Positions 1-64,000 of a DNA stretch of 64,000 nucleotides are shown in pieces (position 1 is the stretch's first letter; each line of letters starts with the position of its first letter). The stretch spans positions 1 through 64,000 of the forward strand of contig CANMZT010000002.1 of NCBI GenBank assembly GCA_947502405.1. Reading direction: 5' to 3'. The position numbers were made by a program, and so were the translations under genes. The notes beneath the pieces are model-generated. The model worked only from the letters and a program-made list of their open reading frames with translations, was not told the origin of the DNA and ran no database searches. Source of the stretch: an uncultured Algibacter sp. Lineage in GTDB: Bacteria; Bacteroidota; Bacteroidia; Flavobacteriales; Flavobacteriaceae.

Positions 1-211
1 TCTGAATACCGTCTAATTACTTTGTCATTTTTGTACATAATGTTTAAAATTATGTAGCCTTTATTCAGGACGGGTCAGAAGCTTATTTAACGGTCTTGAA
101 TATGTGTAATTGTGTGGTTTAGTACTTAACTTTACAAATGCCACAAAGAGGAATTTCCTAAGTAGACAAAAAACAAACAATTACTTTTAGTCATTGTTGC
201 AAAACGGCTTT
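1..211. other. Left flank without a recognisable gene
   Basis: No start-to-stop reading frame with coding character is visible. The sequence is AT-rich, with a short TACTTA/TAAGTA inverted pair near 133-163 that could belong to a decayed repeat. It lies directly downstream of the TAC operon on the minus strand and has no clear terminator hairpin. Confidence 0.4.
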
Positions 212-676
212 TTATTTTTTCTTTGTTGAAGATTTTTTCTTTTTCCTTGTTGGCTTTTGTTTTTGCTTTTCTTCCTCTTCTTTATTTTTCTGTATATGGT
301 TTTTAATTAATTCTTGAAGATTAATTAAGGGAAGATGAACGCCTTTTTCATTTGTTGTAGATGTAATAGTATAAATAGAATACCTTAAAAAGGGTATTAA
401 AGTCGCTAATCCAGCAAACTTAACATGCTCGTCTATATTTTCTTCATTGATATTCTCTGAAACCTCATAGTGTCCCTCAACCAAAATCTTAAAGTTTTCT
501 AATTCTAAAAATAATTGAACTTTAAAATCTCTTATTTTTTCTTTGTGTCTCAATAAGTTAAAGTTAATATCACAGTCAGAGATTTCAAAATCCTTTTCGA
601 AATTGTAACCATAGGCAATACTCTTAACTACTTGATTATGAATTATAATATCGTTGTTAAAAAAACTACTATTCAT
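212..676 (-). CDS. SecB-like chaperone of a toxin-antitoxin-chaperone module
   Basis: This 154-aa protein looks like a solitary SecB-type chaperone. Residues about 93-122 (LIPFLRYSI, then VHLPLINLQ) line up with the SecB core where a helix is followed by the conserved P-x-L-N-L segment. The last 20 residues form a Lys-rich tail not seen in housekeeping SecB. The gene sits 16 nt after the antitoxin gene on the same strand, giving the toxin-antitoxin-chaperone order known from the Mycobacterium tuberculosis TAC system (HigB-HigA-Rv1957). Known for the family: the chaperone protects the aggregation-prone antitoxin until it is folded. Inferred here: the same role. The SecB assignment rests on a motif read by eye, so remote homology is likely but not proven. 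Confidence 0.62.
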   Translation of the reverse strand: MNSSFFNNDIIIHNQVVKSIAYGYNFEKDFEISDCDINFNLLRHKEKIRDFKVQLFLELENFKILVEGHYEVSENINEENIDEHVKFAGLATLIPFLRYSIYTITSTTNEKGVHLPLINLQELIKNHIQKNKEEEEKQKQKPTRKKKKSSTKKK

Positions 677-692
677 GTCTTTTAATTACTTG

Positions 693-1208
693 TTATCTAT
701 ATGAATCTTCAACTTCACAAAATTCGAAATCTTTATCACTTTTATCTTTTAAATCTTTTAATGAAATAGTTTCGATTATAGAGTAAGCATCTTTCGCAGA
801 GGTTCTAATTTGTTTATCGTTTATCCAACTTACAAAATGAGTTCCTTTAAAAACATCAGAATCAATAAATCTTGTAGTTGCCGGAATATATTCTTCATCT
901 GAATAGAATTTTTCTGAATGTCTTTCTTCTGAATAATATTGTGGTGGTTGTAATTTTATATCCAACGCTTTTTGAAATAAAGCAATATGATTCATGTTCA
1001 ACTTTTTGTGCAAGTTGAATATTGCGCTTAAAAAAGGTTGTTTCAATCCAGTTTTTTCAGAAAGTTCAGTTTGAGTCATTTTTTTATCTTCAACAACTTC
1101 TAATATTGAACTTAATATTCTAGACTGAACCATATTTGATTCGTATTCTAAATCAAATTCGTCTCTTCTCAATAATGATTTAATATTACTCGATAATTTC
1201 ATATTCAT
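693..1208 (-). CDS. higA: HigA-like antitoxin with helix-turn-helix and C-terminal extension
   Basis: The 171-aa protein has an XRE/Cro-type helix-turn-helix at about residues 44-66 (QTELSEKTG, then KQPFLSAI) after an unusual 40-residue N-terminal lead. A C-terminal stretch of about 80 residues beyond the DNA-binding part is longer than in ordinary HigA antitoxins. In TAC systems such an extension is the chaperone-addiction segment that the SecB-like partner binds. The gene overlaps the upstream toxin gene by 23 nt and is followed closely by the chaperone gene, so all three are surely co-transcribed. Autorepression of the operon is usual for the family and is inferred here. Confidence 0.68.
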   Translation of the reverse strand: MNMKLSSNIKSLLRRDEFDLEYESNMVQSRILSSILEVVEDKKMTQTELSEKTGLKQPFLSAIFNLHKKLNMNHIALFQKALDIKLQPPQYYSEERHSEKFYSDEEYIPATTRFIDSDVFKGTHFVSWINDKQIRTSAKDAYSIIETISLKDLKDKSDKDFEFCEVEDSYR

Positions 1209-1563
1209 ATCTGGAAACTATTTTATATCTATAATTTAGCACTTTATTAACATTGTCAGATTTTTTTTGAAGATAAATTTCTGACATTACGATGCATTGT
1301 TTACGGTTAGGTCTTTTAGCTACGTTACAAATTATCCTATCGTTATCTCTATTCTTGAATGGTTTCATGGATTTTGTTCCATAAGGTTCATCACCATATT
1401 TTTTTGTTCTCAACCCCTCTAAAATTTGAGAGAATATTATTTTAATTTCTTTCCTATGCTGCTCATCTTTCATTACATAATTGAGAAAATCAGGCAATAA
1501 AGAAATGTCACAACATATGTTATATTTTGTTCCAAGTGCTATTATAACTGCATTTCTTTTCAA
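1186..1563 (-). CDS. higB: HigB/RelE-like toxin of the TAC module
   Basis: A 125-aa basic protein whose second half (MKPFKNRDN, RIICNV, then SEIYLQKKSDNVNK) resembles the RelE/HigB pattern of a core strand, an Arg-led strand and a Lys-rich helix. Family members cleave mRNA at the ribosome, which is the presumed activity here. It is the first gene of the toxin-antitoxin-chaperone set and overlaps the antitoxin by 23 nt. The given start is a TTG at 1561-1563; no upstream ATG is in frame, so the exact start is uncertain. The similarity is distant, and the order and overlap of the three genes carry much of the argument. Confidence 0.55.
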   Translation of the reverse strand: MKRNAVIIALGTKYNICCDISLLPDFLNYVMKDEQHRKEIKIIFSQILEGLRTKKYGDEPYGTKSMKPFKNRDNDRIICNVAKRPNRKQCIVMSEIYLQKKSDNVNKVLNYRYKIVSRYEYEIIE

Positions 1564-1892
1564 GACAAATATAACTAATAGGTTATAATTAACACAAAGA
1601 TTAACAATTTATTTAAAAAGGTAGTAATTTTTCTCAAAATTTTTTACAATATAGTGCGAACAAGAAATCGTTATAATACTGAAACAAGTTCAGCAAAGGT
1701 GTTTTATACCCAATGCTCTAAGGTAGCAGAAATTTTCTACAAAGCAAATTAATTAGCTAAATAGATATTAAATGTATGTGGTAGACTAAAAAACAATTCA
1801 TCATTAAAAAACTACAGCTCGGTAACAACGATTATTAAAAACTCTCATTATGTCAGATATTAGAAGTATCAAACACAAAAAAACCATATATC
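1564..1892. other. Divergent intergenic region between TAC module and DUF2141 gene
   Basis: About 330 bp without a gene. It must hold the promoters of the minus-strand TAC operon and of the plus-strand DUF2141 gene. A TATATTTG-like box lies on the minus strand at 1566-1573, but it is too close to the assigned toxin start to be trusted. No repeat or RNA structure stands out. Confidence 0.4.
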
Positions 1893-2315
1893 ATGAAGAC
1901 ATTAACATTAATCATCGCACTAGTATTATCAGCAAATTTTAGTAACGCTCAAGAAACCAAAACCGGTAAAACAATTACCGTAACCATAGAAAACATAACC
2001 AATAATAACGGTAGTGTTATTTTAGGACTTCACACCAAAGACACCTTTATGAAAGGACGAGGCATCATGAGTGCAGAAAGCAAAATTGTTGATGGCAAAA
2101 TTACAGTAACATTTGAAAACGTGGAGGAAGGAAGCTACGCAATTATGGCATTACATGATGAAAACGATAATAAAAGAATGGATTTTCAAGAAAACGGTAT
2201 GCCTAAAGAATCTTACGGTATGTCTAACAATCCAGTAATGTACGGACCACCTCAATTTGAATCGGCTAAATTTGAATTAAATAACCAAGATTTAGATTTA
2301 AAGATTATATTCTAA
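1893..2315 (+). CDS. DUF2141 family secreted protein
   Basis: A 140-aa protein with a clear Sec signal peptide (residues 1-19, ending SNA-Q). The mature part matches the DUF2141 pattern: an N-terminal beta strand, a central segment FENVEEGSYAIMALHDEN, and the tail motif KESYGMSNNP. Members of this family are small periplasmic or outer-membrane-associated beta proteins with no established reaction. The gene stands alone and ends in a strong hairpin terminator. Function unknown. Confidence 0.85.
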   Translation: MKTLTLIIALVLSANFSNAQETKTGKTITVTIENITNNNGSVILGLHTKDTFMKGRGIMSAESKIVDGKITVTFENVEEGSYAIMALHDENDNKRMDFQENGMPKESYGMSNNPVMYGPPQFESAKFELNNQDLDLKIIF

Positions 2316-2334
2316 CATATTAATAACTAAAAAT

Positions 2335-2370
2335 AAAAGCGACCTTTTCTCAAAAAAAGGTCGCTTTTTT
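2335..2370 (+). terminator. Rho-independent terminator after DUF2141 gene
   Basis: A-run, GCGACCTTTT / AAAAGGTCGC stem, then a run of T. It closes the DUF2141 transcript 20 nt after its stop codon. Confidence 0.85.
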
Positions 2371-2553
2371 AAAACTAATTTCAAACTAAATCAAACTAAA
2401 CTAATTTCTTAGACGGCTTCATTTCAATAAACTTTCATCGTCTTTATATTTTTTTTATTTTTCATACTCTTTTAACATTCTGACTCTCCTTCATTTACAA
2501 AAAATCTTACTCTTTGATTTCTTTACAAATTTAACTTATAATAAAAGCTTATT

Positions 2554-2570
2554 TCAATAAGTTTTATTGA
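2554..2570. promoter_or_regulatory. Palindrome upstream of oxyR, candidate LysR-type operator
   Basis: Perfect inverted repeat TCAATAA-gtt-TTATTGA, overlapped by a second one (CTTATT-tc-AATAAG, 2548-2561), 36 nt before the oxyR start. LysR-type regulators commonly autoregulate from such T-N11-A palindromes. Role inferred from position only. Confidence 0.35.
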
Positions 2571-2605
2571 TAGTTTTTATATTTTTATAGCCTAAACTGA
2601 TATGC

Positions 2606-3547
2606 ATGACAATTACCCAATTATATTATGTTTTGGCTGTTGCCGAAAACCAAAATTTCACTAAAGCTGCAGAAAAATGCTTTGTTACGCAACCAACATT
2701 AAGTATGCAAATTCAGAAATTAGAAGATCAACTTGATGTTCAGATTTTTGATAGAAGTAAAAAACCTATTGAACTTACTGATGTTGGAAAAAAAATAGTA
2801 ACCCAAGCTAGAAATATTGTAAATGAGTCCTATAGAATACAAGATATTGTAGATCAACAAAAAGGATTTATTGGCGGTGAGTTTAAACTCGGTATCATAC
2901 CCACTATAATGCCAACATTGCTTCCGATGTTTTTAAAAACTTTTATAAAAAAACACCCTAAGGTCAAGCTTAAAATTGAAGAATTAACTACTGAAGAAAT
3001 TATTGCTAGAATAAAAGAAGGGCATTTAGATGCTGCTATTGCTGCTACGCCATTAGAGGATGATAGTATAAAAGAACGTGTACTGTATTTTGAACCGTTT
3101 GTTAGCTATATACCAGAAGGTCACCGTTTACATTCAAACAAAAAAATTGATATAGCAGATTTAGATATAGATGACATGCTACTTCTTGAAGACGGACATT
3201 GTTTTAGGGATGGTGTTATTAATTTATGTAAAGTTTTTAAGGACCACTCTGACGATAAATTTCAATTAGAAAGCGGGAGTATTGAAACCCTCATCAAACT
3301 ATCAAATGAAGGGTTGGGTATGACACTGTTACCCTACTTACATACTTTGGATATTAATGACAAAGAAAAAGGGAATTTACATCATTTTAATGAACCTACT
3401 CCTGCCCGTGAGGTTAGTATTATTTATCATAAAAGTGAATTAAAGATGCAAATTATAGAAGCTTTACAAGATGTGATTTCTGGAATAATACGCGGTGCAA
3501 TTGCTTTTCAGAATGTAGAGATTATAAGTCCGTTGCCGAAGAAATAG
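2606..3547 (+). CDS. oxyR: Hydrogen-peroxide-sensing LysR-type regulator OxyR
   Basis: A 313-aa LysR-type regulator: winged helix-turn-helix at residues 1-60 (FTKAAEKCFVTQPTLSMQIQ) and an effector domain from about 90. The redox motif GHC-FRD-x5-C places cysteines at 199 and 208, the same numbers and spacing as the disulfide-forming pair of Escherichia coli OxyR, so peroxide sensing is well supported. The last codons are duplicated 3.8 kb downstream (7287-7348), where the copy is followed by the hairpin terminator that this copy lacks. This suggests the 3' end here was supplied by an inserted island. The C-terminus (SPLPKK) differs from the downstream tail (SPLAKNKAY). Confidence 0.93.
   Translation: MTITQLYYVLAVAENQNFTKAAEKCFVTQPTLSMQIQKLEDQLDVQIFDRSKKPIELTDVGKKIVTQARNIVNESYRIQDIVDQQKGFIGGEFKLGIIPTIMPTLLPMFLKTFIKKHPKVKLKIEELTTEEIIARIKEGHLDAAIAATPLEDDSIKERVLYFEPFVSYIPEGHRLHSNKKIDIADLDIDDMLLLEDGHCFRDGVINLCKVFKDHSDDKFQLESGSIETLIKLSNEGLGMTLLPYLHTLDINDKEKGNLHHFNEPTPAREVSIIYHKSELKMQIIEALQDVISGIIRGAIAFQNVEIISPLPKK
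3495..3534 (+). repeat. Left copy of 40-bp direct repeat (oxyR 3' end)
   Basis: Positions 3495-3534 match 7287-7326 with one mismatch (A/G at 3499/7291), spacing 3792 bp. The copy lies in the final codons of oxyR (AIAFQNVEIISPL). Such a repeat of a gene's 3' end is the usual scar of an element that integrates into the gene end and restores it. Confidence 0.9.
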
Positions 3548-3833
3548 GTGAGTTATAACGCAAAATTATGATGGTGGAAAATCACATGTTCATGAATTAT
3601 AATAAATTTTATTCTCAGTAGAACCAAAAAAAGAAAATGCATTACTTAATCTAATAATTTGTGTAGACTAACTAATCGTCAAATAAATTTATGTTTAATT
3701 TAAATCTAAGTTAAAATAAATTAGCTATTCAATCAATTGATTATCAAATTATTATAATATTTTTATTACATTAATGTAAGTTTATTAATCATAATACGAC
3801 TTGTTTTAAATAATTTTTAACAAGAATAATATT

Positions 3834-3918
3834 ATGAAACAAAAATTAGGTTACAAATTTTGTGCATATGTTTACTTCTGAGTACACATATTAGAGCACA
3901 AGAAACAGCAAGTAATTG
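3834..3918 (+). pseudogene. Frameshifted signal-peptide remnant of a secreted toxin or Rhs-like gene
   Basis: An ATG at 3834 starts MKQKLGYKF and runs into a stop after 15 codons. Inserting one base in the T-run near 3858 restores a typical signal peptide (LCICLLLSTHIRAQ-ETASN). The frame then ends abruptly in the REP-like sequence at 3919. With the toxin-type tail at 4128-4387, this looks like the two ends of one secreted polymorphic-toxin gene whose middle was lost. The identity of the lost part cannot be known from here. Confidence 0.5.
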
Positions 3919-4127
3919 CCCCCCCCGCTAGCGCTCGTTTGTAACGAGTGCCGTCAACAAAAATAATACAAAAGCAATTATTTTAAATAATTGCTTTTGT
4001 ATTTTGGTATTCATGAGTAGAAAATATAAGTTTCATAATAAAGGTGGTTTATATTTTTAAATGATATTAGATTTTTGGGTGGATTTAGTTTTTTACAGCA
4101 CCGGACACAGTCGAGCGCTAGCGGGGG
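3919..4127. mobile_element. REP-like ends flanking a decayed RAYT transposase remnant
   Basis: A 16-bp perfect inverted repeat (CCCCCGCTAGCGCTCG at 3922-3937, its complement at 4112-4127) bounds a 209-bp segment. Next to the left end is a small hairpin CTCGTT-tgt-AACGAG (3935-3949). Inside, an ATG at 4013 begins MSRKYKFHNKGGLYF then stops; this is the conserved N-terminus of Bacteroidota Y1 (REP-associated tyrosine) transposases. A following WVDL near 4077-4088 fits the next conserved part. The element is a minimal, non-coding remnant sitting inside the toxin-gene remnant. Confidence 0.55.
3965..4003. terminator. Perfect 19-bp hairpin inside the RAYT remnant
   Basis: AATACAAAAGCAATTATTT is followed after one base by its exact reverse complement and then TTTT. 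It is either a terminator or part of the REP-type end structure upstream of the transposase start. Confidence 0.5.
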
Positions 4128-4387
4128 AGATAGTTTCTCGTAAAGCAACCGATTTAGGTAATATTAAGTTTTCTACATTCGATAACTACTTAAAAGAAAT
4201 GGGGCAGAAATATTCTCCTGGTACAACAATCAGGTCTAATAAATATCCTGATATTGATGGTCAAACCTTAACGGGTCAACAAATATTAGAGATTCCTGCT
4301 AGCAACCAATCATTACCTAACATTCAAGATTATATCAATCACGCGTGGAATAATTATGGTATTAAAATTAGATTTAGACCCGAATAA
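4128..4387 (+). pseudogene. C-terminal fragment of a polymorphic toxin
   Basis: An open frame that formally starts at 4061 is a chimera: its first 22 codons come from the RAYT/REP remnant. Only the part from 4128 (EIVSRKATDLGNIKF, later QQILEIPASNQSLPNIQDYI, ending KIRFRPE) looks like original protein. This is the type of short, Lys/Asn-rich domain found at the extreme C-terminus of Rhs/CDI-like toxins, and it is followed 10 nt later by an immunity-like gene. The toxic activity is unknown. Probably no longer secreted, since signal and delivery parts are missing. Confidence 0.5.
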
Positions 4388-4397
4388 AATATAAATT

Positions 4398-4865
4398 ATG
4401 AATAGTGAATTAATCCAATTATATGATGATTTTGGTTTCATTGAAAAATATAAAAATATTGCTACGAGACATATTACAAATAGAGATAGCCGATTAAAGA
4501 AGAGCGATAAGAAAAGGGTTTTAGAAATCTTTGAAAAAATGGGTTATAAAGCCAAGTATGATAATAAAGAAAGATTTTATAAGGTTAGAATTATCGAAAG
4601 TAAATACGATTTCTATTTTCATATTGATATTAAATATGGTCTTTTTGAATTGTTAATAGGAGTTATAGACGCTAACTCAAAAAAACATTTAATTGGAGGT
4701 GGGGTAGCAGGTATTTATGATGATATTCTCGTTGCAAAACAAATAAATGAAGAGCGAATGCCACTACCATCAATTGGGTCGTATGAAGACTTAGAATCCA
4801 TTTTAAAAGAATCATTATCCTTATATGAAGATTTTAAGAAGGAAGTATTAAAATTGAAACCTTAG
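4398..4865 (+). CDS. Putative immunity protein next to toxin fragment
   Basis: A 155-aa soluble protein without signal peptide or membrane segment. It is acidic/lysine-rich with a central beta-rich part (FYFHIDIKYGLFELLIGV) and a C-terminal helix. No family was recognised. Its place, 10 nt after a toxin C-terminal fragment and before a terminator at 4888-4918, is that of a cognate immunity gene. Unlike the toxin, the frame is intact, which fits retention of immunity against sibling toxins. Function inferred from context only. Confidence 0.55.
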   Translation: MNSELIQLYDDFGFIEKYKNIATRHITNRDSRLKKSDKKRVLEIFEKMGYKAKYDNKERFYKVRIIESKYDFYFHIDIKYGLFELLIGVIDANSKKHLIGGGVAGIYDDILVAKQINEERMPLPSIGSYEDLESILKESLSLYEDFKKEVLKLKP

Positions 4866-4887
4866 CAGGCATATTACAACTTTATTT

Positions 4888-4918
4888 AGACTCCGAGTTT
4901 AAACTCGGGGTCTATTTT
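4888..4918 (+). terminator. Rho-independent terminator after immunity-like gene
   Basis: AGACTCCGAGTTT / AAACTCGGGGTCT stem (one T-G pair) followed by a T-rich run, 22 nt after the stop at 4865. Confidence 0.8.
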
Positions 4919-5069
4919 ATTTCCTATAATTTTCTAATACCGTTAAACCAGAGTTTAATAATAATTAAAATTTAACCGAAGTTTTTAGCAGCTTCCGTTT
5001 TACTAAGACAAGAATTTATATGGTAAGCTAATTTGAGTTGTTTTATAAATTATAAAAAAATAAAAAATA

Positions 5070-5416
5070 ATGATAAAAAAGTTATAACACTAATAGTAAC
5101 ATTGAGCTTATCTGTAACAGATGCTCAAGAAATGAGAAAAATTGTTAACGACAAATATGAAATTAAAGTTCCAAGTACTTGGCGAGAGAATAAAGCATAT
5201 TTTTCTAGCTCGATGAGTTTAATGATTTTAAAACAAAAATCAGCAGAAGAACCAGACCCAGTTGAAGCTATAGTAATGAAACACGTAGCAGCTCAAAAAA
5301 TAAATTTAGAGGAAGCTTATCAAGAATATTTAGGTTTATTAAAAGGCTACTATGGAACTAACTTTAAAATTTTAAATAAGATCAAAAAATGGAAATCAAT
5401 AAATTTTATACGCTAA
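5070..5416 (+). pseudogene. Secreted protein gene with A-tract frameshift in its signal peptide
   Basis: The natural start ATG at 5070 reads MIKKL then stops. One extra A in the six-A run at 5075-5080 would give MIKKVITLIVTLSLSVTDAQ, a good signal peptide continuing into the open frame to 5416. A long frame starting at a TTG (5033) bypasses the break but gives an implausible N-terminus. The mature part (EIKVPSTW, then AIVMKHVAAQKINLEEAY) resembles small periplasmic proteins of the PsbP-like kind, but the end (WKSINFIR) is probably out of frame too. The tail overlaps the next gene by 28 nt. Could be a sequencing error, a pseudogene or slippage-controlled. Confidence 0.5.
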
Positions 5417-6048
5417 GCAGTAAGTTAACGCCTTCTACTTTTCAAGCACACCCTAAAGGTTTAAAGAAAGAGAATGAAAGATATAGAGGTAGTTCCGATT
5501 CACATTGTTTAATTAGAGGGCTTTATGACGGAATAGAGTTTCCAATAATATTTGAGCAAAAATATGGAAAAAAACTACTTGATATTATTGACACTGGTTA
5601 CGCAAGTTTATATCTTATCTCAGGTAGATTTAAAGAGTTATTAGAAACTAATGAATTTACTGGATGGAAAGTTTATAATGTCGAAGTTTTTGATAAGTTA
5701 GGAAAGCAAATATTTGGATATTATGGCTTATCTGTAATAGGTAAATGCGGACCAATTGACTATTCGAAATCTCAGATTATTAAAAAACAACTCGTTCCTA
5801 ATGGAAAGTTTAGTGAATATTATAAAGGAAAATATATTGGATTAGATACTTGGGATAAAAGTAGCTTATTTTTACCAGAAGATAATAATGGGATAATTGT
5901 TACGGAAGAAGTATCAAAAGTTATTAAAAGAAATAAATTATCTAATGTTTCTCTTAAAAACTTAGCTGATTATGAAATAGCAACTTATGCTGTAAGTACT
6001 AATACTAAATTGCCAAAAAAAGGGTTTTTAGGAAAACTAGGCTTTTAG
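5389..6048 (+). CDS. Putative immunity protein, Imm11/Imm43-like (DUF1629-type)
   Basis: A 219-aa soluble protein. The central segment (YLISGRFKELLETNEFTGWKV followed by a strand and VFDK) resembles the Imm11/Imm43 group of bacterial immunity proteins, where a 'ligand-like' motif SxRFKxLLE precedes a tyrosine/valine-rich strand. The start is chosen at the ATG at 5389, which lies inside the previous broken frame. The gene lies in a run of toxin and immunity fragments and ends in a terminator at 6054-6087. Family call is tentative; a specific toxin target cannot be named. Confidence 0.45.
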   Translation: MEINKFYTLSSKLTPSTFQAHPKGLKKENERYRGSSDSHCLIRGLYDGIEFPIIFEQKYGKKLLDIIDTGYASLYLISGRFKELLETNEFTGWKVYNVEVFDKLGKQIFGYYGLSVIGKCGPIDYSKSQIIKKQLVPNGKFSEYYKGKYIGLDTWDKSSLFLPEDNNGIIVTEEVSKVIKRNKLSNVSLKNLADYEIATYAVSTNTKLPKKGFLGKLGF

Positions 6049-6053
6049 AAAGC

Positions 6054-6087
6054 CTACCCTGGAGTTAATACTTCAGGGTAGTTTTTT
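6054..6087 (+). terminator. Rho-independent terminator
   Basis: CTACCCTG-g-AGT / ACT-t-CAGGGTAG stem with TTTTTT tail, six nt after the stop of the 219-aa gene. Confidence 0.85.
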
Positions 6088-6126
6088 ATCAAATAACTAT
6101 AATACGTTCAAAAGTCTCGAATTTAA

Positions 6127-6276
6127 ATTCAAGTACTTATACAGTTAAAACCTTTACCAACTAAATCGGGTGAAGTTGCGCCTTGGTTTGATGAAATTGA
6201 AGGTGGAACTCAGTACCAATTTGACAAAACAATACAGCAGCTTATTAATGAAGGTTTCTTAAAAGAATTATTTTGA
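6127..6276 (+). pseudogene. C-terminal remnant of a TNT-domain (NAD-hydrolysing) toxin
   Basis: The frame has no start codon and opens after a stop at 6124. It encodes KPLPTKSGEVAPWFDE, then GGTQYQFDKTIQQLI and NEGFLKEL, which is the hallmark end of the TNT fold (tuberculosis necrotizing toxin, an NAD+ glycohydrolase): a G-x-V-x-PWF segment, GGGxQY, and a final Q-L-I-x-x-G-x-L helix. Only about 49 codons remain, so it cannot be active. The next gene starts 2 nt after its stop and is Imm63-like, the expected partner type. Confidence 0.65.
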
Positions 6277-6278
6277 TT

Positions 6279-6665
6279 ATGAATAAAATTGACAAAGTAA
6301 AACAGCTCATTATAGATAATGCAAAAAAGATAGAGGCTTCTCAAAAATATTTACCTGTATTCAGTTTAAATGATTTTGCAAATCCATATATAGAGTTAGA
6401 TGAAGAAGGTAATTATAATTATGTAATTCGTGAGAGAGGTACTGAATATGAACGAAAAGTTTTTAAAACCAAAAATGATTTATTGTTTGAAGTTTTTAAA
6501 AATATAACTTCATATGTTGCTACTGACTTTGAGCTTAAAAATAGAATTGAAGGTCAAGATCCTCGAATATTAATTTTTAATAAAAAAGAAGAACTTTTAA
6601 GGATTATTAATCCCAATTGGTCAAAAAGTGAGCATTTAAGGCATCAAGAGTTACTCAAGCTATAA
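6279..6665 (+). CDS. Imm63-like immunity protein
   Basis: A 128-aa soluble protein from the ATG at 6279 (a TTG two codons earlier is less likely). The pattern YNYVIRERGTEYERKVF, then LLFEVFKNITSYVATDFELKNR and GQDPR, ending with ELLRIINPNWSK, fits immunity protein family 63. These proteins are typically encoded just after TNT or related toxin domains, exactly as here. The gene is intact although the toxin in front of it is only a tail, so it may act as an orphan immunity gene against neighbours' toxins. Confidence 0.65.
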   Translation: MNKIDKVKQLIIDNAKKIEASQKYLPVFSLNDFANPYIELDEEGNYNYVIRERGTEYERKVFKTKNDLLFEVFKNITSYVATDFELKNRIEGQDPRILIFNKKEELLRIINPNWSKSEHLRHQELLKL

Positions 6666-6682
6666 ATTACAATTATTGTTTT

Positions 6683-6718
6683 AAATTTTAAGGAGGCATA
6701 AAAATCTCCTTAAAATTT
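6683..6718. terminator. Hairpin after Imm63-like gene
   Basis: AAATTTTAAGGAG / CTCCTTAAAATTT, a 13-bp perfect stem with a 10-nt loop, 17 nt after the stop. The AT-rich stem works as a weak bidirectional terminator at best. Confidence 0.55.
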
Positions 6719-6752
6719 CTAGACAAGAAATAATTAAACCATAACACATATT

Positions 6753-7121
6753 ATGAAATATATTTTAATGCTAAATCCAGAAGAGTCAAATAACTTTTCA
6801 ATAGATTATAATTTTATTGAAAAACTATTACAAGATTTTGACTATAACAAATTTGAAGTAGAAGAAATAAAACACGATGAAAGTATTTATTCTCATATTT
6901 TTTCTTTTGAAAAAGGTTGCTTTGAACTTTACTTAAATAGAGATAAAAATTCGATTAGCTTAGAAGGTGACTGGAAAAAAACAATAGGTTTTATAATTTT
7001 ATTTATAAGTCATTTACCTAACAATCAAAAAGTCCATTTTTTCGATGATAGTTATAATGATAATATGATTGTTGATTCTAATACGACAAAAAAAGACATC
7101 GAATCTGTTTTTACATATTAA
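6753..7121 (+). CDS. Hypothetical immunity-type protein
   Basis: A 122-aa acidic soluble protein with no recognised family. It has a hydrophobic segment GFIILFISHLP near residue 75-87 in an otherwise charged chain, probably a core strand rather than a membrane span. Position in the toxin/immunity island suggests another orphan immunity gene. An outer-membrane-protein tail begins immediately at its stop codon, so its downstream context is scrambled. Confidence 0.45.
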   Translation: MKYILMLNPEESNNFSIDYNFIEKLLQDFDYNKFEVEEIKHDESIYSHIFSFEKGCFELYLNRDKNSISLEGDWKKTIGFIILFISHLPNNQKVHFFDDSYNDNMIVDSNTTKKDIESVFTY

Positions 7122-7231
7122 AATATTTATTCGGACTTTCAGATATTTCTAAAGTAGAGTTTCCAGATTCTAATATTGAATGGATTGATAAAAACAGAGT
7201 ATTTCAAATTGGAATTGGATATGCTTTTTGA
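7121..7231 (+). pseudogene. C-terminal tail of an outer-membrane beta-barrel protein
   Basis: Start-less frame ending SKVEFPDSNIEW then NRVFQIGIGYAF-stop. A terminal strand with alternating hydrophobics and final Phe is the classic end of an outer-membrane barrel. About 36 codons remain. It joins directly to the preceding gene, so it is a leftover of rearrangement. Confidence 0.5.
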
Positions 7232-7286
7232 TTTTTAAACTCCCCAAATTAAAAGAGCTCATTTTAAAAAGGAATAGGTGTTTTTT

Positions 7287-7348
7287 GTGCGATTGCTTTT
7301 CAGAATGTAGAGATTATAAGTCCGTTAGCTAAAAATAAAGCATATTAA
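7287..7348 (+). pseudogene. Duplicated oxyR 3' end (right copy of 40-bp direct repeat)
   Basis: Positions 7287-7326 repeat 3495-3534 with one mismatch. The reading continues AIAFQNVEIISPLAKNKAY-stop and then meets a strong terminator 1 nt into the stop. This is probably the original end of oxyR, displaced by the island at 3548-7286. Confidence 0.85.
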
Positions 7349-7375
7349 AAAAGCGACCCGTGGGTCGCTTTTTTT
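7347..7375. terminator. Bidirectional terminator (original oxyR terminator)
   Basis: AAAAAAGCGACCC-gt-GGGTCGCTTTTTTT. It serves the displaced oxyR tail on the plus strand and the 64-aa gene on the minus strand, whose stop lies inside it. Confidence 0.88.
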
Positions 7376-7568
7376 ATTTTAGATAAATTAAACATTGATT
7401 TAAATCTGGGTTTTGCTGTACCATTGATTGAATAAAAATTTTAAGCTCTTCAATCTCATAAGGCAGTAGTCTTTGTAATGCCTTTTGTACTTCTTTGCAA
7501 AACAACGTTGTATCAAAACTAACTTTATTAAGGACAGTTTTGGTATACTCTAGCATTGCTCTTGCCAT
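7374..7568 (-). CDS. Small conserved flavobacterial protein
   Basis: A 64-aa protein starting MARAMLEYTKTVL, with FCKEVQKALQRLLPYEIEELK in the middle. This type of short helical protein is widespread in Flavobacteriaceae genomes, to my knowledge without a known function. The ATG at 7566-7568 is the only sensible start. It has no signal peptide. It is convergent with the oxyR tail and shares its terminator. Confidence 0.72.
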   Translation of the reverse strand: MARAMLEYTKTVLNKVSFDTTLFCKEVQKALQRLLPYEIEELKIFIQSMVQQNPDLNQCLIYLK

Positions 7569-7790
7569 GTTCTTGTTAAGGTTTTAGGTTTAAATTAATA
7601 GTAGATTTTTTTATAGGCTCTTTTATTTAGAACTATAAATTTACTAAAAAATTATATTTAGTCTACTATTTTAATAGGACTTTAACACAATAAAAAGAAT
7701 TCTTAAAACTAATTATTCTTGAAAATCAAATTTATTGAAGCACGCCTTTTATTGCTATGTGCTTGGATTAAAAAAGATCTTTTTATTTAG

Positions 7791-7845
7791 ATTCCCGTTT
7801 TCACGGGAATGACAATTTCATCGGAAACTCCGATGCAAAACATCG
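7791..7845. repeat. Pair of palindromes, REP-like or terminator
   Basis: ATTCCCGT-tttc-ACGGGAAT (7791-7810) and CATCGGA-aac-TCCGATG (7819-7835), the latter overlapping CGATG-caaaa-CATCG. They lie just past the 3' end of the AIM24-type gene. Such ATTCCCG hairpins are common dispersed intergenic elements. No T-run follows in the gene's direction, so a simple terminator is less likely. Confidence 0.5.
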
Positions 7846-7860
7846 AAGAGTTTTCTTTAA

Positions 7861-8661
7861 TTAAAACCTGTTATCGCCGTCCAATAAATCTCCAATACCG
7901 CCTAAAATACTACCTTCTCCTTTGTCTTTACCTCCACCTCTTGGAGCTGATGCCAATACTCGTCCTGCAAGTCTGCTAAATGGTAAAGATTGTATATAAA
8001 CTGTTCCTGGACCTTGAAGCTTTGCAAAGAATAGACCTTCACCACCAAATACTGTGTTTTTAATACCGCCAACAAACTCAATATCATAATCTACAGTTTG
8101 ATCAAAGCCTACAATACAACCTGTGTCTACTCTTAAAGTTTCTCCTGCTTTTAGTTCTTTCATAGCCATTGTGCCTCCAGCATGTACAAATGCCATACCA
8201 TCGCCTTCTAATTTTTGCATGATGAAACCTTCGCCACCAAAAAGGCCACGACCTAATTTTTTTGAAAACTCAATACCTACACTTACACCTTTAGCAGCAC
8301 ATAAGAATGCATCTTTTTGACAGATAAATTTCCCGCCGAAACGCGATAAATCTATTGGGATAATCTTCCCAGGATATGGGGATGCAAATGATACGTTACG
8401 CTTGCCAACCAAATCGTTATAAAAGGCTGTCATGAATAAACTTTCTCCTGTGAGGATACGTTTTCCTGCTCCCAGAATTTTACCTAAAAAGCCTGTATCT
8501 TTTTGAGAGCCATCTCCAAAAATGGTTTCCATTTTAATGCCGTCGTCCATCATCATGAAGCTTCCTGCTTCGGCTACTACGCCTTCCTGTGGGTCTAGTT
8601 CAATTTCTACGTATTGCATTTCTTCGCCGTAGATGCGGTAATCTATTTCGTGTGATGTCAT
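7861..8661 (-). CDS. TIGR00266/AIM24 family protein
   Basis: A 266-aa protein of the AIM24 (TIGR00266) family: repeated beta-prism segments, the N-terminal [20 protein letters not shown], glycine-rich [16 protein letters not shown] and a Gly-rich C-terminal tail ([11 protein letters not shown]). Family length and order of segments are normal. Bacterial members have no established activity; the mitochondrial relative supports inner-membrane organisation. Cytoplasmic, no signal peptide. Stands alone, with the DUF4442 gene 139 nt upstream on the same strand. Confidence 0.88.
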
Positions 8662-8800
8662 AATGTTATGTGTTGTTAAGTTGTTTTTTGTTAAGCTGTT
8701 TGCTCTTTACTGTTTATATGTTGCTTTGTTTTGGGTTTTGTTACATTTTATGTTTGTTGTTAAGTTGCAAGTCAACTAAACGACTTTTACGGTAAACATC

Positions 8801-9256
8801 TTAACTTTTAACTTTTACACTCCACTCAAAATTAAACGTTGAAACCACAACACCTTCTTCATTTACCCCAACAGATTGCATCCATAAGGTTTGCCCTTCT
8901 CCTGTTTCAATGGCTTTTTTAAGTACTTCATCAATCGCTTTTCCATCATTGCAGGTAAATCTTATTCTACCTGTAGCCTTTTTGGTAAATGTGGCATTAT
9001 TTGATGTGACTAACATAGAAATGCGTTTACCAGATTCTTGAATCTTACTAATCATTAATGCACCTGTTGAAAACTCTGCAGCCATACCTTGTACTGCCCA
9101 AAACATAGACTTAAATGGGTTTTGGTTTATCCATTTGAATTTAACTCCCACGATGCATTTCTCGTTATCTATTAGCTTAGTTCTTACACCACACAAATAG
9201 GCTGACGGCAGTTTAAACATAGTGTAAGTATTTAGTTTTCTTGGTGTTAATACCAT
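8801..9256 (-). CDS. DUF4442 hotdog-fold protein
   Basis: A 151-aa protein with the DUF4442 pattern: an N-terminal helix, FKWINQNPFKSMFWAVQGMAAEF and a central strand GRIRFTC. This family has the hotdog fold of acyl-CoA thioesterases (PaaI/YiiD relatives) and often lies in lipid or CoA contexts. The substrate is unknown. The start ATG at 9254-9256 gives the usual length. Divergent from the DUF4870 gene. Confidence 0.78.
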   Translation of the reverse strand: MVLTPRKLNTYTMFKLPSAYLCGVRTKLIDNEKCIVGVKFKWINQNPFKSMFWAVQGMAAEFSTGALMISKIQESGKRISMLVTSNNATFTKKATGRIRFTCNDGKAIDEVLKKAIETGEGQTLWMQSVGVNEEGVVVSTFNFEWSVKVKS

Positions 9257-9414
9257 TATATATCTTTTAATTTTTCACTAAGTTATGAAATAAAAAAACA
9301 TTTATAAATGTTAAAATTATGTTAATTTTTAGTACTATGTGTAACAAAGTACCTTCTTTTAGACATATATTTGCATAAGAAACTATTATATGTTTTAATC
9401 AATCATCAAAAATC

Positions 9415-9861
9415 ATGTTAGACAATCATCAAAAAAACATTGCCACATTTATTCATTTATCTACCTTTAGTAGATTCTTTATTCCGTTTGGAAATTTTAT
9501 TGGGCCTATTGTATTATGGAGTGCTAATAAAGAGAAATCTGAGTTTATTGACACACACGGGAAACAGGCTATAAATTTTCAGATTAGTGTTTTTCTGTAT
9601 GCTATAATTTTAGGAACATTAACGATTCCGCTTTTTATTTTTAAAATTTTTAATGGCATTGATTTTATAGATTTTCATGGTTTTGAGAGTTTCCATATTA
9701 ATATTGGTAAGCCTTCGCCTCTGCTTTATATAGGTGGCGCTTTAGGTGCTTTTGCAGTAATTGGTTTTATTATTGAATTGACACTTATTGTTGTTGCGAG
9801 TTTGAAGGCTAGAGATGGGCAGGTATATAAATACCCTTTTACTATTAATTTTTTAAAATGA
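9415..9861 (+). CDS. DUF4870 membrane protein
   Basis: A 148-aa integral membrane protein with three or four hydrophobic segments. The family marker is the segment DTHGKQAINFQIS after a first membrane span (IPFGNFIGPIVLW), typical of DUF4870/Tic20-like proteins. A TATATTTG box at 9366-9373 may be its -7 element. Role unknown; the family is common in Bacteroidota and Firmicutes. Confidence 0.82.
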   Translation: MLDNHQKNIATFIHLSTFSRFFIPFGNFIGPIVLWSANKEKSEFIDTHGKQAINFQISVFLYAIILGTLTIPLFIFKIFNGIDFIDFHGFESFHINIGKPSPLLYIGGALGAFAVIGFIIELTLIVVASLKARDGQVYKYPFTINFLK

Positions 9862-10162
9862 TATAATGTTTATGAAAGCCAATAGTTAGCAAATATGCCC
9901 ACGTTAGGGATTGAACGGCATGTTTGAGCTCCCCGACGAAGGAGGGAGCGAGTAGTGAAAGCCCGACCCCTTGTGGGTAACGCCCAAATAAAAAAAATAA
10001 AAATTTCATCAATTATAATCATCAATCAAATCAATTAAAAAATGAACAGTTTCACAACATTAAACGAATGACACTATGAAATGAGCAACTCAAAAAATTA
10101 AATGTTTAATCTAGAGTTTAATGCGAATTACATTTGACTTCTAAAAAAATTTAAATCAACAA
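9862..10162. repeat. Intergenic region with a GC-rich structured repeat-like element (9897-9985)
   Basis: Inside an AT-rich gap lies a sharply GC-richer block of about 90 bp, beginning GCCCACGTTAGGGATTG and ending GGGTAACGCCC, with a central hairpin GCTCCC-N10-GGGAGC (9928-9949). Its composition contrasts with all neighbours. Blocks of this type recur between genes in flavobacterial genomes as dispersed elements of unknown role; that is recollection, not a search. The remainder up to 10162 shows nothing but the presumed padR promoter. Confidence 0.42.
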
Positions 10163-10504
10163 ATGAAAATAGAAAACACAAAAGCACAAATGCGTAAAGG
10201 GGTTTTGGAATTCTGCATACTATCTGTTTTAAAAGACGACGATGCTTATGTAGCAGAAATACTGGGCACCTTAAAAGATGCGAAGTTGCTGGTAGTTGAA
10301 GGGACAATTTACCCATTACTAACTCGACTTAAGAACGCAGGACTTTTAAATTACAGATGGGAAGAATCGACCTCTGGACCTCCAAGAAAATATTATGGCT
10401 TAACCGAAACGGGTAAATTATTTTTAAAGGAATTAGCCACTACTTGGAGTGAATTACACAATGCAGTAACTATAGTAACAAGCCAAAAAACAACAAAGAA
10501 ATGA
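10163..10504 (+). CDS. PadR-family transcriptional regulator
   Basis: A 113-aa PadR-type winged helix protein: MRKGVLEFCILSVL at the N-terminus, VEGTIYPLLTRLKNAGLL as the recognition part and SGPPRKYYGLTETG as the wing. It overlaps the next gene by 4 nt (ATGA), so it is translationally coupled to the PspC-domain protein. In Bacteroidota such PadR genes usually precede PspC/DUF2807 genes and are thought to repress that envelope-stress-like operon. Probable autorepressor. Confidence 0.92.
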   Translation: MKIENTKAQMRKGVLEFCILSVLKDDDAYVAEILGTLKDAKLLVVEGTIYPLLTRLKNAGLLNYRWEESTSGPPRKYYGLTETGKLFLKELATTWSELHNAVTIVTSQKTTKK

Positions 10505-12294
10505 ATAAAACAGTCAACATAAATTTAGCAGGTATATTTTTTCATATAGATGAAGATGCGTACTTAAAATTACAACGCTATCTGGAGGCTATAAAACGTT
10601 CATTTACAGACTCGCAAGGTAGATCTGAAATTATAGCGGATATAGAAGCTCGTATTGCCGAACTTTTTAACGAGCGCGTGCAAAACGATAAACAGGTTAT
10701 ACGAATTAAAGAGGTGGATGAAGTCATCTCGATTATGGGACAACCTGAAGATTACTTAGTGGATGATGAAATTTTTGAAGATGAACCTAAAACATCTTAC
10801 AGAAGCAGTAAATCATCATCTCCTTCTAGAAAGTTATTTAGGGATACTGATAACTCTTATATTGGTGGTGTATCTTCTGGATTAGCTCATTATTTTGGTA
10901 TTGATGCTATTTGGATACGCTTAGCTTGGATTCTTCTAATTTTTGGAGCAGGTACTGGTATTTTACTATACATTTTACTTTGGGTGTTAGTTCCTGAAGC
11001 TAAAACTACCACTGAAAAGTTAATGATGACGGGGGAACCTGTTAACATTAGCAATATTGAAAAAAAAATTAAAGATGGGTTTGATACAGTAACTGAAACT
11101 GTTGGTGATGTTGCGAAAAATGTATCGGATTCTGTATCTAATGCTGCCAAAAACATTGATGTAAAAAAAACTGGTAACTCGATAAAATCGTCGTCAAGAA
11201 CTTTTTTTGATACCATTGGGGATGTTATTATGTTTTTCTTCAAGGTTTTTGCAAAATTTATTGGGGTTATCCTTATAATTACTGGAGCTGCTGCTTTAAT
11301 TGGCTTAATTATCGGGTTGTTCTCATTAGGTGTTGCTGATATTATACATATTCCAGGATTAGATATGGTTGAACTTGTTAATGCAGGAGAAACCCCTATT
11401 TGGCTTGTATCCTTATTAACATTTTTTGCTTTTGGAATTCCGTTCTTCTTCTTGTTTTATCTCGGACTGAAGATTCTTATAAACAACTTAAAATCTATAG
11501 GAAATGTTGCAAAATTTACCTTATTAGGATTATGGTTAGTTTCCATTATAGCTTTAATTGTTGTAGGTGTAAGACAAGCTAGTGAACATGCTTTTGAAGA
11601 GAGCTACACGGAAAAAACAGAATTACCGATTACAGCAAATGACACTTTAAATATTAAAATGGTGAATAGTGATAATTTTAATGCAGACACACATCGCCAT
11701 AATAGATTTAAACTTGCATATAATGATAACGGTGATAAAGTATTATACTCTTCGGATATTGATATTATTATAAAATCTACAACAGACTCTTTAGCAAAAA
11801 TTGGAATTAGAAAACGGGCTGATGCCAGTAATTATGAAAAAGCTATTGAGCGTGCTAAAAATATTGATTATGGCTTTGAGCTTAAAGACAATACTTTACT
11901 ATTAAACTCTTATTTAACCACCAATCCAGAGAATAAGTTTAGCGATCAGGAAGTGGATGTTATACTTTACTTGCCAGAAAACACTATAGCTTATTTTAAT
12001 AATAGTACTAGAAACTATTTACACTATCGTACTTATGATGGTAACATTGTTTCTAGAGATAAGACCAACCATTATTTAAGAATTGGTTATGATGAGGCTG
12101 AATGCTTAGATTGTCCTGAGGAAGATTTTGACGTAAAGGTAGATACACCTAATTTAAAAATCAATGATGATGGTGTAGAAATTCAAGCTGATGATGTCCA
12201 TTTAAAAATAGATGAAAACGGAATAAAAGCAGAAGCTGAAGATGTAAATGTTAATATTAACTCTGAAGGTGTCGATATAAAATCTGAAGACTAA
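10501..12294 (+). CDS. PspC-domain membrane protein with DUF2807-like tail
   Basis: A 597-aa protein. Residues about 1-85 are a cytoplasmic segment ending in a conserved IxxIMGQPEDYL motif. Residues 118-165 form the PspC domain (YIGGVSSGLAHYFGID then a membrane span). Two or three further membrane spans follow at about 245-350, and the rest is an extracytoplasmic beta-rich region. The C-terminus carries three 16-residue repeats of the form LKINDDGVEIQADD. PspC proteins belong to phage-shock/envelope-stress responses. Co-transcribed with padR and with two DUF2807 genes downstream. Confidence 0.9.
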   Translation: MNKTVNINLAGIFFHIDEDAYLKLQRYLEAIKRSFTDSQGRSEIIADIEARIAELFNERVQNDKQVIRIKEVDEVISIMGQPEDYLVDDEIFEDEPKTSYRSSKSSSPSRKLFRDTDNSYIGGVSSGLAHYFGIDAIWIRLAWILLIFGAGTGILLYILLWVLVPEAKTTTEKLMMTGEPVNISNIEKKIKDGFDTVTETVGDVAKNVSDSVSNAAKNIDVKKTGNSIKSSSRTFFDTIGDVIMFFFKVFAKFIGVILIITGAAALIGLIIGLFSLGVADIIHIPGLDMVELVNAGETPIWLVSLLTFFAFGIPFFFLFYLGLKILINNLKSIGNVAKFTLLGLWLVSIIALIVVGVRQASEHAFEESYTEKTELPITANDTLNIKMVNSDNFNADTHRHNRFKLAYNDNGDKVLYSSDIDIIIKSTTDSLAKIGIRKRADASNYEKAIERAKNIDYGFELKDNTLLLNSYLTTNPENKFSDQEVDVILYLPENTIAYFNNSTRNYLHYRTYDGNIVSRDKTNHYLRIGYDEAECLDCPEEDFDVKVDTPNLKINDDGVEIQADDVHLKIDENGIKAEAEDVNVNINSEGVDIKSED

Positions 12295-12422
12295 TACAAC
12301 TCATCATATAAAAACAACAATTCGGATATTTAATTTATTAAAACAAAGTCTGTAATTAGATATTTGAAGCACCATTAATCATCATACTGAAATAAATTCA
12401 GCACAATAAAAACAAAACAATC

Positions 12423-13151
12423 ATGTCAACTCTAATCAAATTAATTATTGCCACCGTATTAAGCTTAACGCTTTTTTCATGTAATTTCGATGTAAACTTT
12501 AACTCTGGAGTTAGAGGAAATGGAGATGTAATTACTGAAGACCGGAACGTTAGTACTTCTTTCTCGTCAATTAAAGCAACTGAAGGTTTAGATGTTTATT
12601 TAACACAAAGTGACACCGAAAGCATAACTGTTGAAGCAGATGAAAACTTACAAGAACTCATTTTAACAGAAATTGAAGATGGTGTTTTAAAGATTCATAC
12701 TAAACAAAATATTGGTAGAGCCACTTCAAAACGTGTTAATGTTAGTTTTAGAAATATCTCAAGCATTATTTCCACTAGCGGTAGCGATGTATATTCAACA
12801 AATACCATTAATGCAGATAGATTGAATTTAAAATCTACCAGCGGTAGTGATATGAAGCTAGACGTTAATACTTCTTTGTTACATTGCAAATCAACAAGTG
12901 GTAGTGATTTAAAAGTCTCAGGCAAAACCATAAAATTAGTTGCTGAAGCTACTAGCGGAAGTGATATAAAAGCTGCCGATTTAAGAGCTGAATCTAGTGA
13001 AGTTAAAGCTACCAGTGGTGCTGATATTACTGTTAATACCACAAAAGAATTAACCGCAAGAGCTACAAGTGGAGGCGACGTTAAATATTATGGAAACCCT
13101 GAAAAGGTTGATAAAAGTGATAGCGCTTCTGGTAGTATTAGACAGAAATAG
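12423..13151 (+). CDS. DUF2807 (head-GIN) lipoprotein
   Basis: A 242-aa predicted lipoprotein (LTLFSC with Cys20). The mature part is a DUF2807 'putative auto-transporter adhesin, head GIN' domain, a right-handed beta-helix made visible by six recurrences of TSGSD (or TSGAD/TSGGD), one per turn. Family members are surface or periplasmic with no known reaction. Third gene of the PadR-PspC cluster, 128 nt after the PspC gene. Confidence 0.9.
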   Translation: MSTLIKLIIATVLSLTLFSCNFDVNFNSGVRGNGDVITEDRNVSTSFSSIKATEGLDVYLTQSDTESITVEADENLQELILTEIEDGVLKIHTKQNIGRATSKRVNVSFRNISSIISTSGSDVYSTNTINADRLNLKSTSGSDMKLDVNTSLLHCKSTSGSDLKVSGKTIKLVAEATSGSDIKAADLRAESSEVKATSGADITVNTTKELTARATSGGDVKYYGNPEKVDKSDSASGSIRQK

Positions 13152-13300
13152 TCTATAATATTGCAACCAACTGATTTCAAAAACCATTTCATACTTTTTA
13201 ATAAAAGTTTGGAGTGGTTTTTGTTTTACATTTGTTAGTGACTAATTAGATGCCTATGTGTCTAATTTGTAACATTTAAGCAATTAATCTATTTCAAAAA

Positions 13301-14137
13301 ATGAAAAAAATCCTAACACTTCTTTTTTTTGGTTTATTGTCTTTTTCATTTTGTTACGCGCAAAGTTCTGAAAAAATAAAAGGCAATAGAAATGTAACCA
13401 CAATTCAAACAAATATTGAATCTTACCATACGATAGCTTTAGACGAAGATTTTGAAGTTGAAATTATTTATGATAGAAACCCTTATGTTGAAATTGAAAC
13501 AGATGAAAATCTACACGAGTTTATAGAATTTCAAGTTATTGATAGCGTACTTACTTTTAATAAAACCATTAAAATCACTTCAAAAAAACGATTGAATATT
13601 AAAGTAACTTATAATGATGCTTTAAAGCATATTGAAACTACAGATAATGCTGAAATATTATCATTAGCCACTATGGATTTAGAAAATGGGACATTAAAAA
13701 CTAGAGGTTCATCAAAAGCTGGTTTAACTATAAAATCTAATAATTTTGATTTTAGTAGTGATGATAAGTCTAAAGTAAAACTAAACTTAACATCTGAAAA
13801 TTGTATTTTAAATTTGAGCGGAAACAGTAAATTAGAAGCGCTGATTAATACAACAGATATTTCTGCGACACTATATCAACGCGCCAATGCTAATATTGAA
13901 GGCACTAGCGAAATTGCAAAATTAGACTTAGATAATAATACACAATTCAATGGAAAAAACTTTACAATTAATACTTGTGAAGTACTTTGTGAAATTAGTA
14001 GTGATGCCTATCTTGAAGTTTTAGATAATATTACTATTGATGCTTCAGGCAACAGCAGTATTAACCTTTATGGAAATCCTAAAATTATAATCAATAAACT
14101 TACTGATACAACTAAACTTCAGAAGAAAGTAAAGTAA
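13301..14137 (+). CDS. DUF2807 (head-GIN) secreted protein
   Basis: A 278-aa protein with a Sec signal peptide (MKKILTLLFFGLLSFSFCYAQ). It shares with its upstream neighbour the segment V-x-IETDENLHEFIEFQV and regularly spaced beta-helix turns, but the TSGSD motif is replaced by degenerate Ser/Asn turns (DNAE, RGSSKA, SGNSK). It is thus a diverged paralogue, exported by signal peptidase I rather than as a lipoprotein. Ends before a strong bidirectional terminator. Confidence 0.85.
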   Translation: MKKILTLLFFGLLSFSFCYAQSSEKIKGNRNVTTIQTNIESYHTIALDEDFEVEIIYDRNPYVEIETDENLHEFIEFQVIDSVLTFNKTIKITSKKRLNIKVTYNDALKHIETTDNAEILSLATMDLENGTLKTRGSSKAGLTIKSNNFDFSSDDKSKVKLNLTSENCILNLSGNSKLEALINTTDISATLYQRANANIEGTSEIAKLDLDNNTQFNGKNFTINTCEVLCEISSDAYLEVLDNITIDASGNSSINLYGNPKIIINKLTDTTKLQKKVK

Positions 14138-14176
14138 TATATCTTAAATAAATATTTACAACGGTAAATATTGGTT

Positions 14177-14211
14177 AAAAAAAAGTCAAGAATTAATTCT
14201 TGACTTTTTTT
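14177..14211. terminator. Strong bidirectional terminator
   Basis: A-run, AGTCAAGAATT / AATTCTTGACT, T-run. Separates the plus-strand PadR-PspC-DUF2807 cluster from the minus-strand transporter operon. Confidence 0.9.
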
Positions 14212-14220
14212 ATTTATAAA

Positions 14221-14391
14221 CTATTCATCTTCTTTCAACCAGAAAGGTGTAGTTACAAACCATATAATAGTTCCTATTAACATAAGTGTTTTCATAGTGG
14301 TCTCCTCTATTGTACCCATGTATGAAAGTATGCCTACTAGTAATATCAAGATACCTATTGATAAACTACTAATTAATTTTAATATTTTCAT
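14221..14391 (-). CDS. Small two-span membrane protein partnered with NCS1 transporter
   Basis: A 56-aa protein, too short for standard calling. ATG at 14389-14391, stop TAG at 14221-14223. The N-terminal span is LISSLSIGILILLVGILSY and the second is KTLMLIGTIIWFVTTPFW, separated by an acidic loop TIEETT and ending KEDE. It begins 3 nt after the transporter stop, so it is almost certainly co-translated with it. Small proteins of this shape often accompany bacterial symporters as accessory subunits. No family name can be given with confidence. Confidence 0.7.
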   Translation of the reverse strand: MKILKLISSLSIGILILLVGILSYMGTIEETTMKTLMLIGTIIWFVTTPFWLKEDE

Positions 14392-14394
14392 AAT

Positions 14395-15786
14395 TTAAGA
14401 TTTTTGAAGTTTCATAATAAGTACATATAACACACTGGATGCAATCCAACAAGGTATTACTGCATAAGCAGGAAATAAACCTTTAGCAAAGATAAAGTAT
14501 AAGCCTAAAGCTACGGGAATAACCCAAGCCAATAAAACAGCTACATTAAAACTAGATCCTTTTTCGTCTGCATAGTCTTCTGTAAAGCCCATCTTTTTTG
14601 CTAAATAATGGTTAACAAAAATAACACCTCCCATAGGTCCTAAAATCGTACCATATAAGCCTACAAAGTCAAGTAATTTGCTTGAAAGTGTTGGAAAAAT
14701 ACCGGCTATTGTTGCTACAACACCCGCTAAAATAACACCTGAATACGCTTTAGACTTGGAAGAGAATAAACTTTGAAAAGCCAAACCTGCCCTATAAATG
14801 GTAGGATTAGCGGTTGTCCAACCCGCAATAATCACACAGATAATTCCTGTCCAACCTACTACGCTCCATGCTAAAGCACCTGGATTCGCAGAAATTTCTC
14901 CTGTTAATTTAATTTGAGCTGCAAGCATAAATGAAGCACAAATCCATGCCATATAATGCCCTAAAAACATCCCAATAGCTGGCCCCCATCCTGCACGACT
15001 ATCTTTAGCAAAACGCATAATACTTAAATCAGACATTCCAAAGTGCATTGCAGCATTACATAACCATGCAAAAATTACAATTTTCCAAAAACCAAAATCT
15101 ACCTTACCATTAATGGATTGTACTACACTAATTCCTTTATCCCATTCTGTTATTAAACTTTTCCAAGAATCAACGTCCATTTGCGCTAGTGCTGATATAC
15201 CACATGCTGCAAAAACAACAATCATCCAAGGTGCCGCAATATTTGCAAACTTAGAAACCATATTATAACCAGCTGCGGCTACAATAGTCATTATTATACC
15301 TACAATAATTACAATAATTGAAAAAGCTGTACTACTTAAGCCAAAAATACTCTCAGGAACAGAGAAGCTTACTCCGAAAGGAACCCCAACAGCACTTGCC
15401 GAAACCGTAATCATAGCTCCAGCTAAAAAGCAGAAAAGGACACCATTAACAACATTATAAACCTTTACTAAATGTTTTCCTGCAATTTTTTCTAATTGAT
15501 AATATAGGGTGAGTTTTTTTGATACTGCAATAGGAGCTACTATATATCTCCAAGTAAGTAAGGCTAGAATATTACCAATAAATAACCCTAGTATTAAATC
15601 TTTCAAACTGGCACCTGCTGCTAAAAACAAAGGTCCAATCATAAATTCAGTACCAGCAGCATGCTCACCTGCATACATTCCTAAAAATGATTTCCATCCT
15701 TTTAGTCTGGATGCGGGAACAGGGGTTCTTTCAAATTCACCAGCTGCCAATTCTTCGATATCGCCTTCAATAACTTGTTGACTCAT
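14395..15786 (-). CDS. NCS1-type nucleobase:cation symporter-like transporter
   Basis: A 463-aa membrane protein with about 12 hydrophobic segments after an acidic cytoplasmic N-terminus (EGDIEELAAGEFERTPVP). The arrangement and motifs (AGEHAAGTEFMIGPLFLAAG, the NAAMHFGMSD stretch and the GWTTANPTIYRAG loop) place it in the NCS1 purine/cytosine permease family. However, it is divergently transcribed from lutABC and has the same activator site and -7 box as the rhamnose and lactate genes. A substrate from this pathway (rhamnose, lactate or a related compound) is therefore plausible, but this is inference. A 56-aa membrane protein follows. Confidence 0.78.
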   Translation of the reverse strand: MSQQVIEGDIEELAAGEFERTPVPASRLKGWKSFLGMYAGEHAAGTEFMIGPLFLAAGASLKDLILGLFIGNILALLTWRYIVAPIAVSKKLTLYYQLEKIAGKHLVKVYNVVNGVLFCFLAGAMITVSASAVGVPFGVSFSVPESIFGLSSTAFSIIVIIVGIIMTIVAAAGYNMVSKFANIAAPWMIVVFAACGISALAQMDVDSWKSLITEWDKGISVVQSINGKVDFGFWKIVIFAWLCNAAMHFGMSDLSIMRFAKDSRAGWGPAIGMFLGHYMAWICASFMLAAQIKLTGEISANPGALAWSVVGWTGIICVIIAGWTTANPTIYRAGLAFQSLFSSKSKAYSGVILAGVVATIAGIFPTLSSKLLDFVGLYGTILGPMGGVIFVNHYLAKKMGFTEDYADEKGSSFNVAVLLAWVIPVALGLYFIFAKGLFPAYAVIPCWIASSVLYVLIMKLQKS

Positions 15787-15853
15787 AATTACATTTAGTT
15801 TTGGTTAGTAATTTTTTAATAACGTACAATGTACTTAAATTATACGGTGAAAA

Positions 15854-15899
15854 CGAAAATATGATGTCCTGTAGGTTTTTGCATCCTGTACTGTTATGC
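15854..15899 (-). promoter_or_regulatory. Activator-type promoter of the NCS1 transporter
   Basis: On the minus strand: core CAGTACAGGAT (15883-15893), a 21-nt spacer, then TATTTTCG (15854-15861) in place of TANNTTTG. The upstream half of the direct repeat is degenerate. An additional TCCTGT hexamer lies inside the spacer (15867-15872). Start codon 67 nt beyond the -7 box. Confidence 0.65.
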
Positions 15900-15984
15900 T
15901 TAATGAATATCAGTAAATTTATTTAAAGTATTAAATAAAATGAATAATAAGACACTGATAAAAGTCGAAAAATACCCTGATAAT

Positions 15985-16030
15985 ACAGGTCAGAACAGGA
16001 TGGATTTACTTTAAATTTTAGATAGTTTTA
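15985..16030 (+). promoter_or_regulatory. Activator-type promoter of lutABC
   Basis: ACAGGTCAGAACAGGAT (15985-16001), exactly 21 nt, then TAGTTTTA (16023-16030) as -7 box. Start of lutA 25 nt further on. Same order and orientation as four other promoters in the window. Confidence 0.75.
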
Positions 16031-16055
16031 ACTAACTAAAACCACGCAAAACCAA

Positions 16056-16808
16056 ATGACTAATAACACCATAAAAGTAGGGTTATTTATTCCTTGCTAC
16101 GTTAATCAATTATATCCACAGGTAGGTATTGCTACGCTTGAACTACTAGAGAAATTAGGAGTTGACGTTTACTATCCGCAGAATCAAACCTGTTGCGGTC
16201 AGCCTTTGGGTAATTCAGGATATGAACAAGATTCAAAAGGTATTTGCAACTTATTTGTTGAAAATTTCAGTGCCTATGACTATATCGTCGGCCCTTCAGG
16301 AAGTTGCATCTATCATGTAAAACATCATTTTGATATTTTAGAACAAACGCCTGAGGTAAAACGCGTTAGAAATAATGCTTATGAACTTTGCGAATTCATT
16401 GTAAAAATTCTTGGAAAAACAGATTTAGGTGCTTCGTTTCCTCACAAAGTAGGATTGCATAAAAGTTGTCATGGTTTGCGCGGACTTAAACTAGGAAAGT
16501 GTTCTGAAGTACAAGGCGAACATTACTCTACTGAAGAAGATTTACTAAAAGAAGTAAAAGGTTTAGAACTGATGGCACTTAATAGAAAAGATGAGTGTTG
16601 TGGTTTTGGTGGCACCTTTGCTGTTTTTGAAGAAGCAATTTCTTCTAAAATGGGAAAAGATCGTGTACAGGATCATTTGGATAGTGATGTGGAGGTGCTT
16701 ACTGGCGCCGACCATTCCTGCTTGATGCATATGGAAGGTATTGTGAATAGAAACAAACAACCACTTAAGGTAATGCATATTGCCGAAATACTAAATAGTA
16801 GTTTATAA
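16056..16808 (+). CDS. lutA: L-lactate oxidation Fe-S subunit LutA
   Basis: A 250-aa protein with the two cysteine-rich CCG domains of LutA/YkgE and glycolate-oxidase GlpC/HdrB-like subunits: CYVNQL with NQTCCGQPLG in the first half, HKSCHGLRG with ECCGFGGTF in the second. LutABC together oxidise L-lactate to pyruvate; LutA carries an Fe-S centre. It is 3 nt from lutB. With an FMN lactate dehydrogenase in the neighbouring rhamnose operon, it gives a second way to oxidise the lactate formed from L-lactaldehyde. Controlled by the shared activator promoter. Confidence 0.93.
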   Translation: MTNNTIKVGLFIPCYVNQLYPQVGIATLELLEKLGVDVYYPQNQTCCGQPLGNSGYEQDSKGICNLFVENFSAYDYIVGPSGSCIYHVKHHFDILEQTPEVKRVRNNAYELCEFIVKILGKTDLGASFPHKVGLHKSCHGLRGLKLGKCSEVQGEHYSTEEDLLKEVKGLELMALNRKDECCGFGGTFAVFEEAISSKMGKDRVQDHLDSDVEVLTGADHSCLMHMEGIVNRNKQPLKVMHIAEILNSSL

Positions 16809-16811
16809 GTT

Positions 16812-18179
16812 ATGGGGCACGCACAAAAAGCAACTGAATTTAATAAAGACGAAGCAAAAGTAAATTGGCATGATAAAGCTTTGTGGTACGTTAGAGAAAA
16901 ACGTGACAAATCTGCACATAATGTTCAAGGTTGGGAATATTTAAGACAGCTAGGATCTGGCATAAAAGCCAATGTTTTATCAAACCTAGATGAGTATCTC
17001 ATTCAATTTGAAACAAATGCAAAAAATAATGGTATCCAAGTGCATTGGGCATCAAACGCTGAAGAACACAACACTATCATAAACAGTATACTTGAAAAAC
17101 ACAATGCTAAAAAGGTAGTAAAAAGTAAATCTATGCTAACCGAAGAGTGCCATTTGAATCCGTTTTTGGAATCAAAAGGCATTGAAGTTGTAGATACAGA
17201 TTTAGGCGAGCGTATTGTTCAATTGGCTGAAGAACCACCAAGCCATATCGTATTGCCGGCGATACATAAAACCAAAGAAGATGTTGATGTGTTATTTCAA
17301 GAGCATTTAGACACCAAACCGAGTGGTGGAAACCCAGAATATTTAGTTGGTGAAGCTAGAAAACATCTTAGAGATAAATTCCTTAATGCCGATGTAGCCA
17401 TTACTGGTGTAAATTTTGCCGTAGCGGATACTGGTGGCGTTGTAGTTTGTACAAATGAAGGTAATGCAGATATGGGCGTACATTTGGCTAAAGCCCATAT
17501 TGCTTGTATGGGCATTGAAAAAATTATACCCCAAGAAAAGCACTTAGGTGTATTTTTAAGATTGCTTGCCAGAAGTGCAACTGGACAACCTATTACAACC
17601 TATTCTTCACATTTTAACAAAGCTGAAGAAGGTAAAGAAATGCACATAGTTATTGTGGATAACGGAAGAACCGAGCAACTAAGTAGAGAAGACTTTAGAG
17701 CCTCACTTCATTGTATACGTTGTGGTGCTTGTATGAACACCTGCCCTATTTATAGGAGGAGTGGCGGCCATAGTTATGATTATACCATTCCTGGGCCTAT
17801 AGGCTCTATTCTTTCACCAGGAAAGGATTTAAAAAAGCACAGTTCGCTGCCATTTGCATCAACCTTATGTGGTTCCTGTTCCAATGTTTGCCCTGTAAAA
17901 ATTAATATTCATGAACAGCTCTATAAATGGCGACAAATTATTGTTCAAGAAGAAAAGCAACCCATTGTAAAAAAATCGATTCTAAAAACTGCTGGTGTAG
18001 TTTTATCAAAACCTAAGCTTTACAAAATGGCAGGAAAATCTGCTCGATTTGCATTAAAACATGCACCACGATTTATGATCTACAACAAGTTAAATGCTTG
18101 GGGTAAAGCCAGAGACTTGCCTGAAGTGAAACATGAGAGTTTTGATGAATGGTATAAAAAAAGACGTAAAAATGAGTAG
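16812..18179 (+). CDS. lutB: L-lactate oxidation Fe-S subunit LutB
   Basis: A 455-aa LutB/YkgF-type protein. The N-terminal two thirds hold a LUD domain (residues about 60-290, with TGVNFAVADTGGVVVCTNEGN). Two 4Fe-4S motifs follow: CIRCGACMNTCP starting at Cys301 and CGSCSNVCP starting near residue 353. Length is normal for the family. The gene overlaps lutC by 8 nt, so translation of the three subunits is coupled. Electron acceptor is presumably the quinone pool, known for the family rather than shown here. Confidence 0.95.
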   Translation: MGHAQKATEFNKDEAKVNWHDKALWYVREKRDKSAHNVQGWEYLRQLGSGIKANVLSNLDEYLIQFETNAKNNGIQVHWASNAEEHNTIINSILEKHNAKKVVKSKSMLTEECHLNPFLESKGIEVVDTDLGERIVQLAEEPPSHIVLPAIHKTKEDVDVLFQEHLDTKPSGGNPEYLVGEARKHLRDKFLNADVAITGVNFAVADTGGVVVCTNEGNADMGVHLAKAHIACMGIEKIIPQEKHLGVFLRLLARSATGQPITTYSSHFNKAEEGKEMHIVIVDNGRTEQLSREDFRASLHCIRCGACMNTCPIYRRSGGHSYDYTIPGPIGSILSPGKDLKKHSSLPFASTLCGSCSNVCPVKINIHEQLYKWRQIIVQEEKQPIVKKSILKTAGVVLSKPKLYKMAGKSARFALKHAPRFMIYNKLNAWGKARDLPEVKHESFDEWYKKRRKNE

Positions 18180-18750
18180 AGAAGCCATATTAAACGCAGT
18201 AAAAAAGAATAAACCTGAAGTACTTCCTTTACCAGAAATTGATGTATCGGTATTTCAGGAAGATATTGATGTAGTAAAAACTTTTAAGGACAATTTAGCT
18301 TTAGTTGGCGGACAAGTTTTTGAGATTACTACTGATGCTATTGACGCTAAGATTAAGGAGCAGTACCCGAATAAATCAACTATTGTTACTACAACAACTA
18401 AATCTAACCTGGGTAATGTTGAAATTGATAAAAACACTGATCCGCATACACTTGAGCATATTGATTTAGCCATTGTTCAAGGAGAGCTTGGTGTTTCTGA
18501 AAATGGTGCTATTTGGATAACGGCAAATAATAGCTTGGTACGTGCACTTCCTTTTATCACCAATGATTTAGTAATCATTCTAGACAAGCGTAATATTTGC
18601 TTACACATGCTAGAAGCCTATGATAACATTGCTAAAAGAGATAGAGATTTTGGCGTGTTTATATCAGGACCGTCTAAAACAGCAGATATAGAGCAATGTC
18701 TTGTAGTTGGTGCTCACGGCGCTATGAGTTTAACGGTTTTATTGGTTTAA
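18172..18750 (+). CDS. lutC: L-lactate oxidation subunit LutC
   Basis: A 192-aa LUD-domain protein (LutC/YkgG). Start chosen at ATG 18172, overlapping the last codons of lutB; an earlier in-frame ATG at 18133 would add 13 residues that match nothing. Typical segments: SNLGNVEIDKNTDPHTLEHI, then QGELGVSENGAIWIT and a C-terminal FISGPSKTADIEQCLVVGAHG. The subunit completes the lactate-oxidising complex. Confidence 0.93.
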   Translation: MSREAILNAVKKNKPEVLPLPEIDVSVFQEDIDVVKTFKDNLALVGGQVFEITTDAIDAKIKEQYPNKSTIVTTTTKSNLGNVEIDKNTDPHTLEHIDLAIVQGELGVSENGAIWITANNSLVRALPFITNDLVIILDKRNICLHMLEAYDNIAKRDRDFGVFISGPSKTADIEQCLVVGAHGAMSLTVLLV

Positions 18751-18790
18751 AATATTGTCAATAGAAATTTAATAACATAAATTTAAAACA

Positions 18791-19567
18791 ATGAAAAAAT
18801 TAGCTTTTAGCATATTTACTTTTCTTTTACTTACCAGTTTTCAGCAAACGCCAGATATTGAAAAGGCACTTAATGAAATAAACAACACTTTTAAAAACAT
18901 GGAAGTAAGTTTGTTACACTGGCCTGAAGACTTACAACCTAAATTGGGTAATCTTAAAAAAACTGCATTCATAGCTTTCCCAAAGAAAGAAATTAAAGGT
19001 AAGCTACCACTTCTTATCACATTACATGGTGGTGGTGGAAAGAAATGGAGTATTGAAGAACAACTTAAGCGTTCCGCTAAAGTAAAAGGACTCTCTCTTG
19101 CTGAGTTAGCTGGTAAAGATTTAATGCTATTAGAACCCAATTCTTTTGAAAAATGGGATCCTAAAACACTGAATATCATGTTAGATTATATACTTGAGAT
19201 CTATCCTCAAATAGATCAAAGTCGTATTTATGTGATGGGACACAGTATGGGTGGTCGAGGGTCTTGGGATTGGATTCAGCAATCTCCAGAACGTTTTGCA
19301 GCTGCAGCACCGGGAGGATTTAGTGGTGTTTCTGATAATGATAGTTTTGAAAAACTTGCTAATTTTCCTGTATTCGGGATGGTAGGTGGAGAAGATGGAA
19401 AAAACGTAGCCTCAGTAAAAAAAATGACCGATCTGTTAAAGGCCGCAGGTAATAAAAATGTAAAGTATATTGCTTTTCCTGGTGCCAATCATCCACAAGG
19501 AAACAAAAAGCTGTTTAGTCATGTAGAATGTGTGGATTGGATGCTGAACTTTTCAAATAATAATTAG
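18791..19567 (+). CDS. Secreted alpha/beta hydrolase
   Basis: A 258-aa protein with a signal peptide (MKKLAFSIFTFLLLTSF). It is an alpha/beta-hydrolase of the phospholipase/carboxylesterase or prolyl-oligopeptidase-like kind: nucleophile elbow GHSMGG (Ser about 151), the oxyanion region LHGGGGKKW, and probable acid and base in GGEDGK and GANHPQ. It is 40 nt after lutC and probably transcribed with it. Periplasmic de-esterification of an alga-derived sugar is an attractive role but is only inferred. The gene ends before a bidirectional terminator. Confidence 0.82.
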   Translation: MKKLAFSIFTFLLLTSFQQTPDIEKALNEINNTFKNMEVSLLHWPEDLQPKLGNLKKTAFIAFPKKEIKGKLPLLITLHGGGGKKWSIEEQLKRSAKVKGLSLAELAGKDLMLLEPNSFEKWDPKTLNIMLDYILEIYPQIDQSRIYVMGHSMGGRGSWDWIQQSPERFAAAAPGGFSGVSDNDSFEKLANFPVFGMVGGEDGKNVASVKKMTDLLKAAGNKNVKYIAFPGANHPQGNKKLFSHVECVDWMLNFSNNN

Positions 19568-19590
19568 ATAGTTTTAATACTTTAAATAAA

Positions 19591-19625
19591 AAAGCTCAGC
19601 TATTATTAATCTATAGCTGAGCTTT
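19591..19625. terminator. Bidirectional terminator between hydrolase and aldA
   Basis: AAAGCTCAGCTAT / ATAGCTGAGCTTT, 13-bp stem with 9-nt loop, flanked by A-run and TTCTTTT. Ends the lutABC-hydrolase transcript and the minus-strand rhamnose operon. Confidence 0.88.
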
Positions 19626-19648
19626 CTTTTATGAATTAAATAATACTT

Positions 19649-21088
19649 CTAGTAGTATTTAGCGTAAACTACTTTTGTATGTAAATATTCTTCCATACCA
19701 TATTTACCATCAGCTCCACCAACACCAGATTTTTTCCATCCAGCATGAAATCCTTGAATAGCCTCAAAATGTTCTCTGTTTACATAAGTTTCTCCAAAAT
19801 GAAGTCCATTTGTAGCCTTCATAATATTATTGAAGTTTTCAGAAAATATCGATGAAGTTAAACCAAATTCTGTATCATTAGACATCGCAATCGCTTCATC
19901 TAAAGTATTAAATTTCATTACTGGTAATACAGGGCCAAAAACTTCTTCTTGAATAATTTGACTATCCTGACTACAACCTGTTATTACAGTTGGCTCATAA
20001 AAGTAACCTCTATCAAATTTATCTGGTTGTCCACCTCCAACAAGCACCTCAGCACCTTCTTTCTTAGCAAACTCAACCATTTCAGTAATTTTATCTAATT
20101 GATCTTTAGATACCAAGCTACTCATATCAGCATTAGTTCCTGTGATAGCATCTTCAATGGTAACTTCGCTCATCTTCTTGGTGAGCTTGTCTACGAATTC
20201 ATCATAAATACTATCTTCAACATATACGCGTTCTGCACAGTTACAAACTTGTCCGCTAAAAATAACTTTAGAAGATACCACAGAATTAATAGCTAATTCC
20301 ATATTAGCATCTGCACAAACAATAGCAGGTGCCTTTCCTCCTAACTCTAACGATACTTTTGTGATATTTTCCGCAGCTGCAGCAATTACTTTTTGTCCTG
20401 CACCAACACTACCCGTTAAACTGATAATACCTGTAATAGGACTTGCAGACAAGGCATTTCCAACCGTTCTACCTGCACCACAAACAAAGTTTAAAACACC
20501 AGCTGGTAATTCAATTTTTTGAATAAGGTCAGCAAATTCCATAATGGTATTTGGTGCTTCAGAACTTGGCTTAATTACACAAGTATTTCCTGTTATTAAT
20601 GAAGCCGCAACTTTACGTGCCATTACGAAAAATGGAAAATTCCAAGGACAAATACCTACAGCAACCCCAATTGGCACTTTATGTAAATAAATATGTTCTT
20701 TTTCTCTATCACTTTGAATAATCTCACCTTCTATACGTCTTGCCCAACCTGCATTATAATCAAAATAATCAGCTGTTACATCAATTTCAACTTGTGCTAA
20801 ACCAATAACTTTGGCTTGTTCTCTAGACAATGTTTCAGCCAAAAACACACGATTTTCTCTAATAACATCAGCCATTTTATGTAAATATGCTGCTCTTTGT
20901 ATTGCTGGTAACGCTTCCCATGCTGGTTGTGAGGCTTCTGCCGCTTCTAAAGCATTATTAGCATCTTCTACTGTACCTGTTGATATTGTACTGATAACTT
21001 CTTCTGTACATGGATTTAAAATCTCAATAACAGAAGTGGCTTTGGAGTCAATAAATTGCCCATTAATAAATTGCTTGTAATGTTTCAT
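19649..21088 (-). CDS. aldA: L-lactaldehyde dehydrogenase
   Basis: A 479-aa NAD-dependent aldehyde dehydrogenase, very close to Escherichia coli AldA over its length. Seen: PWNFPFFVMARK cofactor-site segment, SLELGGKAPAIV with the general base Glu, GQVCNCAERVYV with catalytic Cys282, and the C-terminal GFHAGWKKSGVGGADG signature. Known role: oxidises L-lactaldehyde from rhamnose or fucose to L-lactate. Last gene of the minus-strand rhamnose operon, feeding the lactate dehydrogenases. Confidence 0.95.
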   Translation of the reverse strand: MKHYKQFINGQFIDSKATSVIEILNPCTEEVISTISTGTVEDANNALEAAEASQPAWEALPAIQRAAYLHKMADVIRENRVFLAETLSREQAKVIGLAQVEIDVTADYFDYNAGWARRIEGEIIQSDREKEHIYLHKVPIGVAVGICPWNFPFFVMARKVAASLITGNTCVIKPSSEAPNTIMEFADLIQKIELPAGVLNFVCGAGRTVGNALSASPITGIISLTGSVGAGQKVIAAAAENITKVSLELGGKAPAIVCADANMELAINSVVSSKVIFSGQVCNCAERVYVEDSIYDEFVDKLTKKMSEVTIEDAITGTNADMSSLVSKDQLDKITEMVEFAKKEGAEVLVGGGQPDKFDRGYFYEPTVITGCSQDSQIIQEEVFGPVLPVMKFNTLDEAIAMSNDTEFGLTSSIFSENFNNIMKATNGLHFGETYVNREHFEAIQGFHAGWKKSGVGGADGKYGMEEYLHTKVVYAKYY

Positions 21089-21140
21089 TGTGTAATAGCT
21101 TTTATTTAGTTATATTTCTTATAACTGTTTGATTTTGAAT

Positions 21141-22289
21141 CTATTTAATTAAGTGATTTGGAAAATCGCTAGTATTCTCACAACAAAGTTGCTCCATAAC
21201 TTGTTGTAGTTCTGTTTTTAGTAAAGAAATAGTGTGATTACCGCCTTTTTTACCTAATGCAGATACACCGTACATAAAGGAACGCCCCATAAAGGTAAAC
21301 TTAGCACCACTTGCCATTGCTCTGGCAACATCTGGCCCTGAACGAATACCACTATCCATCATCACCTCTATTTTATCTCCATACTTTTCAGCAATAGTAG
21401 ATAAAGGTTTTACTGTAGATTGACCAGCATCTAATTGGCGACCTCCATGGTTGGAAACAATAATACCATCTAATCCTAATCGGATTGCTTCTTCTGTATC
21501 ATACTCAGATGCTACACCTTTAAGAACCAGTTTACCTTTCCACATATCTCGGATAGGTTTTATTTTTTCCTCGTTCAATCTGCCGCTAAAAGTTTGATCC
21601 ATAAATTTACCTAATTGCTTTAAATCTAAGTTTTTAGGCATATATGGTTTTAAGGTTGCAAAATTAGGAATACCATGTTTTAAAGTTTGTAAACTCCAAT
21701 GTGGATGTGTGAAACCTTCCAAAATATTTGCTAGATTCATTTTTGGTGGCATTGCCAAACCATTTCTAATATCTCTAGGTCTAAAACCAAAAGTTGGCAC
21801 ATCACATAGAATAACTAAAACAGGACATTCAGCTGCTTCAGCACGCTTAATAATATCATCTCGTAAACTATCTTCAGAAGGATGATACAACTGAAACCAA
21901 GCTTTACCTTCAGTAAGTTCACTAGCACGCTCAATACTAGTAGTTGTTACTGTACTTAAAATAAATGGAATATTATGATTAAAAGCTGCTTTAGCTAAAA
22001 TCTCTGGAGAATTTGGCCACATTAACCCTTGTAATCCAACTGGTGCAATACCAAATGGTGCATCATATTCAATACCAAATAATTTAGTTTTTAATGAAGA
22101 GCCATGATGCTTTCTCAAGTAATTGGGTTTAAGCTGTACTTCTCTTAACTCTGCGGTATTACGAATTAAATTCACATCCTCATTGCAACCTCCATCTAGA
22201 TACTCAAATGCAAATTTTGGTATTTTCTTTTGAGCTTTAGCTCTTAAATCGTCTATAGATGGATAACGTGTATCAAAACTTATTGCCAT
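21141..22289 (-). CDS. lldD: FMN-dependent L-lactate dehydrogenase
   Basis: A 382-aa alpha-hydroxy-acid oxidase/dehydrogenase of the TIM-barrel FMN type. Seen: FEYLDGGCNEDV near the N-terminus, IAPVGLQGLMWP, and the catalytic SNHGGRQLD with His281, all standard. L-lactate oxidation is the most fitting activity beside aldA; other 2-hydroxy acids cannot be excluded by sequence alone. It follows the tandem aldolase gene by 4 nt. The function overlaps that of LutABC, also in this window and under a like promoter. Confidence 0.88.
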   Translation of the reverse strand: MAISFDTRYPSIDDLRAKAQKKIPKFAFEYLDGGCNEDVNLIRNTAELREVQLKPNYLRKHHGSSLKTKLFGIEYDAPFGIAPVGLQGLMWPNSPEILAKAAFNHNIPFILSTVTTTSIERASELTEGKAWFQLYHPSEDSLRDDIIKRAEAAECPVLVILCDVPTFGFRPRDIRNGLAMPPKMNLANILEGFTHPHWSLQTLKHGIPNFATLKPYMPKNLDLKQLGKFMDQTFSGRLNEEKIKPIRDMWKGKLVLKGVASEYDTEEAIRLGLDGIIVSNHGGRQLDAGQSTVKPLSTIAEKYGDKIEVMMDSGIRSGPDVARAMASGAKFTFMGRSFMYGVSALGKKGGNHTISLLKTELQQVMEQLCCENTSDFPNHLIK

Positions 22290-22293
22290 ATTT

Positions 22294-23583
22294 TTATGCT
22301 AAAAATTTCTTTCTTAAATCTTCAACTTGTTCATCATTTATTGGCACCATGTCTCCAAGAGAATGTCCCATAACTATTGACTTTGCACTAAATTCTGCAA
22401 CTTCTAAATAATCAAAAGTTTGAAGTAGTTTATCTCCAGTAACAATAACTGAATCATTCTCAATAATTAATGCAGTCGCACAATTATCTACAATCTCAGA
22501 ATTATTATTTTTTCTGAAATGATTACCATATTTAACAAAGTTGATATCCTGTAAAAATATCCAACTTTCAGGAATTGTCCTTACATTAAGGTATTCACCA
22601 GTAACGCCAAATGCCATAAGATACGGTGATTGTGTCATAATTATTGAATTAACATCAGGGTTTCTATCATAAATCTCCTGATGTATCCATGTGGCTCTAC
22701 TTGGAATTTTTCCGGCTTCTCTCTGTCCATTCTTAATTTGTACAACATCATCTAAATCCAAATCCCATCTATTAACATTGGTTGGAGTAATTAAAAAGTC
22801 GTTATCTTTTAAGCGCATGGATACTGTTCCATAAGAACCAATCATTAAACCTTGCTGACAAGAACGCTGAACTATTTTACAAATTTCCAAGCGTTTTTCT
22901 ACTTCATCAGAAGTATATTGTGTTGTTTCCATTTCTGGTAATACCCCAGTTGCCTGCGATTCAAATTCATCAATTTGTTGATCTGTTAAATATTTTGGAG
23001 TTCCAATTTGCGCTCCATATATAATAGTTCTAGCACAAAACTCTAAAGCTTCAAAACGTTCATAGGCATCTGTTAAATCACTTCCTCCTAAAACAGTACC
23101 ATGGTTTTCCATAATAACTGCTTTGTATCCTTTTTTGAATTCATCAGCAATAACATCCCCTAGATCCTCACTTCCAGGTAATCTATATTTTGCATATCCA
23201 ATTGGTCCACAAATATGTTTAGCTTGTGAAATAATATTTGTATTTGGTATTTGACGCACAATACTAAATGATACTAATGCTGGTGGGTGCGCATGAATTA
23301 CTGATTTAATATCAGGTCTTGCTTCATATATAGCTTTGTGAAATGGAAACTCGGAAGAAGGCTTATGCTTCCCGATGATAGTACCATCTTTTTTTACACA
23401 TATAATATCGGATGCTCTTAAAGATCCTTTATCAATAGCTGAAGGTGTTACCCAGATATTACCCTCATCGTCTATAATAGAAATATTACCTCCTGATGTT
23501 GTGGTCATACCTCTTTTGTAAACTCTACTGATAATTTCTGTAATTTGATCTCTTGGATGAATTAATTTTAAATTTTTAGACAT
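22294..23583 (-). CDS. Tandem class II aldolase/adducin protein with a degenerate second domain
   Basis: A 429-aa protein with two class II aldolase domains (about 1-210 and 225-429). The first is intact: Glu78 in KPSSEFPFH, metal ligands H97-A-H99 and His161 in ENHG. In the second the matching positions are Ala297, T317-Q-S319 and ENDS, so all catalytic and zinc residues are lost. It lies in the rhamnose operon beside a complete RhaEW aldolase. It may act on another 1-phosphate, or be a dimer-like pseudo-pair. Function not assigned. Confidence 0.85.
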   Translation of the reverse strand: MSKNLKLIHPRDQITEIISRVYKRGMTTTSGGNISIIDDEGNIWVTPSAIDKGSLRASDIICVKKDGTIIGKHKPSSEFPFHKAIYEARPDIKSVIHAHPPALVSFSIVRQIPNTNIISQAKHICGPIGYAKYRLPGSEDLGDVIADEFKKGYKAVIMENHGTVLGGSDLTDAYERFEALEFCARTIIYGAQIGTPKYLTDQQIDEFESQATGVLPEMETTQYTSDEVEKRLEICKIVQRSCQQGLMIGSYGTVSMRLKDNDFLITPTNVNRWDLDLDDVVQIKNGQREAGKIPSRATWIHQEIYDRNPDVNSIIMTQSPYLMAFGVTGEYLNVRTIPESWIFLQDINFVKYGNHFRKNNNSEIVDNCATALIIENDSVIVTGDKLLQTFDYLEVAEFSAKSIVMGHSLGDMVPINDEQVEDLRKKFLA

Positions 23584-23643
23584 TGTGTTTTGATTTGGAA
23601 ATAAGTTTTATAATTAGTTTTAACCTATTTATAGCTAATAGAA

Positions 23644-25020
23644 TTAACCATTAACTATAAAAGGAACATGCTTTTTTAAGGCGTAATTTTGCTTTAAAAA
23701 CTTAGAATTAAGTTTTTTATCAGAAATTGAAATTGCAGCACCTAAAGCTGAACCTAATGAAGCGTCTGTTGTGCTTAATTTTTTATCATTAAAATTATGC
23801 GATAGTAGTTTTATATAAATATCGTTATTACTAAATCCGCCATCAACGTATATACGCGAAATTTTATCATTACCCAACGCTTCTTTTATGCACTTAATTT
23901 GTAAAAGCACAAGCTCAGTCATCATTTGATGGTAGGCGTGCTCATATTTATTAAAATAGAAATTAGTTGTTTCAGGCATATCTTTATCGGTAATACTTTC
24001 CCATTTAAAACAATGCTTAAAATCTTTCATTATCTCAAGGTAGGTATCGTAATCAAAACTAACTTTACGATGGTAATCATCGTTTACACCAAAGTGTTCA
24101 TTAAGTTTTTCTACCTGTAGTTTATATTCATTTCCTAAAAATACGCGTGTTGCCTTAACTGGCTTTCCATTAATACGCATATAATTAAGTGTATCACTGT
24201 TAAAGGCTTCATCTAAAACTTGATCTCCTGCAAAGGGATTAAATACGATACTCCATGTACCAGTAGACACTAAAACAAACTTCTTTTTTATACTCCTTAC
24301 ATAAGGTAATAAAGCTGCGGAACTATCATGAATACCAACACCTATTCTTATTCTATTGCCATTGTAATTCATGTTTATACTAGTTTCAGTTGAAACTATT
24401 GGTGGTAATATCTTATCTATACCTTCCTTATAAACCCAATCATGATAATCTTTTTTACCATAATTCCATAGTGCAGTATGGCAACCAATACTGGTATATT
24501 CGCTTAAAGGAATTCCAGTAAACACATAGCTTAAATATTGTGGCAGATGTAAAGAATACCTTATTTTGGAAAATATCTCTGGCTTTGTGTGTTTTAACCA
24601 GTATAATTGTAGCCCAGAATTAAGCATACTTAAATCTACACAACCTGTAGACTTAAGAAACTCTTCCTTAGGTCCATATTTTTCAAAAAAAGAATTTACA
24701 ATATCCTCTGCTAATGGTTTTGTGTAATTATAGAGTGGTGTTAATGGTTCGCCATTCTCATCTATATGTACAAAGCTAGCTCCATAAGTTGAGAAGTTTA
24801 TAGCTTCAACATTAAACTCTTTTTTTTCTAAAATACGATCAAAAACCTTTTTTAACCATTTTTTTAAAGCTGGAAGGTTTTCAGTTGGATGTCCATCTTC
24901 GTCTTCTACTTCTTCAAACGAAATATATTCCTTGTGAACTTCTTTAAATTTTTTATCAAATAAAAAGAATTTTTTGTTCGTCTTTCCAATATCAAAAACC
25001 GCTGTAACTTTTTGTTTCAT
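23644..25020 (-). CDS. rhaB: Rhamnulokinase-type FGGY sugar kinase
   Basis: A 458-aa FGGY-family kinase. Phosphate-binding TAVFDIGKTNKKFFLFD lies at the N-terminus, with LVSTGTWSIVFNPF in the middle and YVDGGFSNNDIYIKLL near the C-terminus. Placement between an L-rhamnose isomerase and the rest of the rhamnose genes gives the substrate L-rhamnulose, which the sequence alone would not. It phosphorylates at O1, the step before the aldolase. Nine nt from rhaI. Confidence 0.88.
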   Translation of the reverse strand: MKQKVTAVFDIGKTNKKFFLFDKKFKEVHKEYISFEEVEDEDGHPTENLPALKKWLKKVFDRILEKKEFNVEAINFSTYGASFVHIDENGEPLTPLYNYTKPLAEDIVNSFFEKYGPKEEFLKSTGCVDLSMLNSGLQLYWLKHTKPEIFSKIRYSLHLPQYLSYVFTGIPLSEYTSIGCHTALWNYGKKDYHDWVYKEGIDKILPPIVSTETSINMNYNGNRIRIGVGIHDSSAALLPYVRSIKKKFVLVSTGTWSIVFNPFAGDQVLDEAFNSDTLNYMRINGKPVKATRVFLGNEYKLQVEKLNEHFGVNDDYHRKVSFDYDTYLEIMKDFKHCFKWESITDKDMPETTNFYFNKYEHAYHQMMTELVLLQIKCIKEALGNDKISRIYVDGGFSNNDIYIKLLSHNFNDKKLSTTDASLGSALGAAISISDKKLNSKFLKQNYALKKHVPFIVNG

Positions 25021-25028
25021 TCTTTTGG

Positions 25029-26309
25029 TTATAAACCGGTTGCAATTGTATGTTTACCTCTTTCGGTAATTAAAGTATTTCTTATATCTAAATCGCGATA
25101 TGCGTTAATTGGGCTTAAGGCTCCTCCAGAATTTAAACGAGCTTTTTCTAAAAGAGCTCTAACATCTGTTCTGTAAGCACCTTGTAGAATTTCTTGACAT
25201 TTTACAACATCATTATCTAATTGTGCTGCTTTTAAAGCATTTTGATCAATTAACATAGCTTTTGCATATGCCTCTTGAATTGCTTCTAATGATTGAATCA
25301 AATCTTCTAAAGGATCTTTTACGTTATGACTTGCATCAATCATCCAAGCTAAATCAGGGTTTTGAGGATTGTTTTGCATACCATAAACCAATTCATTAAA
25401 AATCAAGAATAATGCATAAGGCTTAATACTTCCAACAGTTAAATCATCGTCACCGTACTTACTGTCATTAAAGTGGAATCCACCTAATTTACCCTTTAAC
25501 TGTAAAATAGAAACTATTTGCTCTATGTTTGAGTTTGGTAAATGATGTCCTAAATCTACTAAAGTGTATGCTTTATCTCCACATCCGTTTGCTAACATTA
25601 AAGAAGCTCCCCAATCTTGGATTACTGTACTGTAAAAGTTAGGCTCGTAAGGTTTATATTCTACTAAAAGTTTCCAGTCTTCAGGTAAACCTTTATAAAT
25701 ATCTATTAAACTATCCTGTGTGTTTTGAAATGCTGTTTGGAAGTTATTTTGCCCTGGAAAACAAGACCCATCTGCTAACCAAACTGTTAATGCTTTAGAT
25801 CCAAGTTTATCTCCTATTTTTATAACGTCAAGATTGTGCTGTATCGCTTGATCTCGAACTGCTTTACTTGTATTGCTTAAAGAACCATATTTATAAGATT
25901 CTGCTGCATCTTTTTGATCTTGGAATGTATTAGAATTTACAGCATCAAATTTTATATTGAGGGCATCTGCCTTTTCTTTAATGGCTGCATAATCAGAAGG
26001 TATATCCCACGGAATGTGCAAAGAAACAGCCCCGGCAGTTTGTGTTAAACTATGTAAAATACCAATATCATCAATTTTCTGCTCAAGACTTGAAGGTTCT
26101 CCATAAAATGAGAAGCGACCAAAACGTGTTCCACCAGCACCTAAAGCCCAACTTGGTATTGCAACTTGGAAATCGGCTAATTTTGCGACTATTTGGTTAA
26201 CATCTTTACCTTGTTTGGTTAATTTGTTTGCTAAAAAATCAAAATTTTCATTATGACTTTCTAAACCTTTTTTATTCGATTCTAATATTTGATTCTTATT
26301 TATTTCCAT
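25029..26309 (-). CDS. rhaI: L-rhamnose isomerase (RhaI type)
   Basis: A 426-aa TIM-barrel isomerase of the RhaI (Pseudomonas stutzeri) type rather than E. coli RhaA. Seen: SWALGAGGTRFGRF, the VWLADGSCFPGQ segment, VEYKPYEPNFYST with a metal Glu, LVDLGHHLPN, and FHFNDSKYGDDD. It interconverts L-rhamnose and L-rhamnulose. It is the second gene of the operon. A hairpin lies between it and the upstream rhaEW (26335-26368), so the two may be differentially expressed. Confidence 0.93.
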   Translation of the reverse strand: MEINKNQILESNKKGLESHNENFDFLANKLTKQGKDVNQIVAKLADFQVAIPSWALGAGGTRFGRFSFYGEPSSLEQKIDDIGILHSLTQTAGAVSLHIPWDIPSDYAAIKEKADALNIKFDAVNSNTFQDQKDAAESYKYGSLSNTSKAVRDQAIQHNLDVIKIGDKLGSKALTVWLADGSCFPGQNNFQTAFQNTQDSLIDIYKGLPEDWKLLVEYKPYEPNFYSTVIQDWGASLMLANGCGDKAYTLVDLGHHLPNSNIEQIVSILQLKGKLGGFHFNDSKYGDDDLTVGSIKPYALFLIFNELVYGMQNNPQNPDLAWMIDASHNVKDPLEDLIQSLEAIQEAYAKAMLIDQNALKAAQLDNDVVKCQEILQGAYRTDVRALLEKARLNSGGALSPINAYRDLDIRNTLITERGKHTIATGL

Positions 26310-26334
26310 GCTTTTAAACTTTTCTTAATTAAAG

Positions 26335-26368
26335 AAACTTCCATGAATGTAATTATTCATGGAAGTTT
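26335..26368 (-). terminator. Hairpin between rhaEW and rhaI
   Basis: AAACTTCCATGAAT-gtaatt-ATTCATGGAAGTTT, a 14-bp perfect stem followed on the minus strand by TCTTTAATT. It lies in the 98-nt gap between two genes of the same operon, so it may be a partial terminator or an mRNA-stabilising structure. Confidence 0.7.
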
Positions 26369-26407
26369 TCTTTCAACTAAACTAACTAAACAATTATACT
26401 CTTATTT

Positions 26408-28513
26408 TTATCTAACAAAGGCATTTGCCATACCTCCATCAACATTTATAATATTTCCTGTTGATTTATCAAGTATTCCAACTAAAGAGAATACACCGTT
26501 TGCTATATCATTTGGTGTAATAATCTCGTGTAAAAGATTTCTTTTTGCATAAAATGCTGGTAATTCTTCCACGGTAATACCGTTTGCTTTAGCTCTTCCT
26601 TCTGCCCAAGCGCCTTCCCAAATTTTACTTCCAACAATAACACCATCAGGATTTACTGTATTTACTCTTACTTTATCTTTTGCTAATTCAGCAGCTAATA
26701 AACGTACCATATGTTGTTGCGCTGCTTTTGCTGTTCCGTAAGCAACATTATTAGGACCTGCTACTAAACCGTTTTTACTAGCAATAGCGATATAATCACC
26801 TCCTAATCCTTGTTTACGAACAATAGCTGCAAACTGTTTTGCTAAATCAAACTGTCCCTTTACTAAGATGTTTTGTAAAATATTCCAATCCTTATCAGTT
26901 GTATCTTCTAAAGGTTTAGATATTGCTAATCCTGCACTGTGCACTATAATATCAACTCCACCAAATTCTACAACAGCTTTCTTATATGCACTTGCTATGG
27001 ACTCCGTATTTGTTACATCACAAACAGCATAAGTAGAAACATCTCTTCCATAAGTTCCATGCGCTTCAACAAGTGCATCTTCATTAATATCTGTTAGCAC
27101 AACATTGGCTCCTTCCTCAGCTAATTTATCAGCAATTGCTTTACCAATTCCACCACCTGCTCCTGTTACTAAAGCTACTTTGCGAGATAATGGCTTCTCT
27201 TTTGGCATACGCTGTAACTTAGCTTCTTCTAACAACCAATACTCAATATCAAAAGCTTCTTGTCTTGGTAAAGATGTATATTCTGTAATAGCCTCTGCAC
27301 CACGCATTACATTAATCGCATTAATATAAAACTCACTTGCAACACGTGTAGTTTGTTTGTTTTTTGCAAAACTAAACATACCAACACCAGGATATATAAT
27401 TATCACAGGATTAGCATCGCGAATTGCAGGACTATTATCTTTTTTACACGTATTATAATAATCAACATACTCTTGACGGTATGCTTCAAATGCTGGCTCT
27501 AACTTTTTCAAAATAGCATCAGCATCTGATAAATCTTCATTTTTATCTAAATCTAATACTAAAGGCTGAATTTTTGTTCTTAAGAAGTGGTCTGGACAAG
27601 ATGTTCCCATAGGAGCTAATCTTTCCAAATCATTACTATTGATGTATTCCATTACCACATCGGTATCAGAAAAGTGACCAATCATTCTGTTTTCTGAAGA
27701 ACACAACCCTCTTAATAAAGGCATTAATTGAGCTGCTTTTTCTAAACGCTCTTCTTGTGGTAAGCTTTCGACTTTTTGTCCGCCAAAAACTTCACCTTGT
27801 TCCTTTAACTTTTTTTCTATGTATTCAGAAGCCATTTCAATAACTTCTAAACTATTCATATAACATTCGTAAGAAGTATCACCCCAAGTAAATAAACCGT
27901 GACTTCCAAGAACAATACCTCTAATACCAGGATTGTCTGCTAAACATTTTTCTAACTGCAACCCTAAATCAAAACCTGGCTTTTGCCAAGGTACCCATCC
28001 CATAGTATCTCCCCAAATCTCTTTGGTTACTTTTTCACTATCCTTAGCAGCTGCTACAGCGATTAAGGCATCTGGGTGTAAATGATCTATATGAGCAAAT
28101 GGAAGTAATCCATGTAAAGGTGTATCAATAGATGGTGCTTTACTATCTAAATCGTAAATACAATGATTAAAAAGCCCTACCATTCTATCTTCATCATGCA
28201 AACCTTGGTATACATTTTTAAGATCTCTTAAACGTTTAGTGTACAAACCAGCTATTCCAGATCTGGTTAGAGTACCTATATCTCCACCAGAACCTTTAAC
28301 CCACATAACCTCAACTTCTTCATTTGTCAAAGGATCGGTTTCTATCGTTTTACAACTGGTATTTCCGCCTCCATAATTCGTAATTCTTAAATCGGCTCCT
28401 AAAATATTAGACCTGTATAAGAATAATTCCACTTGGTTATCACCTAAACTATCTGCTTTTTTATCATCCCAAAGATAGTCTACGTATTTAAAGTTTTTGG
28501 TTATGTTTTCCAT
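26408..28513 (-). CDS. rhaEW: Bifunctional rhamnulose-1-phosphate aldolase/short-chain dehydrogenase
   Basis: A 701-aa fusion. Residues 1-420 are a class II aldolase of the RhaE kind with metal ligands in FAHIDHLHPDA (His141, 144, 146). From about 440 a classical short-chain dehydrogenase follows: VTGAGGGIGKAIA cofactor loop near 450 and catalytic YGTAKAA. Known RhaEW proteins cleave L-rhamnulose-1-phosphate to dihydroxyacetone phosphate and L-lactaldehyde, and the second domain processes the lactaldehyde. First gene of the rhamnose operon with the shared activator promoter. Confidence 0.95.
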   Translation of the reverse strand: MENITKNFKYVDYLWDDKKADSLGDNQVELFLYRSNILGADLRITNYGGGNTSCKTIETDPLTNEEVEVMWVKGSGGDIGTLTRSGIAGLYTKRLRDLKNVYQGLHDEDRMVGLFNHCIYDLDSKAPSIDTPLHGLLPFAHIDHLHPDALIAVAAAKDSEKVTKEIWGDTMGWVPWQKPGFDLGLQLEKCLADNPGIRGIVLGSHGLFTWGDTSYECYMNSLEVIEMASEYIEKKLKEQGEVFGGQKVESLPQEERLEKAAQLMPLLRGLCSSENRMIGHFSDTDVVMEYINSNDLERLAPMGTSCPDHFLRTKIQPLVLDLDKNEDLSDADAILKKLEPAFEAYRQEYVDYYNTCKKDNSPAIRDANPVIIIYPGVGMFSFAKNKQTTRVASEFYINAINVMRGAEAITEYTSLPRQEAFDIEYWLLEEAKLQRMPKEKPLSRKVALVTGAGGGIGKAIADKLAEEGANVVLTDINEDALVEAHGTYGRDVSTYAVCDVTNTESIASAYKKAVVEFGGVDIIVHSAGLAISKPLEDTTDKDWNILQNILVKGQFDLAKQFAAIVRKQGLGGDYIAIASKNGLVAGPNNVAYGTAKAAQQHMVRLLAAELAKDKVRVNTVNPDGVIVGSKIWEGAWAEGRAKANGITVEELPAFYAKRNLLHEIITPNDIANGVFSLVGILDKSTGNIINVDGGMANAFVR

Positions 28514-28543
28514 ATTTAATATTGAAATAAAAATTATTTAATT

Positions 28544-28589
28544 CAAAAATAAATGAGTGTCTTATAATTTCTATCCTGTACTATACTGT
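28544..28589 (-). promoter_or_regulatory. Activator-type promoter of the rhamnose operon
   Basis: On the minus strand ACAGTATAGTACAGGAT (28573-28589), exactly 21 nt, then TATTTTTG (28544-28551). No -33 TTG is present; the operator takes its place, as for a promoter needing an activator. Confidence 0.78.
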
Positions 28590-28736
28590 AACTTTTTATG
28601 TTTTAACTTTTGAGACCTAAAAACTTAATCAAAAATCTGGTAAACCTGCATATTATTTTCATATGGCTAAACGATGACTTCTGCAACACTAAACCTTGTA
28701 TAAATCAGCATTTTTAAAGAATTTACATCTATAAGC

Positions 28737-28782
28737 ACAGGATAGTACAGGATTAGATATAGCCATTAAAGTCTTAAATTTG
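28737..28782 (+). promoter_or_regulatory. Activator-type promoter of fbp
   Basis: ACAGGATAGTACAGGAT (28737-28753), the best-preserved 10-bp direct repeat of the set, then 21 nt and TAAATTTG (28775-28782). Start codon of fbp 65 nt further. Confidence 0.78.
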
Positions 28783-28847
28783 AACTATTAATATTAAGCA
28801 GTTAACTACCTTAATTATCGTTCTTTAAATAACGATTTAATACATCT

Positions 28848-29858
28848 ATGAACAAAAACTACATTACTCTAGGCGAATTTATTATAAACAACCAAAGCGA
28901 TTTTAAATACTCATCTGGAGAACTATCACGATTAATAAATTCTATTCGATTAGCAGCTAAAACTGTAAATCATGAAATAAATAAAGCGGGCTTAGTAGAT
29001 ATTTTGGGAGCTGCTGGTGATACTAATGTGCAAGGTGAAGACCAACAAAAACTGGATGTTTATGCAAACGATGTCTTTAAATCAGCACTTATAAACAGGG
29101 AAATTGTTTGTGGCATTACCAGCGAGGAGGAAGATGACTTTATAACAATTGAGGGTAAATACAATGCTCATGATAACAAATATGTTGTTTTGATAGACCC
29201 GCTTGATGGATCATCAAACATAGACGTAAACGAATCAGTTGGAACTATTTTTTCTATTTACCGAAGAACCACACCTCCAGGTATGCCGGTTAAAAAGGAA
29301 GATTTTTTACAGAAAGGAAACGAGCAAGTAGCTGCAGGTTATATAGTTTACGGAACATCAACCATGCTTGTTTATACAACAGGTAATGGGGTAAACGGAT
29401 TTACTCTTAATCCTGCAATAGGAAGTTTTTATCTTTCTCACCCTAACATGAAGTTTCCTGAAAATGGAAATATTTTCTCCTTAAACCAAGGAAATTATGC
29501 TCATTTCCCCCAAGGCGTAAAAGACTATATAAAATATTGCCAAGAAGAAAAGGACGACAGGCCTTATGCATATAGGTATATTGGCTCTATGGTTTCAGAT
29601 TTTCATAGAAATATGATTAAAGGAGGAATTTACATTTACCCAACCAGTTCAAATGCTCCAAACGGTAAATTACGTTTACTCTATGAATGCAATCCCATAG
29701 CTTTTTTAACTGAACAAGCTGGAGGAAAAGCCTCTGATGGATTTAAAAGAATTATGGACATCCAACCCTCAGAATTACATGAAAGAGCTCCTATTTTCTG
29801 CGGCAGTACAAAAATGGTGGAAAAAGCAGAATTTTTCATGCAAAAGAATAAGGGTTAA
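28848..29858 (+). CDS. fbp: Class I fructose-1,6-bisphosphatase
   Basis: A 336-aa class I FBPase with GITSEEED (residues 90-96) and the metal-binding DPLDGSSN (117-124), then a C-terminal [15 protein letters not shown] active-site strand. It hydrolyses fructose-1,6-bisphosphate to fructose-6-phosphate. Growth on rhamnose yields dihydroxyacetone phosphate and lactate and so needs gluconeogenesis. The shared operator couples it to the rhamnose operon. This is probably a second, inducible copy next to a housekeeping one; not checkable from the window. Confidence 0.95.
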
Positions 29859-29968
29859 ATAAAATTAATTGTTATTAACTTTAGTTTCAAATAATCATTA
29901 CCTTCACTAGGTTAGTTTTTCCCAATTAAAATTTTATAAAACACTCCTAATTCAAAATAAGGTCTGTC

Positions 29969-31015
29969 ATGGAATTATTTAAACATGTTAAAATAGATGA
30001 AAATTCCAGAGTTCCTAAATATCAGCAAATAGTTGATTCTATAATAGAAGGGATTTCTCATGGAAATCTTAAAATTGATCAAAAAATACCATCAATAAAT
30101 AAATTCAGTGAAGAGTTTTACCTATCAAGAGATACAGTAGAAAAAGCTTATAGCATACTTAAAGAACGAAACATTATAACTGCTATAAGAGGTAAAGGTT
30201 ATTATGTTTCAAGAACAAAATTGATAAGGAAAATGAATATTTTGTTCCTAATCAACAAATTAAGCTGGTATAAAATGGAAATATATTATTCATTTATAAA
30301 CAGTATTGGTCCAAACTCTTACACAGATCTTCATATTTATCATTGTGACGAATCCTTATTTTTAAATTTACTAAGTAAACATAAAAAGGCGTATGATTAT
30401 TATATAATAATGCCGCATTTTAAAACTGAAGACCTTGAGCATACCAGTACAACTGATGCAGTATCTCTGGCTTTAACTAAAATCCCAAAAAACAAGCTTA
30501 TTATATTGGATAACAAAAATATACCTGTAAAGAACAATATAATCACTGTTTATGAGGATTATGAAAATGATATTTATAATGCACTAAAAACTGGTATTAA
30601 AAAGATTTCTAAGTATAAAAAGATAATCCTTATATACCCAAAAAACACAATTTACCCTTACCCAAAACGGATAAAAAATGGATTTATTAAGTTTTGCGTA
30701 GAACACAATTTAGACTTTGATATTATAGATAAAGTATATAATGATATGGTTTTGTTAAAAGGCGACCTATTTATTAGCATTGAAGAGGACGACTTAGTTA
30801 GATTAATTGAGCAAATAAGAGATAAAGAATTTGATCTTGGAAATGATATTGGCATCATTTCTTACAATGATACACCTTTAAAAGCCCTATTAGGGATTAC
30901 TGTAATATCAACTGATTTCAAAATAATGGGAGAAACAACTTCAACCATGATTCTAAATAGTGAGCGTGGTAAATATAAAGTTCCGTTTCATTTTATTGAT
31001 AGAAATTCTCTGTGA
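29969..31015 (+). CDS. GntR-type regulator with sugar-sensor-like domain, copy 1
   Basis: A 348-aa regulator. Residues 1-75 are a GntR winged helix-turn-helix (VPKYQQIVDSIIEGI, then SRDTVEKAYSILKERNII) and 76-348 a LacI/periplasmic-binding-like sensor (VISTDFKIMGETT near the end). In Bacteroidota such proteins sense intracellular sugars or their phosphates. It lies downstream of fbp and immediately upstream of a very similar second copy; the two share a nearly identical 71-bp stretch in the DNA-binding part. Good candidate for the regulator of the ACAGGAT regulon, but GntR proteins more often bind palindromes, and the hybrid sensor is the alternative. Confidence 0.82.
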   Translation: MELFKHVKIDENSRVPKYQQIVDSIIEGISHGNLKIDQKIPSINKFSEEFYLSRDTVEKAYSILKERNIITAIRGKGYYVSRTKLIRKMNILFLINKLSWYKMEIYYSFINSIGPNSYTDLHIYHCDESLFLNLLSKHKKAYDYYIIMPHFKTEDLEHTSTTDAVSLALTKIPKNKLIILDNKNIPVKNNIITVYEDYENDIYNALKTGIKKISKYKKIILIYPKNTIYPYPKRIKNGFIKFCVEHNLDFDIIDKVYNDMVLLKGDLFISIEEDDLVRLIEQIRDKEFDLGNDIGIISYNDTPLKALLGITVISTDFKIMGETTSTMILNSERGKYKVPFHFIDRNSL

Positions 31016-31083
31016 ATAGTAATTATTTAATTCTTTGTTGAGAAAATGTTTTATTTTTTTCCAATTATTTTTTAAATTGAAAT

Positions 31084-32130
31084 ATGGATATCTACAAGTT
31101 TATAAATATTGATGAAAATTCAAGGGTACCAAAGTATCAACAAATTGTCGATTCGGTCATAGATAACATATCTAAGGGGAATTTTCATATAGATCAAAAA
31201 ATACCATCAATAAATAGATTCAGTGAAGAGTTTTACCTATCAAGAGATACAGTAGAAAAAGCCTATAGTATTCTTAAAGAAAGAAATATTATTACCTCAA
31301 TACGCGGTAAAGGTTTTTATATTTCAAGAACTAAACTTATTTCAAAAGTTAATATCCTTTTTTTAATTAATAAGCTTAGCAATTACAAATTAAGGACTTA
31401 CAATCATTTTATTAATAATATTGGAGCTAACTCGCATACAGATTTACATGTTTATCATTGCGATGAAACTTTATTTTTGAATCTTTTAGAGAAGAATAAA
31501 TCTGCTTACGACTACTATGTTGTTATGCCACATTTTAAAACTGAAAATTTAAGACACATTAGCGCAACTGATAAAGCATTAAATTCATTAAAAAAAATTC
31601 CTCTTGATAAATTAATAGTTTTAGATAATATTAAACCTAATCTAGATGGTTGCTTAGGGGAAATTTATCAAGATTTTGAAAACGATATTTATGATGCTTT
31701 AAGTGAAGGAATCAATCGTATTAAAAAATATCAAAAAATTATTTTAGTTTATCCAGAAAAATCAGTCTACCCATACCCTAGAAGAATTCAACATGGTTTT
31801 AGAAAATTTTGCGTAGAACATAAGTTAGATTTTGAAATATTAGATAAAATCTATGATGATATGATTTTAAAAAAAGGGGACCTATTTATAACTATTGAGG
31901 AAGCTGATTTAGTAAATCTGGTTAAGCAAGTAAGAGAAGATGAATATAAGTTGGGGAGCGATATTGGGATTATTTCTTATAATGAAACACCTCTTAAAGA
32001 ACTTTTAGGTATCACAGTAGTGTCTACAGATTTCAAGGTAATGGGTGAAACAGCGGCTGAAATTATTTTAAACAAGAAAAAAACATCATTTAAAGTGCCT
32101 TTTCATATTATTGAAAGAGATTCTCTTTAA
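31084..32130 (+). CDS. GntR-type regulator with sugar-sensor-like domain, copy 2
   Basis: A 348-aa paralogue of the preceding gene, equal in length and clearly similar throughout. The helix-turn-helix is almost identical, the sensor more divergent, which suggests shared DNA targets but different ligands or dimer partners. It begins 68 nt after copy 1. A third relative lies at the right end of the window on the other strand. It is convergent with the Kelch gene, with only a 7-nt gap and no visible terminator between. Confidence 0.82.
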   Translation: MDIYKFINIDENSRVPKYQQIVDSVIDNISKGNFHIDQKIPSINRFSEEFYLSRDTVEKAYSILKERNIITSIRGKGFYISRTKLISKVNILFLINKLSNYKLRTYNHFINNIGANSHTDLHVYHCDETLFLNLLEKNKSAYDYYVVMPHFKTENLRHISATDKALNSLKKIPLDKLIVLDNIKPNLDGCLGEIYQDFENDIYDALSEGINRIKKYQKIILVYPEKSVYPYPRRIQHGFRKFCVEHKLDFEILDKIYDDMILKKGDLFITIEEADLVNLVKQVREDEYKLGSDIGIISYNETPLKELLGITVVSTDFKVMGETAAEIILNKKKTSFKVPFHIIERDSL

Positions 32131-32137
32131 ACGCTAT

Positions 32138-33118
32138 TTATTTTGTAATTTGTTCCATTGATGCTAATTCTGGTCTACCACCTCTATTACCACTTCCTGC
32201 TACTGTGTAAATAGCATCTTTATAAGAAATAGCTTGTGTGCCATGTCTTCCCACAACAAGTGAAGACAAAGTTTTCCATTTACCATTTCCAATTTTCATA
32301 ACCTCTATATTATTGTGAGCTATTTTTTGATTAGCACTTTCTCCACCAATAACAATTAAGTTTCCTCTGTAAATTAAAGTAGATGCACCCGCTCGTTGCG
32401 TTGGAAGATTTAACGAATCTGGGAGAGTACGCCATGTATTATTTACAATGTTGTAAATATCAACTTCCGGAATAGTAAGACTAAACGTTTCCTTTGTTTT
32501 AGCTGAAGAATTCCTTCCACCAACGCAGTAAATTTCATTGTTATAAATAGCAGCTTGAAAATGATCTCTTGGTCTCGGTGCATCTTTTAAAATAGTCCAT
32601 TTACCTGTCTCAAAATCATATTGATCCACCCACGATACATGACCAGACCAATGACCATCAGTAATACCACATAATAAATACGCCTTATTTCCTTTGATTA
32701 CTGCTCCTATAGAACCACGCCTTCTAGAAATAGGAATAGTAGCTCCCCAAACCCATTCGTTCTGCTTTGGTTTATAAATTAAAACTTTATCTAAAGGTTT
32801 TTCGTGTGGATACTTACCAGTCATAGCACCAAAAATGTAAATATTACCTTTATAGTTTATAGCTTGAAAATGATGTATTTCTATTGGAGGACTAGCTCCT
32901 TGAGTCCATTTATTTTTATTATAATTATAAATATCTACAGGTTTGATTCCTCTGCCACCTAATAGATAAAAAAAACCACCAGCTTCAACAAAAGCACATT
33001 CATGTCTTGCAGTTGGCAAACTATTTGTTTTTATAATTTTTGATTTGAATTGATTCACTGAAATACATTGAAAAAATATAAAAGGTATCAAAACAACAAG
33101 AACTAATTTATACTTCAT
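32138..33118 (-). CDS. Kelch-repeat lipoprotein
   Basis: A 326-aa predicted lipoprotein (FIFFQC, Cys18) made of Kelch-type beta-propeller repeats. Each repeat has a pattern such as FFYLLGGRG, IYIFGAMTG, AYLLCGITDG, IYCVGGRN and LIVIGGES followed by a Trp near 20 residues later. The role in this PUL is unknown; such propellers act as mutarotases, epimerases or sugar-binding proteins. Last gene of the minus-strand PUL run, 16 nt after the heparinase-type lyase, so presumably part of the same transcript. Confidence 0.8.
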   Translation of the reverse strand: MKYKLVLVVLIPFIFFQCISVNQFKSKIIKTNSLPTARHECAFVEAGGFFYLLGGRGIKPVDIYNYNKNKWTQGASPPIEIHHFQAINYKGNIYIFGAMTGKYPHEKPLDKVLIYKPKQNEWVWGATIPISRRRGSIGAVIKGNKAYLLCGITDGHWSGHVSWVDQYDFETGKWTILKDAPRPRDHFQAAIYNNEIYCVGGRNSSAKTKETFSLTIPEVDIYNIVNNTWRTLPDSLNLPTQRAGASTLIYRGNLIVIGGESANQKIAHNNIEVMKIGNGKWKTLSSLVVGRHGTQAISYKDAIYTVAGSGNRGGRPELASMEQITK

Positions 33119-33134
33119 GCCTTCAAAAATAAAA

Positions 33135-35627
33135 TTAATATTCTTTATAAAACTTATTATCCGAATCAGTTGAAATCATTTCATCTTTAAACTTTAAATT
33201 TTGTCCTTCTCCAATATAAATACTGTGTAATTCTTCTTTTTCATCTAAGGTAATTATTGCAAAAGTTCCTTTGAAAGAAATACCTAAATCGTCATTTTGA
33301 AATAACTCCTCTTTTGATTGGGTAATAATATATTGCACTAATGTTTCGGATGGTGCTTTACTTATAACTTTCAAACCTTTATAAAGTCCATTCTGTTCTA
33401 TTTTTGAAACCGATTTGATAGTTGGATTTTCAGTTTCATTAAAAGGTTCGTAAACAACTACAAACGGATCATTCCAAGATTCTCCTTCTTTACGAATTAC
33501 CAAAGTTGGTGTAGGTTTCTCATCATAAGGTTTGGGTGCTTCAAAAGTTGTAGGCGCCATTACTTTTGTATAGGTTCTGTTCTTAAAATTAGGAATATAT
33601 AACTGCATAAAAACAGCGCCTTGAGATAATCGCTTTGTATGAAATGTAGCTTTCACATCTTTTTCATAAACTTTTGAAGTCCTTACATTCTCAAAAAAAT
33701 GCCAGCCAGGGTGTTTGTATGTTTTATTACGTTTCCAAGGCAAACTTGCATTTGCCATGTATCTGTTTGGCGTTTTTTTAAAATCTAAATCCTTGTTTTC
33801 AAAAACTAATTTATCGCCTATGTTATGATACAAATAATCGTGATATTCATTTGGAAGTCTCGATTTTGAACGAAACACATCTACATAATACCCCGTCGTT
33901 GGTGAGGTTCTCACAAGTGCTAAAGTTCGCTCTTGAGTGGCTTCAGCTTTATCGCCTTTATCATCTTCAAAACTGGTTAGACTAAATGAGTGATAGGGAG
34001 ATATGCCTTCCTCTCCTACTTCAGGCTCCATTGCAATTGGCTTTACCGAATTCATACCAAGGTTTACCCATCCACCTTCTCCTTGTGAACTCCCATTAAC
34101 AATTACGGTATTATGTGCCGCAAAAATTCTGGAATAGTTTTCATGTAAATCTTTTCCATATTTTTTTCTTCCGTGGTCTACCCCTAAAACTTCTCCTTCG
34201 CCGTATAACTCCATATCCATACCGCCCGCATGTCCATGTACCATGTGCGCACCACCTACAAAACACATCAACCCATCTTTAGGATTATTAGTGCTACTTA
34301 AATTACGTTGTAAAATAATACCTGCATGATATACCTTGTCGGTTCTAGGTAATTCAATAGTTACAGGTGTATTTTTAAACTCATTATCATACCAAAACAA
34401 CGCTTCAACGCCTTCACGTTTATATTCGCCTTTCTTTATAGCTCTACTTATAAGTGGTGCAAATTTATCTTGAATAGTAGTTACCCCATCCATTTTAGCC
34501 AAAACATAGGCATTTTCATAGGCTTCGTAAGGTGCATGTGCACGCCTATGGCCATCTCCCCAACGCACAATATTGTTATTAGGATATACAAAATAGTCTA
34601 ACCGAGGTAGCGCGAACAATACATTTGGATATTTCTCCCCTAATTTCAATGATGGATTGTAGCGATTAACCACTAACATTAACTTTGCTAAAATTGATGT
34701 AGTATGATTCAAATATTGAGAGGTTTCTGGCCAAATATCACCTTCATTTTTATAGTTCTTAACCATTAAATTTAAAGCATCTTGGTTATCAGTACTTTTA
34801 TTTAAGAAATAAGACAACCATTTTTCACGTTCTAATTCATCGTCCATAGCTAAGGCATTATACACCAAACTTGGCGCTTCTAATGCACAATGGTTAGAGC
34901 CTGTTTGTCCGTAGTTCACCGTAATATTGGCATAGCTTTTAAATACGTTTTGAGCTTCATCAAAAGGGAAAATCACTTTTTTATTATCAACAATATCAAA
35001 CGACTTACCTCCATTTTTAATGTACGGATGAATAAAATCATATATTAATGGTAATCTATAGCCAATAACACGCACTTCGCGAAATCCATCATATGGAAAT
35101 AACCAACCGCCTCTACCTTTCCAAGTAGATACTTTGGATTGTTGCACAGATTTAATAAACGAATATAATATTGTACTGGCTACATAAGCATATTTTTCAT
35201 CCTTAGTGAAGTAATACATTTCACTGCAATCTAGTGCTGTTTGTAAATGCTCAATCAAAAGTTCGGCAGGTCTATATTCTTCTTCGGTGGCATTATCAAG
35301 GTTTTCTTGAACACCATTTGCTACGTGGTATGTTTTATAAAAAGGAGGAAAACTGTTTGGTTCTTTTTCTGACCATTTGAAAGGCAATTTCTTAATATAT
35401 TCCTTTGGATTTTGATGAAATTTTTCAACCTGTAAATCGGTTTTCTGCTTCAAGTCGTCATAGATTTCCTTCGCCCATTCTTGAGTTTCAATTTTGTTTA
35501 AAATACGACTGTGTTCGCTTGACTTAACTAAAATAAAAGGGCGTTCTAATTCTTGACTAATTACATTTAAACTACTTATAATTAGTAATAGTTGTAGTAG
35601 AAGTATCTTGTTTTTAAAAAATCTCAT
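33135..35627 (-). CDS. Heparinase II/III-like polysaccharide lyase (PL40-like candidate)
   Basis: An 830-aa protein with signal peptide and the alginate/heparinase plan: alpha/alpha toroid (about 30-420, including YGQTGSNHCALEAPSLVYNA) and a beta-sandwich C-terminal half (FVGGAHMVHGHAGGMDMELYGEG). It has no T9SS tail, so it is likely periplasmic. It is a paralogue of the 1053-aa lyase in the same PUL. The ulvan context and the paralogue suggest ulvan or a rhamnose-uronic acid oligosaccharide as substrate; I recall PL40 as an ulvan lyase family of this fold, but the family needs a search. Confidence 0.78.
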   Translation of the reverse strand: MRFFKNKILLLQLLLIISSLNVISQELERPFILVKSSEHSRILNKIETQEWAKEIYDDLKQKTDLQVEKFHQNPKEYIKKLPFKWSEKEPNSFPPFYKTYHVANGVQENLDNATEEEYRPAELLIEHLQTALDCSEMYYFTKDEKYAYVASTILYSFIKSVQQSKVSTWKGRGGWLFPYDGFREVRVIGYRLPLIYDFIHPYIKNGGKSFDIVDNKKVIFPFDEAQNVFKSYANITVNYGQTGSNHCALEAPSLVYNALAMDDELEREKWLSYFLNKSTDNQDALNLMVKNYKNEGDIWPETSQYLNHTTSILAKLMLVVNRYNPSLKLGEKYPNVLFALPRLDYFVYPNNNIVRWGDGHRRAHAPYEAYENAYVLAKMDGVTTIQDKFAPLISRAIKKGEYKREGVEALFWYDNEFKNTPVTIELPRTDKVYHAGIILQRNLSSTNNPKDGLMCFVGGAHMVHGHAGGMDMELYGEGEVLGVDHGRKKYGKDLHENYSRIFAAHNTVIVNGSSQGEGGWVNLGMNSVKPIAMEPEVGEEGISPYHSFSLTSFEDDKGDKAEATQERTLALVRTSPTTGYYVDVFRSKSRLPNEYHDYLYHNIGDKLVFENKDLDFKKTPNRYMANASLPWKRNKTYKHPGWHFFENVRTSKVYEKDVKATFHTKRLSQGAVFMQLYIPNFKNRTYTKVMAPTTFEAPKPYDEKPTPTLVIRKEGESWNDPFVVVYEPFNETENPTIKSVSKIEQNGLYKGLKVISKAPSETLVQYIITQSKEELFQNDDLGISFKGTFAIITLDEKEELHSIYIGEGQNLKFKDEMISTDSDNKFYKEY

Positions 35628-35628
35628 A

Positions 35629-35808
35629 TCAATGTTTTAAAAAATCTTTCCCCCACTTTTCCCTCAATTCTTTTGCTAACACCTTTACTGTTTCTTGATA
35701 CTCTGGTTTTTCGGCAAGATTTTCAAGCTCTAAAGGGTCTGCTTTATGGTCGAATAACATACGCTCATAAGCTATATAATACTGTATATATGAATACAAA
35801 AAGTCCTC
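35629..35808 (-). pseudogene. C-terminal remnant of a sulfatase gene
   Basis: A start-less frame of 59 codons between an in-frame stop and TGA 35629-35631. The sequence ([20 protein letters not shown] then [13 protein letters not shown]) is the characteristic end of iduronate-2-sulfatase-type S1 sulfatases. The intact sulfatase gene upstream ends at 35826 with a different C-terminus, so this was once a separate gene. Its stop abuts the next start codon (35625-35627). Confidence 0.75.
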
Positions 35809-35825
35809 TCATTTTTTCAAGTTAA

Positions 35826-37466
35826 TTATTTTCTATACTTGTCAACATCATTTGCTTTAGGATAAGGTACTTTTTCGCCATTTTTAACCCAAGTTCCTGT
35901 TGGTGCTTTGTTCGATTTTAACCAAGCTAACATATCTGCATTCATTTGCAAAGCTATTTCTATTTCCTTGGATGTAGGACTCTTTAAAATATTTCTTTTT
36001 TCAGAAATATCTTTTGTGATGTTATACATTTCAAATTCTTCTGTTTCATAAAAATAAAACAGTTTGTAATATTCATTTCCAATTCTTGTTTGAATTAATG
36101 TTGATGGAGAAAAACGTTCATCCATATATCCTGGTAAGTGCCAAAACAAATTTTTTCTTGAGATTCGTTTTTCTTTTCCTGTAAGAACTTTAGCAAAAGA
36201 AGCACCATCAAATTTAGGATTACTTCCATCTTTCTTTTCTAATTTGGATAAATCCACTCCAACTAATTCTGCGAAAGTTGGCAAGAAATCAATACAATGC
36301 ACAGCTTGGTTAGATATAGTATTTTCGGCAATTACATTTGGGTATCTAAATATTAAAGGCACTCTAAGACCGCCTTCAGTCAATTTTCCTTTTCTACCTT
36401 TCAATGGATTATTTTCTCTTAACCCTCCATTATCAGAATAAAATATAAAAATGGTATTCTCTGTAATATCATCATCATAATTCCCATCACCATTCGGGTC
36501 TTTTAAAGCACCATTTATTTTCCCAACATTTTGGTCTAACAACTCAATCATAGAAGCATATTCTGCTACTCTTGGTTTTAAACCTCGTTTTAAATATTTA
36601 TCGGTTAAATCTTTTCTACCCGTAACCTTAGTATGTACTGCATGAAATGGTACATATAAAAAGAATGGTTTTTCGTCATTTGCTTTCTCCTTAATGTAAT
36701 TTACCGAGAAATCTCCAATAGCATCTGTTAGGTGTTTTGGCGTACCTTTTAAAAGAGACACATCTGCTTGAGCATGATAAGGTTTTAAAATAGTGTTGAT
36801 ATATTCATCATCATAAGGCGTTGCCAATTCGTCAACAAATTCTGAATTAAATGTCCATCCTTTTTTATCAGAATTTAGCGCTATATAATAGGATTTTGTT
36901 CTTTTTCCGTTAACTGGAGCTACTATAATATGATGAATATCTGCTGGTAAATCAATACCAAAATCTCCAACCAAAGGATGTGGTGTACCATGACTCTTAC
37001 CTACAAAAGCCGTTTGATATCCTTGTGTTTTTAGAACATCAAAAATATTAACCCCATCTTCTGCAATTACTTTTTTTTGTTTGAATGGCTCAATAGGTAC
37101 ATTAGGAAATCCTTTGGTTCTTTTGTCTTGTCTTTTTAAAGAACCTACGTTATATACCTGGTTATCTACTCCAGTTGCATATTGCCCGCTAATTAATGAT
37201 GCCCTAGAAGGCGCACAATTTTGGTTGGTATAAGCATTTGTAAAAGATATGCCTTGAGTTGCTAATTTATCTATTACAGGGGTTTCATATATTTTAGAAC
37301 CATTGCCGTTATTAGTATTCCCCGTGCTTACATCTGTCCAACCTAAATCATCGGCAAAAATAAGTACAATATTAGGTTTTGATTTGTTTTCTTCATTTGA
37401 TTGAGAGAAAGTCAATAATGGTGCTAATACCAAAGCAACTATTGTGCTCTTTGAAAATAAGTTCAT
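35826..37466 (-). CDS. S1-family sulfatase with signal peptide
   Basis: A 546-aa periplasmic sulfatase (signal peptide 1-21). Metal-binding LIFADDLGWTDVS, formylglycine motif C84-A-P-S-R with GQYATG behind it, and FFLYVPFHAVHTKV and FYSDNGGLRE later show an intact type I sulfatase. The conserved Arg of the maturation motif is present. In an ulvan PUL the expected substrate is rhamnose-3-sulfate in an oligosaccharide, but the subfamily cannot be fixed by eye. Followed by the remnant of another sulfatase. Confidence 0.9.
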   Translation of the reverse strand: MNLFSKSTIVALVLAPLLTFSQSNEENKSKPNIVLIFADDLGWTDVSTGNTNNGNGSKIYETPVIDKLATQGISFTNAYTNQNCAPSRASLISGQYATGVDNQVYNVGSLKRQDKRTKGFPNVPIEPFKQKKVIAEDGVNIFDVLKTQGYQTAFVGKSHGTPHPLVGDFGIDLPADIHHIIVAPVNGKRTKSYYIALNSDKKGWTFNSEFVDELATPYDDEYINTILKPYHAQADVSLLKGTPKHLTDAIGDFSVNYIKEKANDEKPFFLYVPFHAVHTKVTGRKDLTDKYLKRGLKPRVAEYASMIELLDQNVGKINGALKDPNGDGNYDDDITENTIFIFYSDNGGLRENNPLKGRKGKLTEGGLRVPLIFRYPNVIAENTISNQAVHCIDFLPTFAELVGVDLSKLEKKDGSNPKFDGASFAKVLTGKEKRISRKNLFWHLPGYMDERFSPSTLIQTRIGNEYYKLFYFYETEEFEMYNITKDISEKRNILKSPTSKEIEIALQMNADMLAWLKSNKAPTGTWVKNGEKVPYPKANDVDKYRK

Positions 37467-37672
37467 TTAATTTATTTTTTGTTTTTCAATATTTGTAATT
37501 ATAAAAAATCAAAGGTGGTTATAAAATGAAAGCAAGCCAATTCTTTATTAAATATAGTATAATATTTGCTGTCCTTAAATTATTAAAACTTTATGCAATC
37601 TAATAGTAAAGCACTACCTCCTTAGCCTTGAAAATCAAATAAATGTATGTTTTCTATGGCTGGTTAATTGTT

Positions 37673-40228
37673 TTAATTAAACACTAGTTTTTTAAACGAG
37701 TTTTTAATTTTTACGATGTACAATCCTCTTGAAAAATTAGAAATATCAATTGATTGTCCTCTTCCAGACAAAACCTTTGCACCAGTAATTGTATACACTT
37801 CCCATTGTTCATCAACAGTATTTCCTTTTATCCTGAAAATTCCTTCTGAACTTGGATTTGGATAAAAAATAAGATTTTTATTCAACTTGTTTTTGTCTAT
37901 AGATAAACCTTCTTGCACAAACGTGGCTGTGATATTTAAGTTAGAATTTACAGTTATTGTTAAAGGGTTTTCTGTACTTTCAATATCTCCAGTCCAGCCT
38001 TGAAACTCCCAACCTTCTTCCGCAATTGCATTTAAATCAAATTGCTGACCTCCAAAAGAAGTTCCACTTGTATAATTTAGCAAGCCATTGCCTACTTTAG
38101 TTAATGTTACATCAAAAACCTCGTTACCTGTATTGGGTATAAACTCTATTCTATCAAAAACAATACTACCTGTATTTACACTTTCATATACCTTAAATTC
38201 ATTAATAATACCTTCCCAATGCGACCAGTTTGTTAAATCTACGTCTATAGTATACCACTGATTATCATTGGGGATTGTAATTTTCTTTCTACCTGATGCA
38301 AATTCTGTACCTGGAATATTTGCGGCCATTTGAAGAAAAGTATCTTCTGTACTATTTTTAACAACTAACTGTAAGGTGTCATACAAATCAGAATTAATAT
38401 TTAACCCTGTAATTGCTGCCATTGGGAATGCAAATCCGTTTGAATAATTCAAGGTTAATTTATCATCATCTGTATTTATGCTCATTCCAGAACTAACTGC
38501 TGTCCAAGGCGCAAAATCTTCTGTAGTTGTCCATACTACAGTTGCAGGTGTAATAGGGGTTGTTAAATAATCTTCTGTTCTAAATTCAAACTTTTCGAAA
38601 GCAAATGATGGCAGTTCGGTATCTACAGATATTACGGAACCAGATTCACCGTCATTACGTGCAGTTGTTATAATGCTTTTCCATTCACTATAGGTATGTG
38701 GGTTTGGATTATCGTAGGCTTCATATGCAGATAAACCAGCTTCGGTTAAGATTCTATCTGGAGAACCTCTATCATTAAATCCACTTTTCACATAACCTAA
38801 CCCGGAATTATCATCTAAGAAATTTTGAAGTTTGTTATTGTCTTTTCCATAAGAAAGGCTTCTATAATAAAGCGTTGTACCAGTAGGCAATTCTGAATTA
38901 AACGATACATTTACAGCTTCATTATCTAAATAATTAAGTGAGCTACCGTTGTAATTGTATATTAAAACATCATACTCTGTTTCGGTTTCACTTTTTGCGA
39001 AAAACGCATCTAAATCATTATTAGAATTATTGGGTGTACCAGAAATATCCGATGTATAACGGATTTTATTATTCATTGTGTTTAAGCTCGTTATCGCTGG
39101 AGGATCTTCCGTCCCTACTTTATTACCCCATCTATATATTAAATCTAAGCCCTCCTCTTTATTCTTATAAAAAATATTAGAAAAATACAACTCTACAATT
39201 TCAGCATGAGAAGTATCATTGTTGATAAACCCTTTACCATCAGCACCATTCATAGTTGTTACTGTGGCATACTCCATCAAATCGATAGTAGCGTTGGAAT
39301 TCCATTTAGGATTATTCACTAAATCTGCAAAGAGTTTATCATATTTAGTTTGCATATTTCGCAAACCACTATTACCTATAATTACGTAATCTGATATTCC
39401 CCAAAAATCATATTGCACGTTATTATCAAAACAGTATTCTATTAAATCATCTACAAAGGAGGCAAAAGGTTCGCCTTTATAATTTAAAACACTACCGTTT
39501 CTATATAAAAAATCTGGGGCTCTTGTATGTAAACCAATAACAGCATTAGGCAAAACAGCTCTTACCGCTTTTTCTGTATTTTCAAAATGTTCAATAAAAT
39601 CTTGTTTGGTTCCAAACCAATGATCGGGAGTTTCTATTTCAGAGCCCACTCTAAAACGCCATGATAACACTTTTTCTTCACCATAAGTATCAACTAAATG
39701 CGTCATTAACGCTTTTATATAATCATGGTAAGCTTCCTTATTCGCTGGTGGAAGGGAATTTCCATAAATTGAGATTTGCTCATCTTCCCTAAAGTTAACA
39801 TTATCTCTAGAACCTGTTGGAATAAAAGTATATCCGTGTTGAAAAGCCCAAGAAGGTTGGTCTAATACGATTTGATGTATCTCTGTTTGAGAGTTGATTA
39901 TTTTATCTAATCTATCGGTCAACCGTTCAAATCTATAGACATACACATTATTGATAGAATCATACAAACAGGTATCAAAATCTAAATCTTTCATTCGTAC
40001 TCCATTTACAATTTTATTGATTCCGCCAATCATCCTTACTGTATTCATTTTAAGTCCTGGACGTATATTAGATCCATTCTTTGGGCTAATTCTATTGGCT
40101 ATAGACCATATATTATGTAAAGGCTCGTTTTTTTTAGAATCATCAGTGAAATCTGTAGAAACCTGAACTTGAGCATTTATATTAGGAAGGAAAAAAGCAA
40201 AAAACACTAAAACTAAAACTCTTTTCAT
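37673..40228 (-). CDS. GH39-like glycoside hydrolase with CBM-like and T9SS domains
   Basis: An 851-aa protein (start at the second Met, MKRVLVLVFF, giving a clean signal peptide). A TIM-barrel of GH39/GH-A type spans about 25-370: acid/base candidate in RFRVGSEIETPDHW and nucleophile candidate in IDLMEYATVT. After a beta-sandwich come a carbohydrate-binding-like domain (about 560-710), an InlB-type B-repeat (GWEFQGWTGDIESTENPL), and a T9SS type A sorting tail (LIFYPNPSSEGIFRI). Secreted and surface-attached. Substrate unassigned; a weak activator-type promoter at 40276-40310 precedes it. Confidence 0.75.
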   Translation of the reverse strand: MKRVLVLVFFAFFLPNINAQVQVSTDFTDDSKKNEPLHNIWSIANRISPKNGSNIRPGLKMNTVRMIGGINKIVNGVRMKDLDFDTCLYDSINNVYVYRFERLTDRLDKIINSQTEIHQIVLDQPSWAFQHGYTFIPTGSRDNVNFREDEQISIYGNSLPPANKEAYHDYIKALMTHLVDTYGEEKVLSWRFRVGSEIETPDHWFGTKQDFIEHFENTEKAVRAVLPNAVIGLHTRAPDFLYRNGSVLNYKGEPFASFVDDLIEYCFDNNVQYDFWGISDYVIIGNSGLRNMQTKYDKLFADLVNNPKWNSNATIDLMEYATVTTMNGADGKGFINNDTSHAEIVELYFSNIFYKNKEEGLDLIYRWGNKVGTEDPPAITSLNTMNNKIRYTSDISGTPNNSNNDLDAFFAKSETETEYDVLIYNYNGSSLNYLDNEAVNVSFNSELPTGTTLYYRSLSYGKDNNKLQNFLDDNSGLGYVKSGFNDRGSPDRILTEAGLSAYEAYDNPNPHTYSEWKSIITTARNDGESGSVISVDTELPSFAFEKFEFRTEDYLTTPITPATVVWTTTEDFAPWTAVSSGMSINTDDDKLTLNYSNGFAFPMAAITGLNINSDLYDTLQLVVKNSTEDTFLQMAANIPGTEFASGRKKITIPNDNQWYTIDVDLTNWSHWEGIINEFKVYESVNTGSIVFDRIEFIPNTGNEVFDVTLTKVGNGLLNYTSGTSFGGQQFDLNAIAEEGWEFQGWTGDIESTENPLTITVNSNLNITATFVQEGLSIDKNKLNKNLIFYPNPSSEGIFRIKGNTVDEQWEVYTITGAKVLSGRGQSIDISNFSRGLYIVKIKNSFKKLVFN

Positions 40229-40275
40229 ATTATGAATATTCAACATCGTTATATCTTTTAAAATTTATTATTGTG

Positions 40276-40310
40276 ACAATTTACACTTAATCCAACAACT
40301 AACTATCCTG
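40276..40310 (-). promoter_or_regulatory. Weak candidate activator promoter of the GH39-like gene
   Basis: On the minus strand CAGGAT (40305-40310), 21 nt, TAAATTGT (40276-40283). The left half-site is not conserved and one base of the core differs. Spacing is the same as in the five better sites. Confidence 0.3.
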
Positions 40311-40380
40311 ATGTGTATTGAATAAACTCTAATGTTTAGAAATTTATAGTATTACAGACCAAAACTTTTAGCGTTTTTGC

Positions 40381-41865
40381 TTAATTGCTACTAGTCCTCG
40401 CCTTTTGCTCCACAAAATAAGGTTGAAAGGTGTACTTGGACTCTGCATCCCAATTAGCGTTCTCTTTTGGCAAATACCCTTTTAGTTCTTCCATTTTATC
40501 AGCGTATTTTGGGTTACTTGCTTCATTGTTCCACTCGTTAGGATCTATACTATGATCGTAAAATTCTTCTTTACCATCTTCATATTGAATATATCTAAAC
40601 CCATCTTTTTTAATGGCATGATTATTCATACCAAAGGTTGTGAGGGCAACAGACTCCTTTAGTCCTTCATCATTTTGCATCATGGATACCAAACTGTATC
40701 CTTCGTTTCTGTTATATTCAGGTAATCTACTCAACTCTAAAAGTGTTGGATAAATAGAAAGCATTTCAACAGGCGCATCAATTTTCTTTCCTTTAGGTAA
40801 AGTAGGTCCTGCAAACATCAACGGTGCTTTTGTAGCGGTTTCCCAAAGGGCATGTTTGGCAAAGGTTCCTTTTTCTCCTAAACGATAGCCGTGGTCTGAC
40901 CATAAAACGATTACCGTATTATCAGCATATTTACTGCTTTCTAAAGCATCTAAAACCCTTCCCAATTCATAATCCACATAACTGATACAAGCTAAATAAG
41001 CTTGAACAATTTTTTTCCATTCACCAGTTTCTTTTGCCCATTCTGTCGATGGCATCATGGGCAAATCGTTAATTTGCATACCAACAGGTGGAATATCATT
41101 TAAATCATCTGACTTATAAGGCGGTGTTTCAATGTCATCTAAAGGATACAAATCGAACCATTTTTGCGGTACATAAAGCGGTACGTGAACACGTAAAAAC
41201 CCAAGTCCCATAAAAAATGGTTTATCATAATCCCTTTGTAAACGTTCAATAGCCCAGTTTACAGATTTATGGTCATGCATTAAGGTATCATTCTCAGGAA
41301 AAGCACCCCAGTCTGTATTGGTTCTTCCATGAGTACCTCGGATACCTTTACCAAAACCATCCCATACGAAACGTTTTTTAGGATAAGGCCCGAAGCCTTT
41401 GACACGCCCTCCAGATTCATCGAACAAACCGTTGGGTGCGTGAATATGAAAGAGCTTTCCAATCCCCATGGTGTGATACCCATTGTTTTTAAAATATTCT
41501 GGAAGAAATGTAATATCCTTGGTTGCAGGGTTATCTGGTCTGCGAATTTTATTATCTGAAGCTGTACCATACATACCTGTGGTTGATGGCCTTAAACCTG
41601 TCATGATTGATGCTCTAGAAGGCCCACAAAGTGGTGCCTGAACATGCGCATTTGTAAAGGTTACTCCCATGCTCGCCAGCCTATCAAAATTTGGTGTTTT
41701 TACGTTTGAAAAATTATCGATAGGACTTATCATATTGTTTAAATCGTCAACAGCGATAAACAATACGTTTGGTTTTGAGACTGACTCTGTTTGCTCTATA
41801 GTTTTCTCCTGCTTGCAAGAAAACAAAACAGCAACCAAAGCAAATATTACAAGATTTCTTTCCAT
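40381..41865 (-). CDS. S1-family sulfatase lipoprotein (iduronate-2-sulfatase-like)
   Basis: A 494-aa lipoprotein (AVLFSC, Cys17) of the iduronate-2-sulfatase kind: LFIAVDDLNNMISP metal site, formylglycine motif C80-G-P-S-R, then GLGFLRVHVPLYVP and VLWSDHGYRLGEKGTFAKH. The catalytic set is complete. Likely acts on sulfated ulvan oligosaccharides in the periplasm. Located 9 nt after the next upstream sulfatase gene, so translated together with it. Confidence 0.9.
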   Translation of the reverse strand: MERNLVIFALVAVLFSCKQEKTIEQTESVSKPNVLFIAVDDLNNMISPIDNFSNVKTPNFDRLASMGVTFTNAHVQAPLCGPSRASIMTGLRPSTTGMYGTASDNKIRRPDNPATKDITFLPEYFKNNGYHTMGIGKLFHIHAPNGLFDESGGRVKGFGPYPKKRFVWDGFGKGIRGTHGRTNTDWGAFPENDTLMHDHKSVNWAIERLQRDYDKPFFMGLGFLRVHVPLYVPQKWFDLYPLDDIETPPYKSDDLNDIPPVGMQINDLPMMPSTEWAKETGEWKKIVQAYLACISYVDYELGRVLDALESSKYADNTVIVLWSDHGYRLGEKGTFAKHALWETATKAPLMFAGPTLPKGKKIDAPVEMLSIYPTLLELSRLPEYNRNEGYSLVSMMQNDEGLKESVALTTFGMNNHAIKKDGFRYIQYEDGKEEFYDHSIDPNEWNNEASNPKYADKMEELKGYLPKENANWDAESKYTFQPYFVEQKARTSSN

Positions 41866-41873
41866 TTATATTA

Positions 41874-43220
41874 TTATTCTGCTCTGAATACCTTTATTTT
41901 TTCTGTCAAATCTTTTACGATTTCTGGATTGCTAGCCGCAATGTTATTTTTTTCAAAAGGATCTTTTTCGATATTGAACAACTGAACCACTTCGTCCTTC
42001 TTTCTAACAGGGTCTGGAACGATAATTTTATAAGGAGGAAATATTGCCATATTATAGAACATGCTATTTTCTATAGTATCAAAATCGTGTGCATATACTT
42101 CTCCAAAAATTCCTTTTCGCTCGTTCAATGCTTCTTCTTTTAAAACACTTACCCCTGGAAGGTTGTCTGGTTTTTCAACACTCAAAATATCGAGTACTGT
42201 AGGCACCATATCTATACTACTTGTTACAGTGGTGTTATTCATTTCTGGTTCTATCTTACCTGCCCATTTGTACATGATTGGTGTACGGATTCCCATGTCG
42301 TAAGGCGCACGTTTAGAGTCTGACATGTATCCACTTTTCTTAGGGTTTTGTCTCCAACCATTATCACAAACATATACAAAAAGCGTATTTTCAGTTAAGC
42401 CTTTATCATCTATTAAATCAAATAGTTGCCCACAAGTTTCATCAAACCACTCTATCATTGCCCAGTATTTTGCTAAATGTTCAGAGTCTGTTTTCTTTAG
42501 ATATTTATCCAATAAACGTTGCGGCGGTGTATGTGGTCTATGAGGTAAGAATGGAGCATACCATAAAAAGAAAGGTTTCTTTTCTTTTAAGGCCAAGTTT
42601 ACGTAACTATTTATGGTATCCAATCCTTTTCTACCGATTGTTAGACCAAAGTCACCATGTCGTCCCCCGCGTTTAGGATCGCCATGCGTCATACCATCAT
42701 CAAAACCACCTATTTTATGGTTTCCATGCCACCATTTTCCTGTCTGGAAAGACAAATACCCTTTTTCTTTTAACATATCTGGTAGTGTCGTTTGTTTTTC
42801 AAAAGCTGAAATTATAGGCTTATATGCTTCTGCTCTATTGGCCATGCTTGTTTTACGATCTCCTTTTACTTTTTTATACACCTTATCATTTCCTAAAATA
42901 CCGTGATCTTTAGGATACAACCCTGTGATAATAGTTGCTAAGGATGGTGAACACAACGGAGTTGGCACATAAGATTGCGTGAAGGTTAAACTTTCTTTTG
43001 CAAATTGATCTATTCTCGGGGTTTCGATGTTTTCATCACCCATAAAACCATAGTCTGTCCAAGATTGGTCATCGGAAAGAATAAATACGATATTAGGTTG
43101 TTGCTCTGTAGCTTCAGATGCGTCATTATTTTTTACTGTATCATTCTTAGTTTTATTCCCACAGGAAAAAACGAAGACAGCAATTAATAATATTAAACAG
43201 GTATTTTTCACTTTTTTCAT
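41874..43220 (-). CDS. S1-family sulfatase lipoprotein with atypical C-S-P-S-L motif
   Basis: A 448-aa lipoprotein (FVFSC, Cys20). Metal-binding FILSDDQSWTDYGF, then C90-S-P-S-L-ATIITG where nearly all sulfatases have an Arg after C-x-P-x, and FFLWYAPFLPHRPHTPP and YVCDNGWRQN. Only the Arg of the maturation motif (position 94, here Leu) deviates. I recall a subgroup of marine sulfatases with the same substitution, so it may be mature and active. Substrate presumably an ulvan sulfate. Confidence 0.88.
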   Translation of the reverse strand: MKKVKNTCLILLIAVFVFSCGNKTKNDTVKNNDASEATEQQPNIVFILSDDQSWTDYGFMGDENIETPRIDQFAKESLTFTQSYVPTPLCSPSLATIITGLYPKDHGILGNDKVYKKVKGDRKTSMANRAEAYKPIISAFEKQTTLPDMLKEKGYLSFQTGKWWHGNHKIGGFDDGMTHGDPKRGGRHGDFGLTIGRKGLDTINSYVNLALKEKKPFFLWYAPFLPHRPHTPPQRLLDKYLKKTDSEHLAKYWAMIEWFDETCGQLFDLIDDKGLTENTLFVYVCDNGWRQNPKKSGYMSDSKRAPYDMGIRTPIMYKWAGKIEPEMNNTTVTSSIDMVPTVLDILSVEKPDNLPGVSVLKEEALNERKGIFGEVYAHDFDTIENSMFYNMAIFPPYKIIVPDPVRKKDEVVQLFNIEKDPFEKNNIAASNPEIVKDLTEKIKVFRAE

Positions 43221-43253
43221 TATTATTTAATTAATTGTTTGATTATTTGTTCA

Positions 43254-43412
43254 CTATTGTTTTAGTACTTCAGCTTCACTCTTAGAACGCTTAATAGGAT
43301 CTTTATCACCTAATAAATACATTTTTCTAAAATCTGAACCTTCTTCTTTTTCTCCTACAATAATTCTGGCATCTGGATGCGGATTATCTATAAGTGACGA
43401 TATGACAAAATC
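43254..43412 (-). pseudogene. C-terminal remnant of a second PL25-type lyase
   Basis: 52 codons ending in TAG at 43254-43256. They match the last part of the intact lyase gene 1190 bp upstream nearly codon for codon (VISSLIDNPHPDARIIVGEK, FRKMYLLGD) but diverge at the end (KRSKSEAEVLKQ). An in-frame stop lies just before. A lyase paralogue was lost here and the leucine-rich-repeat gene now lies between the two copies. Confidence 0.85.
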
Positions 43413-43435
43413 TTTTTTTTATTCTATTCTCTTTT

Positions 43436-44407
43436 CTAATTCCCTAACACAAACTTTTTAGAAACCACTCCTTCGTTTGTTTTAATAATGGCTATATACA
43501 TTCCTTGTGCTAAGCCATTTAGTTTTATGGTAGTTTCTTTTGTACTAACAATACTGATTCCGTGGATACTAAAAAGCTCAACTGCTTCTATATCCAAAGA
43601 ATTGCTGGTGTGTAGGTATAATTTATTAGAAGCAACATATACCCGTATGTTTTTTTCTATAAATTCTGTGGTTATACTCAATGCACAACCCTCATTAACA
43701 CTATTAAACCCTATCCAACTTTTAGCAGTATAATTTGCAGTAGCCCCAGAAGGAATGCATAAATCTATTGTACTATTGTCATCAAAAGCATCGGATGGCA
43801 ATGAAGGAGGATCTGTGCTAGAAGAAGTTACAGCAACCAAATCAGCATTTTCTCTAAAAGCACCATTTCCAATACTGGTAACTCCTTCACCAATAGTAAT
43901 TGAGGTTAAGGAATTAGATTCAAAAGCCCCATCTCCAATAAAGGTAACACTATTAGGAATTATTACAGAGGTTAAGGAATTATCACTAAAAGCAAGAGTT
44001 CCAATAAAGGTTACACGATTTGGAATAGTAACCGAGGTTAAGGAATTAGATTCAAAAGCAAAATTCCCAATAACGGTAACACTATCAGGGATAGTAACAA
44101 AGGTTAAGGAATTAACATAAAAAGCAAAATCTCCAATAAAGGTAACGCTATCAGGAATTGTTACTGAGGTTAAGGAATTATCATAAAAAGCAAAGTCTCC
44201 AATAATGGTAACGCTATAGGTTATACTCTGATGATCTACAGTGGCAGGTATATTTACTGTGGCACTATTTCCTGTATAGTCTGTTACTGTTACTTCTGCA
44301 GGGGAAGTGCTTGTAACTTGGTATTCAATGCTATTTACTGTAAATGTTTGTGAATAACCTAGACTTATACTTAATAAGACAAAGGTTAAAAAAATAGCTT
44401 TTTTCAT
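43436..44407 (-). CDS. Leucine-rich-repeat (BspA-type) T9SS surface protein
   Basis: A 323-aa secreted protein: signal peptide, then five near-perfect 22-residue LRR_5 repeats (form NSLTSVTIPDSVTFIGDFAF, 66-bp units over about 43880-44200), and a T9SS tail (SVVSKKFVLGN). The repeats are close to identical at DNA level and can vary in number. BspA-type proteins bind proteins or matrix; no polysaccharide enzyme function is visible. It interrupts the PUL gene series between a lyase and the remnant of its duplicate, and looks like an insertion. Confidence 0.8.
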   Translation of the reverse strand: MKKAIFLTFVLLSISLGYSQTFTVNSIEYQVTSTSPAEVTVTDYTGNSATVNIPATVDHQSITYSVTIIGDFAFYDNSLTSVTIPDSVTFIGDFAFYVNSLTFVTIPDSVTVIGNFAFESNSLTSVTIPNRVTFIGTLAFSDNSLTSVIIPNSVTFIGDGAFESNSLTSITIGEGVTSIGNGAFRENADLVAVTSSSTDPPSLPSDAFDDNSTIDLCIPSGATANYTAKSWIGFNSVNEGCALSITTEFIEKNIRVYVASNKLYLHTSNSLDIEAVELFSIHGISIVSTKETTIKLNGLAQGMYIAIIKTNEGVVSKKFVLGN

Positions 44408-44443
44408 TATTGTTATTTAATTTATAGTTTGATTTATTATTCG

Positions 44444-45862
44444 TTATTTTTTTAGTATTTGTGCTTGTTTTTTAGAACGCTGTATTGAACCATTATCTCC
44501 CAACAAATACATTTTTCTAAAATCAGTCCCTTCTTCTTTTTCTCCTACAATAATTCTGGCATCTGGATGTGGGTTATCTATAAGTGACGATATGACAAAG
44601 CCTGATTTTTCTCTGCTTAAAAATACTTTATTCTTTTTAAACGATGCTCCTCCATCAAAACTATCCCATCGGCTTATTTCTCCAACACCATCGGTAGTTT
44701 CACTTTCCATGTAAATACTAACTTCTTTAGACGATTTCACTTCTAAATCGCCATTTCCTCTAGGTAAATCTGCATTCTTACTTTTTAGCCACGTTTTCCC
44801 ATCCCATCTAAAATGTTGTAAGCGTTTGGGGCCACTTCTTCTTTGACCTATATCTGGACCAACCAATATACAAACTTGCGGATTTCCATCAGGGTCAACA
44901 TCTGTTATTGCTTGAAACGTCCAGTCTGTTCCTGTACGTGCTACCAAAGTTTTTTCGTCTGCCAACTCCTTTGTCAAAGGCATTTTCAAAGGTTCATTTT
45001 TAACATTTTTCCATTGCCCTGTTTTGGTGTTAAACTTCATATAATACGCATTATGTCGCTCTGGTATGTGACCTCTAGAATCTTGAGTATTATTTTTATC
45101 TCTACAAACATGATAATCAAACGCTACAATAATATCATCGCCATTACCTTTACTTACCCATGGGTACCAGGAATCTTCGCCTTCAATACTAGATTGACGT
45201 TTGTGTTTTAAAAACGATACTGGTGCTTCGAAAGTAACACCGTTATCTGTAGATTTTTGATATACCCAATCACTTCTATGGGCACCATGACGATAAAATA
45301 AGTACATATCGCCATTATCCATCTTTATAAACTGACTATAGGTGCCAAATAATGAAATATTATCTAATGTTCTCCAAGAAGAAATATCTAGAGGTTTTTT
45401 AGAAACCGCATGCAAATTTTTCCCATACCCATGATTTCCCAATAGATTTTCGCCATGTTTACGCATGCCACCATGGCCACCAAAAGCAATATGAATATAG
45501 CCTTCATCATCAATAAGAAGTGCAGGCTTTCCATGGTTATCTATTTTCTTAGTACGATTTGGGTCTTTGCCCATTTCGCTTACCCCTGCTTTAAATGGGC
45601 CTTTCCATTCTTTTGTTTCGTGATTATATGACGCTACATAGGGATCTTCTTTAGCGCCTTGGTAAGCAACATAAGTAATACCTTTATGATAAACCCCAGA
45701 TGGATGTTGTACAATGGCGACTGCGTTACCAAAACCATTATCAGCAAAATAGTCAACCATTTGCTCTTTTACATCAACACTTGGTGTAGCTTTATTCTCG
45801 GATTTGCATCCTATCAGAATGAAACAAATGCAAATTTTAATTATATATTGTTTATTAATCAT
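44444..45862 (-). CDS. Ulvan lyase, PL25-like seven-bladed propeller lipoprotein
   Basis: A 472-aa lipoprotein (ILIGC, Cys19) with BNR_4-type propeller repeats. The catalytic residues I recall for the PL25 ulvan lyase of Nonlabens/Pseudoalteromonas type (His123, His143, Tyr188, Arg204, Tyr246) all have counterparts with a constant offset of -13: His110 in DNHGKPAL, His130 in FGGHGG, Tyr175 in GTYSQF, Arg191 in FYRHGAH, Tyr233 in SWYPW. This gives a strong case for cleavage of the ulvan rhamnose-3-sulfate-uronate bond. Its 3' end is duplicated downstream. Confidence 0.88.
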   Translation of the reverse strand: MINKQYIIKICICFILIGCKSENKATPSVDVKEQMVDYFADNGFGNAVAIVQHPSGVYHKGITYVAYQGAKEDPYVASYNHETKEWKGPFKAGVSEMGKDPNRTKKIDNHGKPALLIDDEGYIHIAFGGHGGMRKHGENLLGNHGYGKNLHAVSKKPLDISSWRTLDNISLFGTYSQFIKMDNGDMYLFYRHGAHRSDWVYQKSTDNGVTFEAPVSFLKHKRQSSIEGEDSWYPWVSKGNGDDIIVAFDYHVCRDKNNTQDSRGHIPERHNAYYMKFNTKTGQWKNVKNEPLKMPLTKELADEKTLVARTGTDWTFQAITDVDPDGNPQVCILVGPDIGQRRSGPKRLQHFRWDGKTWLKSKNADLPRGNGDLEVKSSKEVSIYMESETTDGVGEISRWDSFDGGASFKKNKVFLSREKSGFVISSLIDNPHPDARIIVGEKEEGTDFRKMYLLGDNGSIQRSKKQAQILKK

Positions 45863-45926
45863 TGATATTAATTATCAAAAAGCTATTCCCAAGGCATAAC
45901 CCTGATGCTTACTTTTTCAATTTGAC

Positions 45927-48900
45927 TTATTTTATAATTAGTTTTTGTGTGAATTGTGCACCTTGCTCATCTTGAATGACCACAAAATACATCCCACTTG
46001 TCATCTTATTCTCTTTAGTGTTTATCTCTAAACTATTCTGAACGGTGTTATTTGTGTACACTTTTACCCCTATCGAATTATAAATACTTAGACTTTTCCA
46101 ATCTGCATAACTTGATTTTATCGTAAACATATCGGTTACTGGATTTGGATACAATTTAATTTCAGATAGAAAATTAACTTTTGACAACATAGAACCTTGA
46201 CATTCAGCACCAGTTTTCACTTGAATTTCATCGCCTTGTTCTGCATCAACTATAAAATGTTTTTCATGAGTCTCTAAAACCTGTACTCCATTTTTAATAA
46301 CCTTATAAGGAGCTACACCTTTATCTATATCAATCGCTACTTTTCCTGTTTTAGTTGTGCTAATTTTACCTGAAACTGAAGTAGCTTCATCTATAGTTAC
46401 CTGATAACATTGTTTAAAATCACTCTGCTTTATCCCGATGCAAAAATCATAAGTTCCAGGATTTAAGTCTTCAGTGGTAGTTTCTTCAGTAAAATTATAA
46501 TCGACACCATTTATTGAAACCTCATAGCTAAACTTTTCTGAAGCATTAATCACAATTTTACCATTACCCTTGCCTGTACATGTTTCACTAATTGCCTCAA
46601 TAGTAAAATTATTTGGAGCTATCTCAGAAAAATATTCATAATCTAACGTGTACTCTGTATAGGCCTTTCCTTCACTATCTCCTATAATAGTTTCATCAAG
46701 AAATTTTAAAGAGCTACCCTTCCCTAAGTATAAAGAAACGTCTGTTTTTCCGTCTTTTAATTCTGTACGAACAATTCCAAATTCGCCGGTAAAATCAATA
46801 TCAGAATATACAATATTGGAACTCGTACTGTTAGAAAATATATAATCGGTAATTTTTGTATCGTTAACTTCTGAAACAACCTTTGCTCCAGCAATAACAT
46901 CGCCGTTAAAAATATGTTGTACAGACTTTACACTTGTATTTGTAGATTTAGAAGGTTCAAAAATATGCACATAAGGTTTGTCCCAAGCTTCTCCTTGTTG
47001 TCTTATAGCCAAAATCTGAGTTTTCTTATTAATATAACTCCCTTTTGCTTCACGGGTTGGCGGACCAACAGCCTTGGTATATTCTCTTGCTACACCAGAC
47101 GGCGCAAACATATTCATGTAGGTATTTGTTTCATTTAAATCAAAACGCACATGAACAGCGGTACTTGTAGGTTCTGTGACGTTAGTATTTTCAAAATAGC
47201 GCCAACCTGGAGATTGTACAATGTCTCCAATATCATTTTGATATCTGTTGGTTGGAGAAACAGCTAATTCTGTTCCATCCATAGCCATGATATTTGTAAC
47301 ATCGCCTAGGTTATGATAAATATAATCATGAAAATTATTTTCCCCTAAAGATTTTGATCGAAACATATCAAAATAATATCCTGTAGTTTCACTAGTTCTT
47401 ATTGTGCTTAATGTTCTTCTTTGTTGGTCATCGTTTATAGTATCATCTAAAAACTGAGTAGCAAAGCTAAAATTTGGAGCTATAGGATCTTCTAAATGCT
47501 TTGGTTCTGCCCCAACATTCACTGTAGTATTCATCCACAAATACGAGTCTGAATTCCAAGAACCCTGTTGCCTACCACGAGTTGTTCCATTAACAATCAT
47601 GGTATTATTACCAGCATGCCTCCAAAAGTAGATTCTGTGTTCTGGTTTTTTTCTATCAGCAACCGTTGGAGGTAAACCAGCGCCAGGAGCCATAATATAA
47701 TTAGCCCCATAAAGTTCCATGGTGATGCCTGTACAATGAGAATGAACGTAGTGAGCACCTCCGATAATACCACAAAGTCCATAATCTTCATTATTTTCTT
47801 CTACATAATTACGTTGCAAAGCAACACCCGCATGTTTTATGATTACTGTTGGTTTTTCAAAATCAATTTCTCCATCTGAGGTACTTGGGATATCTGAACC
47901 CCAAAATAATTGTTCAAAAGCAGTTACATTGTCATAAGTAGTTATTTTTATTGTTGGATTATTACCTCCAACGGCTTCATACCCCTGCCTTAATGCTATT
48001 TCAGCTTTTTGAACATAATCGGTCAGCCCTTTTCTAGATGCCAAATTATGTGTATATCTATAAACTTTTCTTGTCTGGTCACTTTTTCGCTTAGAATCAC
48101 CAAACCGTACAAAAGTTCTGTTTGGGTGTCTTAAATTGTCAAATAGAAAGTTTCCATCCAATATTTTCAAATAATCGTCCATAACATTTAATTCTGGTTT
48201 AAGACGATCTATGATATTAAGTACCATAGTTACATTTGGCATAAAACTATAACTAACTGGCTCTGGCCAAATACCTTGGTCTCCAAATATGGGTAATATA
48301 GTTTTCGTGAAAGAATTCTGGCGCTTTGTTCCTGTGTTCCAGAAAATGTTAATCATTCTTTCTCTTTCTACATCATCTTCTACACAAAGTATAGTAAATA
48401 AAGACCCTGGAGCTGTTAAAATAGGATGGTTACTTACTGTTCTTCCATATCTATTATCTACTCCCGTAAATTCTCCTAATGCATTAGATGCTATATTGTG
48501 CACTGCTTCTTGCGCCTTAACATTATCGAAAGGAATTTTATTTCCTGAAGATTTTTGATACACCCTAGTTTCTGGTTTTTTTAAATAATTTACCATAAAA
48601 TCATAAGCCATTGCAAAATGTAAATACCCAGTACGAGGGTCTTGAAAATAGTTACCGCTCATTGCAGTCTTATCGGGTGTTCTTGGAGCAAGTTCTTCTA
48701 TATAATACCAAAGAATATCGGAAGCAAATTGAGCATATTTCTCCTCATCAGTAATATAATAAATCAATGCAGCGTATGATGCGTGTTGTAGCGTACTAGA
48801 ATGTGCTTTAATAGCGGAACCTGCTTCTGCTTCCGATAAATTATCATCTGTAGCTAGTGCAGAAATAGTATTAAGAAAAGCATCTGGATTTGTAACGTGT

Positions 48901-49088
48901 GCGTTTACTTTAGAATCCACAAGACCCTTAACTTGAGATACAATAGAACTTGCCCAACTGTAGTTCTGAATTTTTGATAAAACTTCTGTTTTTTCAGCGG
49001 AAGTTGTCCAAATAATTGGATGTTCTAAAGATTGTCCAACTAAGAAGAACACTTTGAACATCATCAATAATACTATAATTCTTTTCAT
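45927..49088 (-). CDS. Heparinase II/III-like lyase with T9SS tail (PL40-like candidate)
   Basis: A 1053-aa protein: signal peptide, toroid (about 25-400, YGRTVSNHPILTAPGS), central beta part (CGIIGGAHYVHSHCTGITMELYG), two further C-terminal beta modules (about 820-960) and a T9SS type A sorting tail (LYPNPVTDMFTIKSS). It is a longer, surface-attached paralogue of the 830-aa lyase. In an ulvan PUL it would make the first cuts outside the cell. Family by fold and context; the GlcA or IdoA specificity is not readable. Confidence 0.8.
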   Translation of the reverse strand: MKRIIVLLMMFKVFFLVGQSLEHPIIWTTSAEKTEVLSKIQNYSWASSIVSQVKGLVDSKVNAHVTNPDAFLNTISALATDDNLSEAEAGSAIKAHSSTLQHASYAALIYYITDEEKYAQFASDILWYYIEELAPRTPDKTAMSGNYFQDPRTGYLHFAMAYDFMVNYLKKPETRVYQKSSGNKIPFDNVKAQEAVHNIASNALGEFTGVDNRYGRTVSNHPILTAPGSLFTILCVEDDVERERMINIFWNTGTKRQNSFTKTILPIFGDQGIWPEPVSYSFMPNVTMVLNIIDRLKPELNVMDDYLKILDGNFLFDNLRHPNRTFVRFGDSKRKSDQTRKVYRYTHNLASRKGLTDYVQKAEIALRQGYEAVGGNNPTIKITTYDNVTAFEQLFWGSDIPSTSDGEIDFEKPTVIIKHAGVALQRNYVEENNEDYGLCGIIGGAHYVHSHCTGITMELYGANYIMAPGAGLPPTVADRKKPEHRIYFWRHAGNNTMIVNGTTRGRQQGSWNSDSYLWMNTTVNVGAEPKHLEDPIAPNFSFATQFLDDTINDDQQRRTLSTIRTSETTGYYFDMFRSKSLGENNFHDYIYHNLGDVTNIMAMDGTELAVSPTNRYQNDIGDIVQSPGWRYFENTNVTEPTSTAVHVRFDLNETNTYMNMFAPSGVAREYTKAVGPPTREAKGSYINKKTQILAIRQQGEAWDKPYVHIFEPSKSTNTSVKSVQHIFNGDVIAGAKVVSEVNDTKITDYIFSNSTSSNIVYSDIDFTGEFGIVRTELKDGKTDVSLYLGKGSSLKFLDETIIGDSEGKAYTEYTLDYEYFSEIAPNNFTIEAISETCTGKGNGKIVINASEKFSYEVSINGVDYNFTEETTTEDLNPGTYDFCIGIKQSDFKQCYQVTIDEATSVSGKISTTKTGKVAIDIDKGVAPYKVIKNGVQVLETHEKHFIVDAEQGDEIQVKTGAECQGSMLSKVNFLSEIKLYPNPVTDMFTIKSSYADWKSLSIYNSIGVKVYTNNTVQNSLEINTKENKMTSGMYFVVIQDEQGAQFTQKLIIK

Positions 49089-49105
49089 CTTTTAAAGTTT
49101 AGATT

Positions 49106-52100
49106 TTATAATCTCCTATGGACTGAAACATTAATTTTAACTGGCCCTAAAAGACCTGATGTTTTTAATTCATCGTTTTTATTATAATGGTTCCAGGAAA
49201 CAAATGTTGTTCTTTCAGAGGGACGTTGTGTATCTTTTAATAGCCATTCCGGAAGTGGTTTTGCTCTTTTTCCTTTACGCGGATAATCAAGTAGTAACTT
49301 CTCATCGCCTATTAATCGATTTGGCCATAAGTTGGTTACTTTAATTTCTAATGTGTTTTTACCTTTTTGTACAAAATCATCAATAGGTATTCTAAAAGGT
49401 GCTTTCCACAATACTCCAGCGCTTTTACCATTAACAACAACCTCAGCAATAACGGATACACTTCCTAAATCCAAAGTCAAGCTTTTGTTGGATTGAAGCA
49501 GTTCATCAGACAACATAAATTCTTTTTGATACGTAGCAGTTCCAGAAAAATATTGAATGGCTTCGTCTTTGACATCAGTCCAGGATATCAACGCATTAAA
49601 TGTTTCCTTTTTTGAAACTCCTGAATTTAAAGGAAAGGAAACCTGCCAATCTTTTGATAAATCTATCGGTTCAGGCACAGATTTTACTTCGGTAGTTTTT
49701 GCTTCTCCAGAAACAGTTGTATAGTTTATTTTTCCAGCGTAAGGTGTTACCCAGTAGACTTTATCGTCTTCAACTGCAACTTCTGGTTTTACATTATCCT
49801 TAGATAATTTTAAAAGCTGTCCTTTAGGGATATACATTGTGCGTTCCTCGCCATCAGTTTTGAAACTGATTTTTAAAACCGTTTTGTCACCTTCAGGAGT
49901 TTTATTATCTATCAATTCGTTCGTTACCAAAACATCATAAGTACCCGAGGAAACTAAGTCTTTTATTTTTTGGGTAACATCAAACGTTTTATAATTTTCT
50001 GGAATACCTTTTGTTTCTGCTTTAAATTTTCCAAAAACTGCCTTTAACACTTTTAAATTTTGATGACCTGCATCAATTTCTATATGTTCACGTTCTTCCG
50101 CATAAATCTGTTTTTTAGTATTACCAATTTGATATTCCATTCTAAACTCTTTTTTGTAACCCATAGCAGGATCGCAATCACAAAAAGCTCTCGTCATTTT
50201 AAAATCGAGTTTTCTATTTTTAACTGTTTCGGAAACTTTATCAGTAATATCTATCAACCCTTCTTGCAAAAAGGTACCGTATTCAGCTTTTACAATTTCT
50301 AAATTAGAAAGTGGTTCGGCTTTATAAGGCTCTATTTCTGTTGAAACTTTTATGATGTGTTTAGCATTAACAGATTTTTTAAAGACAACAAATACAGATT
50401 GTTCCGAGCCTAATGCTAAAGGCACCGTGGTTGTTCCATTTTTATTTTCTTTGAATACCACCAAATCTTTTATTATGCCTTTTTCAGTATCCCATAGTTC
50501 AGGTTGTTTTCCAGAAACTCTAAAACGCACTACAATATCTCTAGCTTCTTCTCTAGTATTCGCGATAAAATAAATATCGGCATCCTCTGTTTTTCTATGG
50601 ATGAAACTCAAATCTGTATGATCACTACTTTCAATTTTAAAATCGGGAGTTTTCTCTTCTAAAATAGCCTCAATAGAAATGTCTTTTACCAAGCCTTTTG
50701 TCCATAGGGCTTCAACCTGTCTTGTAACAGTTGCATCACAATTAGGATAATTGGTTAAACTAGGCGATTGTATTGGCTTTTTACCAATTACTTTTGCACC
50801 ACCATCCACTAATTCTTTTACTTTTTTTAGTGTTTCTGGTTTTATAAAATCAGAATTTGGCAGAACCAATAACTCGTAAGTATTACCAACGGATGAATAT
50901 ATTACTCCGTTTTTAACGGTTAACTCTTTTAGCTTGTTAGCTCCAATCAAATCATAATCGAAGCCCATTTGTTTGATTTCTGGTTTTAAAAATGCGGTAT
51001 TTGGAGATGATTCTCCTGTAAACACCAATACATCAGCTACGTTTTTGCCTTGTTGTAATAAATATTGAGAACGTGCTATATAATCCATATAGGCTTTACT
51101 TTGCGTCCACCATGTATTCAAGCGGTTAAAATCAAAACCGTGATAACTTAATGCCAAACCAGGTGCTACATCCCAAGGTTGATGCACATACGTATGAAAA
51201 ATAAATCGGTTGATTCCTTCTGCCCAAGCTTGATCTCCTATCGATTTTAATTGTGCTGGGTGTTTGTCCCATCCGCCAATACCTGTAAACGATTCTGCTC
51301 CAACAATGGTGCTTCCATTTAAATGTGCTATAGATGATACAAATTTAGCTGAATCAAAAAACGGATAACCTCCACTCCAAAATTCACACATCACAATATC
51401 GCCTTTGGCACCTACTTGCATATTATCAAAAGGTCCCCAATACGGTTCTACAGAAAACGTTAAATTGTTTTTATGGCATAATTCTCTAAAATGCTCGTAG
51501 TAATTCTCTGCAATTAAATCGCCAATGGTTCTTCTAAAATCCCAAAGAAAACGTTCTGAAACTTCTCCACTTTCTACATAATACCCTGCTAAAGTAGGTA
51601 AGTACCCTACTAAATCGTAACCTCTTAAATTTTCAAATTGAGTATCGAAACCTGTAGTCCAATTTTGAGTTTCTACTTCATAACTATCAATGATGCAATT
51701 GTTAACGGTAGTTCCAATGAAATCTCCTAATTTATTAATAATGGGCTGTACACCAGCTTCCCAATATGCATCTACTGCTTTTTTGCTCATTTTATCTACC
51801 TCCAAGCCTTTGGCTTCTGGTGGTGCTGGCCTATTGGTTGTGCCAATTGGTGTGTGTCCTAATCGTAAAACTACCCAATCTCCTTTAGGAACCTTCCACT
51901 CTAAAACGCCATCTTCTGATAATTTTGAAGTCAAATTAACAATCGCTTCTTTTTGAATGATAGCTTCTGCCGAAATCACTTTTTTATCGGGCAACAAATG
52001 ATTTCGAATGCGTTCTGAAAGCATTTTATAATCTAAACCATCAATTTTTATGGCTTGTTTGGGTTTTGGAAATGCTAAGACAGCAATATCTTTATAGTAA

Positions 52101-52585
52101 TTAAATTTTGTTTTTGGTTGTGGTAGTTTGTCTTTAAAAGTCTGATTTCCTGAAACTACTATTTCACTAGAAACCACGGTTTGCATTGCATGTTCTGGAG
52201 TAACCCATGGCCCACCTGAAGATGACCAACCTGCACTATTGTGAAATGCCAATTCTAAACCTAAACGTTTGGCTTCTTGTGCCGAATATTCAAATAAATC
52301 TAGCCATTCATCACTCAAATACTTAACAGATCCTTGAGGAAAACCCAAATGCACATTAAAAAGCTGTGCTTGTTGAATACCGACTTGCTTCATGGCTTCT
52401 AAATCTTTGGTAATTCCTGATTTAGAAACATTTCCGCTAATCCAATGCCACCAAGTTCTAGCTTTTGCTTGATTGGGTGGATTTTGAAAACTTTCATCTA
52501 AAGTTAACGGTTTAGTAGCATTTTCAGAACAGCTCGCAAAGCAGAAACACAGAAATATAAAAAGGATGAAGCTTGTATTTTTCAT
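49106..52585 (-). CDS. GH106 alpha-L-rhamnosidase lipoprotein
   Basis: An 1159-aa lipoprotein (FASC, Cys19). The start of the mature part (ARTWWHWISGN, then QAQLFNVHLGFPQG, NSAGWSSSGGPWV) and the mid-barrel IDSYEVETQNWT are typical of GH106. The C-terminus has a GH2-like jelly roll (VTNLWPNRLIGDE). GH106 enzymes remove terminal alpha-L-rhamnose; here probably from ulvan oligosaccharides in the periplasm. Its 1138-aa neighbour has the same plan, so the two probably differ in linkage or sulfation tolerance. Confidence 0.92.
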   Translation of the reverse strand: MKNTSFILFIFLCFCFASCSENATKPLTLDESFQNPPNQAKARTWWHWISGNVSKSGITKDLEAMKQVGIQQAQLFNVHLGFPQGSVKYLSDEWLDLFEYSAQEAKRLGLELAFHNSAGWSSSGGPWVTPEHAMQTVVSSEIVVSGNQTFKDKLPQPKTKFNYYKDIAVLAFPKPKQAIKIDGLDYKMLSERIRNHLLPDKKVISAEAIIQKEAIVNLTSKLSEDGVLEWKVPKGDWVVLRLGHTPIGTTNRPAPPEAKGLEVDKMSKKAVDAYWEAGVQPIINKLGDFIGTTVNNCIIDSYEVETQNWTTGFDTQFENLRGYDLVGYLPTLAGYYVESGEVSERFLWDFRRTIGDLIAENYYEHFRELCHKNNLTFSVEPYWGPFDNMQVGAKGDIVMCEFWSGGYPFFDSAKFVSSIAHLNGSTIVGAESFTGIGGWDKHPAQLKSIGDQAWAEGINRFIFHTYVHQPWDVAPGLALSYHGFDFNRLNTWWTQSKAYMDYIARSQYLLQQGKNVADVLVFTGESSPNTAFLKPEIKQMGFDYDLIGANKLKELTVKNGVIYSSVGNTYELLVLPNSDFIKPETLKKVKELVDGGAKVIGKKPIQSPSLTNYPNCDATVTRQVEALWTKGLVKDISIEAILEEKTPDFKIESSDHTDLSFIHRKTEDADIYFIANTREEARDIVVRFRVSGKQPELWDTEKGIIKDLVVFKENKNGTTTVPLALGSEQSVFVVFKKSVNAKHIIKVSTEIEPYKAEPLSNLEIVKAEYGTFLQEGLIDITDKVSETVKNRKLDFKMTRAFCDCDPAMGYKKEFRMEYQIGNTKKQIYAEEREHIEIDAGHQNLKVLKAVFGKFKAETKGIPENYKTFDVTQKIKDLVSSGTYDVLVTNELIDNKTPEGDKTVLKISFKTDGEERTMYIPKGQLLKLSKDNVKPEVAVEDDKVYWVTPYAGKINYTTVSGEAKTTEVKSVPEPIDLSKDWQVSFPLNSGVSKKETFNALISWTDVKDEAIQYFSGTATYQKEFMLSDELLQSNKSLTLDLGSVSVIAEVVVNGKSAGVLWKAPFRIPIDDFVQKGKNTLEIKVTNLWPNRLIGDEKLLLDYPRKGKRAKPLPEWLLKDTQRPSERTTFVSWNHYNKNDELKTSGLLGPVKINVSVHRRL

Positions 52586-55500
52586 TATTTAGTGCTGTTC
52601 TTTTTTATAATTTTTGAAGTTGAAATGGTAACAGGCCCTAACAAACCTGAAGGCAATAATTGATCTGTTGGCTTTTGAAATGAATACGCACTAAATGTAG
52701 TACGTGGTCCTTCTGGAAGTGGCTGATTTTTTCTAAACCATTCTGGCATTTTTTCCATATCTCCTCTAAAATTTGAATCCCCAAAACCTGGTTTTCCTCT
52801 TCTTATGTAATATCCTGTTTGGTTGGGTAACTTTTCATCTCCAATTAAACGGTTGGTCCATTGGTTTGTAACTTCTATTCGTAATTCGTTAGTTCCTTGC
52901 TTTATTGCATTTGTAATGTCTAAGTTATGAGGTGCAATCCAACTTACCCCAATTTCTTTATCATTTAGAATTACTTTTGCAATCACATTAACCTTACCTA
53001 GATTTAGTTGGAATTTTTTATCGGAATCCAATACACCGCTCTCAATATGAAATGTGGTTTTATAAATTGCTGTTCCAGAATAATGCTTTATTTGTTCTGT
53101 TTCGTGGGTCGTCCAATCGAATAAAGTATCTGTATTTAGGGTTGCTTTGTAATTGTCTTCTTCTCTAAAATTAATTTCCCAATTCCCATTAATAGCCATT
53201 GGTTTAGAAATATCATTTACATTATTATTCCACTTCTCAGAATCGTTTACTAATGCAGCATAGTGTCCATTTTGGTACACCTCCATTTGTAAATTATTTT
53301 GTTTATCTAAACTATACGATGGTTTTGGTAAATTTTGAGACGACTGATCTACTACTTTAGGTCGTTTATTTTTTTCCTCTTTAAATACTACAAAAACCGA
53401 TTCCCGTGGGTTCATCTCTACCGAAATATCTGTTCTTCCATTGGCACTGGTATACTCAACCAGTTTGGTAATCTCGCCTGTTTCCGCATCCCAAAGTTCT
53501 GGTACTTTTCCATCCACTAAAAAGCTGCAGTTTAGGGTTTCAGATTGTTCTAAGTTATGATTGTAAATAAAATAAATATCCTCTTTTTCAGTTCGTCTGT
53601 GGTAGAAGTTAAAATCGGGTTGCCCTTCAACTATCAAATCTTTTTGAATGTTATTTTCTTTAAAAATCTGTTCCCATTCACCTTGACTGTACGTCGTTTT
53701 TCGAGACCAAATGTCATCAACTAAGCTTTTAAATTCGGCTTGCATAGCTTCAGTAACTAAATATCCTCCTAGTTTTTTTGGTTTTCTTCCAACAATTAAA
53801 GCGCCTTGTTGAGCGAGTTTGTGCACGCCTCTTAGGGTTTCTAAGTTGATGATGTCATTTTTTTGTAAAGCCAGTGCATTGTAAGTAATTCCGTTGGGTA
53901 GCTTCAATTTTCCGTCTTCTACTTTTAAACCGTTGATAATAACATCTGCATTTACACAATCGTATTTATAAGATGTTGGTAATTTTGGACGGATTTGGTT
54001 GGAATGAATCACATGGCTTGGAGCTCTATCTCCCACAAAAACCAAAAGGTCTAGTACAGGATTTCCCTGACGTAACATATAAGAACCTCTTGCCAAATAG
54101 GCAAACCATTCATGACCTGCATTGTCCCACCAAGTTTGTGTACGGTCTATGTGCGATCCTACAAAACTCATACTCATTCCTGGTTTTACATGGGTATTAG
54201 ATTGATGTGCAAAACGATGAAACATGTATTCGTTAATCCCGTTTGTCCATTCGTAATCTCCTTTTTGTTTGGCTAAAGCCGGATGAAAACTCCAATTTAA
54301 CTTTGTACTTGTAAACGCTTCTGCAGAAATGACATTTTTCCCGTAAATATGTCCCGAAGATACAGCTGCACGTTTATGGTTATTGGGTTTCCCTAACCAA
54401 AATTCTCCCATAGGAATATCAGCACTTCTACCTGCATCTAAACTATTAAAAGGTCCTACAAAGCCGTAAGGCTCTATATAAGAGATGAGTCCATCTTGAT
54501 GGCATAATTCTGTGAAATAATCAAAATAATTCGTGGTCATTAAGTCACTTACCAATTGTTTCATATCCCAGAAAACCCCATCAATAGTTTCGTTATTGTC
54601 TACATATTTACCAGCATACATTAGTAAAAAAGGGGTAAAGTCGTAGCCAAAACGGTCATGGAAAAGTTTTTCCATATCATCAGTCCAATTTTGTGGCCCC
54701 ACTTCGTAACTATCAATTTCTACATATTGTAACGCATTTGGTGCATCTACTTTTGCTTCTTTAACGAGTTTACCCACAAAGGCATCGTAGTGGATTTTTA
54801 ATGCTTCTTTACTGAATTTATCTACTTCTAGTCCAGTGCCTTCATCAGATGCTGGTTCGTTTGTAGCTCCAGAAGCAGTAAATCCAAAACGCATAATGGT
54901 CCAGTTTCCTTCTGGTAATTTTGTTTTTAAAATACCTGACTCATCCATTTTATCACTCAAAATAAGAATATCGTCTTTTTTGATATATGCACTACTACTA
55001 GGATTTCCTGTAGGTCTTCTGCGCTTTCTATAAGATGTATATTCTAGCAGGTTCTCTAAATTATGATTTGCCGAAAGTTGCATCTCATAAATTCCAGCAT
55101 CTAATTCGGTTTCTACTCTAAAATAGCGTGCAGTTACTGGTGCAAAACTTTCGTAGAAATAACATTCATCTTTTCCTATACGCTCTTCTCTTGGTTTTCT
55201 AACTAGTGTAAATTTTTTGCCATCGTCAGACTTTAAAAGTTTTAACCTGCCTTTACGTTTGTTGATAAAAACAGATAATGAGCGAATGGTATGTGCTTTT
55301 CCATAATCGTATTGTACCCAAGCTTTTGCTTTTAAATTAGCGTAAGTATTGCTTTGATAATCTGTGGCTAATGCTGCTTTAAAATTGGCATCAGAAGAGG
55401 TAATAATTGGTTTTACACTTTCATCAAGTAATTCTGTTTCTAAAGTTGGATACGCAACTACAGCAATATCTTTATAAAAATTATGTCTTGTTGGTGGTTG

Positions 55501-56001
55501 TGGTAATGCTAGGGTTACTTCTTTCCCACCTTCAGCGATTACTTGACTATTCACAACTACCTTCATCGCGTTTTCTGGAGTTACCCAAGGTCCTCCACTA
55601 GACGTCCAACCATCGCAATTATGCACTCCAAAACTCAACCCAAGCTTTTCACACTCTTTTGCTCCATGAGCTAAAATATCGCGATGTTCTTGTGAATTGT
55701 ATTTTACATCTCCTTCCGGCAAACCCATAGAAACATTAAACACCAAAACACCACCAATACCTGCCTCTTTAATTGCTTTTAGGTCTTTAGTAAATCCTTC
55801 TTTAGAAGCATTACCGCTATTGATGTGATACCAAGTTCTGGGTTTTGAAGCTTTAGGTGGTATCTTGAAACCAGCTTCAAGCGAAGAAGTGTCGCTTAAA
55901 TTATTTGCATTTGGTTTAGCTTCAGACTGCGCAAACAAGCCTGTTAAGCCAAAACTTAAAACACATAAAACTATTATAACATGTTTCACTTTTATTTTCA
56001 T
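52585..56001 (-). CDS. GH106 alpha-L-rhamnosidase with inserted F5/8-type domain
   Basis: Start taken at MKIKVKHVI (residue 19 of the longer frame) because it yields a proper signal peptide; mature length about 1110 aa. GH106 hallmarks: PRTWYHINSGNASKEG, HNCDGWTSSGGPWV, and EIDSYEVGPQNWT. An insertion around residues 190-320 resembles an F5/8 type C (discoidin) module (WVQYDYGKAHTIRSLSVF, ARYFRVE), not present in the other GH106. The C-terminal GH2-like module has VTNQWTNRLIGDE. Overlaps the next gene by one base. Periplasmic rhamnosidase. Confidence 0.91.
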   Translation of the reverse strand: MKIKVKHVIIVLCVLSFGLTGLFAQSEAKPNANNLSDTSSLEAGFKIPPKASKPRTWYHINSGNASKEGFTKDLKAIKEAGIGGVLVFNVSMGLPEGDVKYNSQEHRDILAHGAKECEKLGLSFGVHNCDGWTSSGGPWVTPENAMKVVVNSQVIAEGGKEVTLALPQPPTRHNFYKDIAVVAYPTLETELLDESVKPIITSSDANFKAALATDYQSNTYANLKAKAWVQYDYGKAHTIRSLSVFINKRKGRLKLLKSDDGKKFTLVRKPREERIGKDECYFYESFAPVTARYFRVETELDAGIYEMQLSANHNLENLLEYTSYRKRRRPTGNPSSSAYIKKDDILILSDKMDESGILKTKLPEGNWTIMRFGFTASGATNEPASDEGTGLEVDKFSKEALKIHYDAFVGKLVKEAKVDAPNALQYVEIDSYEVGPQNWTDDMEKLFHDRFGYDFTPFLLMYAGKYVDNNETIDGVFWDMKQLVSDLMTTNYFDYFTELCHQDGLISYIEPYGFVGPFNSLDAGRSADIPMGEFWLGKPNNHKRAAVSSGHIYGKNVISAEAFTSTKLNWSFHPALAKQKGDYEWTNGINEYMFHRFAHQSNTHVKPGMSMSFVGSHIDRTQTWWDNAGHEWFAYLARGSYMLRQGNPVLDLLVFVGDRAPSHVIHSNQIRPKLPTSYKYDCVNADVIINGLKVEDGKLKLPNGITYNALALQKNDIINLETLRGVHKLAQQGALIVGRKPKKLGGYLVTEAMQAEFKSLVDDIWSRKTTYSQGEWEQIFKENNIQKDLIVEGQPDFNFYHRRTEKEDIYFIYNHNLEQSETLNCSFLVDGKVPELWDAETGEITKLVEYTSANGRTDISVEMNPRESVFVVFKEEKNKRPKVVDQSSQNLPKPSYSLDKQNNLQMEVYQNGHYAALVNDSEKWNNNVNDISKPMAINGNWEINFREEDNYKATLNTDTLFDWTTHETEQIKHYSGTAIYKTTFHIESGVLDSDKKFQLNLGKVNVIAKVILNDKEIGVSWIAPHNLDITNAIKQGTNELRIEVTNQWTNRLIGDEKLPNQTGYYIRRGKPGFGDSNFRGDMEKMPEWFRKNQPLPEGPRTTFSAYSFQKPTDQLLPSGLLGPVTISTSKIIKKNSTK

Positions 56002-56141
56002 TGAATTATTTCTAACTACCATCTTTATTACAACTAAAAAGAAAGAGCAAAGCATTTACCACCAATAAACCTCCAACTATATAAACAACCGTTATCATTG
56101 TGCTATACTTTTAAATCACTTTAATTTTACCTTATGGACAC

Positions 56142-59100
56142 CTAATCAATAAACAACTCGTCAATAAAAGGTCCACTTTGTCCTGTAGTTTCTAATTTTA
56201 TATTATTGGCACCAGCTTTAAGCGTAATGATGGTTGGCACAAATTTCCATTCTTTCTCCCAACCACCAGTTGGTTTAAATTCTAGTGTTCTTATGTACTC
56301 ATCATTTACATATAATTTCATAGGGTGCATTTTCCCTTCGTTGTTATGCATGTACCTAAAACGAATACTGTAATCACCTCCTTCGCCATCGTTTTCCTGA
56401 TACCACGTAATGGCGCCTTCACCTCCTTTAAAATCCACAAAACCTGTTCCTTTAAAACGTCGCGCTTCTCTGCTTGATTTGGCAGTACCCTCTAAAATAC
56501 CTTCTTCAGCAGAAATATTTACACCACGACCAATCCACATATCTGCTGAATGTTCATCACCCCAAAACAAGCCTTCGTTTTTACCAAAGGTTTCTTCCAT
56601 TGTTAAAACTACATTACCGTTTTGTTTTACAACAGCTTTTACAGTTATACCATCTGAAATACTAAATGGTTTAGAATAAGGCTGACCTTTAACTTCAGGG
56701 TTATCGCCGTTTGTTGTATATAGAACTTCTAAATTCGATGTTGAAGTAGTTCCTAAAACCGAAATAACTTCGGTATCAATTGTAATTTCGTTTGATAGAT
56801 ATAATGCTTTATCACCCAAAATAGCACCTGTAATTATTGATGCTTGTTTAGCTTCTGGTTGCGCTCTTAAAAACAATCTTGTTTTTCCAAAAAACAAGGC
56901 TCTAAAATCGGATTTTGTTCTACTTGTTGGATCTATAGGATTTCCATTTTCCATAGACACTTTAGTAACATCACCTTGAATATTGTAGTAAATTTTATTT
57001 TCGCCGTAAGGATATAAATTATTGTTTTTGTCTAAACTTTCAGAAGTAATAATATAACTGGCTTCAAAACTGGCTTCTGCTTCTAATTTTTGAACACTTG
57101 TTTTTAATTTTGATGGCTGTTCGCTGGTGTTAAAAGATGTTCGTTTTACCTCTTTACCATCAATATAAGCCACAGCTTCAAGTTTTCCTTCCTCATAAGG
57201 CACCATCCACTCGCACTGCATTTCATTCCAAACAGTTCCGGGTTTGTCTTTACCCAATGATTTCCCATTTAAAAATAACTCTACCTCATCGGCATTAGAA
57301 TATACCCAAACTGGAATTACAGTACCTTCTTTCATTCTTGGGTGTGTCCAATGTGGTAACATATGAATCATAGGCTCTTGGGTCCACTGGCTTTTGTAGA
57401 AATAAAATAAATCTTTCTTAAACCCTGCTACATCAAGTGCGCCCCCCATAAACAAATTAAATGGTAATCCACCGTGAACCAAACCTGCCTCTCCGTAATA
57501 GTCAAAGCCTGTCCAACGAAAATGACCACTATGCCATGGCGTATCACGCATCACTTCCCAATATTTTCTTGCTGAAACGCGAACAGTTGTATTATCGTAA
57601 GAAGAATTAAAACGCTGTTTTCTATTTCTCCAGTTTTTTGGGTTGATACCTTCGTAGAAGAAAATTTCTTTTTCGGTTAAATTCGGCAACTCATAAGTCC
57701 CTGGCAATTCATTATCTCGCCACCACGTTTGTGTTCTGTAATACCCACGAGTTTGCCAAGTGTGTGGCGCTTCTGTAGAAATAAAAGGCTTTTCTAGAGT
57801 TTTACCTTCAATAAAAGACTTCGTTTCAGAACCCCCATTAACACCCTGAATATCCATGTCCTCAGGGTTTCCTGCGCCAGACGTAAATAATCGTGTTGGG
57901 TCTAAATTTTTACCAAATTCAACCATCTCTGGTGCTACATCGCTATGGGTTTCATTACCCAAACTCCACACGAAAATACTCGGGTGGTTTCGGTCTCTGG
58001 TTATCCATTCTTTTACATCGCGTTGCCACCATTCATCAAAAGCTTGCTTGCCATAATCTTGAGGTGCTTTTTTGTGCCAGCCATCAAAAATTTCATCCAT
58101 AACTAGCAAACCAATTTCATCACAGATATCGTAAAACATTGGTGGTGTTGGGTTATGTGACGGACGAATGGCATTAATCCCCATGTCTTTTAAAGACTGT
58201 AGTTTCCAGCGTAGCATAGGCTTAGTCCAAGCGCCTCCTACTGGTCCACCTTCCCAATGTTCACAAACACCTTTAAGTTTTACATTTTCACCATTTAACC
58301 AAAAACCTGTTTCTGTTTTCCACTCTACGGTTTTGAACCCGAAAGTGGTTTCCACTTCATCAATGACTCTTTTTCCGTCTAAAATTTGAGTTACCGCTCT
58401 GTAAACGTTAGGTGTTTCTGGACTCCATAATTTAGGATTTTCAACTTCAAGTTGGTATGTTGGATTTGAATTTGCTAATTTCTCACACTTATTCGTCAAC
58501 TCTTTTCCTTCAGGAGAAAACAATTTCACTTCGTATTTCAACTTTTTAAAGCTTCCATTTATTTCTGCATCAATACTTACAGTAGCGTTGTTTTCTGTTA
58601 TTGATGGTGTTTTAATAAAAATACTATTGGGCTTAAAATGGGTAGGATTGACCTCAATTAATTTTACAGGGGCGTAAATGCCACAAGGATGATACCAACG
58701 TGCAGATGGCTCCAAACTGTTATCTACTCTTACGGCAATGCTGTTTTTTCCTTCTTTTAAATGTTTTGAAATATCATATCTGAAACTGATGTAACCATAA
58801 GGGCGTTTTGCAATGTAATTGCCGTTAACCCAAACTTCACTATTCATATACACCCCATCAAAGTTGATGTATGTGGTATTTGAAAGACTTTCCTTTTTTA
58901 CATCAAATTGCTTTCTGTACCAACCAATGCCTCCATCGTGATAACCTCCACCTTGACCTTGATCGCCACCTTTACGCACCCCTTTTTCAAACGACCAATC
59001 GTGTGGTACGTTTAGGGTTTTCCAAGACGTATCATCTACATTTTCTTTTGAAAATGATGCGTTATCTTCTAATATGAACTGCCAATTGTTGTTGAAGTTT

Positions 59101-59171
59101 GATACAGTTCTTTGGGCGTGTGCAAAAGCTATTGAGAGAGTGAATAATAAGAGTACAAAGCTATTTTTCAT
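56142..59171 (-). CDS. GH2 glycoside hydrolase with C-terminal CBM-like module
   Basis: A 1009-aa GH2 enzyme. The start is MKNSFVLLL at 59171: the upstream ATG (59204) lies inside the promoter's -7 box, and only this start gives a signal peptide. Domains: N-terminal sugar-binding sandwich (to about 180), Ig-like, TIM barrel with acid/base Glu407 in SLGNETHSD and nucleophile Glu467 in STEAPHTW, DUF4982-like, and a final CBM-like sandwich (ITWYQENDGEGGDYS). First gene of the PUL run. Likely removes a beta-linked side sugar; the exact sugar is open. Confidence 0.9.
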   Translation of the reverse strand: MKNSFVLLLFTLSIAFAHAQRTVSNFNNNWQFILEDNASFSKENVDDTSWKTLNVPHDWSFEKGVRKGGDQGQGGGYHDGGIGWYRKQFDVKKESLSNTTYINFDGVYMNSEVWVNGNYIAKRPYGYISFRYDISKHLKEGKNSIAVRVDNSLEPSARWYHPCGIYAPVKLIEVNPTHFKPNSIFIKTPSITENNATVSIDAEINGSFKKLKYEVKLFSPEGKELTNKCEKLANSNPTYQLEVENPKLWSPETPNVYRAVTQILDGKRVIDEVETTFGFKTVEWKTETGFWLNGENVKLKGVCEHWEGGPVGGAWTKPMLRWKLQSLKDMGINAIRPSHNPTPPMFYDICDEIGLLVMDEIFDGWHKKAPQDYGKQAFDEWWQRDVKEWITRDRNHPSIFVWSLGNETHSDVAPEMVEFGKNLDPTRLFTSGAGNPEDMDIQGVNGGSETKSFIEGKTLEKPFISTEAPHTWQTRGYYRTQTWWRDNELPGTYELPNLTEKEIFFYEGINPKNWRNRKQRFNSSYDNTTVRVSARKYWEVMRDTPWHSGHFRWTGFDYYGEAGLVHGGLPFNLFMGGALDVAGFKKDLFYFYKSQWTQEPMIHMLPHWTHPRMKEGTVIPVWVYSNADEVELFLNGKSLGKDKPGTVWNEMQCEWMVPYEEGKLEAVAYIDGKEVKRTSFNTSEQPSKLKTSVQKLEAEASFEASYIITSESLDKNNNLYPYGENKIYYNIQGDVTKVSMENGNPIDPTSRTKSDFRALFFGKTRLFLRAQPEAKQASIITGAILGDKALYLSNEITIDTEVISVLGTTSTSNLEVLYTTNGDNPEVKGQPYSKPFSISDGITVKAVVKQNGNVVLTMEETFGKNEGLFWGDEHSADMWIGRGVNISAEEGILEGTAKSSREARRFKGTGFVDFKGGEGAITWYQENDGEGGDYSIRFRYMHNNEGKMHPMKLYVNDEYIRTLEFKPTGGWEKEWKFVPTIITLKAGANNIKLETTGQSGPFIDELFID

Positions 59172-59201
59172 TAGTTTATTTTGAAATAGTTGTTGGTTAA
59201 A

Positions 59202-59247
59202 CAAACATAACTTATATAGGAGTCAAAATAATCCTGTTCTGTCCTGT
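59202..59247 (-). promoter_or_regulatory. Activator-type promoter of the ulvan PUL operon
   Basis: On the minus strand ACAGGACAGAACAGGAT (59231-59247), exactly 21 nt, then TATGTTTG (59202-59209). The distance from operator to start codon (60 nt to 59171) is close to that of lutABC and the rhamnose operon. Confidence 0.78.
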
Positions 59248-59283
59248 TATGTGTGCTTTTTATAAAAATGATTTAGAGCAAAT

Positions 59284-62200
59284 CTAAGCACCTTCACTTC
59301 TGAATTTTTTTGAAAATTCAGAAGGTGTTAAACCGTATTTTTTTTGAAAGCATTGACTAAAATATTTTGGCCTTTTAAACCCTACTTGGTAGGCAATTTC
59401 AGAAATATTTAGTTTATTTAGTTCTAGTAATTTTGAAGCATGGTTAAGTCTTATTTCTTGAATAAAATCATTTGGTGTAGCATTGGTCCAAGCTTTTATT
59501 TTTGTAAATAGTATGGAACGACTTACTCCTAATTCTTCAGAAAACTGCGCTATATTAAAATCTTGATTGGATATATTATTTTTTACAATTTTAAGAGCCT
59601 TCTCTAACAATTGCTCGTCTAGAGAGGTTAATGAAATATCTAATGCTTCAAAATTATCGTTTGAAGCAAACTTATTTTTTAAACGCTCCTTAAACCCTAG
59701 TAAATTCTTAATTTTAAGATTAAACTCTTTAAGATTAAAAGGCTTGCTTATATAATCGTCTGCACCACTTTCTAAACCTTCAAATTTATATATAAGTGAA
59801 GAGCGAGACGTTAATAGAATAACAGGAATATGACTCGTAGCAAGCGTTGTTTTTATTTTAGAACAAAGCTCTGTACCTACCATTTCTGGCATTATTACAT
59901 CACTTACTATCAAATCTGGAAGATGCTCTATTGCTTTATCTAAAGCTTCTCTTCCATTCTCTGCCTGTATCACATTATAATTTGGTTTTAATATTTCTTT
60001 TATAAACGACCTTAAAACCTTATTATCTTCAACAATAAGAATTGTATGTTTTTTAGGTTCTAGAATTAAATCTTCAGGATTATTATAAACACCTATATCA
60101 GGCATACTGATTTGAGTAGCATATTGGGATACGTCATCACTCATTTTAAAGTCTTTTGACAACTCGCTTTCAGACAAGTGATTGCTCCCCAATTTAAGCT
60201 TAACAGTAAACACAGCTCCTTTTTCATGTAAATTATTTACCGTGATGCTGCCATGGTGAAGCTTAACTATATTATTTGCTATAGATAGGCCAATGCCTGT
60301 TCCTTTTCTATATTCTTTTTCTGGATTATGGTTGGGTATCTCAAAAAAACGGTCAAAAATTTTATCTAAATATTCTTCTGGTATTCCAGGTCCAGAATCC
60401 TTAATTTCTATAACAACCTCGTGAGCCTCTTTATGTATGCAAACTTGAATTGAACCGCCTTTTTCTGTGTACTTAAATGCATTTGAAATTAAATTATAAA
60501 ATACACGCTCTAACTTATACCTATCGTAAAACACATTTATAGCATCGTCTGTACAAATAAACTCATATTTATATTTACCTGCTTTTGCATGTTCTGAAAA
60601 AGACAAAAATATTTCTTGCAGAAATTTAACAATATTACCTTCTGCAGCTGATAACTCTAACTGATTACTTTCTAGCTTTCTAAAATCCATTAACCTATTT
60701 ATAAGTCTTAATAGCCTATTTGTACTGCTTTCTATAACTTTAAGCTTTTTATAGTTTGCATTCGTGCCAGTGTAATTTTCTAATATACTTTGAAGTGGTC
60801 CTAAAATTAAAGTTAAGGGTGTTTTAAATTCATGAGAAATATTGGTAAAAAATTGCAACTTAGCCTTATTTAATTCAATACTTCTTTTCTTTTCTAGAGA
60901 TTCTAATTCTAGTCTGTTTTTTAATCTTGATTTGGATTGAAGTATCCAAGCAATACTATATAGAATGCCAAAAGCCACCAAAAAATAAATCATATACGCC
61001 CACCATGTTTTCCATGGTGCTGGATGAACAATAACTTTTAATCTTGTTGTTTTCTTACTCCAAACATCATCATGATTAGCTGCTTTAACTTGAAAAATAT
61101 AAGTGCCTGCTGTTTGAATTGTAAAAAAAGCTTCAGTTTGCTTAGTGAACGTCCATGTATCATCCAAACCTCTTAAACGATACGCGTAACGATTTCCTTT
61201 AGAACTTATGTAATTAGGTAAAGCGTAACTTATAGAAAAATTTGATTTCTTATAATCTAGCTCTAATACATTTGTGTAATTTAAACTTTTAGATAAAATA
61301 CCATCCTCATTAGTAATTGGTACAATTTCATTTTTAATCTTAAGATCTGATAGTATTACCTTAGGTACGTTTGTACTTTTTAAAATATTTTTTGGATTAA
61401 ATATGGTAACGCCTTCAAGATCTCCAAAATACATCTGATCATTAATTTTTAAACCAGAATTTGGTCTAAAATCATTATTGGCCAAAATCTCTCTTTGATC
61501 ATAAAGTATACTTGTTTTCTTAATAGAATTATATTTAACAATACCTTTATCAGTACTCAACCATAGCATACCTTTATCTCCTTCTAAAATTGTATTAACT
61601 GTAGAAAACTTGTTTTTTATAATTACAGAGACTCTTTTAAAAGCATCTCCTTCTAACTTATATAATCCATTGGTAGATGTTCCTGCCCATAATTTGTTAT
61701 TTCCGTCTTTATAAACGGCATTAATATTAAGCGTTCTATAAGGTTTATTATTTAAATATTTTTTTGCTTTTTCTTTTCCTTCTTCACTTAAATCTAAAAC
61801 AGTTAAGCCTCCTACTCCTCCTACTATTAAAGTATCATTTTTATCTACATAAATACTTTTAACAATATTTGTAGAAAGCAATGGTTTATTATAAGTGTTT
61901 AAATATTTACTTTTTAGATTATACTTTAGAAGCCCTTTACCAAAAGTACCTATATATATATTGTTTTTTGAATCCTTTTTAATATCTAGAACAGCTGAAT
62001 TACCTATGTGATTTTTAAGCTCAGTTGAAATAATATCAGGCCTTATTTTTTTAGCTTTCAAATCATAAACTATTAGGCCCTTACTAACTGTACCAATTAA
62101 AAGCAAATTAGAATTCAAATAACATAACGAGTTTATTACATAATCTGTATTCTCTTCTGAAGTGTTTAATTTTAATAGTTCTGAAATTTTACCACTCTTA

Positions 62201-63336
62201 TCTAATATACTTACTACACCATTATCATTAGCAAAATAGATGTTTGATTCATTATCAGATACAATACTATTAGTTATATTATTTTTTAAATTATTGTTCT
62301 TAAAATGTATGAAATTTTGGTAAGATTTCTCCCAATTAATTATACCTCTATTTTGAGTTCCTAACCAAATAAATCCATTTTTATCCTTATAAATTGTTCT
62401 AATTAAACTTTGAATTGAAGCATTACCTGTTACATTACTCTCTTCTAAGGGGATAATTTTATTTGAGGGTGTTATAATAATTAATCCTTTTGTAGTTGCT
62501 AGCCATAAATTATTGTCATTGTCTTTTTCAATATCTCTAACATCAATGTTATTTGGTATTTGTATTCCTTTAGGGCGACTAAATATTTCTGTATTGGTAT
62601 TAAAAATAAAATACCCCTTATATTTAGTAGCTACACCGATAATACCAGGAGATATTTCTAAGATACTATTAACTTGAAAGTTTGCACTGTTATCATCAAT
62701 ATTATACGTTTTATAACGAAACTTGCTTTTTTTGGCTCTCTCAACTTTTATAATACCTCTATTAGTAGCTAACCAGATATTATTTTTTTTATCAAGAATA
62801 ATATCATTGATAGCCCTTAACCCAACTTTAGCATTTCCCTGTAAGAACCTTATAAACCTATCTTTCTTTTTCTGATAGATTGATACGCCGTTTGCTGTAC
62901 CAAACCAAATATTTCCGTTGTTTACCTCTAAACTACTAATTATTAGATTATGACTTAACGAATACTTATTAGAAGGGCGTTTGTAGTATTTTGTAAATGC
63001 ATTTTTTTCTGGATTGTATTTATTTAAACCATCAAATGTTCCCGCCCAAACATTACCTTCAGTATCCACTAACACATCTAATATTTCGCTACTACTAATA
63101 CTAGACTTACTTCCTGGAATATTTCTATAAACGGTAAACTCTCTTCCGTTAAATTTATTCAAGCCATTACTTGTAGCGAACCACATTTGTCCAAGTTTAT
63201 CTTTTGCTATGGATGACACAGTATTATTTGATAAACCATGTGACATATTAATTTCTCTAAAATTATAATCACTTAACTGAGCAAACAACAAGTTTATATT
63301 AACAAAAAAGAATAGAAAAAATGACTTAGAATTCAT
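59284..63336 (-). CDS. Hybrid two-component system sensor/regulator (HTCS)
   Basis: A 1350-aa protein combining all parts of the Bacteroidota HTCS: signal peptide, about 14 reg_prop propeller repeats (WFATSNGLNKF, VWAGTFDGLNKY and so on) to about 660, a Y_Y_Y domain, a membrane span near 778-800, HisKA with phospho-acceptor His835 in NISHEFKTPL, an ATPase with ISNAFKYTEKGG and DSGPGIPEEYLDKIF, a receiver with phosphorylated Asp1146, and an AraC-type HTH (about 1245-1345). It senses periplasmic oligosaccharides and activates PUL genes. Adjacent to the GH2 operon, so it is one of two candidates to bind the ACAGGAT sites. Confidence 0.95.
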   Translation of the reverse strand: MNSKSFFLFFFVNINLLFAQLSDYNFREINMSHGLSNNTVSSIAKDKLGQMWFATSNGLNKFNGREFTVYRNIPGSKSSISSSEILDVLVDTEGNVWAGTFDGLNKYNPEKNAFTKYYKRPSNKYSLSHNLIISSLEVNNGNIWFGTANGVSIYQKKKDRFIRFLQGNAKVGLRAINDIILDKKNNIWLATNRGIIKVERAKKSKFRYKTYNIDDNSANFQVNSILEISPGIIGVATKYKGYFIFNTNTEIFSRPKGIQIPNNIDVRDIEKDNDNNLWLATTKGLIIITPSNKIIPLEESNVTGNASIQSLIRTIYKDKNGFIWLGTQNRGIINWEKSYQNFIHFKNNNLKNNITNSIVSDNESNIYFANDNGVVSILDKSGKISELLKLNTSEENTDYVINSLCYLNSNLLLIGTVSKGLIVYDLKAKKIRPDIISTELKNHIGNSAVLDIKKDSKNNIYIGTFGKGLLKYNLKSKYLNTYNKPLLSTNIVKSIYVDKNDTLIVGGVGGLTVLDLSEEGKEKAKKYLNNKPYRTLNINAVYKDGNNKLWAGTSTNGLYKLEGDAFKRVSVIIKNKFSTVNTILEGDKGMLWLSTDKGIVKYNSIKKTSILYDQREILANNDFRPNSGLKINDQMYFGDLEGVTIFNPKNILKSTNVPKVILSDLKIKNEIVPITNEDGILSKSLNYTNVLELDYKKSNFSISYALPNYISSKGNRYAYRLRGLDDTWTFTKQTEAFFTIQTAGTYIFQVKAANHDDVWSKKTTRLKVIVHPAPWKTWWAYMIYFLVAFGILYSIAWILQSKSRLKNRLELESLEKKRSIELNKAKLQFFTNISHEFKTPLTLILGPLQSILENYTGTNANYKKLKVIESSTNRLLRLINRLMDFRKLESNQLELSAAEGNIVKFLQEIFLSFSEHAKAGKYKYEFICTDDAINVFYDRYKLERVFYNLISNAFKYTEKGGSIQVCIHKEAHEVVIEIKDSGPGIPEEYLDKIFDRFFEIPNHNPEKEYRKGTGIGLSIANNIVKLHHGSITVNNLHEKGAVFTVKLKLGSNHLSESELSKDFKMSDDVSQYATQISMPDIGVYNNPEDLILEPKKHTILIVEDNKVLRSFIKEILKPNYNVIQAENGREALDKAIEHLPDLIVSDVIMPEMVGTELCSKIKTTLATSHIPVILLTSRSSLIYKFEGLESGADDYISKPFNLKEFNLKIKNLLGFKERLKNKFASNDNFEALDISLTSLDEQLLEKALKIVKNNISNQDFNIAQFSEELGVSRSILFTKIKAWTNATPNDFIQEIRLNHASKLLELNKLNISEIAYQVGFKRPKYFSQCFQKKYGLTPSEFSKKFRSEGA

Positions 63337-63477
63337 TAAACTTCAATTATAGAATTTGAAATAAGTTAAAGAAGATGAAACATTTAGATGATATATTAAG
63401 GCTCAATTTTTAAAATTATTGCATTTATGATAAATCTATTTATAATGTTAATATAAGTATTTTAGTTTTATTTAAAA

Positions 63478-63507
63478 CAAACAAAGGAAGCCTATAAATA
63501 GACTTCC
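63478..63507 (-). terminator. Terminator downstream of the partial GntR gene
   Basis: GGAAG-c-CTAT-aa-ATAG-a-CTTCC hairpin, followed on the minus strand by TTTGTTTGTTTT. It separates the GntR gene from the hybrid sensor gene, which therefore needs its own promoter in 63337-63477. Confidence 0.7.
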
Positions 63508-63532
63508 CCTTTCTTAATATATTTTTAAATGG

Positions 63533-64000
63533 TTAAGCAGATTCTCTATCAATAAAATAGAAAGGTGCTTTCGCCTTTTCTTTTTTATTTTCAGTGATCA
63601 TTTTTGCTGCTTGTATCCCCATATCGTCAAAGTCAGTAGAAATAACTGTGATTCCCAATATTTGTTTTAAAGGCGTGTCATTATAAGAAATCACCCCCAC
63701 ATCTTTACCCAATTTAAAATTACTTTCTTTTATTTGATGCATGATACGCACCAAATCATCATCCTCTATAGTAATGTATAAGTTCTTCTTTTCTAATACA
63801 AAATCATTAGAAACTTCCTCTAAAACTTCAAAATTAAAATTATAATTAGCACAATATTTCCTAAAACCATTTAAAATTTCTCGAGGGTAAGGATAGAATG
63901 ATGCTTTAGGATATACAAGTGTTAGTTTATCATACTTATCTATTTTCTCTTTACCTTTTTTAAGTGCTGTAAATATATCATTTTCAAAATCTTGAAACAC
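63533..64000 (-). CDS. GntR-type regulator, copy 3 (C-terminal part, cut by window edge)
   Basis: The 155 visible residues are the sensor half of a third protein of the kind seen at 29969-32130 (VYPKASFYPYPREIL, DVGVISYNDTPLKQILGITVISTD). It ends FYFIDRESA like its relatives. The N-terminal DNA-binding part lies outside the window. Together with the two tandem copies it shows this regulator family has expanded at both sides of the ulvan/rhamnose locus. Confidence 0.85.
   Translation of the reverse strand: MFQDFENDIFTALKKGKEKIDKYDKLTLVYPKASFYPYPREILNGFRKYCANYNFNFEVLEEVSNDFVLEKKNLYITIEDDDLVRIMHQIKESNFKLGKDVGVISYNDTPLKQILGITVISTDFDDMGIQAAKMITENKKEKAKAPFYFIDRESA

Follow-up and report, generated by a model that had tools for sequence, protein, structure and literature searches.

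Five promoters in a 64,000-nucleotide stretch of an uncultured Algibacter genome (hereafter, the window) carry the 10-bp direct repeat CAGGAYAGWR/CAGGAT, with a TANNTTTG-like box 21 nt further downstream, and the question is which protein reads this repeat and whether it activates or represses. The host is a marine bacterium that eats seaweed, and ulvan is a green-algal sugar. The earlier note had proposed a single design for these promoters, with a YAGWACAGGAT-type site in the same orientation and at the same spacing, and this proposal is well supported. All five sites were found in the window sequence as described, each separated by exactly 21 nt (N21) from its -7 box (TATTTTCG, TAGTTTTA, TATTTTTG, TAAATTTG, and TATGTTTG). 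The second, upstream half, claimed for four promoters, is clear in four of the five sites; in the fifth, at 15883, it is the degenerate GCATAACAG.

On the minus strand, the operator GCATAACAGTACAGGAT (15883..15899, -7 box at 15854-15861) precedes the gene at 14395-15786, for which the previous label of NCS1 transporter relies on NCBIfam matches far under the cut-offs (43.5 bits of 326). The plus-strand operator ACAGGTCAGAACAGGAT (15985..16001, -7 box at 16023-16030) stands before a lutABC-like operon starting at 16056, in which a LutB-type protein was found by NCBIfam. Two further operators are ACAGTATAGTACAGGAT (28573..28589, minus strand, -7 box at 28544-28551), upstream of the operon of rhaEW, a bifunctional rhamnulose-1-phosphate aldolase/dehydrogenase (26408..28513, minus strand, NCBIfam equivalogs above cut-off), and ACAGGATAGTACAGGAT (28737..28753, plus strand, -7 box at 28775-28782), upstream of fbp, encoding fructose-1,6-bisphosphatase (28848..29858, plus strand, PF00316 and PF18913). 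The last one, ACAGGACAGAACAGGAT (59231..59247, minus strand, -7 box at 59202-59209), serves an operon whose first gene encodes a GH2 glycosidase (56142..59171, minus strand; ATG at 59171 is a likelier start than TTG at 59204). A weak candidate operator, TCAATACACATCAGGAT (40305..40321, minus strand), lies before a GH39-like gene at 37673-40246; it scores 14.4 bits and has a poor -7 box. A sixth exact 11-mer at 54052 on the plus strand is inside an opposite-strand gene, has no -7 box, and looks like chance.

To describe the element beyond the window, we used two matrices, the first trained on 14 sites of the window's contig (C2) from a 17-mer search, the second on 27 sites chosen by a combined score allowing gaps of 20-22. 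The 27 aligned sites form a 10-bp direct repeat rather than a palindrome. The 40 bp upstream of them are almost unconserved, which argues against an extended site and against a period of 21 bp, and the alignment contains no conserved separate -33 element. The downstream TANNTTTG-like box is that of the Bacteroidota housekeeping promoter, although it is missing or shifted at some of the organism's own promoters; according to the available part of PMC9723704, the housekeeping box spans positions -12 to -5 relative to the start of the transcript. Among 26 sites of at least 18 bits on the own contig, 17 have the strict -7 box at N21, two at N20, and one at N22, while six have none at N20-N22; 4 of the 27 C2 sites fit better at N20 or N22 than at N21.

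In a genome scan, the check suggested by the earlier note, strong matches do concentrate at PUL and rhamnose promoters. The 17-mer with at most two mismatches has 15 matches in the whole genome, 13 of them on the window's contig, versus 0 for the reversed pattern. The matrix scan of C2:1-284000 yielded 27 matches of at least 16 bits, all intergenic (intergenic DNA makes up 10%), compared with an average of 0.7 and a maximum of 5 matches for 200 column-permuted matrices; this count is partly circular, because the training sites came from the same contig. At 14 bits, 28 of 29 matches are intergenic, and 26 of the 27 best ones are followed within 300 bp by a gene in the same direction. The 27 best matches fall in a 215-kb region with genes for PL28 ulvan lyases, rhamnosidases, and SusC, as well as rha, lut, and fbp. 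The putative regulon comprises ∼29 promoters, nearly all inside this ulvan-digestion stretch. In the matrix scan, both the HTCS gene (59284-63336) and the third gntR gene (63533) lack a site. Weak matches mean nothing, since a loose 40-nt pattern with three mismatches is at background (81 matches versus 73 for the reversed control). Rejected candidates include C5:9885, which scores 16.2 bits and has no fitting gene start within 400 bp, C9:107557 (only -3.6 bits), and C10:37755 before a transketolase gene, a single half-site of 4.1 bits that does have TATATTTG at N21.

As the binder, the earlier note had offered either the AraC domain of the HTCS or the GntR paralogues; locus and genome comparisons favor the latter and disfavor the former. 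Two gntR genes follow fbp, a tandem duplicate (29969..31015, plus strand) and the widespread copy (31084..32130, plus strand); a third paralogue (63533..64000, minus strand) runs on to contig position 64573, and a distant relative of this family is encoded at 226358 of the same contig. The N-terminal GntR winged helix PF00392 is above cut-off in 29969, 31084, and 226358, and is assigned to 63533 by homology only. The C-terminal LacI/periplasmic-binding-like domain PF13377 is above cut-off in 31084 and 226358; 29969 has no PF13377 match at 0.001, although it shares 68% identity with 31084. Judging from sequence comparison, the repeat is probably (at roughly 0.8) the operator of this GntR/LacI-hybrid family, bound head-to-tail by a rhamnose-type activator.

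The site tracks the GntR type. We surveyed 395 Flavobacteriales genomes, in which the site pattern has 379 matches versus 9 for the reversed pattern. At least two sites occur in 54 genomes and a strong GntR (E<1e-100) in 55, with 53 genomes having both; the borders of the classes, at E<1e-100 and at E 1e-71 to 1e-91, were fixed after the match list was seen, and Fisher p-values overstate independence because the surveyed genomes are related. With the cut loosened to E<=1e-20, the number of GntR-bearing genomes becomes 77, of which 23 have fewer than two sites: 21 with a divergent GntR only, G163, which lacks a site and has one GntR of the 226358 type and a divergent one, and G291 with a strong GntR and one site. 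One genome, G388, has two sites and a divergent GntR only.

The spacing was assessed in 80 GntR loci from other, named genomes, not used in matrix training, by the 19-bp score alone. They contain 166 sites of at least 18 bits, 141 of which have TA..TT exactly at N21, whereas for 40 permuted matrices the average was 1.2 sites, with none at N21. With a stricter -7 box, 111 of 164 are at N21, none at N20 or N22, and 7 at N19. An intergenic site of at least 18 bits with N21 is present in 72 of the 80 loci, and in 63 of the 80, the single GntR matches 31084 best. Where rhaEW lies near such a GntR gene, it has a site in 59 of 63 cases, all at N21; immediately upstream of rhaEW in L073, L077, L078, and L087, there is no site. 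Outside Flavobacteriales, 8 of 11 GntR relatives adjoin a rha operon, and 6 of these 8 have a site of at least 14.9 bits at a promoter of the rha locus; L136 has no site, and that of L131 is weak. Each of the 11 PL28 ulvan lyase genes found in five genomes (4 of the 11 from the own genome) has a site of at least 16.8 bits 43-91 bp upstream, with TA..TT at N21 in two, N20 in two, N22 in one, and at none of N19-N23 in six.

The same loci bear on the HTCS, a hybrid two-component system with an AraC domain (59284..63336, minus strand). HTCS are the usual PUL regulators, this one adjoins the site-bearing GH2 operon, and some match to its sequence occurs in all 28 site- or GntR-bearing genomes compared, a comparison covering 28 of the 55 strong-GntR genomes. 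Still, it is highly improbable that it, or the HTCS at contig 211555-215595, binds the repeat via its AraC domain, because the period is 10 rather than 21 and because an AraC-type protein, although present near the sites in the window, was not found in 77 of the 80 loci (fetched DNA, up to 21 kb). Of these 77 loci, 69 nevertheless have the site (at least 18 bits, N21). In 15 of 22 outside-family genomes, none of the matches listed reaches the HTCS AraC domain. In the available part of PMC3878776, Bacteroides HTCS motifs are predicted direct repeats ∼21 bp apart, unlike the repeat here, which has nothing conserved upstream.

The divergent GntR class (class 2) has its own repeat, ACTGGTAGGT ACTGGTA, likewise at N21. 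It was found by inspecting seven class-2 loci whose genomes belong to the searched 395. The pattern ACTGGTAGGTACTGGTA-N21-TANNTTTG, which thus includes the spacing, has 39 matches in 30 genomes (20 without mismatch; reversed control, 2), and all 30 carry class-2 GntR; four of the seven discovery genomes are among these positives, leaving 26 new ones. Fourteen of the 44 class-2 GntR genomes have no match to this motif, and no motif was resolved for the 226358-type GntR. In L126, the rha operon adjoins a GntR of ∼36% identity and lacks the standard site, and GGACTGTATAGGACTGT stands before a rhaT-like gene. In its letters, the repeat varies with GntR class, while its geometry is constant. Co-occurrence by itself cannot name the binder, and another regulator, encoded elsewhere and co-inherited with GntR, could bind the repeat; we consider this very unlikely, as 30 of the 39 class-2 matches are 28-44 bp from the class-2 gntR gene itself, and no other regulator is common to the 80 loci among the proteins compared, which represent part of the own contig.

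With a GntR/LacI-hybrid protein as the binder, two DNA-binding domains would sit head-to-tail on the pair of 10-bp units (about -50 to -34), and the bound GntR would replace the -33 element. The inferred ligand of the LacI-like domain is L-rhamnose or a sugar derived from rhamnose, and its sensing would activate transcription from the TANNTTTG promoter. Ancestrally, the regulator may have served the rhamnose operon; ulvan degraders would have acquired its operator at more than 20 promoters of genes for ulvan lyases, rhamnosidases, glycosidases, and transport. Activation is the likelier sign of control, as an activator touching RNA polymerase fits the near-fixed spacing and fixed orientation better than a repressor. 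Many GntR proteins are repressors, and binding at -50 to -34 might block polymerase as well; but that these proteins bind the repeat and repress until sugar releases them seems unlikely, given that a repressor would need neither spacing (141 of 166 at N21) nor orientation to be kept, and that no separate -33 element is conserved.

Like AraR of Bacillus subtilis, also a GntR protein, the proposed regulator combines a winged helix-turn-helix with a LacI-like sugar-sensing domain, and the profile matches the solved AraR chains 4egy and 3tb6 over both regions. AraR sites are palindromic, and AraR-type proteins are repressors released by sugar. Unlike AraR, named a repressor, the system described here has a direct repeat in an activator-like position, and the palindrome expected of an AraR-type operator was not found in the 27 sites. 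Typical GntR sites are palindromes and direct repeats are exceptional, according to the available part of PMC4494728. The MocR subfamily (PdxR, GabR, TauR) shares the GntR DNA-binding domain, and many of its members have direct-repeat operators and several are activators (PMC5320631, available part); in contrast, the scanned GntR proteins have no Pfam match to an aminotransferase-like domain, their NCBIfam MocR matches cover the winged helix only and are below cut-off, and the repeat layout differs. DeoR-family RhaR controls rhamnose genes through imperfect direct repeats whose period is 10-11 bp (PMC3870299, available part), but the protein family is different; the main text of that paper contains neither GntR nor Flavobacteri-. 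Bacteroides HTCS and AraC-type RhaR likewise control PUL or rhamnose genes through direct repeats, although with AraC domains and a ∼21-bp period not seen in the repeat described here (PMC3870299 and PMC3878776, available parts). Neither the motif nor a flavobacterial GntR regulator of rhamnose or ulvan use was found in the titles and abstract beginnings of the literature matches listed, which include few subscription journals.

More tentatively, and at somewhat less than even odds for both parts jointly, these proteins may represent a Bacteroidota class of GntR/LacI-hybrid activators that read a head-to-tail 10-bp unit replacing the -33 element, the letter code following the recognition helix at constant geometry, and the paralogues of ulvan degraders, with near-identical DNA-reading but diverged sensor domains, may share one operator. 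In that case, several diverged sensors acting on one operator would make the ulvan pathway respond to more than one ulvan sugar. For marine flavobacteria, in which the part of the literature covered names no regulator of ulvan and rhamnose use, the GntR/LacI-hybrid family provides a candidate, with a regulon open to direct testing. The two GntR classes, which differ in their letters but share one geometry, form a natural set for studying the protein-DNA code, and the near-fixed operator position makes the element a possible rhamnose-inducible promoter part for Bacteroidota.

The earlier note had proposed one promoter design at five promoters in the window (NCS1 transporter, lutABC, rhaEW, fbp and GH2/PUL). 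This was borne out: each carries YAGWACAGGAT on the coding strand, followed by 21 nt (N21) and a TANNTTTG-like box. The second half proposed 10 bp upstream is clear at four of the five and degenerate at the fifth (15883). When the whole genome (3.79 Mb) was searched with up to two mismatches, the 17-mer gave 15 matches and its reversed control none; 13 of the 15 lie on the 370-kb contig C2, whose positions 1-64000 are the window. A TTG start of the GH2 gene (window 59204) would overlap the -7 box; translation more likely begins at the ATG at 59171.

For the regulon, we ran a matrix over C2 up to 284 kb. The best 27 matches span 15.9 to 230.5 kb and are all intergenic; in 26 a same-strand gene starts within 300 bp downstream, in 23 at 46-103 bp. 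From 14.3 to 232.1 kb there are 58 gaps of promoter size, and 27 of them have a site of at least 14 bits; the 13 gaps before this stretch and the 19 after it have none. The count of 27 takes in 40305, a weak sixth site in the window, and omits one of the best 27 (74437, in a long gap). With a further site before a PL28 gene (C1:120348), the candidate regulon comprises ∼29 promoters. Among the families looked up, the targets include PL28 ulvan lyases, BNR_4/ulvan-lyase-domain proteins, GH78 rhamnosidases, GH43, GH39, GH5 and GH2 enzymes, as well as SusC-type receptors, rhaEW, lut and fbp; for a few first genes the look-up returned no family. The transporter called NCS1 (14395-15786) scored far short of the cut-offs against NCBIfam models of NCS1 type. 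As a relative of it is present in 41 of 80 regulator loci (see below), it may carry sugar. Just beyond the regulon lie two neighbouring DUF2807 (head GIN domain) genes (window 12423-14137).

The consensus of the 27 aligned C2 sites is [AGT]CAGGAYAGWRCAGGATRS, a CAGGAYAG direct repeat with a period of 10 bp, with TAnnTT at columns 39-44 and next to no conservation upstream of the repeat. The fetched part of C2 encodes four GntR/LacI-hybrid regulators (29969, 31084, 63533 and 226358), two hybrid two-component systems with an AraC domain (HTCS), and a GntR-FCD protein outside the regulon (237464). Using the four GntR/LacI hybrids as queries, we obtained 255 loci and kept 80 in named genomes, all outside the matrix training. 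These contain 166 sites of at least 18 bits, 141 with TA..TT at exactly N21, while 40 permuted matrices gave on average 1.2 sites and none at N21. With a stricter -7 box, the spacing in other genomes was N21 in 111 of 164 sites, N19 in seven, and N20 or N22 in none; on the own contig it is looser (N21 17/26, N20 two, N22 one). By a loose rule, the 141 sites include six three-unit and two four-unit arrays, the latter with four head-to-tail units in Ulvibacterium marinum and Zobellia russellii (L047 18773(+) and L109 7611(+)). Upstream of a transketolase gene (L029, C10:37755), a lone half-site scoring only 4.1 bits precedes TATATTTG at N21.

The repeat could be bound by the HTCS or by the GntR proteins. 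An intergenic site of at least 18 bits with N21 was found in 72 of the 80 GntR loci. The DNA retrieved for 77 loci yielded no AraC-type protein, and 69 of the 77 have the site. Of the rhaEW genes in these loci, 59/63 carry a site of at least 12 bits, always at N21. Among 395 Flavobacteriales genomes, which gave 379 site matches against nine for the reversed pattern, 54 have at least two sites, 55 have a GntR match at E below 1e-100, and 53 have both (Fisher p 3e-62, which is overstated because the genomes are related and the cut was set afterwards). At E of at most 1e-20, 77 genomes have the GntR, including all 54; 12 genomes have a site, one each, and no GntR match. Outside the family, 15 of the 22 genomes compared had no listed match that reached the HTCS AraC domain. 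Predicted HTCS motifs have periods of ∼21 bp (PMC3878776).

At the loci of more divergent GntR genes the standard motif was not found, and several have 10-bp repeats of their own. In the commonest such class (class 2), the repeat ACTGGTAGGTACTGGTA likewise stands 21 nt before TANNTTTG. It gave 39 matches in 30 genomes of the 395 (reversed control, two); all 30 are among the 44 genomes with a class-2 GntR, and 30 matches lie 28-44 bp from its gene. The 10-bp repeat of this second class, ACTGGTAGGT, stands beside the class-2 GntR gene, as in L119 (9687(-)), L121 (9650(-)) and L127 (9748(-)); in L119 and L127 it faces a divergent gene of ∼350 aa. In the stretch that we take, by comparison with GntR structures, as the putative recognition helix, the prevailing sequence is LSRDTVEKAY in the standard class and (L/I)SRDTVL.(A/G)(Y/F) in class 2. 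At a single locus, L126, the rha operon adjoins a GntR of ∼36% identity with helix ISRVTIEKGY; the standard site was not found there, and GGACTGTATAGGACTGT lies upstream of a rhaT-like gene. The motif thus tracks the GntR, not the operon. Before the 226358-type gene there is a weak site of 11.7 bits (C2 227359-227608).

The repeat, its geometry and its link to GntR proteins are evident from the sequences compared; from these we infer binding, ligand and sign of control. Two winged helices would bind head-to-tail, one per 10-bp unit, on one DNA face, placing the GntR proteins adjacent to the polymerase, and the LacI-like domain would sense sugar. As TANNTTTG occupies positions -12 to -5 of Flavobacterium psychrophilum promoters (PMC9723704), the repeat would cover about -50 to -34, including the -33 position. 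Activation is the preferred sign, because the sites keep one orientation and an almost constant spacing.

Among 198 Bacteroidia genomes, 15 have a GntR/LacI-hybrid of this kind, 11 of them outside Flavobacteriales. The rha operon adjoins it in eight of these 11, and six of the eight have a site of at least 14.9 bits at a rhaEW, rhaT or NCS1-like promoter; the rhamnose role of the GntR therefore looks ancestral. Within the family, 32 genomes combine a strong GntR with a site, and five of these encode PL28 ulvan lyases. All 11 PL28 genes have a site of at least 16.8 bits 43-91 bp upstream, with a -7 box at N21 in two, N20 in two, N22 in one and none of N19-N23 in six. In L139-L149 these sites often read AGTTCAGGAT or AGSTCAGGAT. 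Given the variant letters and mostly missing box at N21, PL28 promoters may work differently or be weaker.

Most loci (63/80) have a single GntR closest to 31084, and nine have the 29969/31084 tandem pair. In the own genome this pair is 97% identical in the helix region and 63% in the sensor, which fits one operator read by GntR proteins with different sensors; the third copy (63533) has 72-76% and 51-52%, respectively. GntR operators are typically palindromes; direct repeats occur in MocR proteins and a few other cases (PMC4494728, PMC5320631). FucR and ManR are two Bacteroides GntR regulators (PMC3878776), the rhamnose regulators reported by Rodionova et al. (2013; PMC3870299) are of AraC, DeoR and LacI types, and the passages considered of an ulvan paper (PMC8511951) name no regulator. 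The novelty would thus lie in GntR/LacI-hybrid proteins with a direct-repeat candidate operator in an activator-like position, a variant of known regulators.
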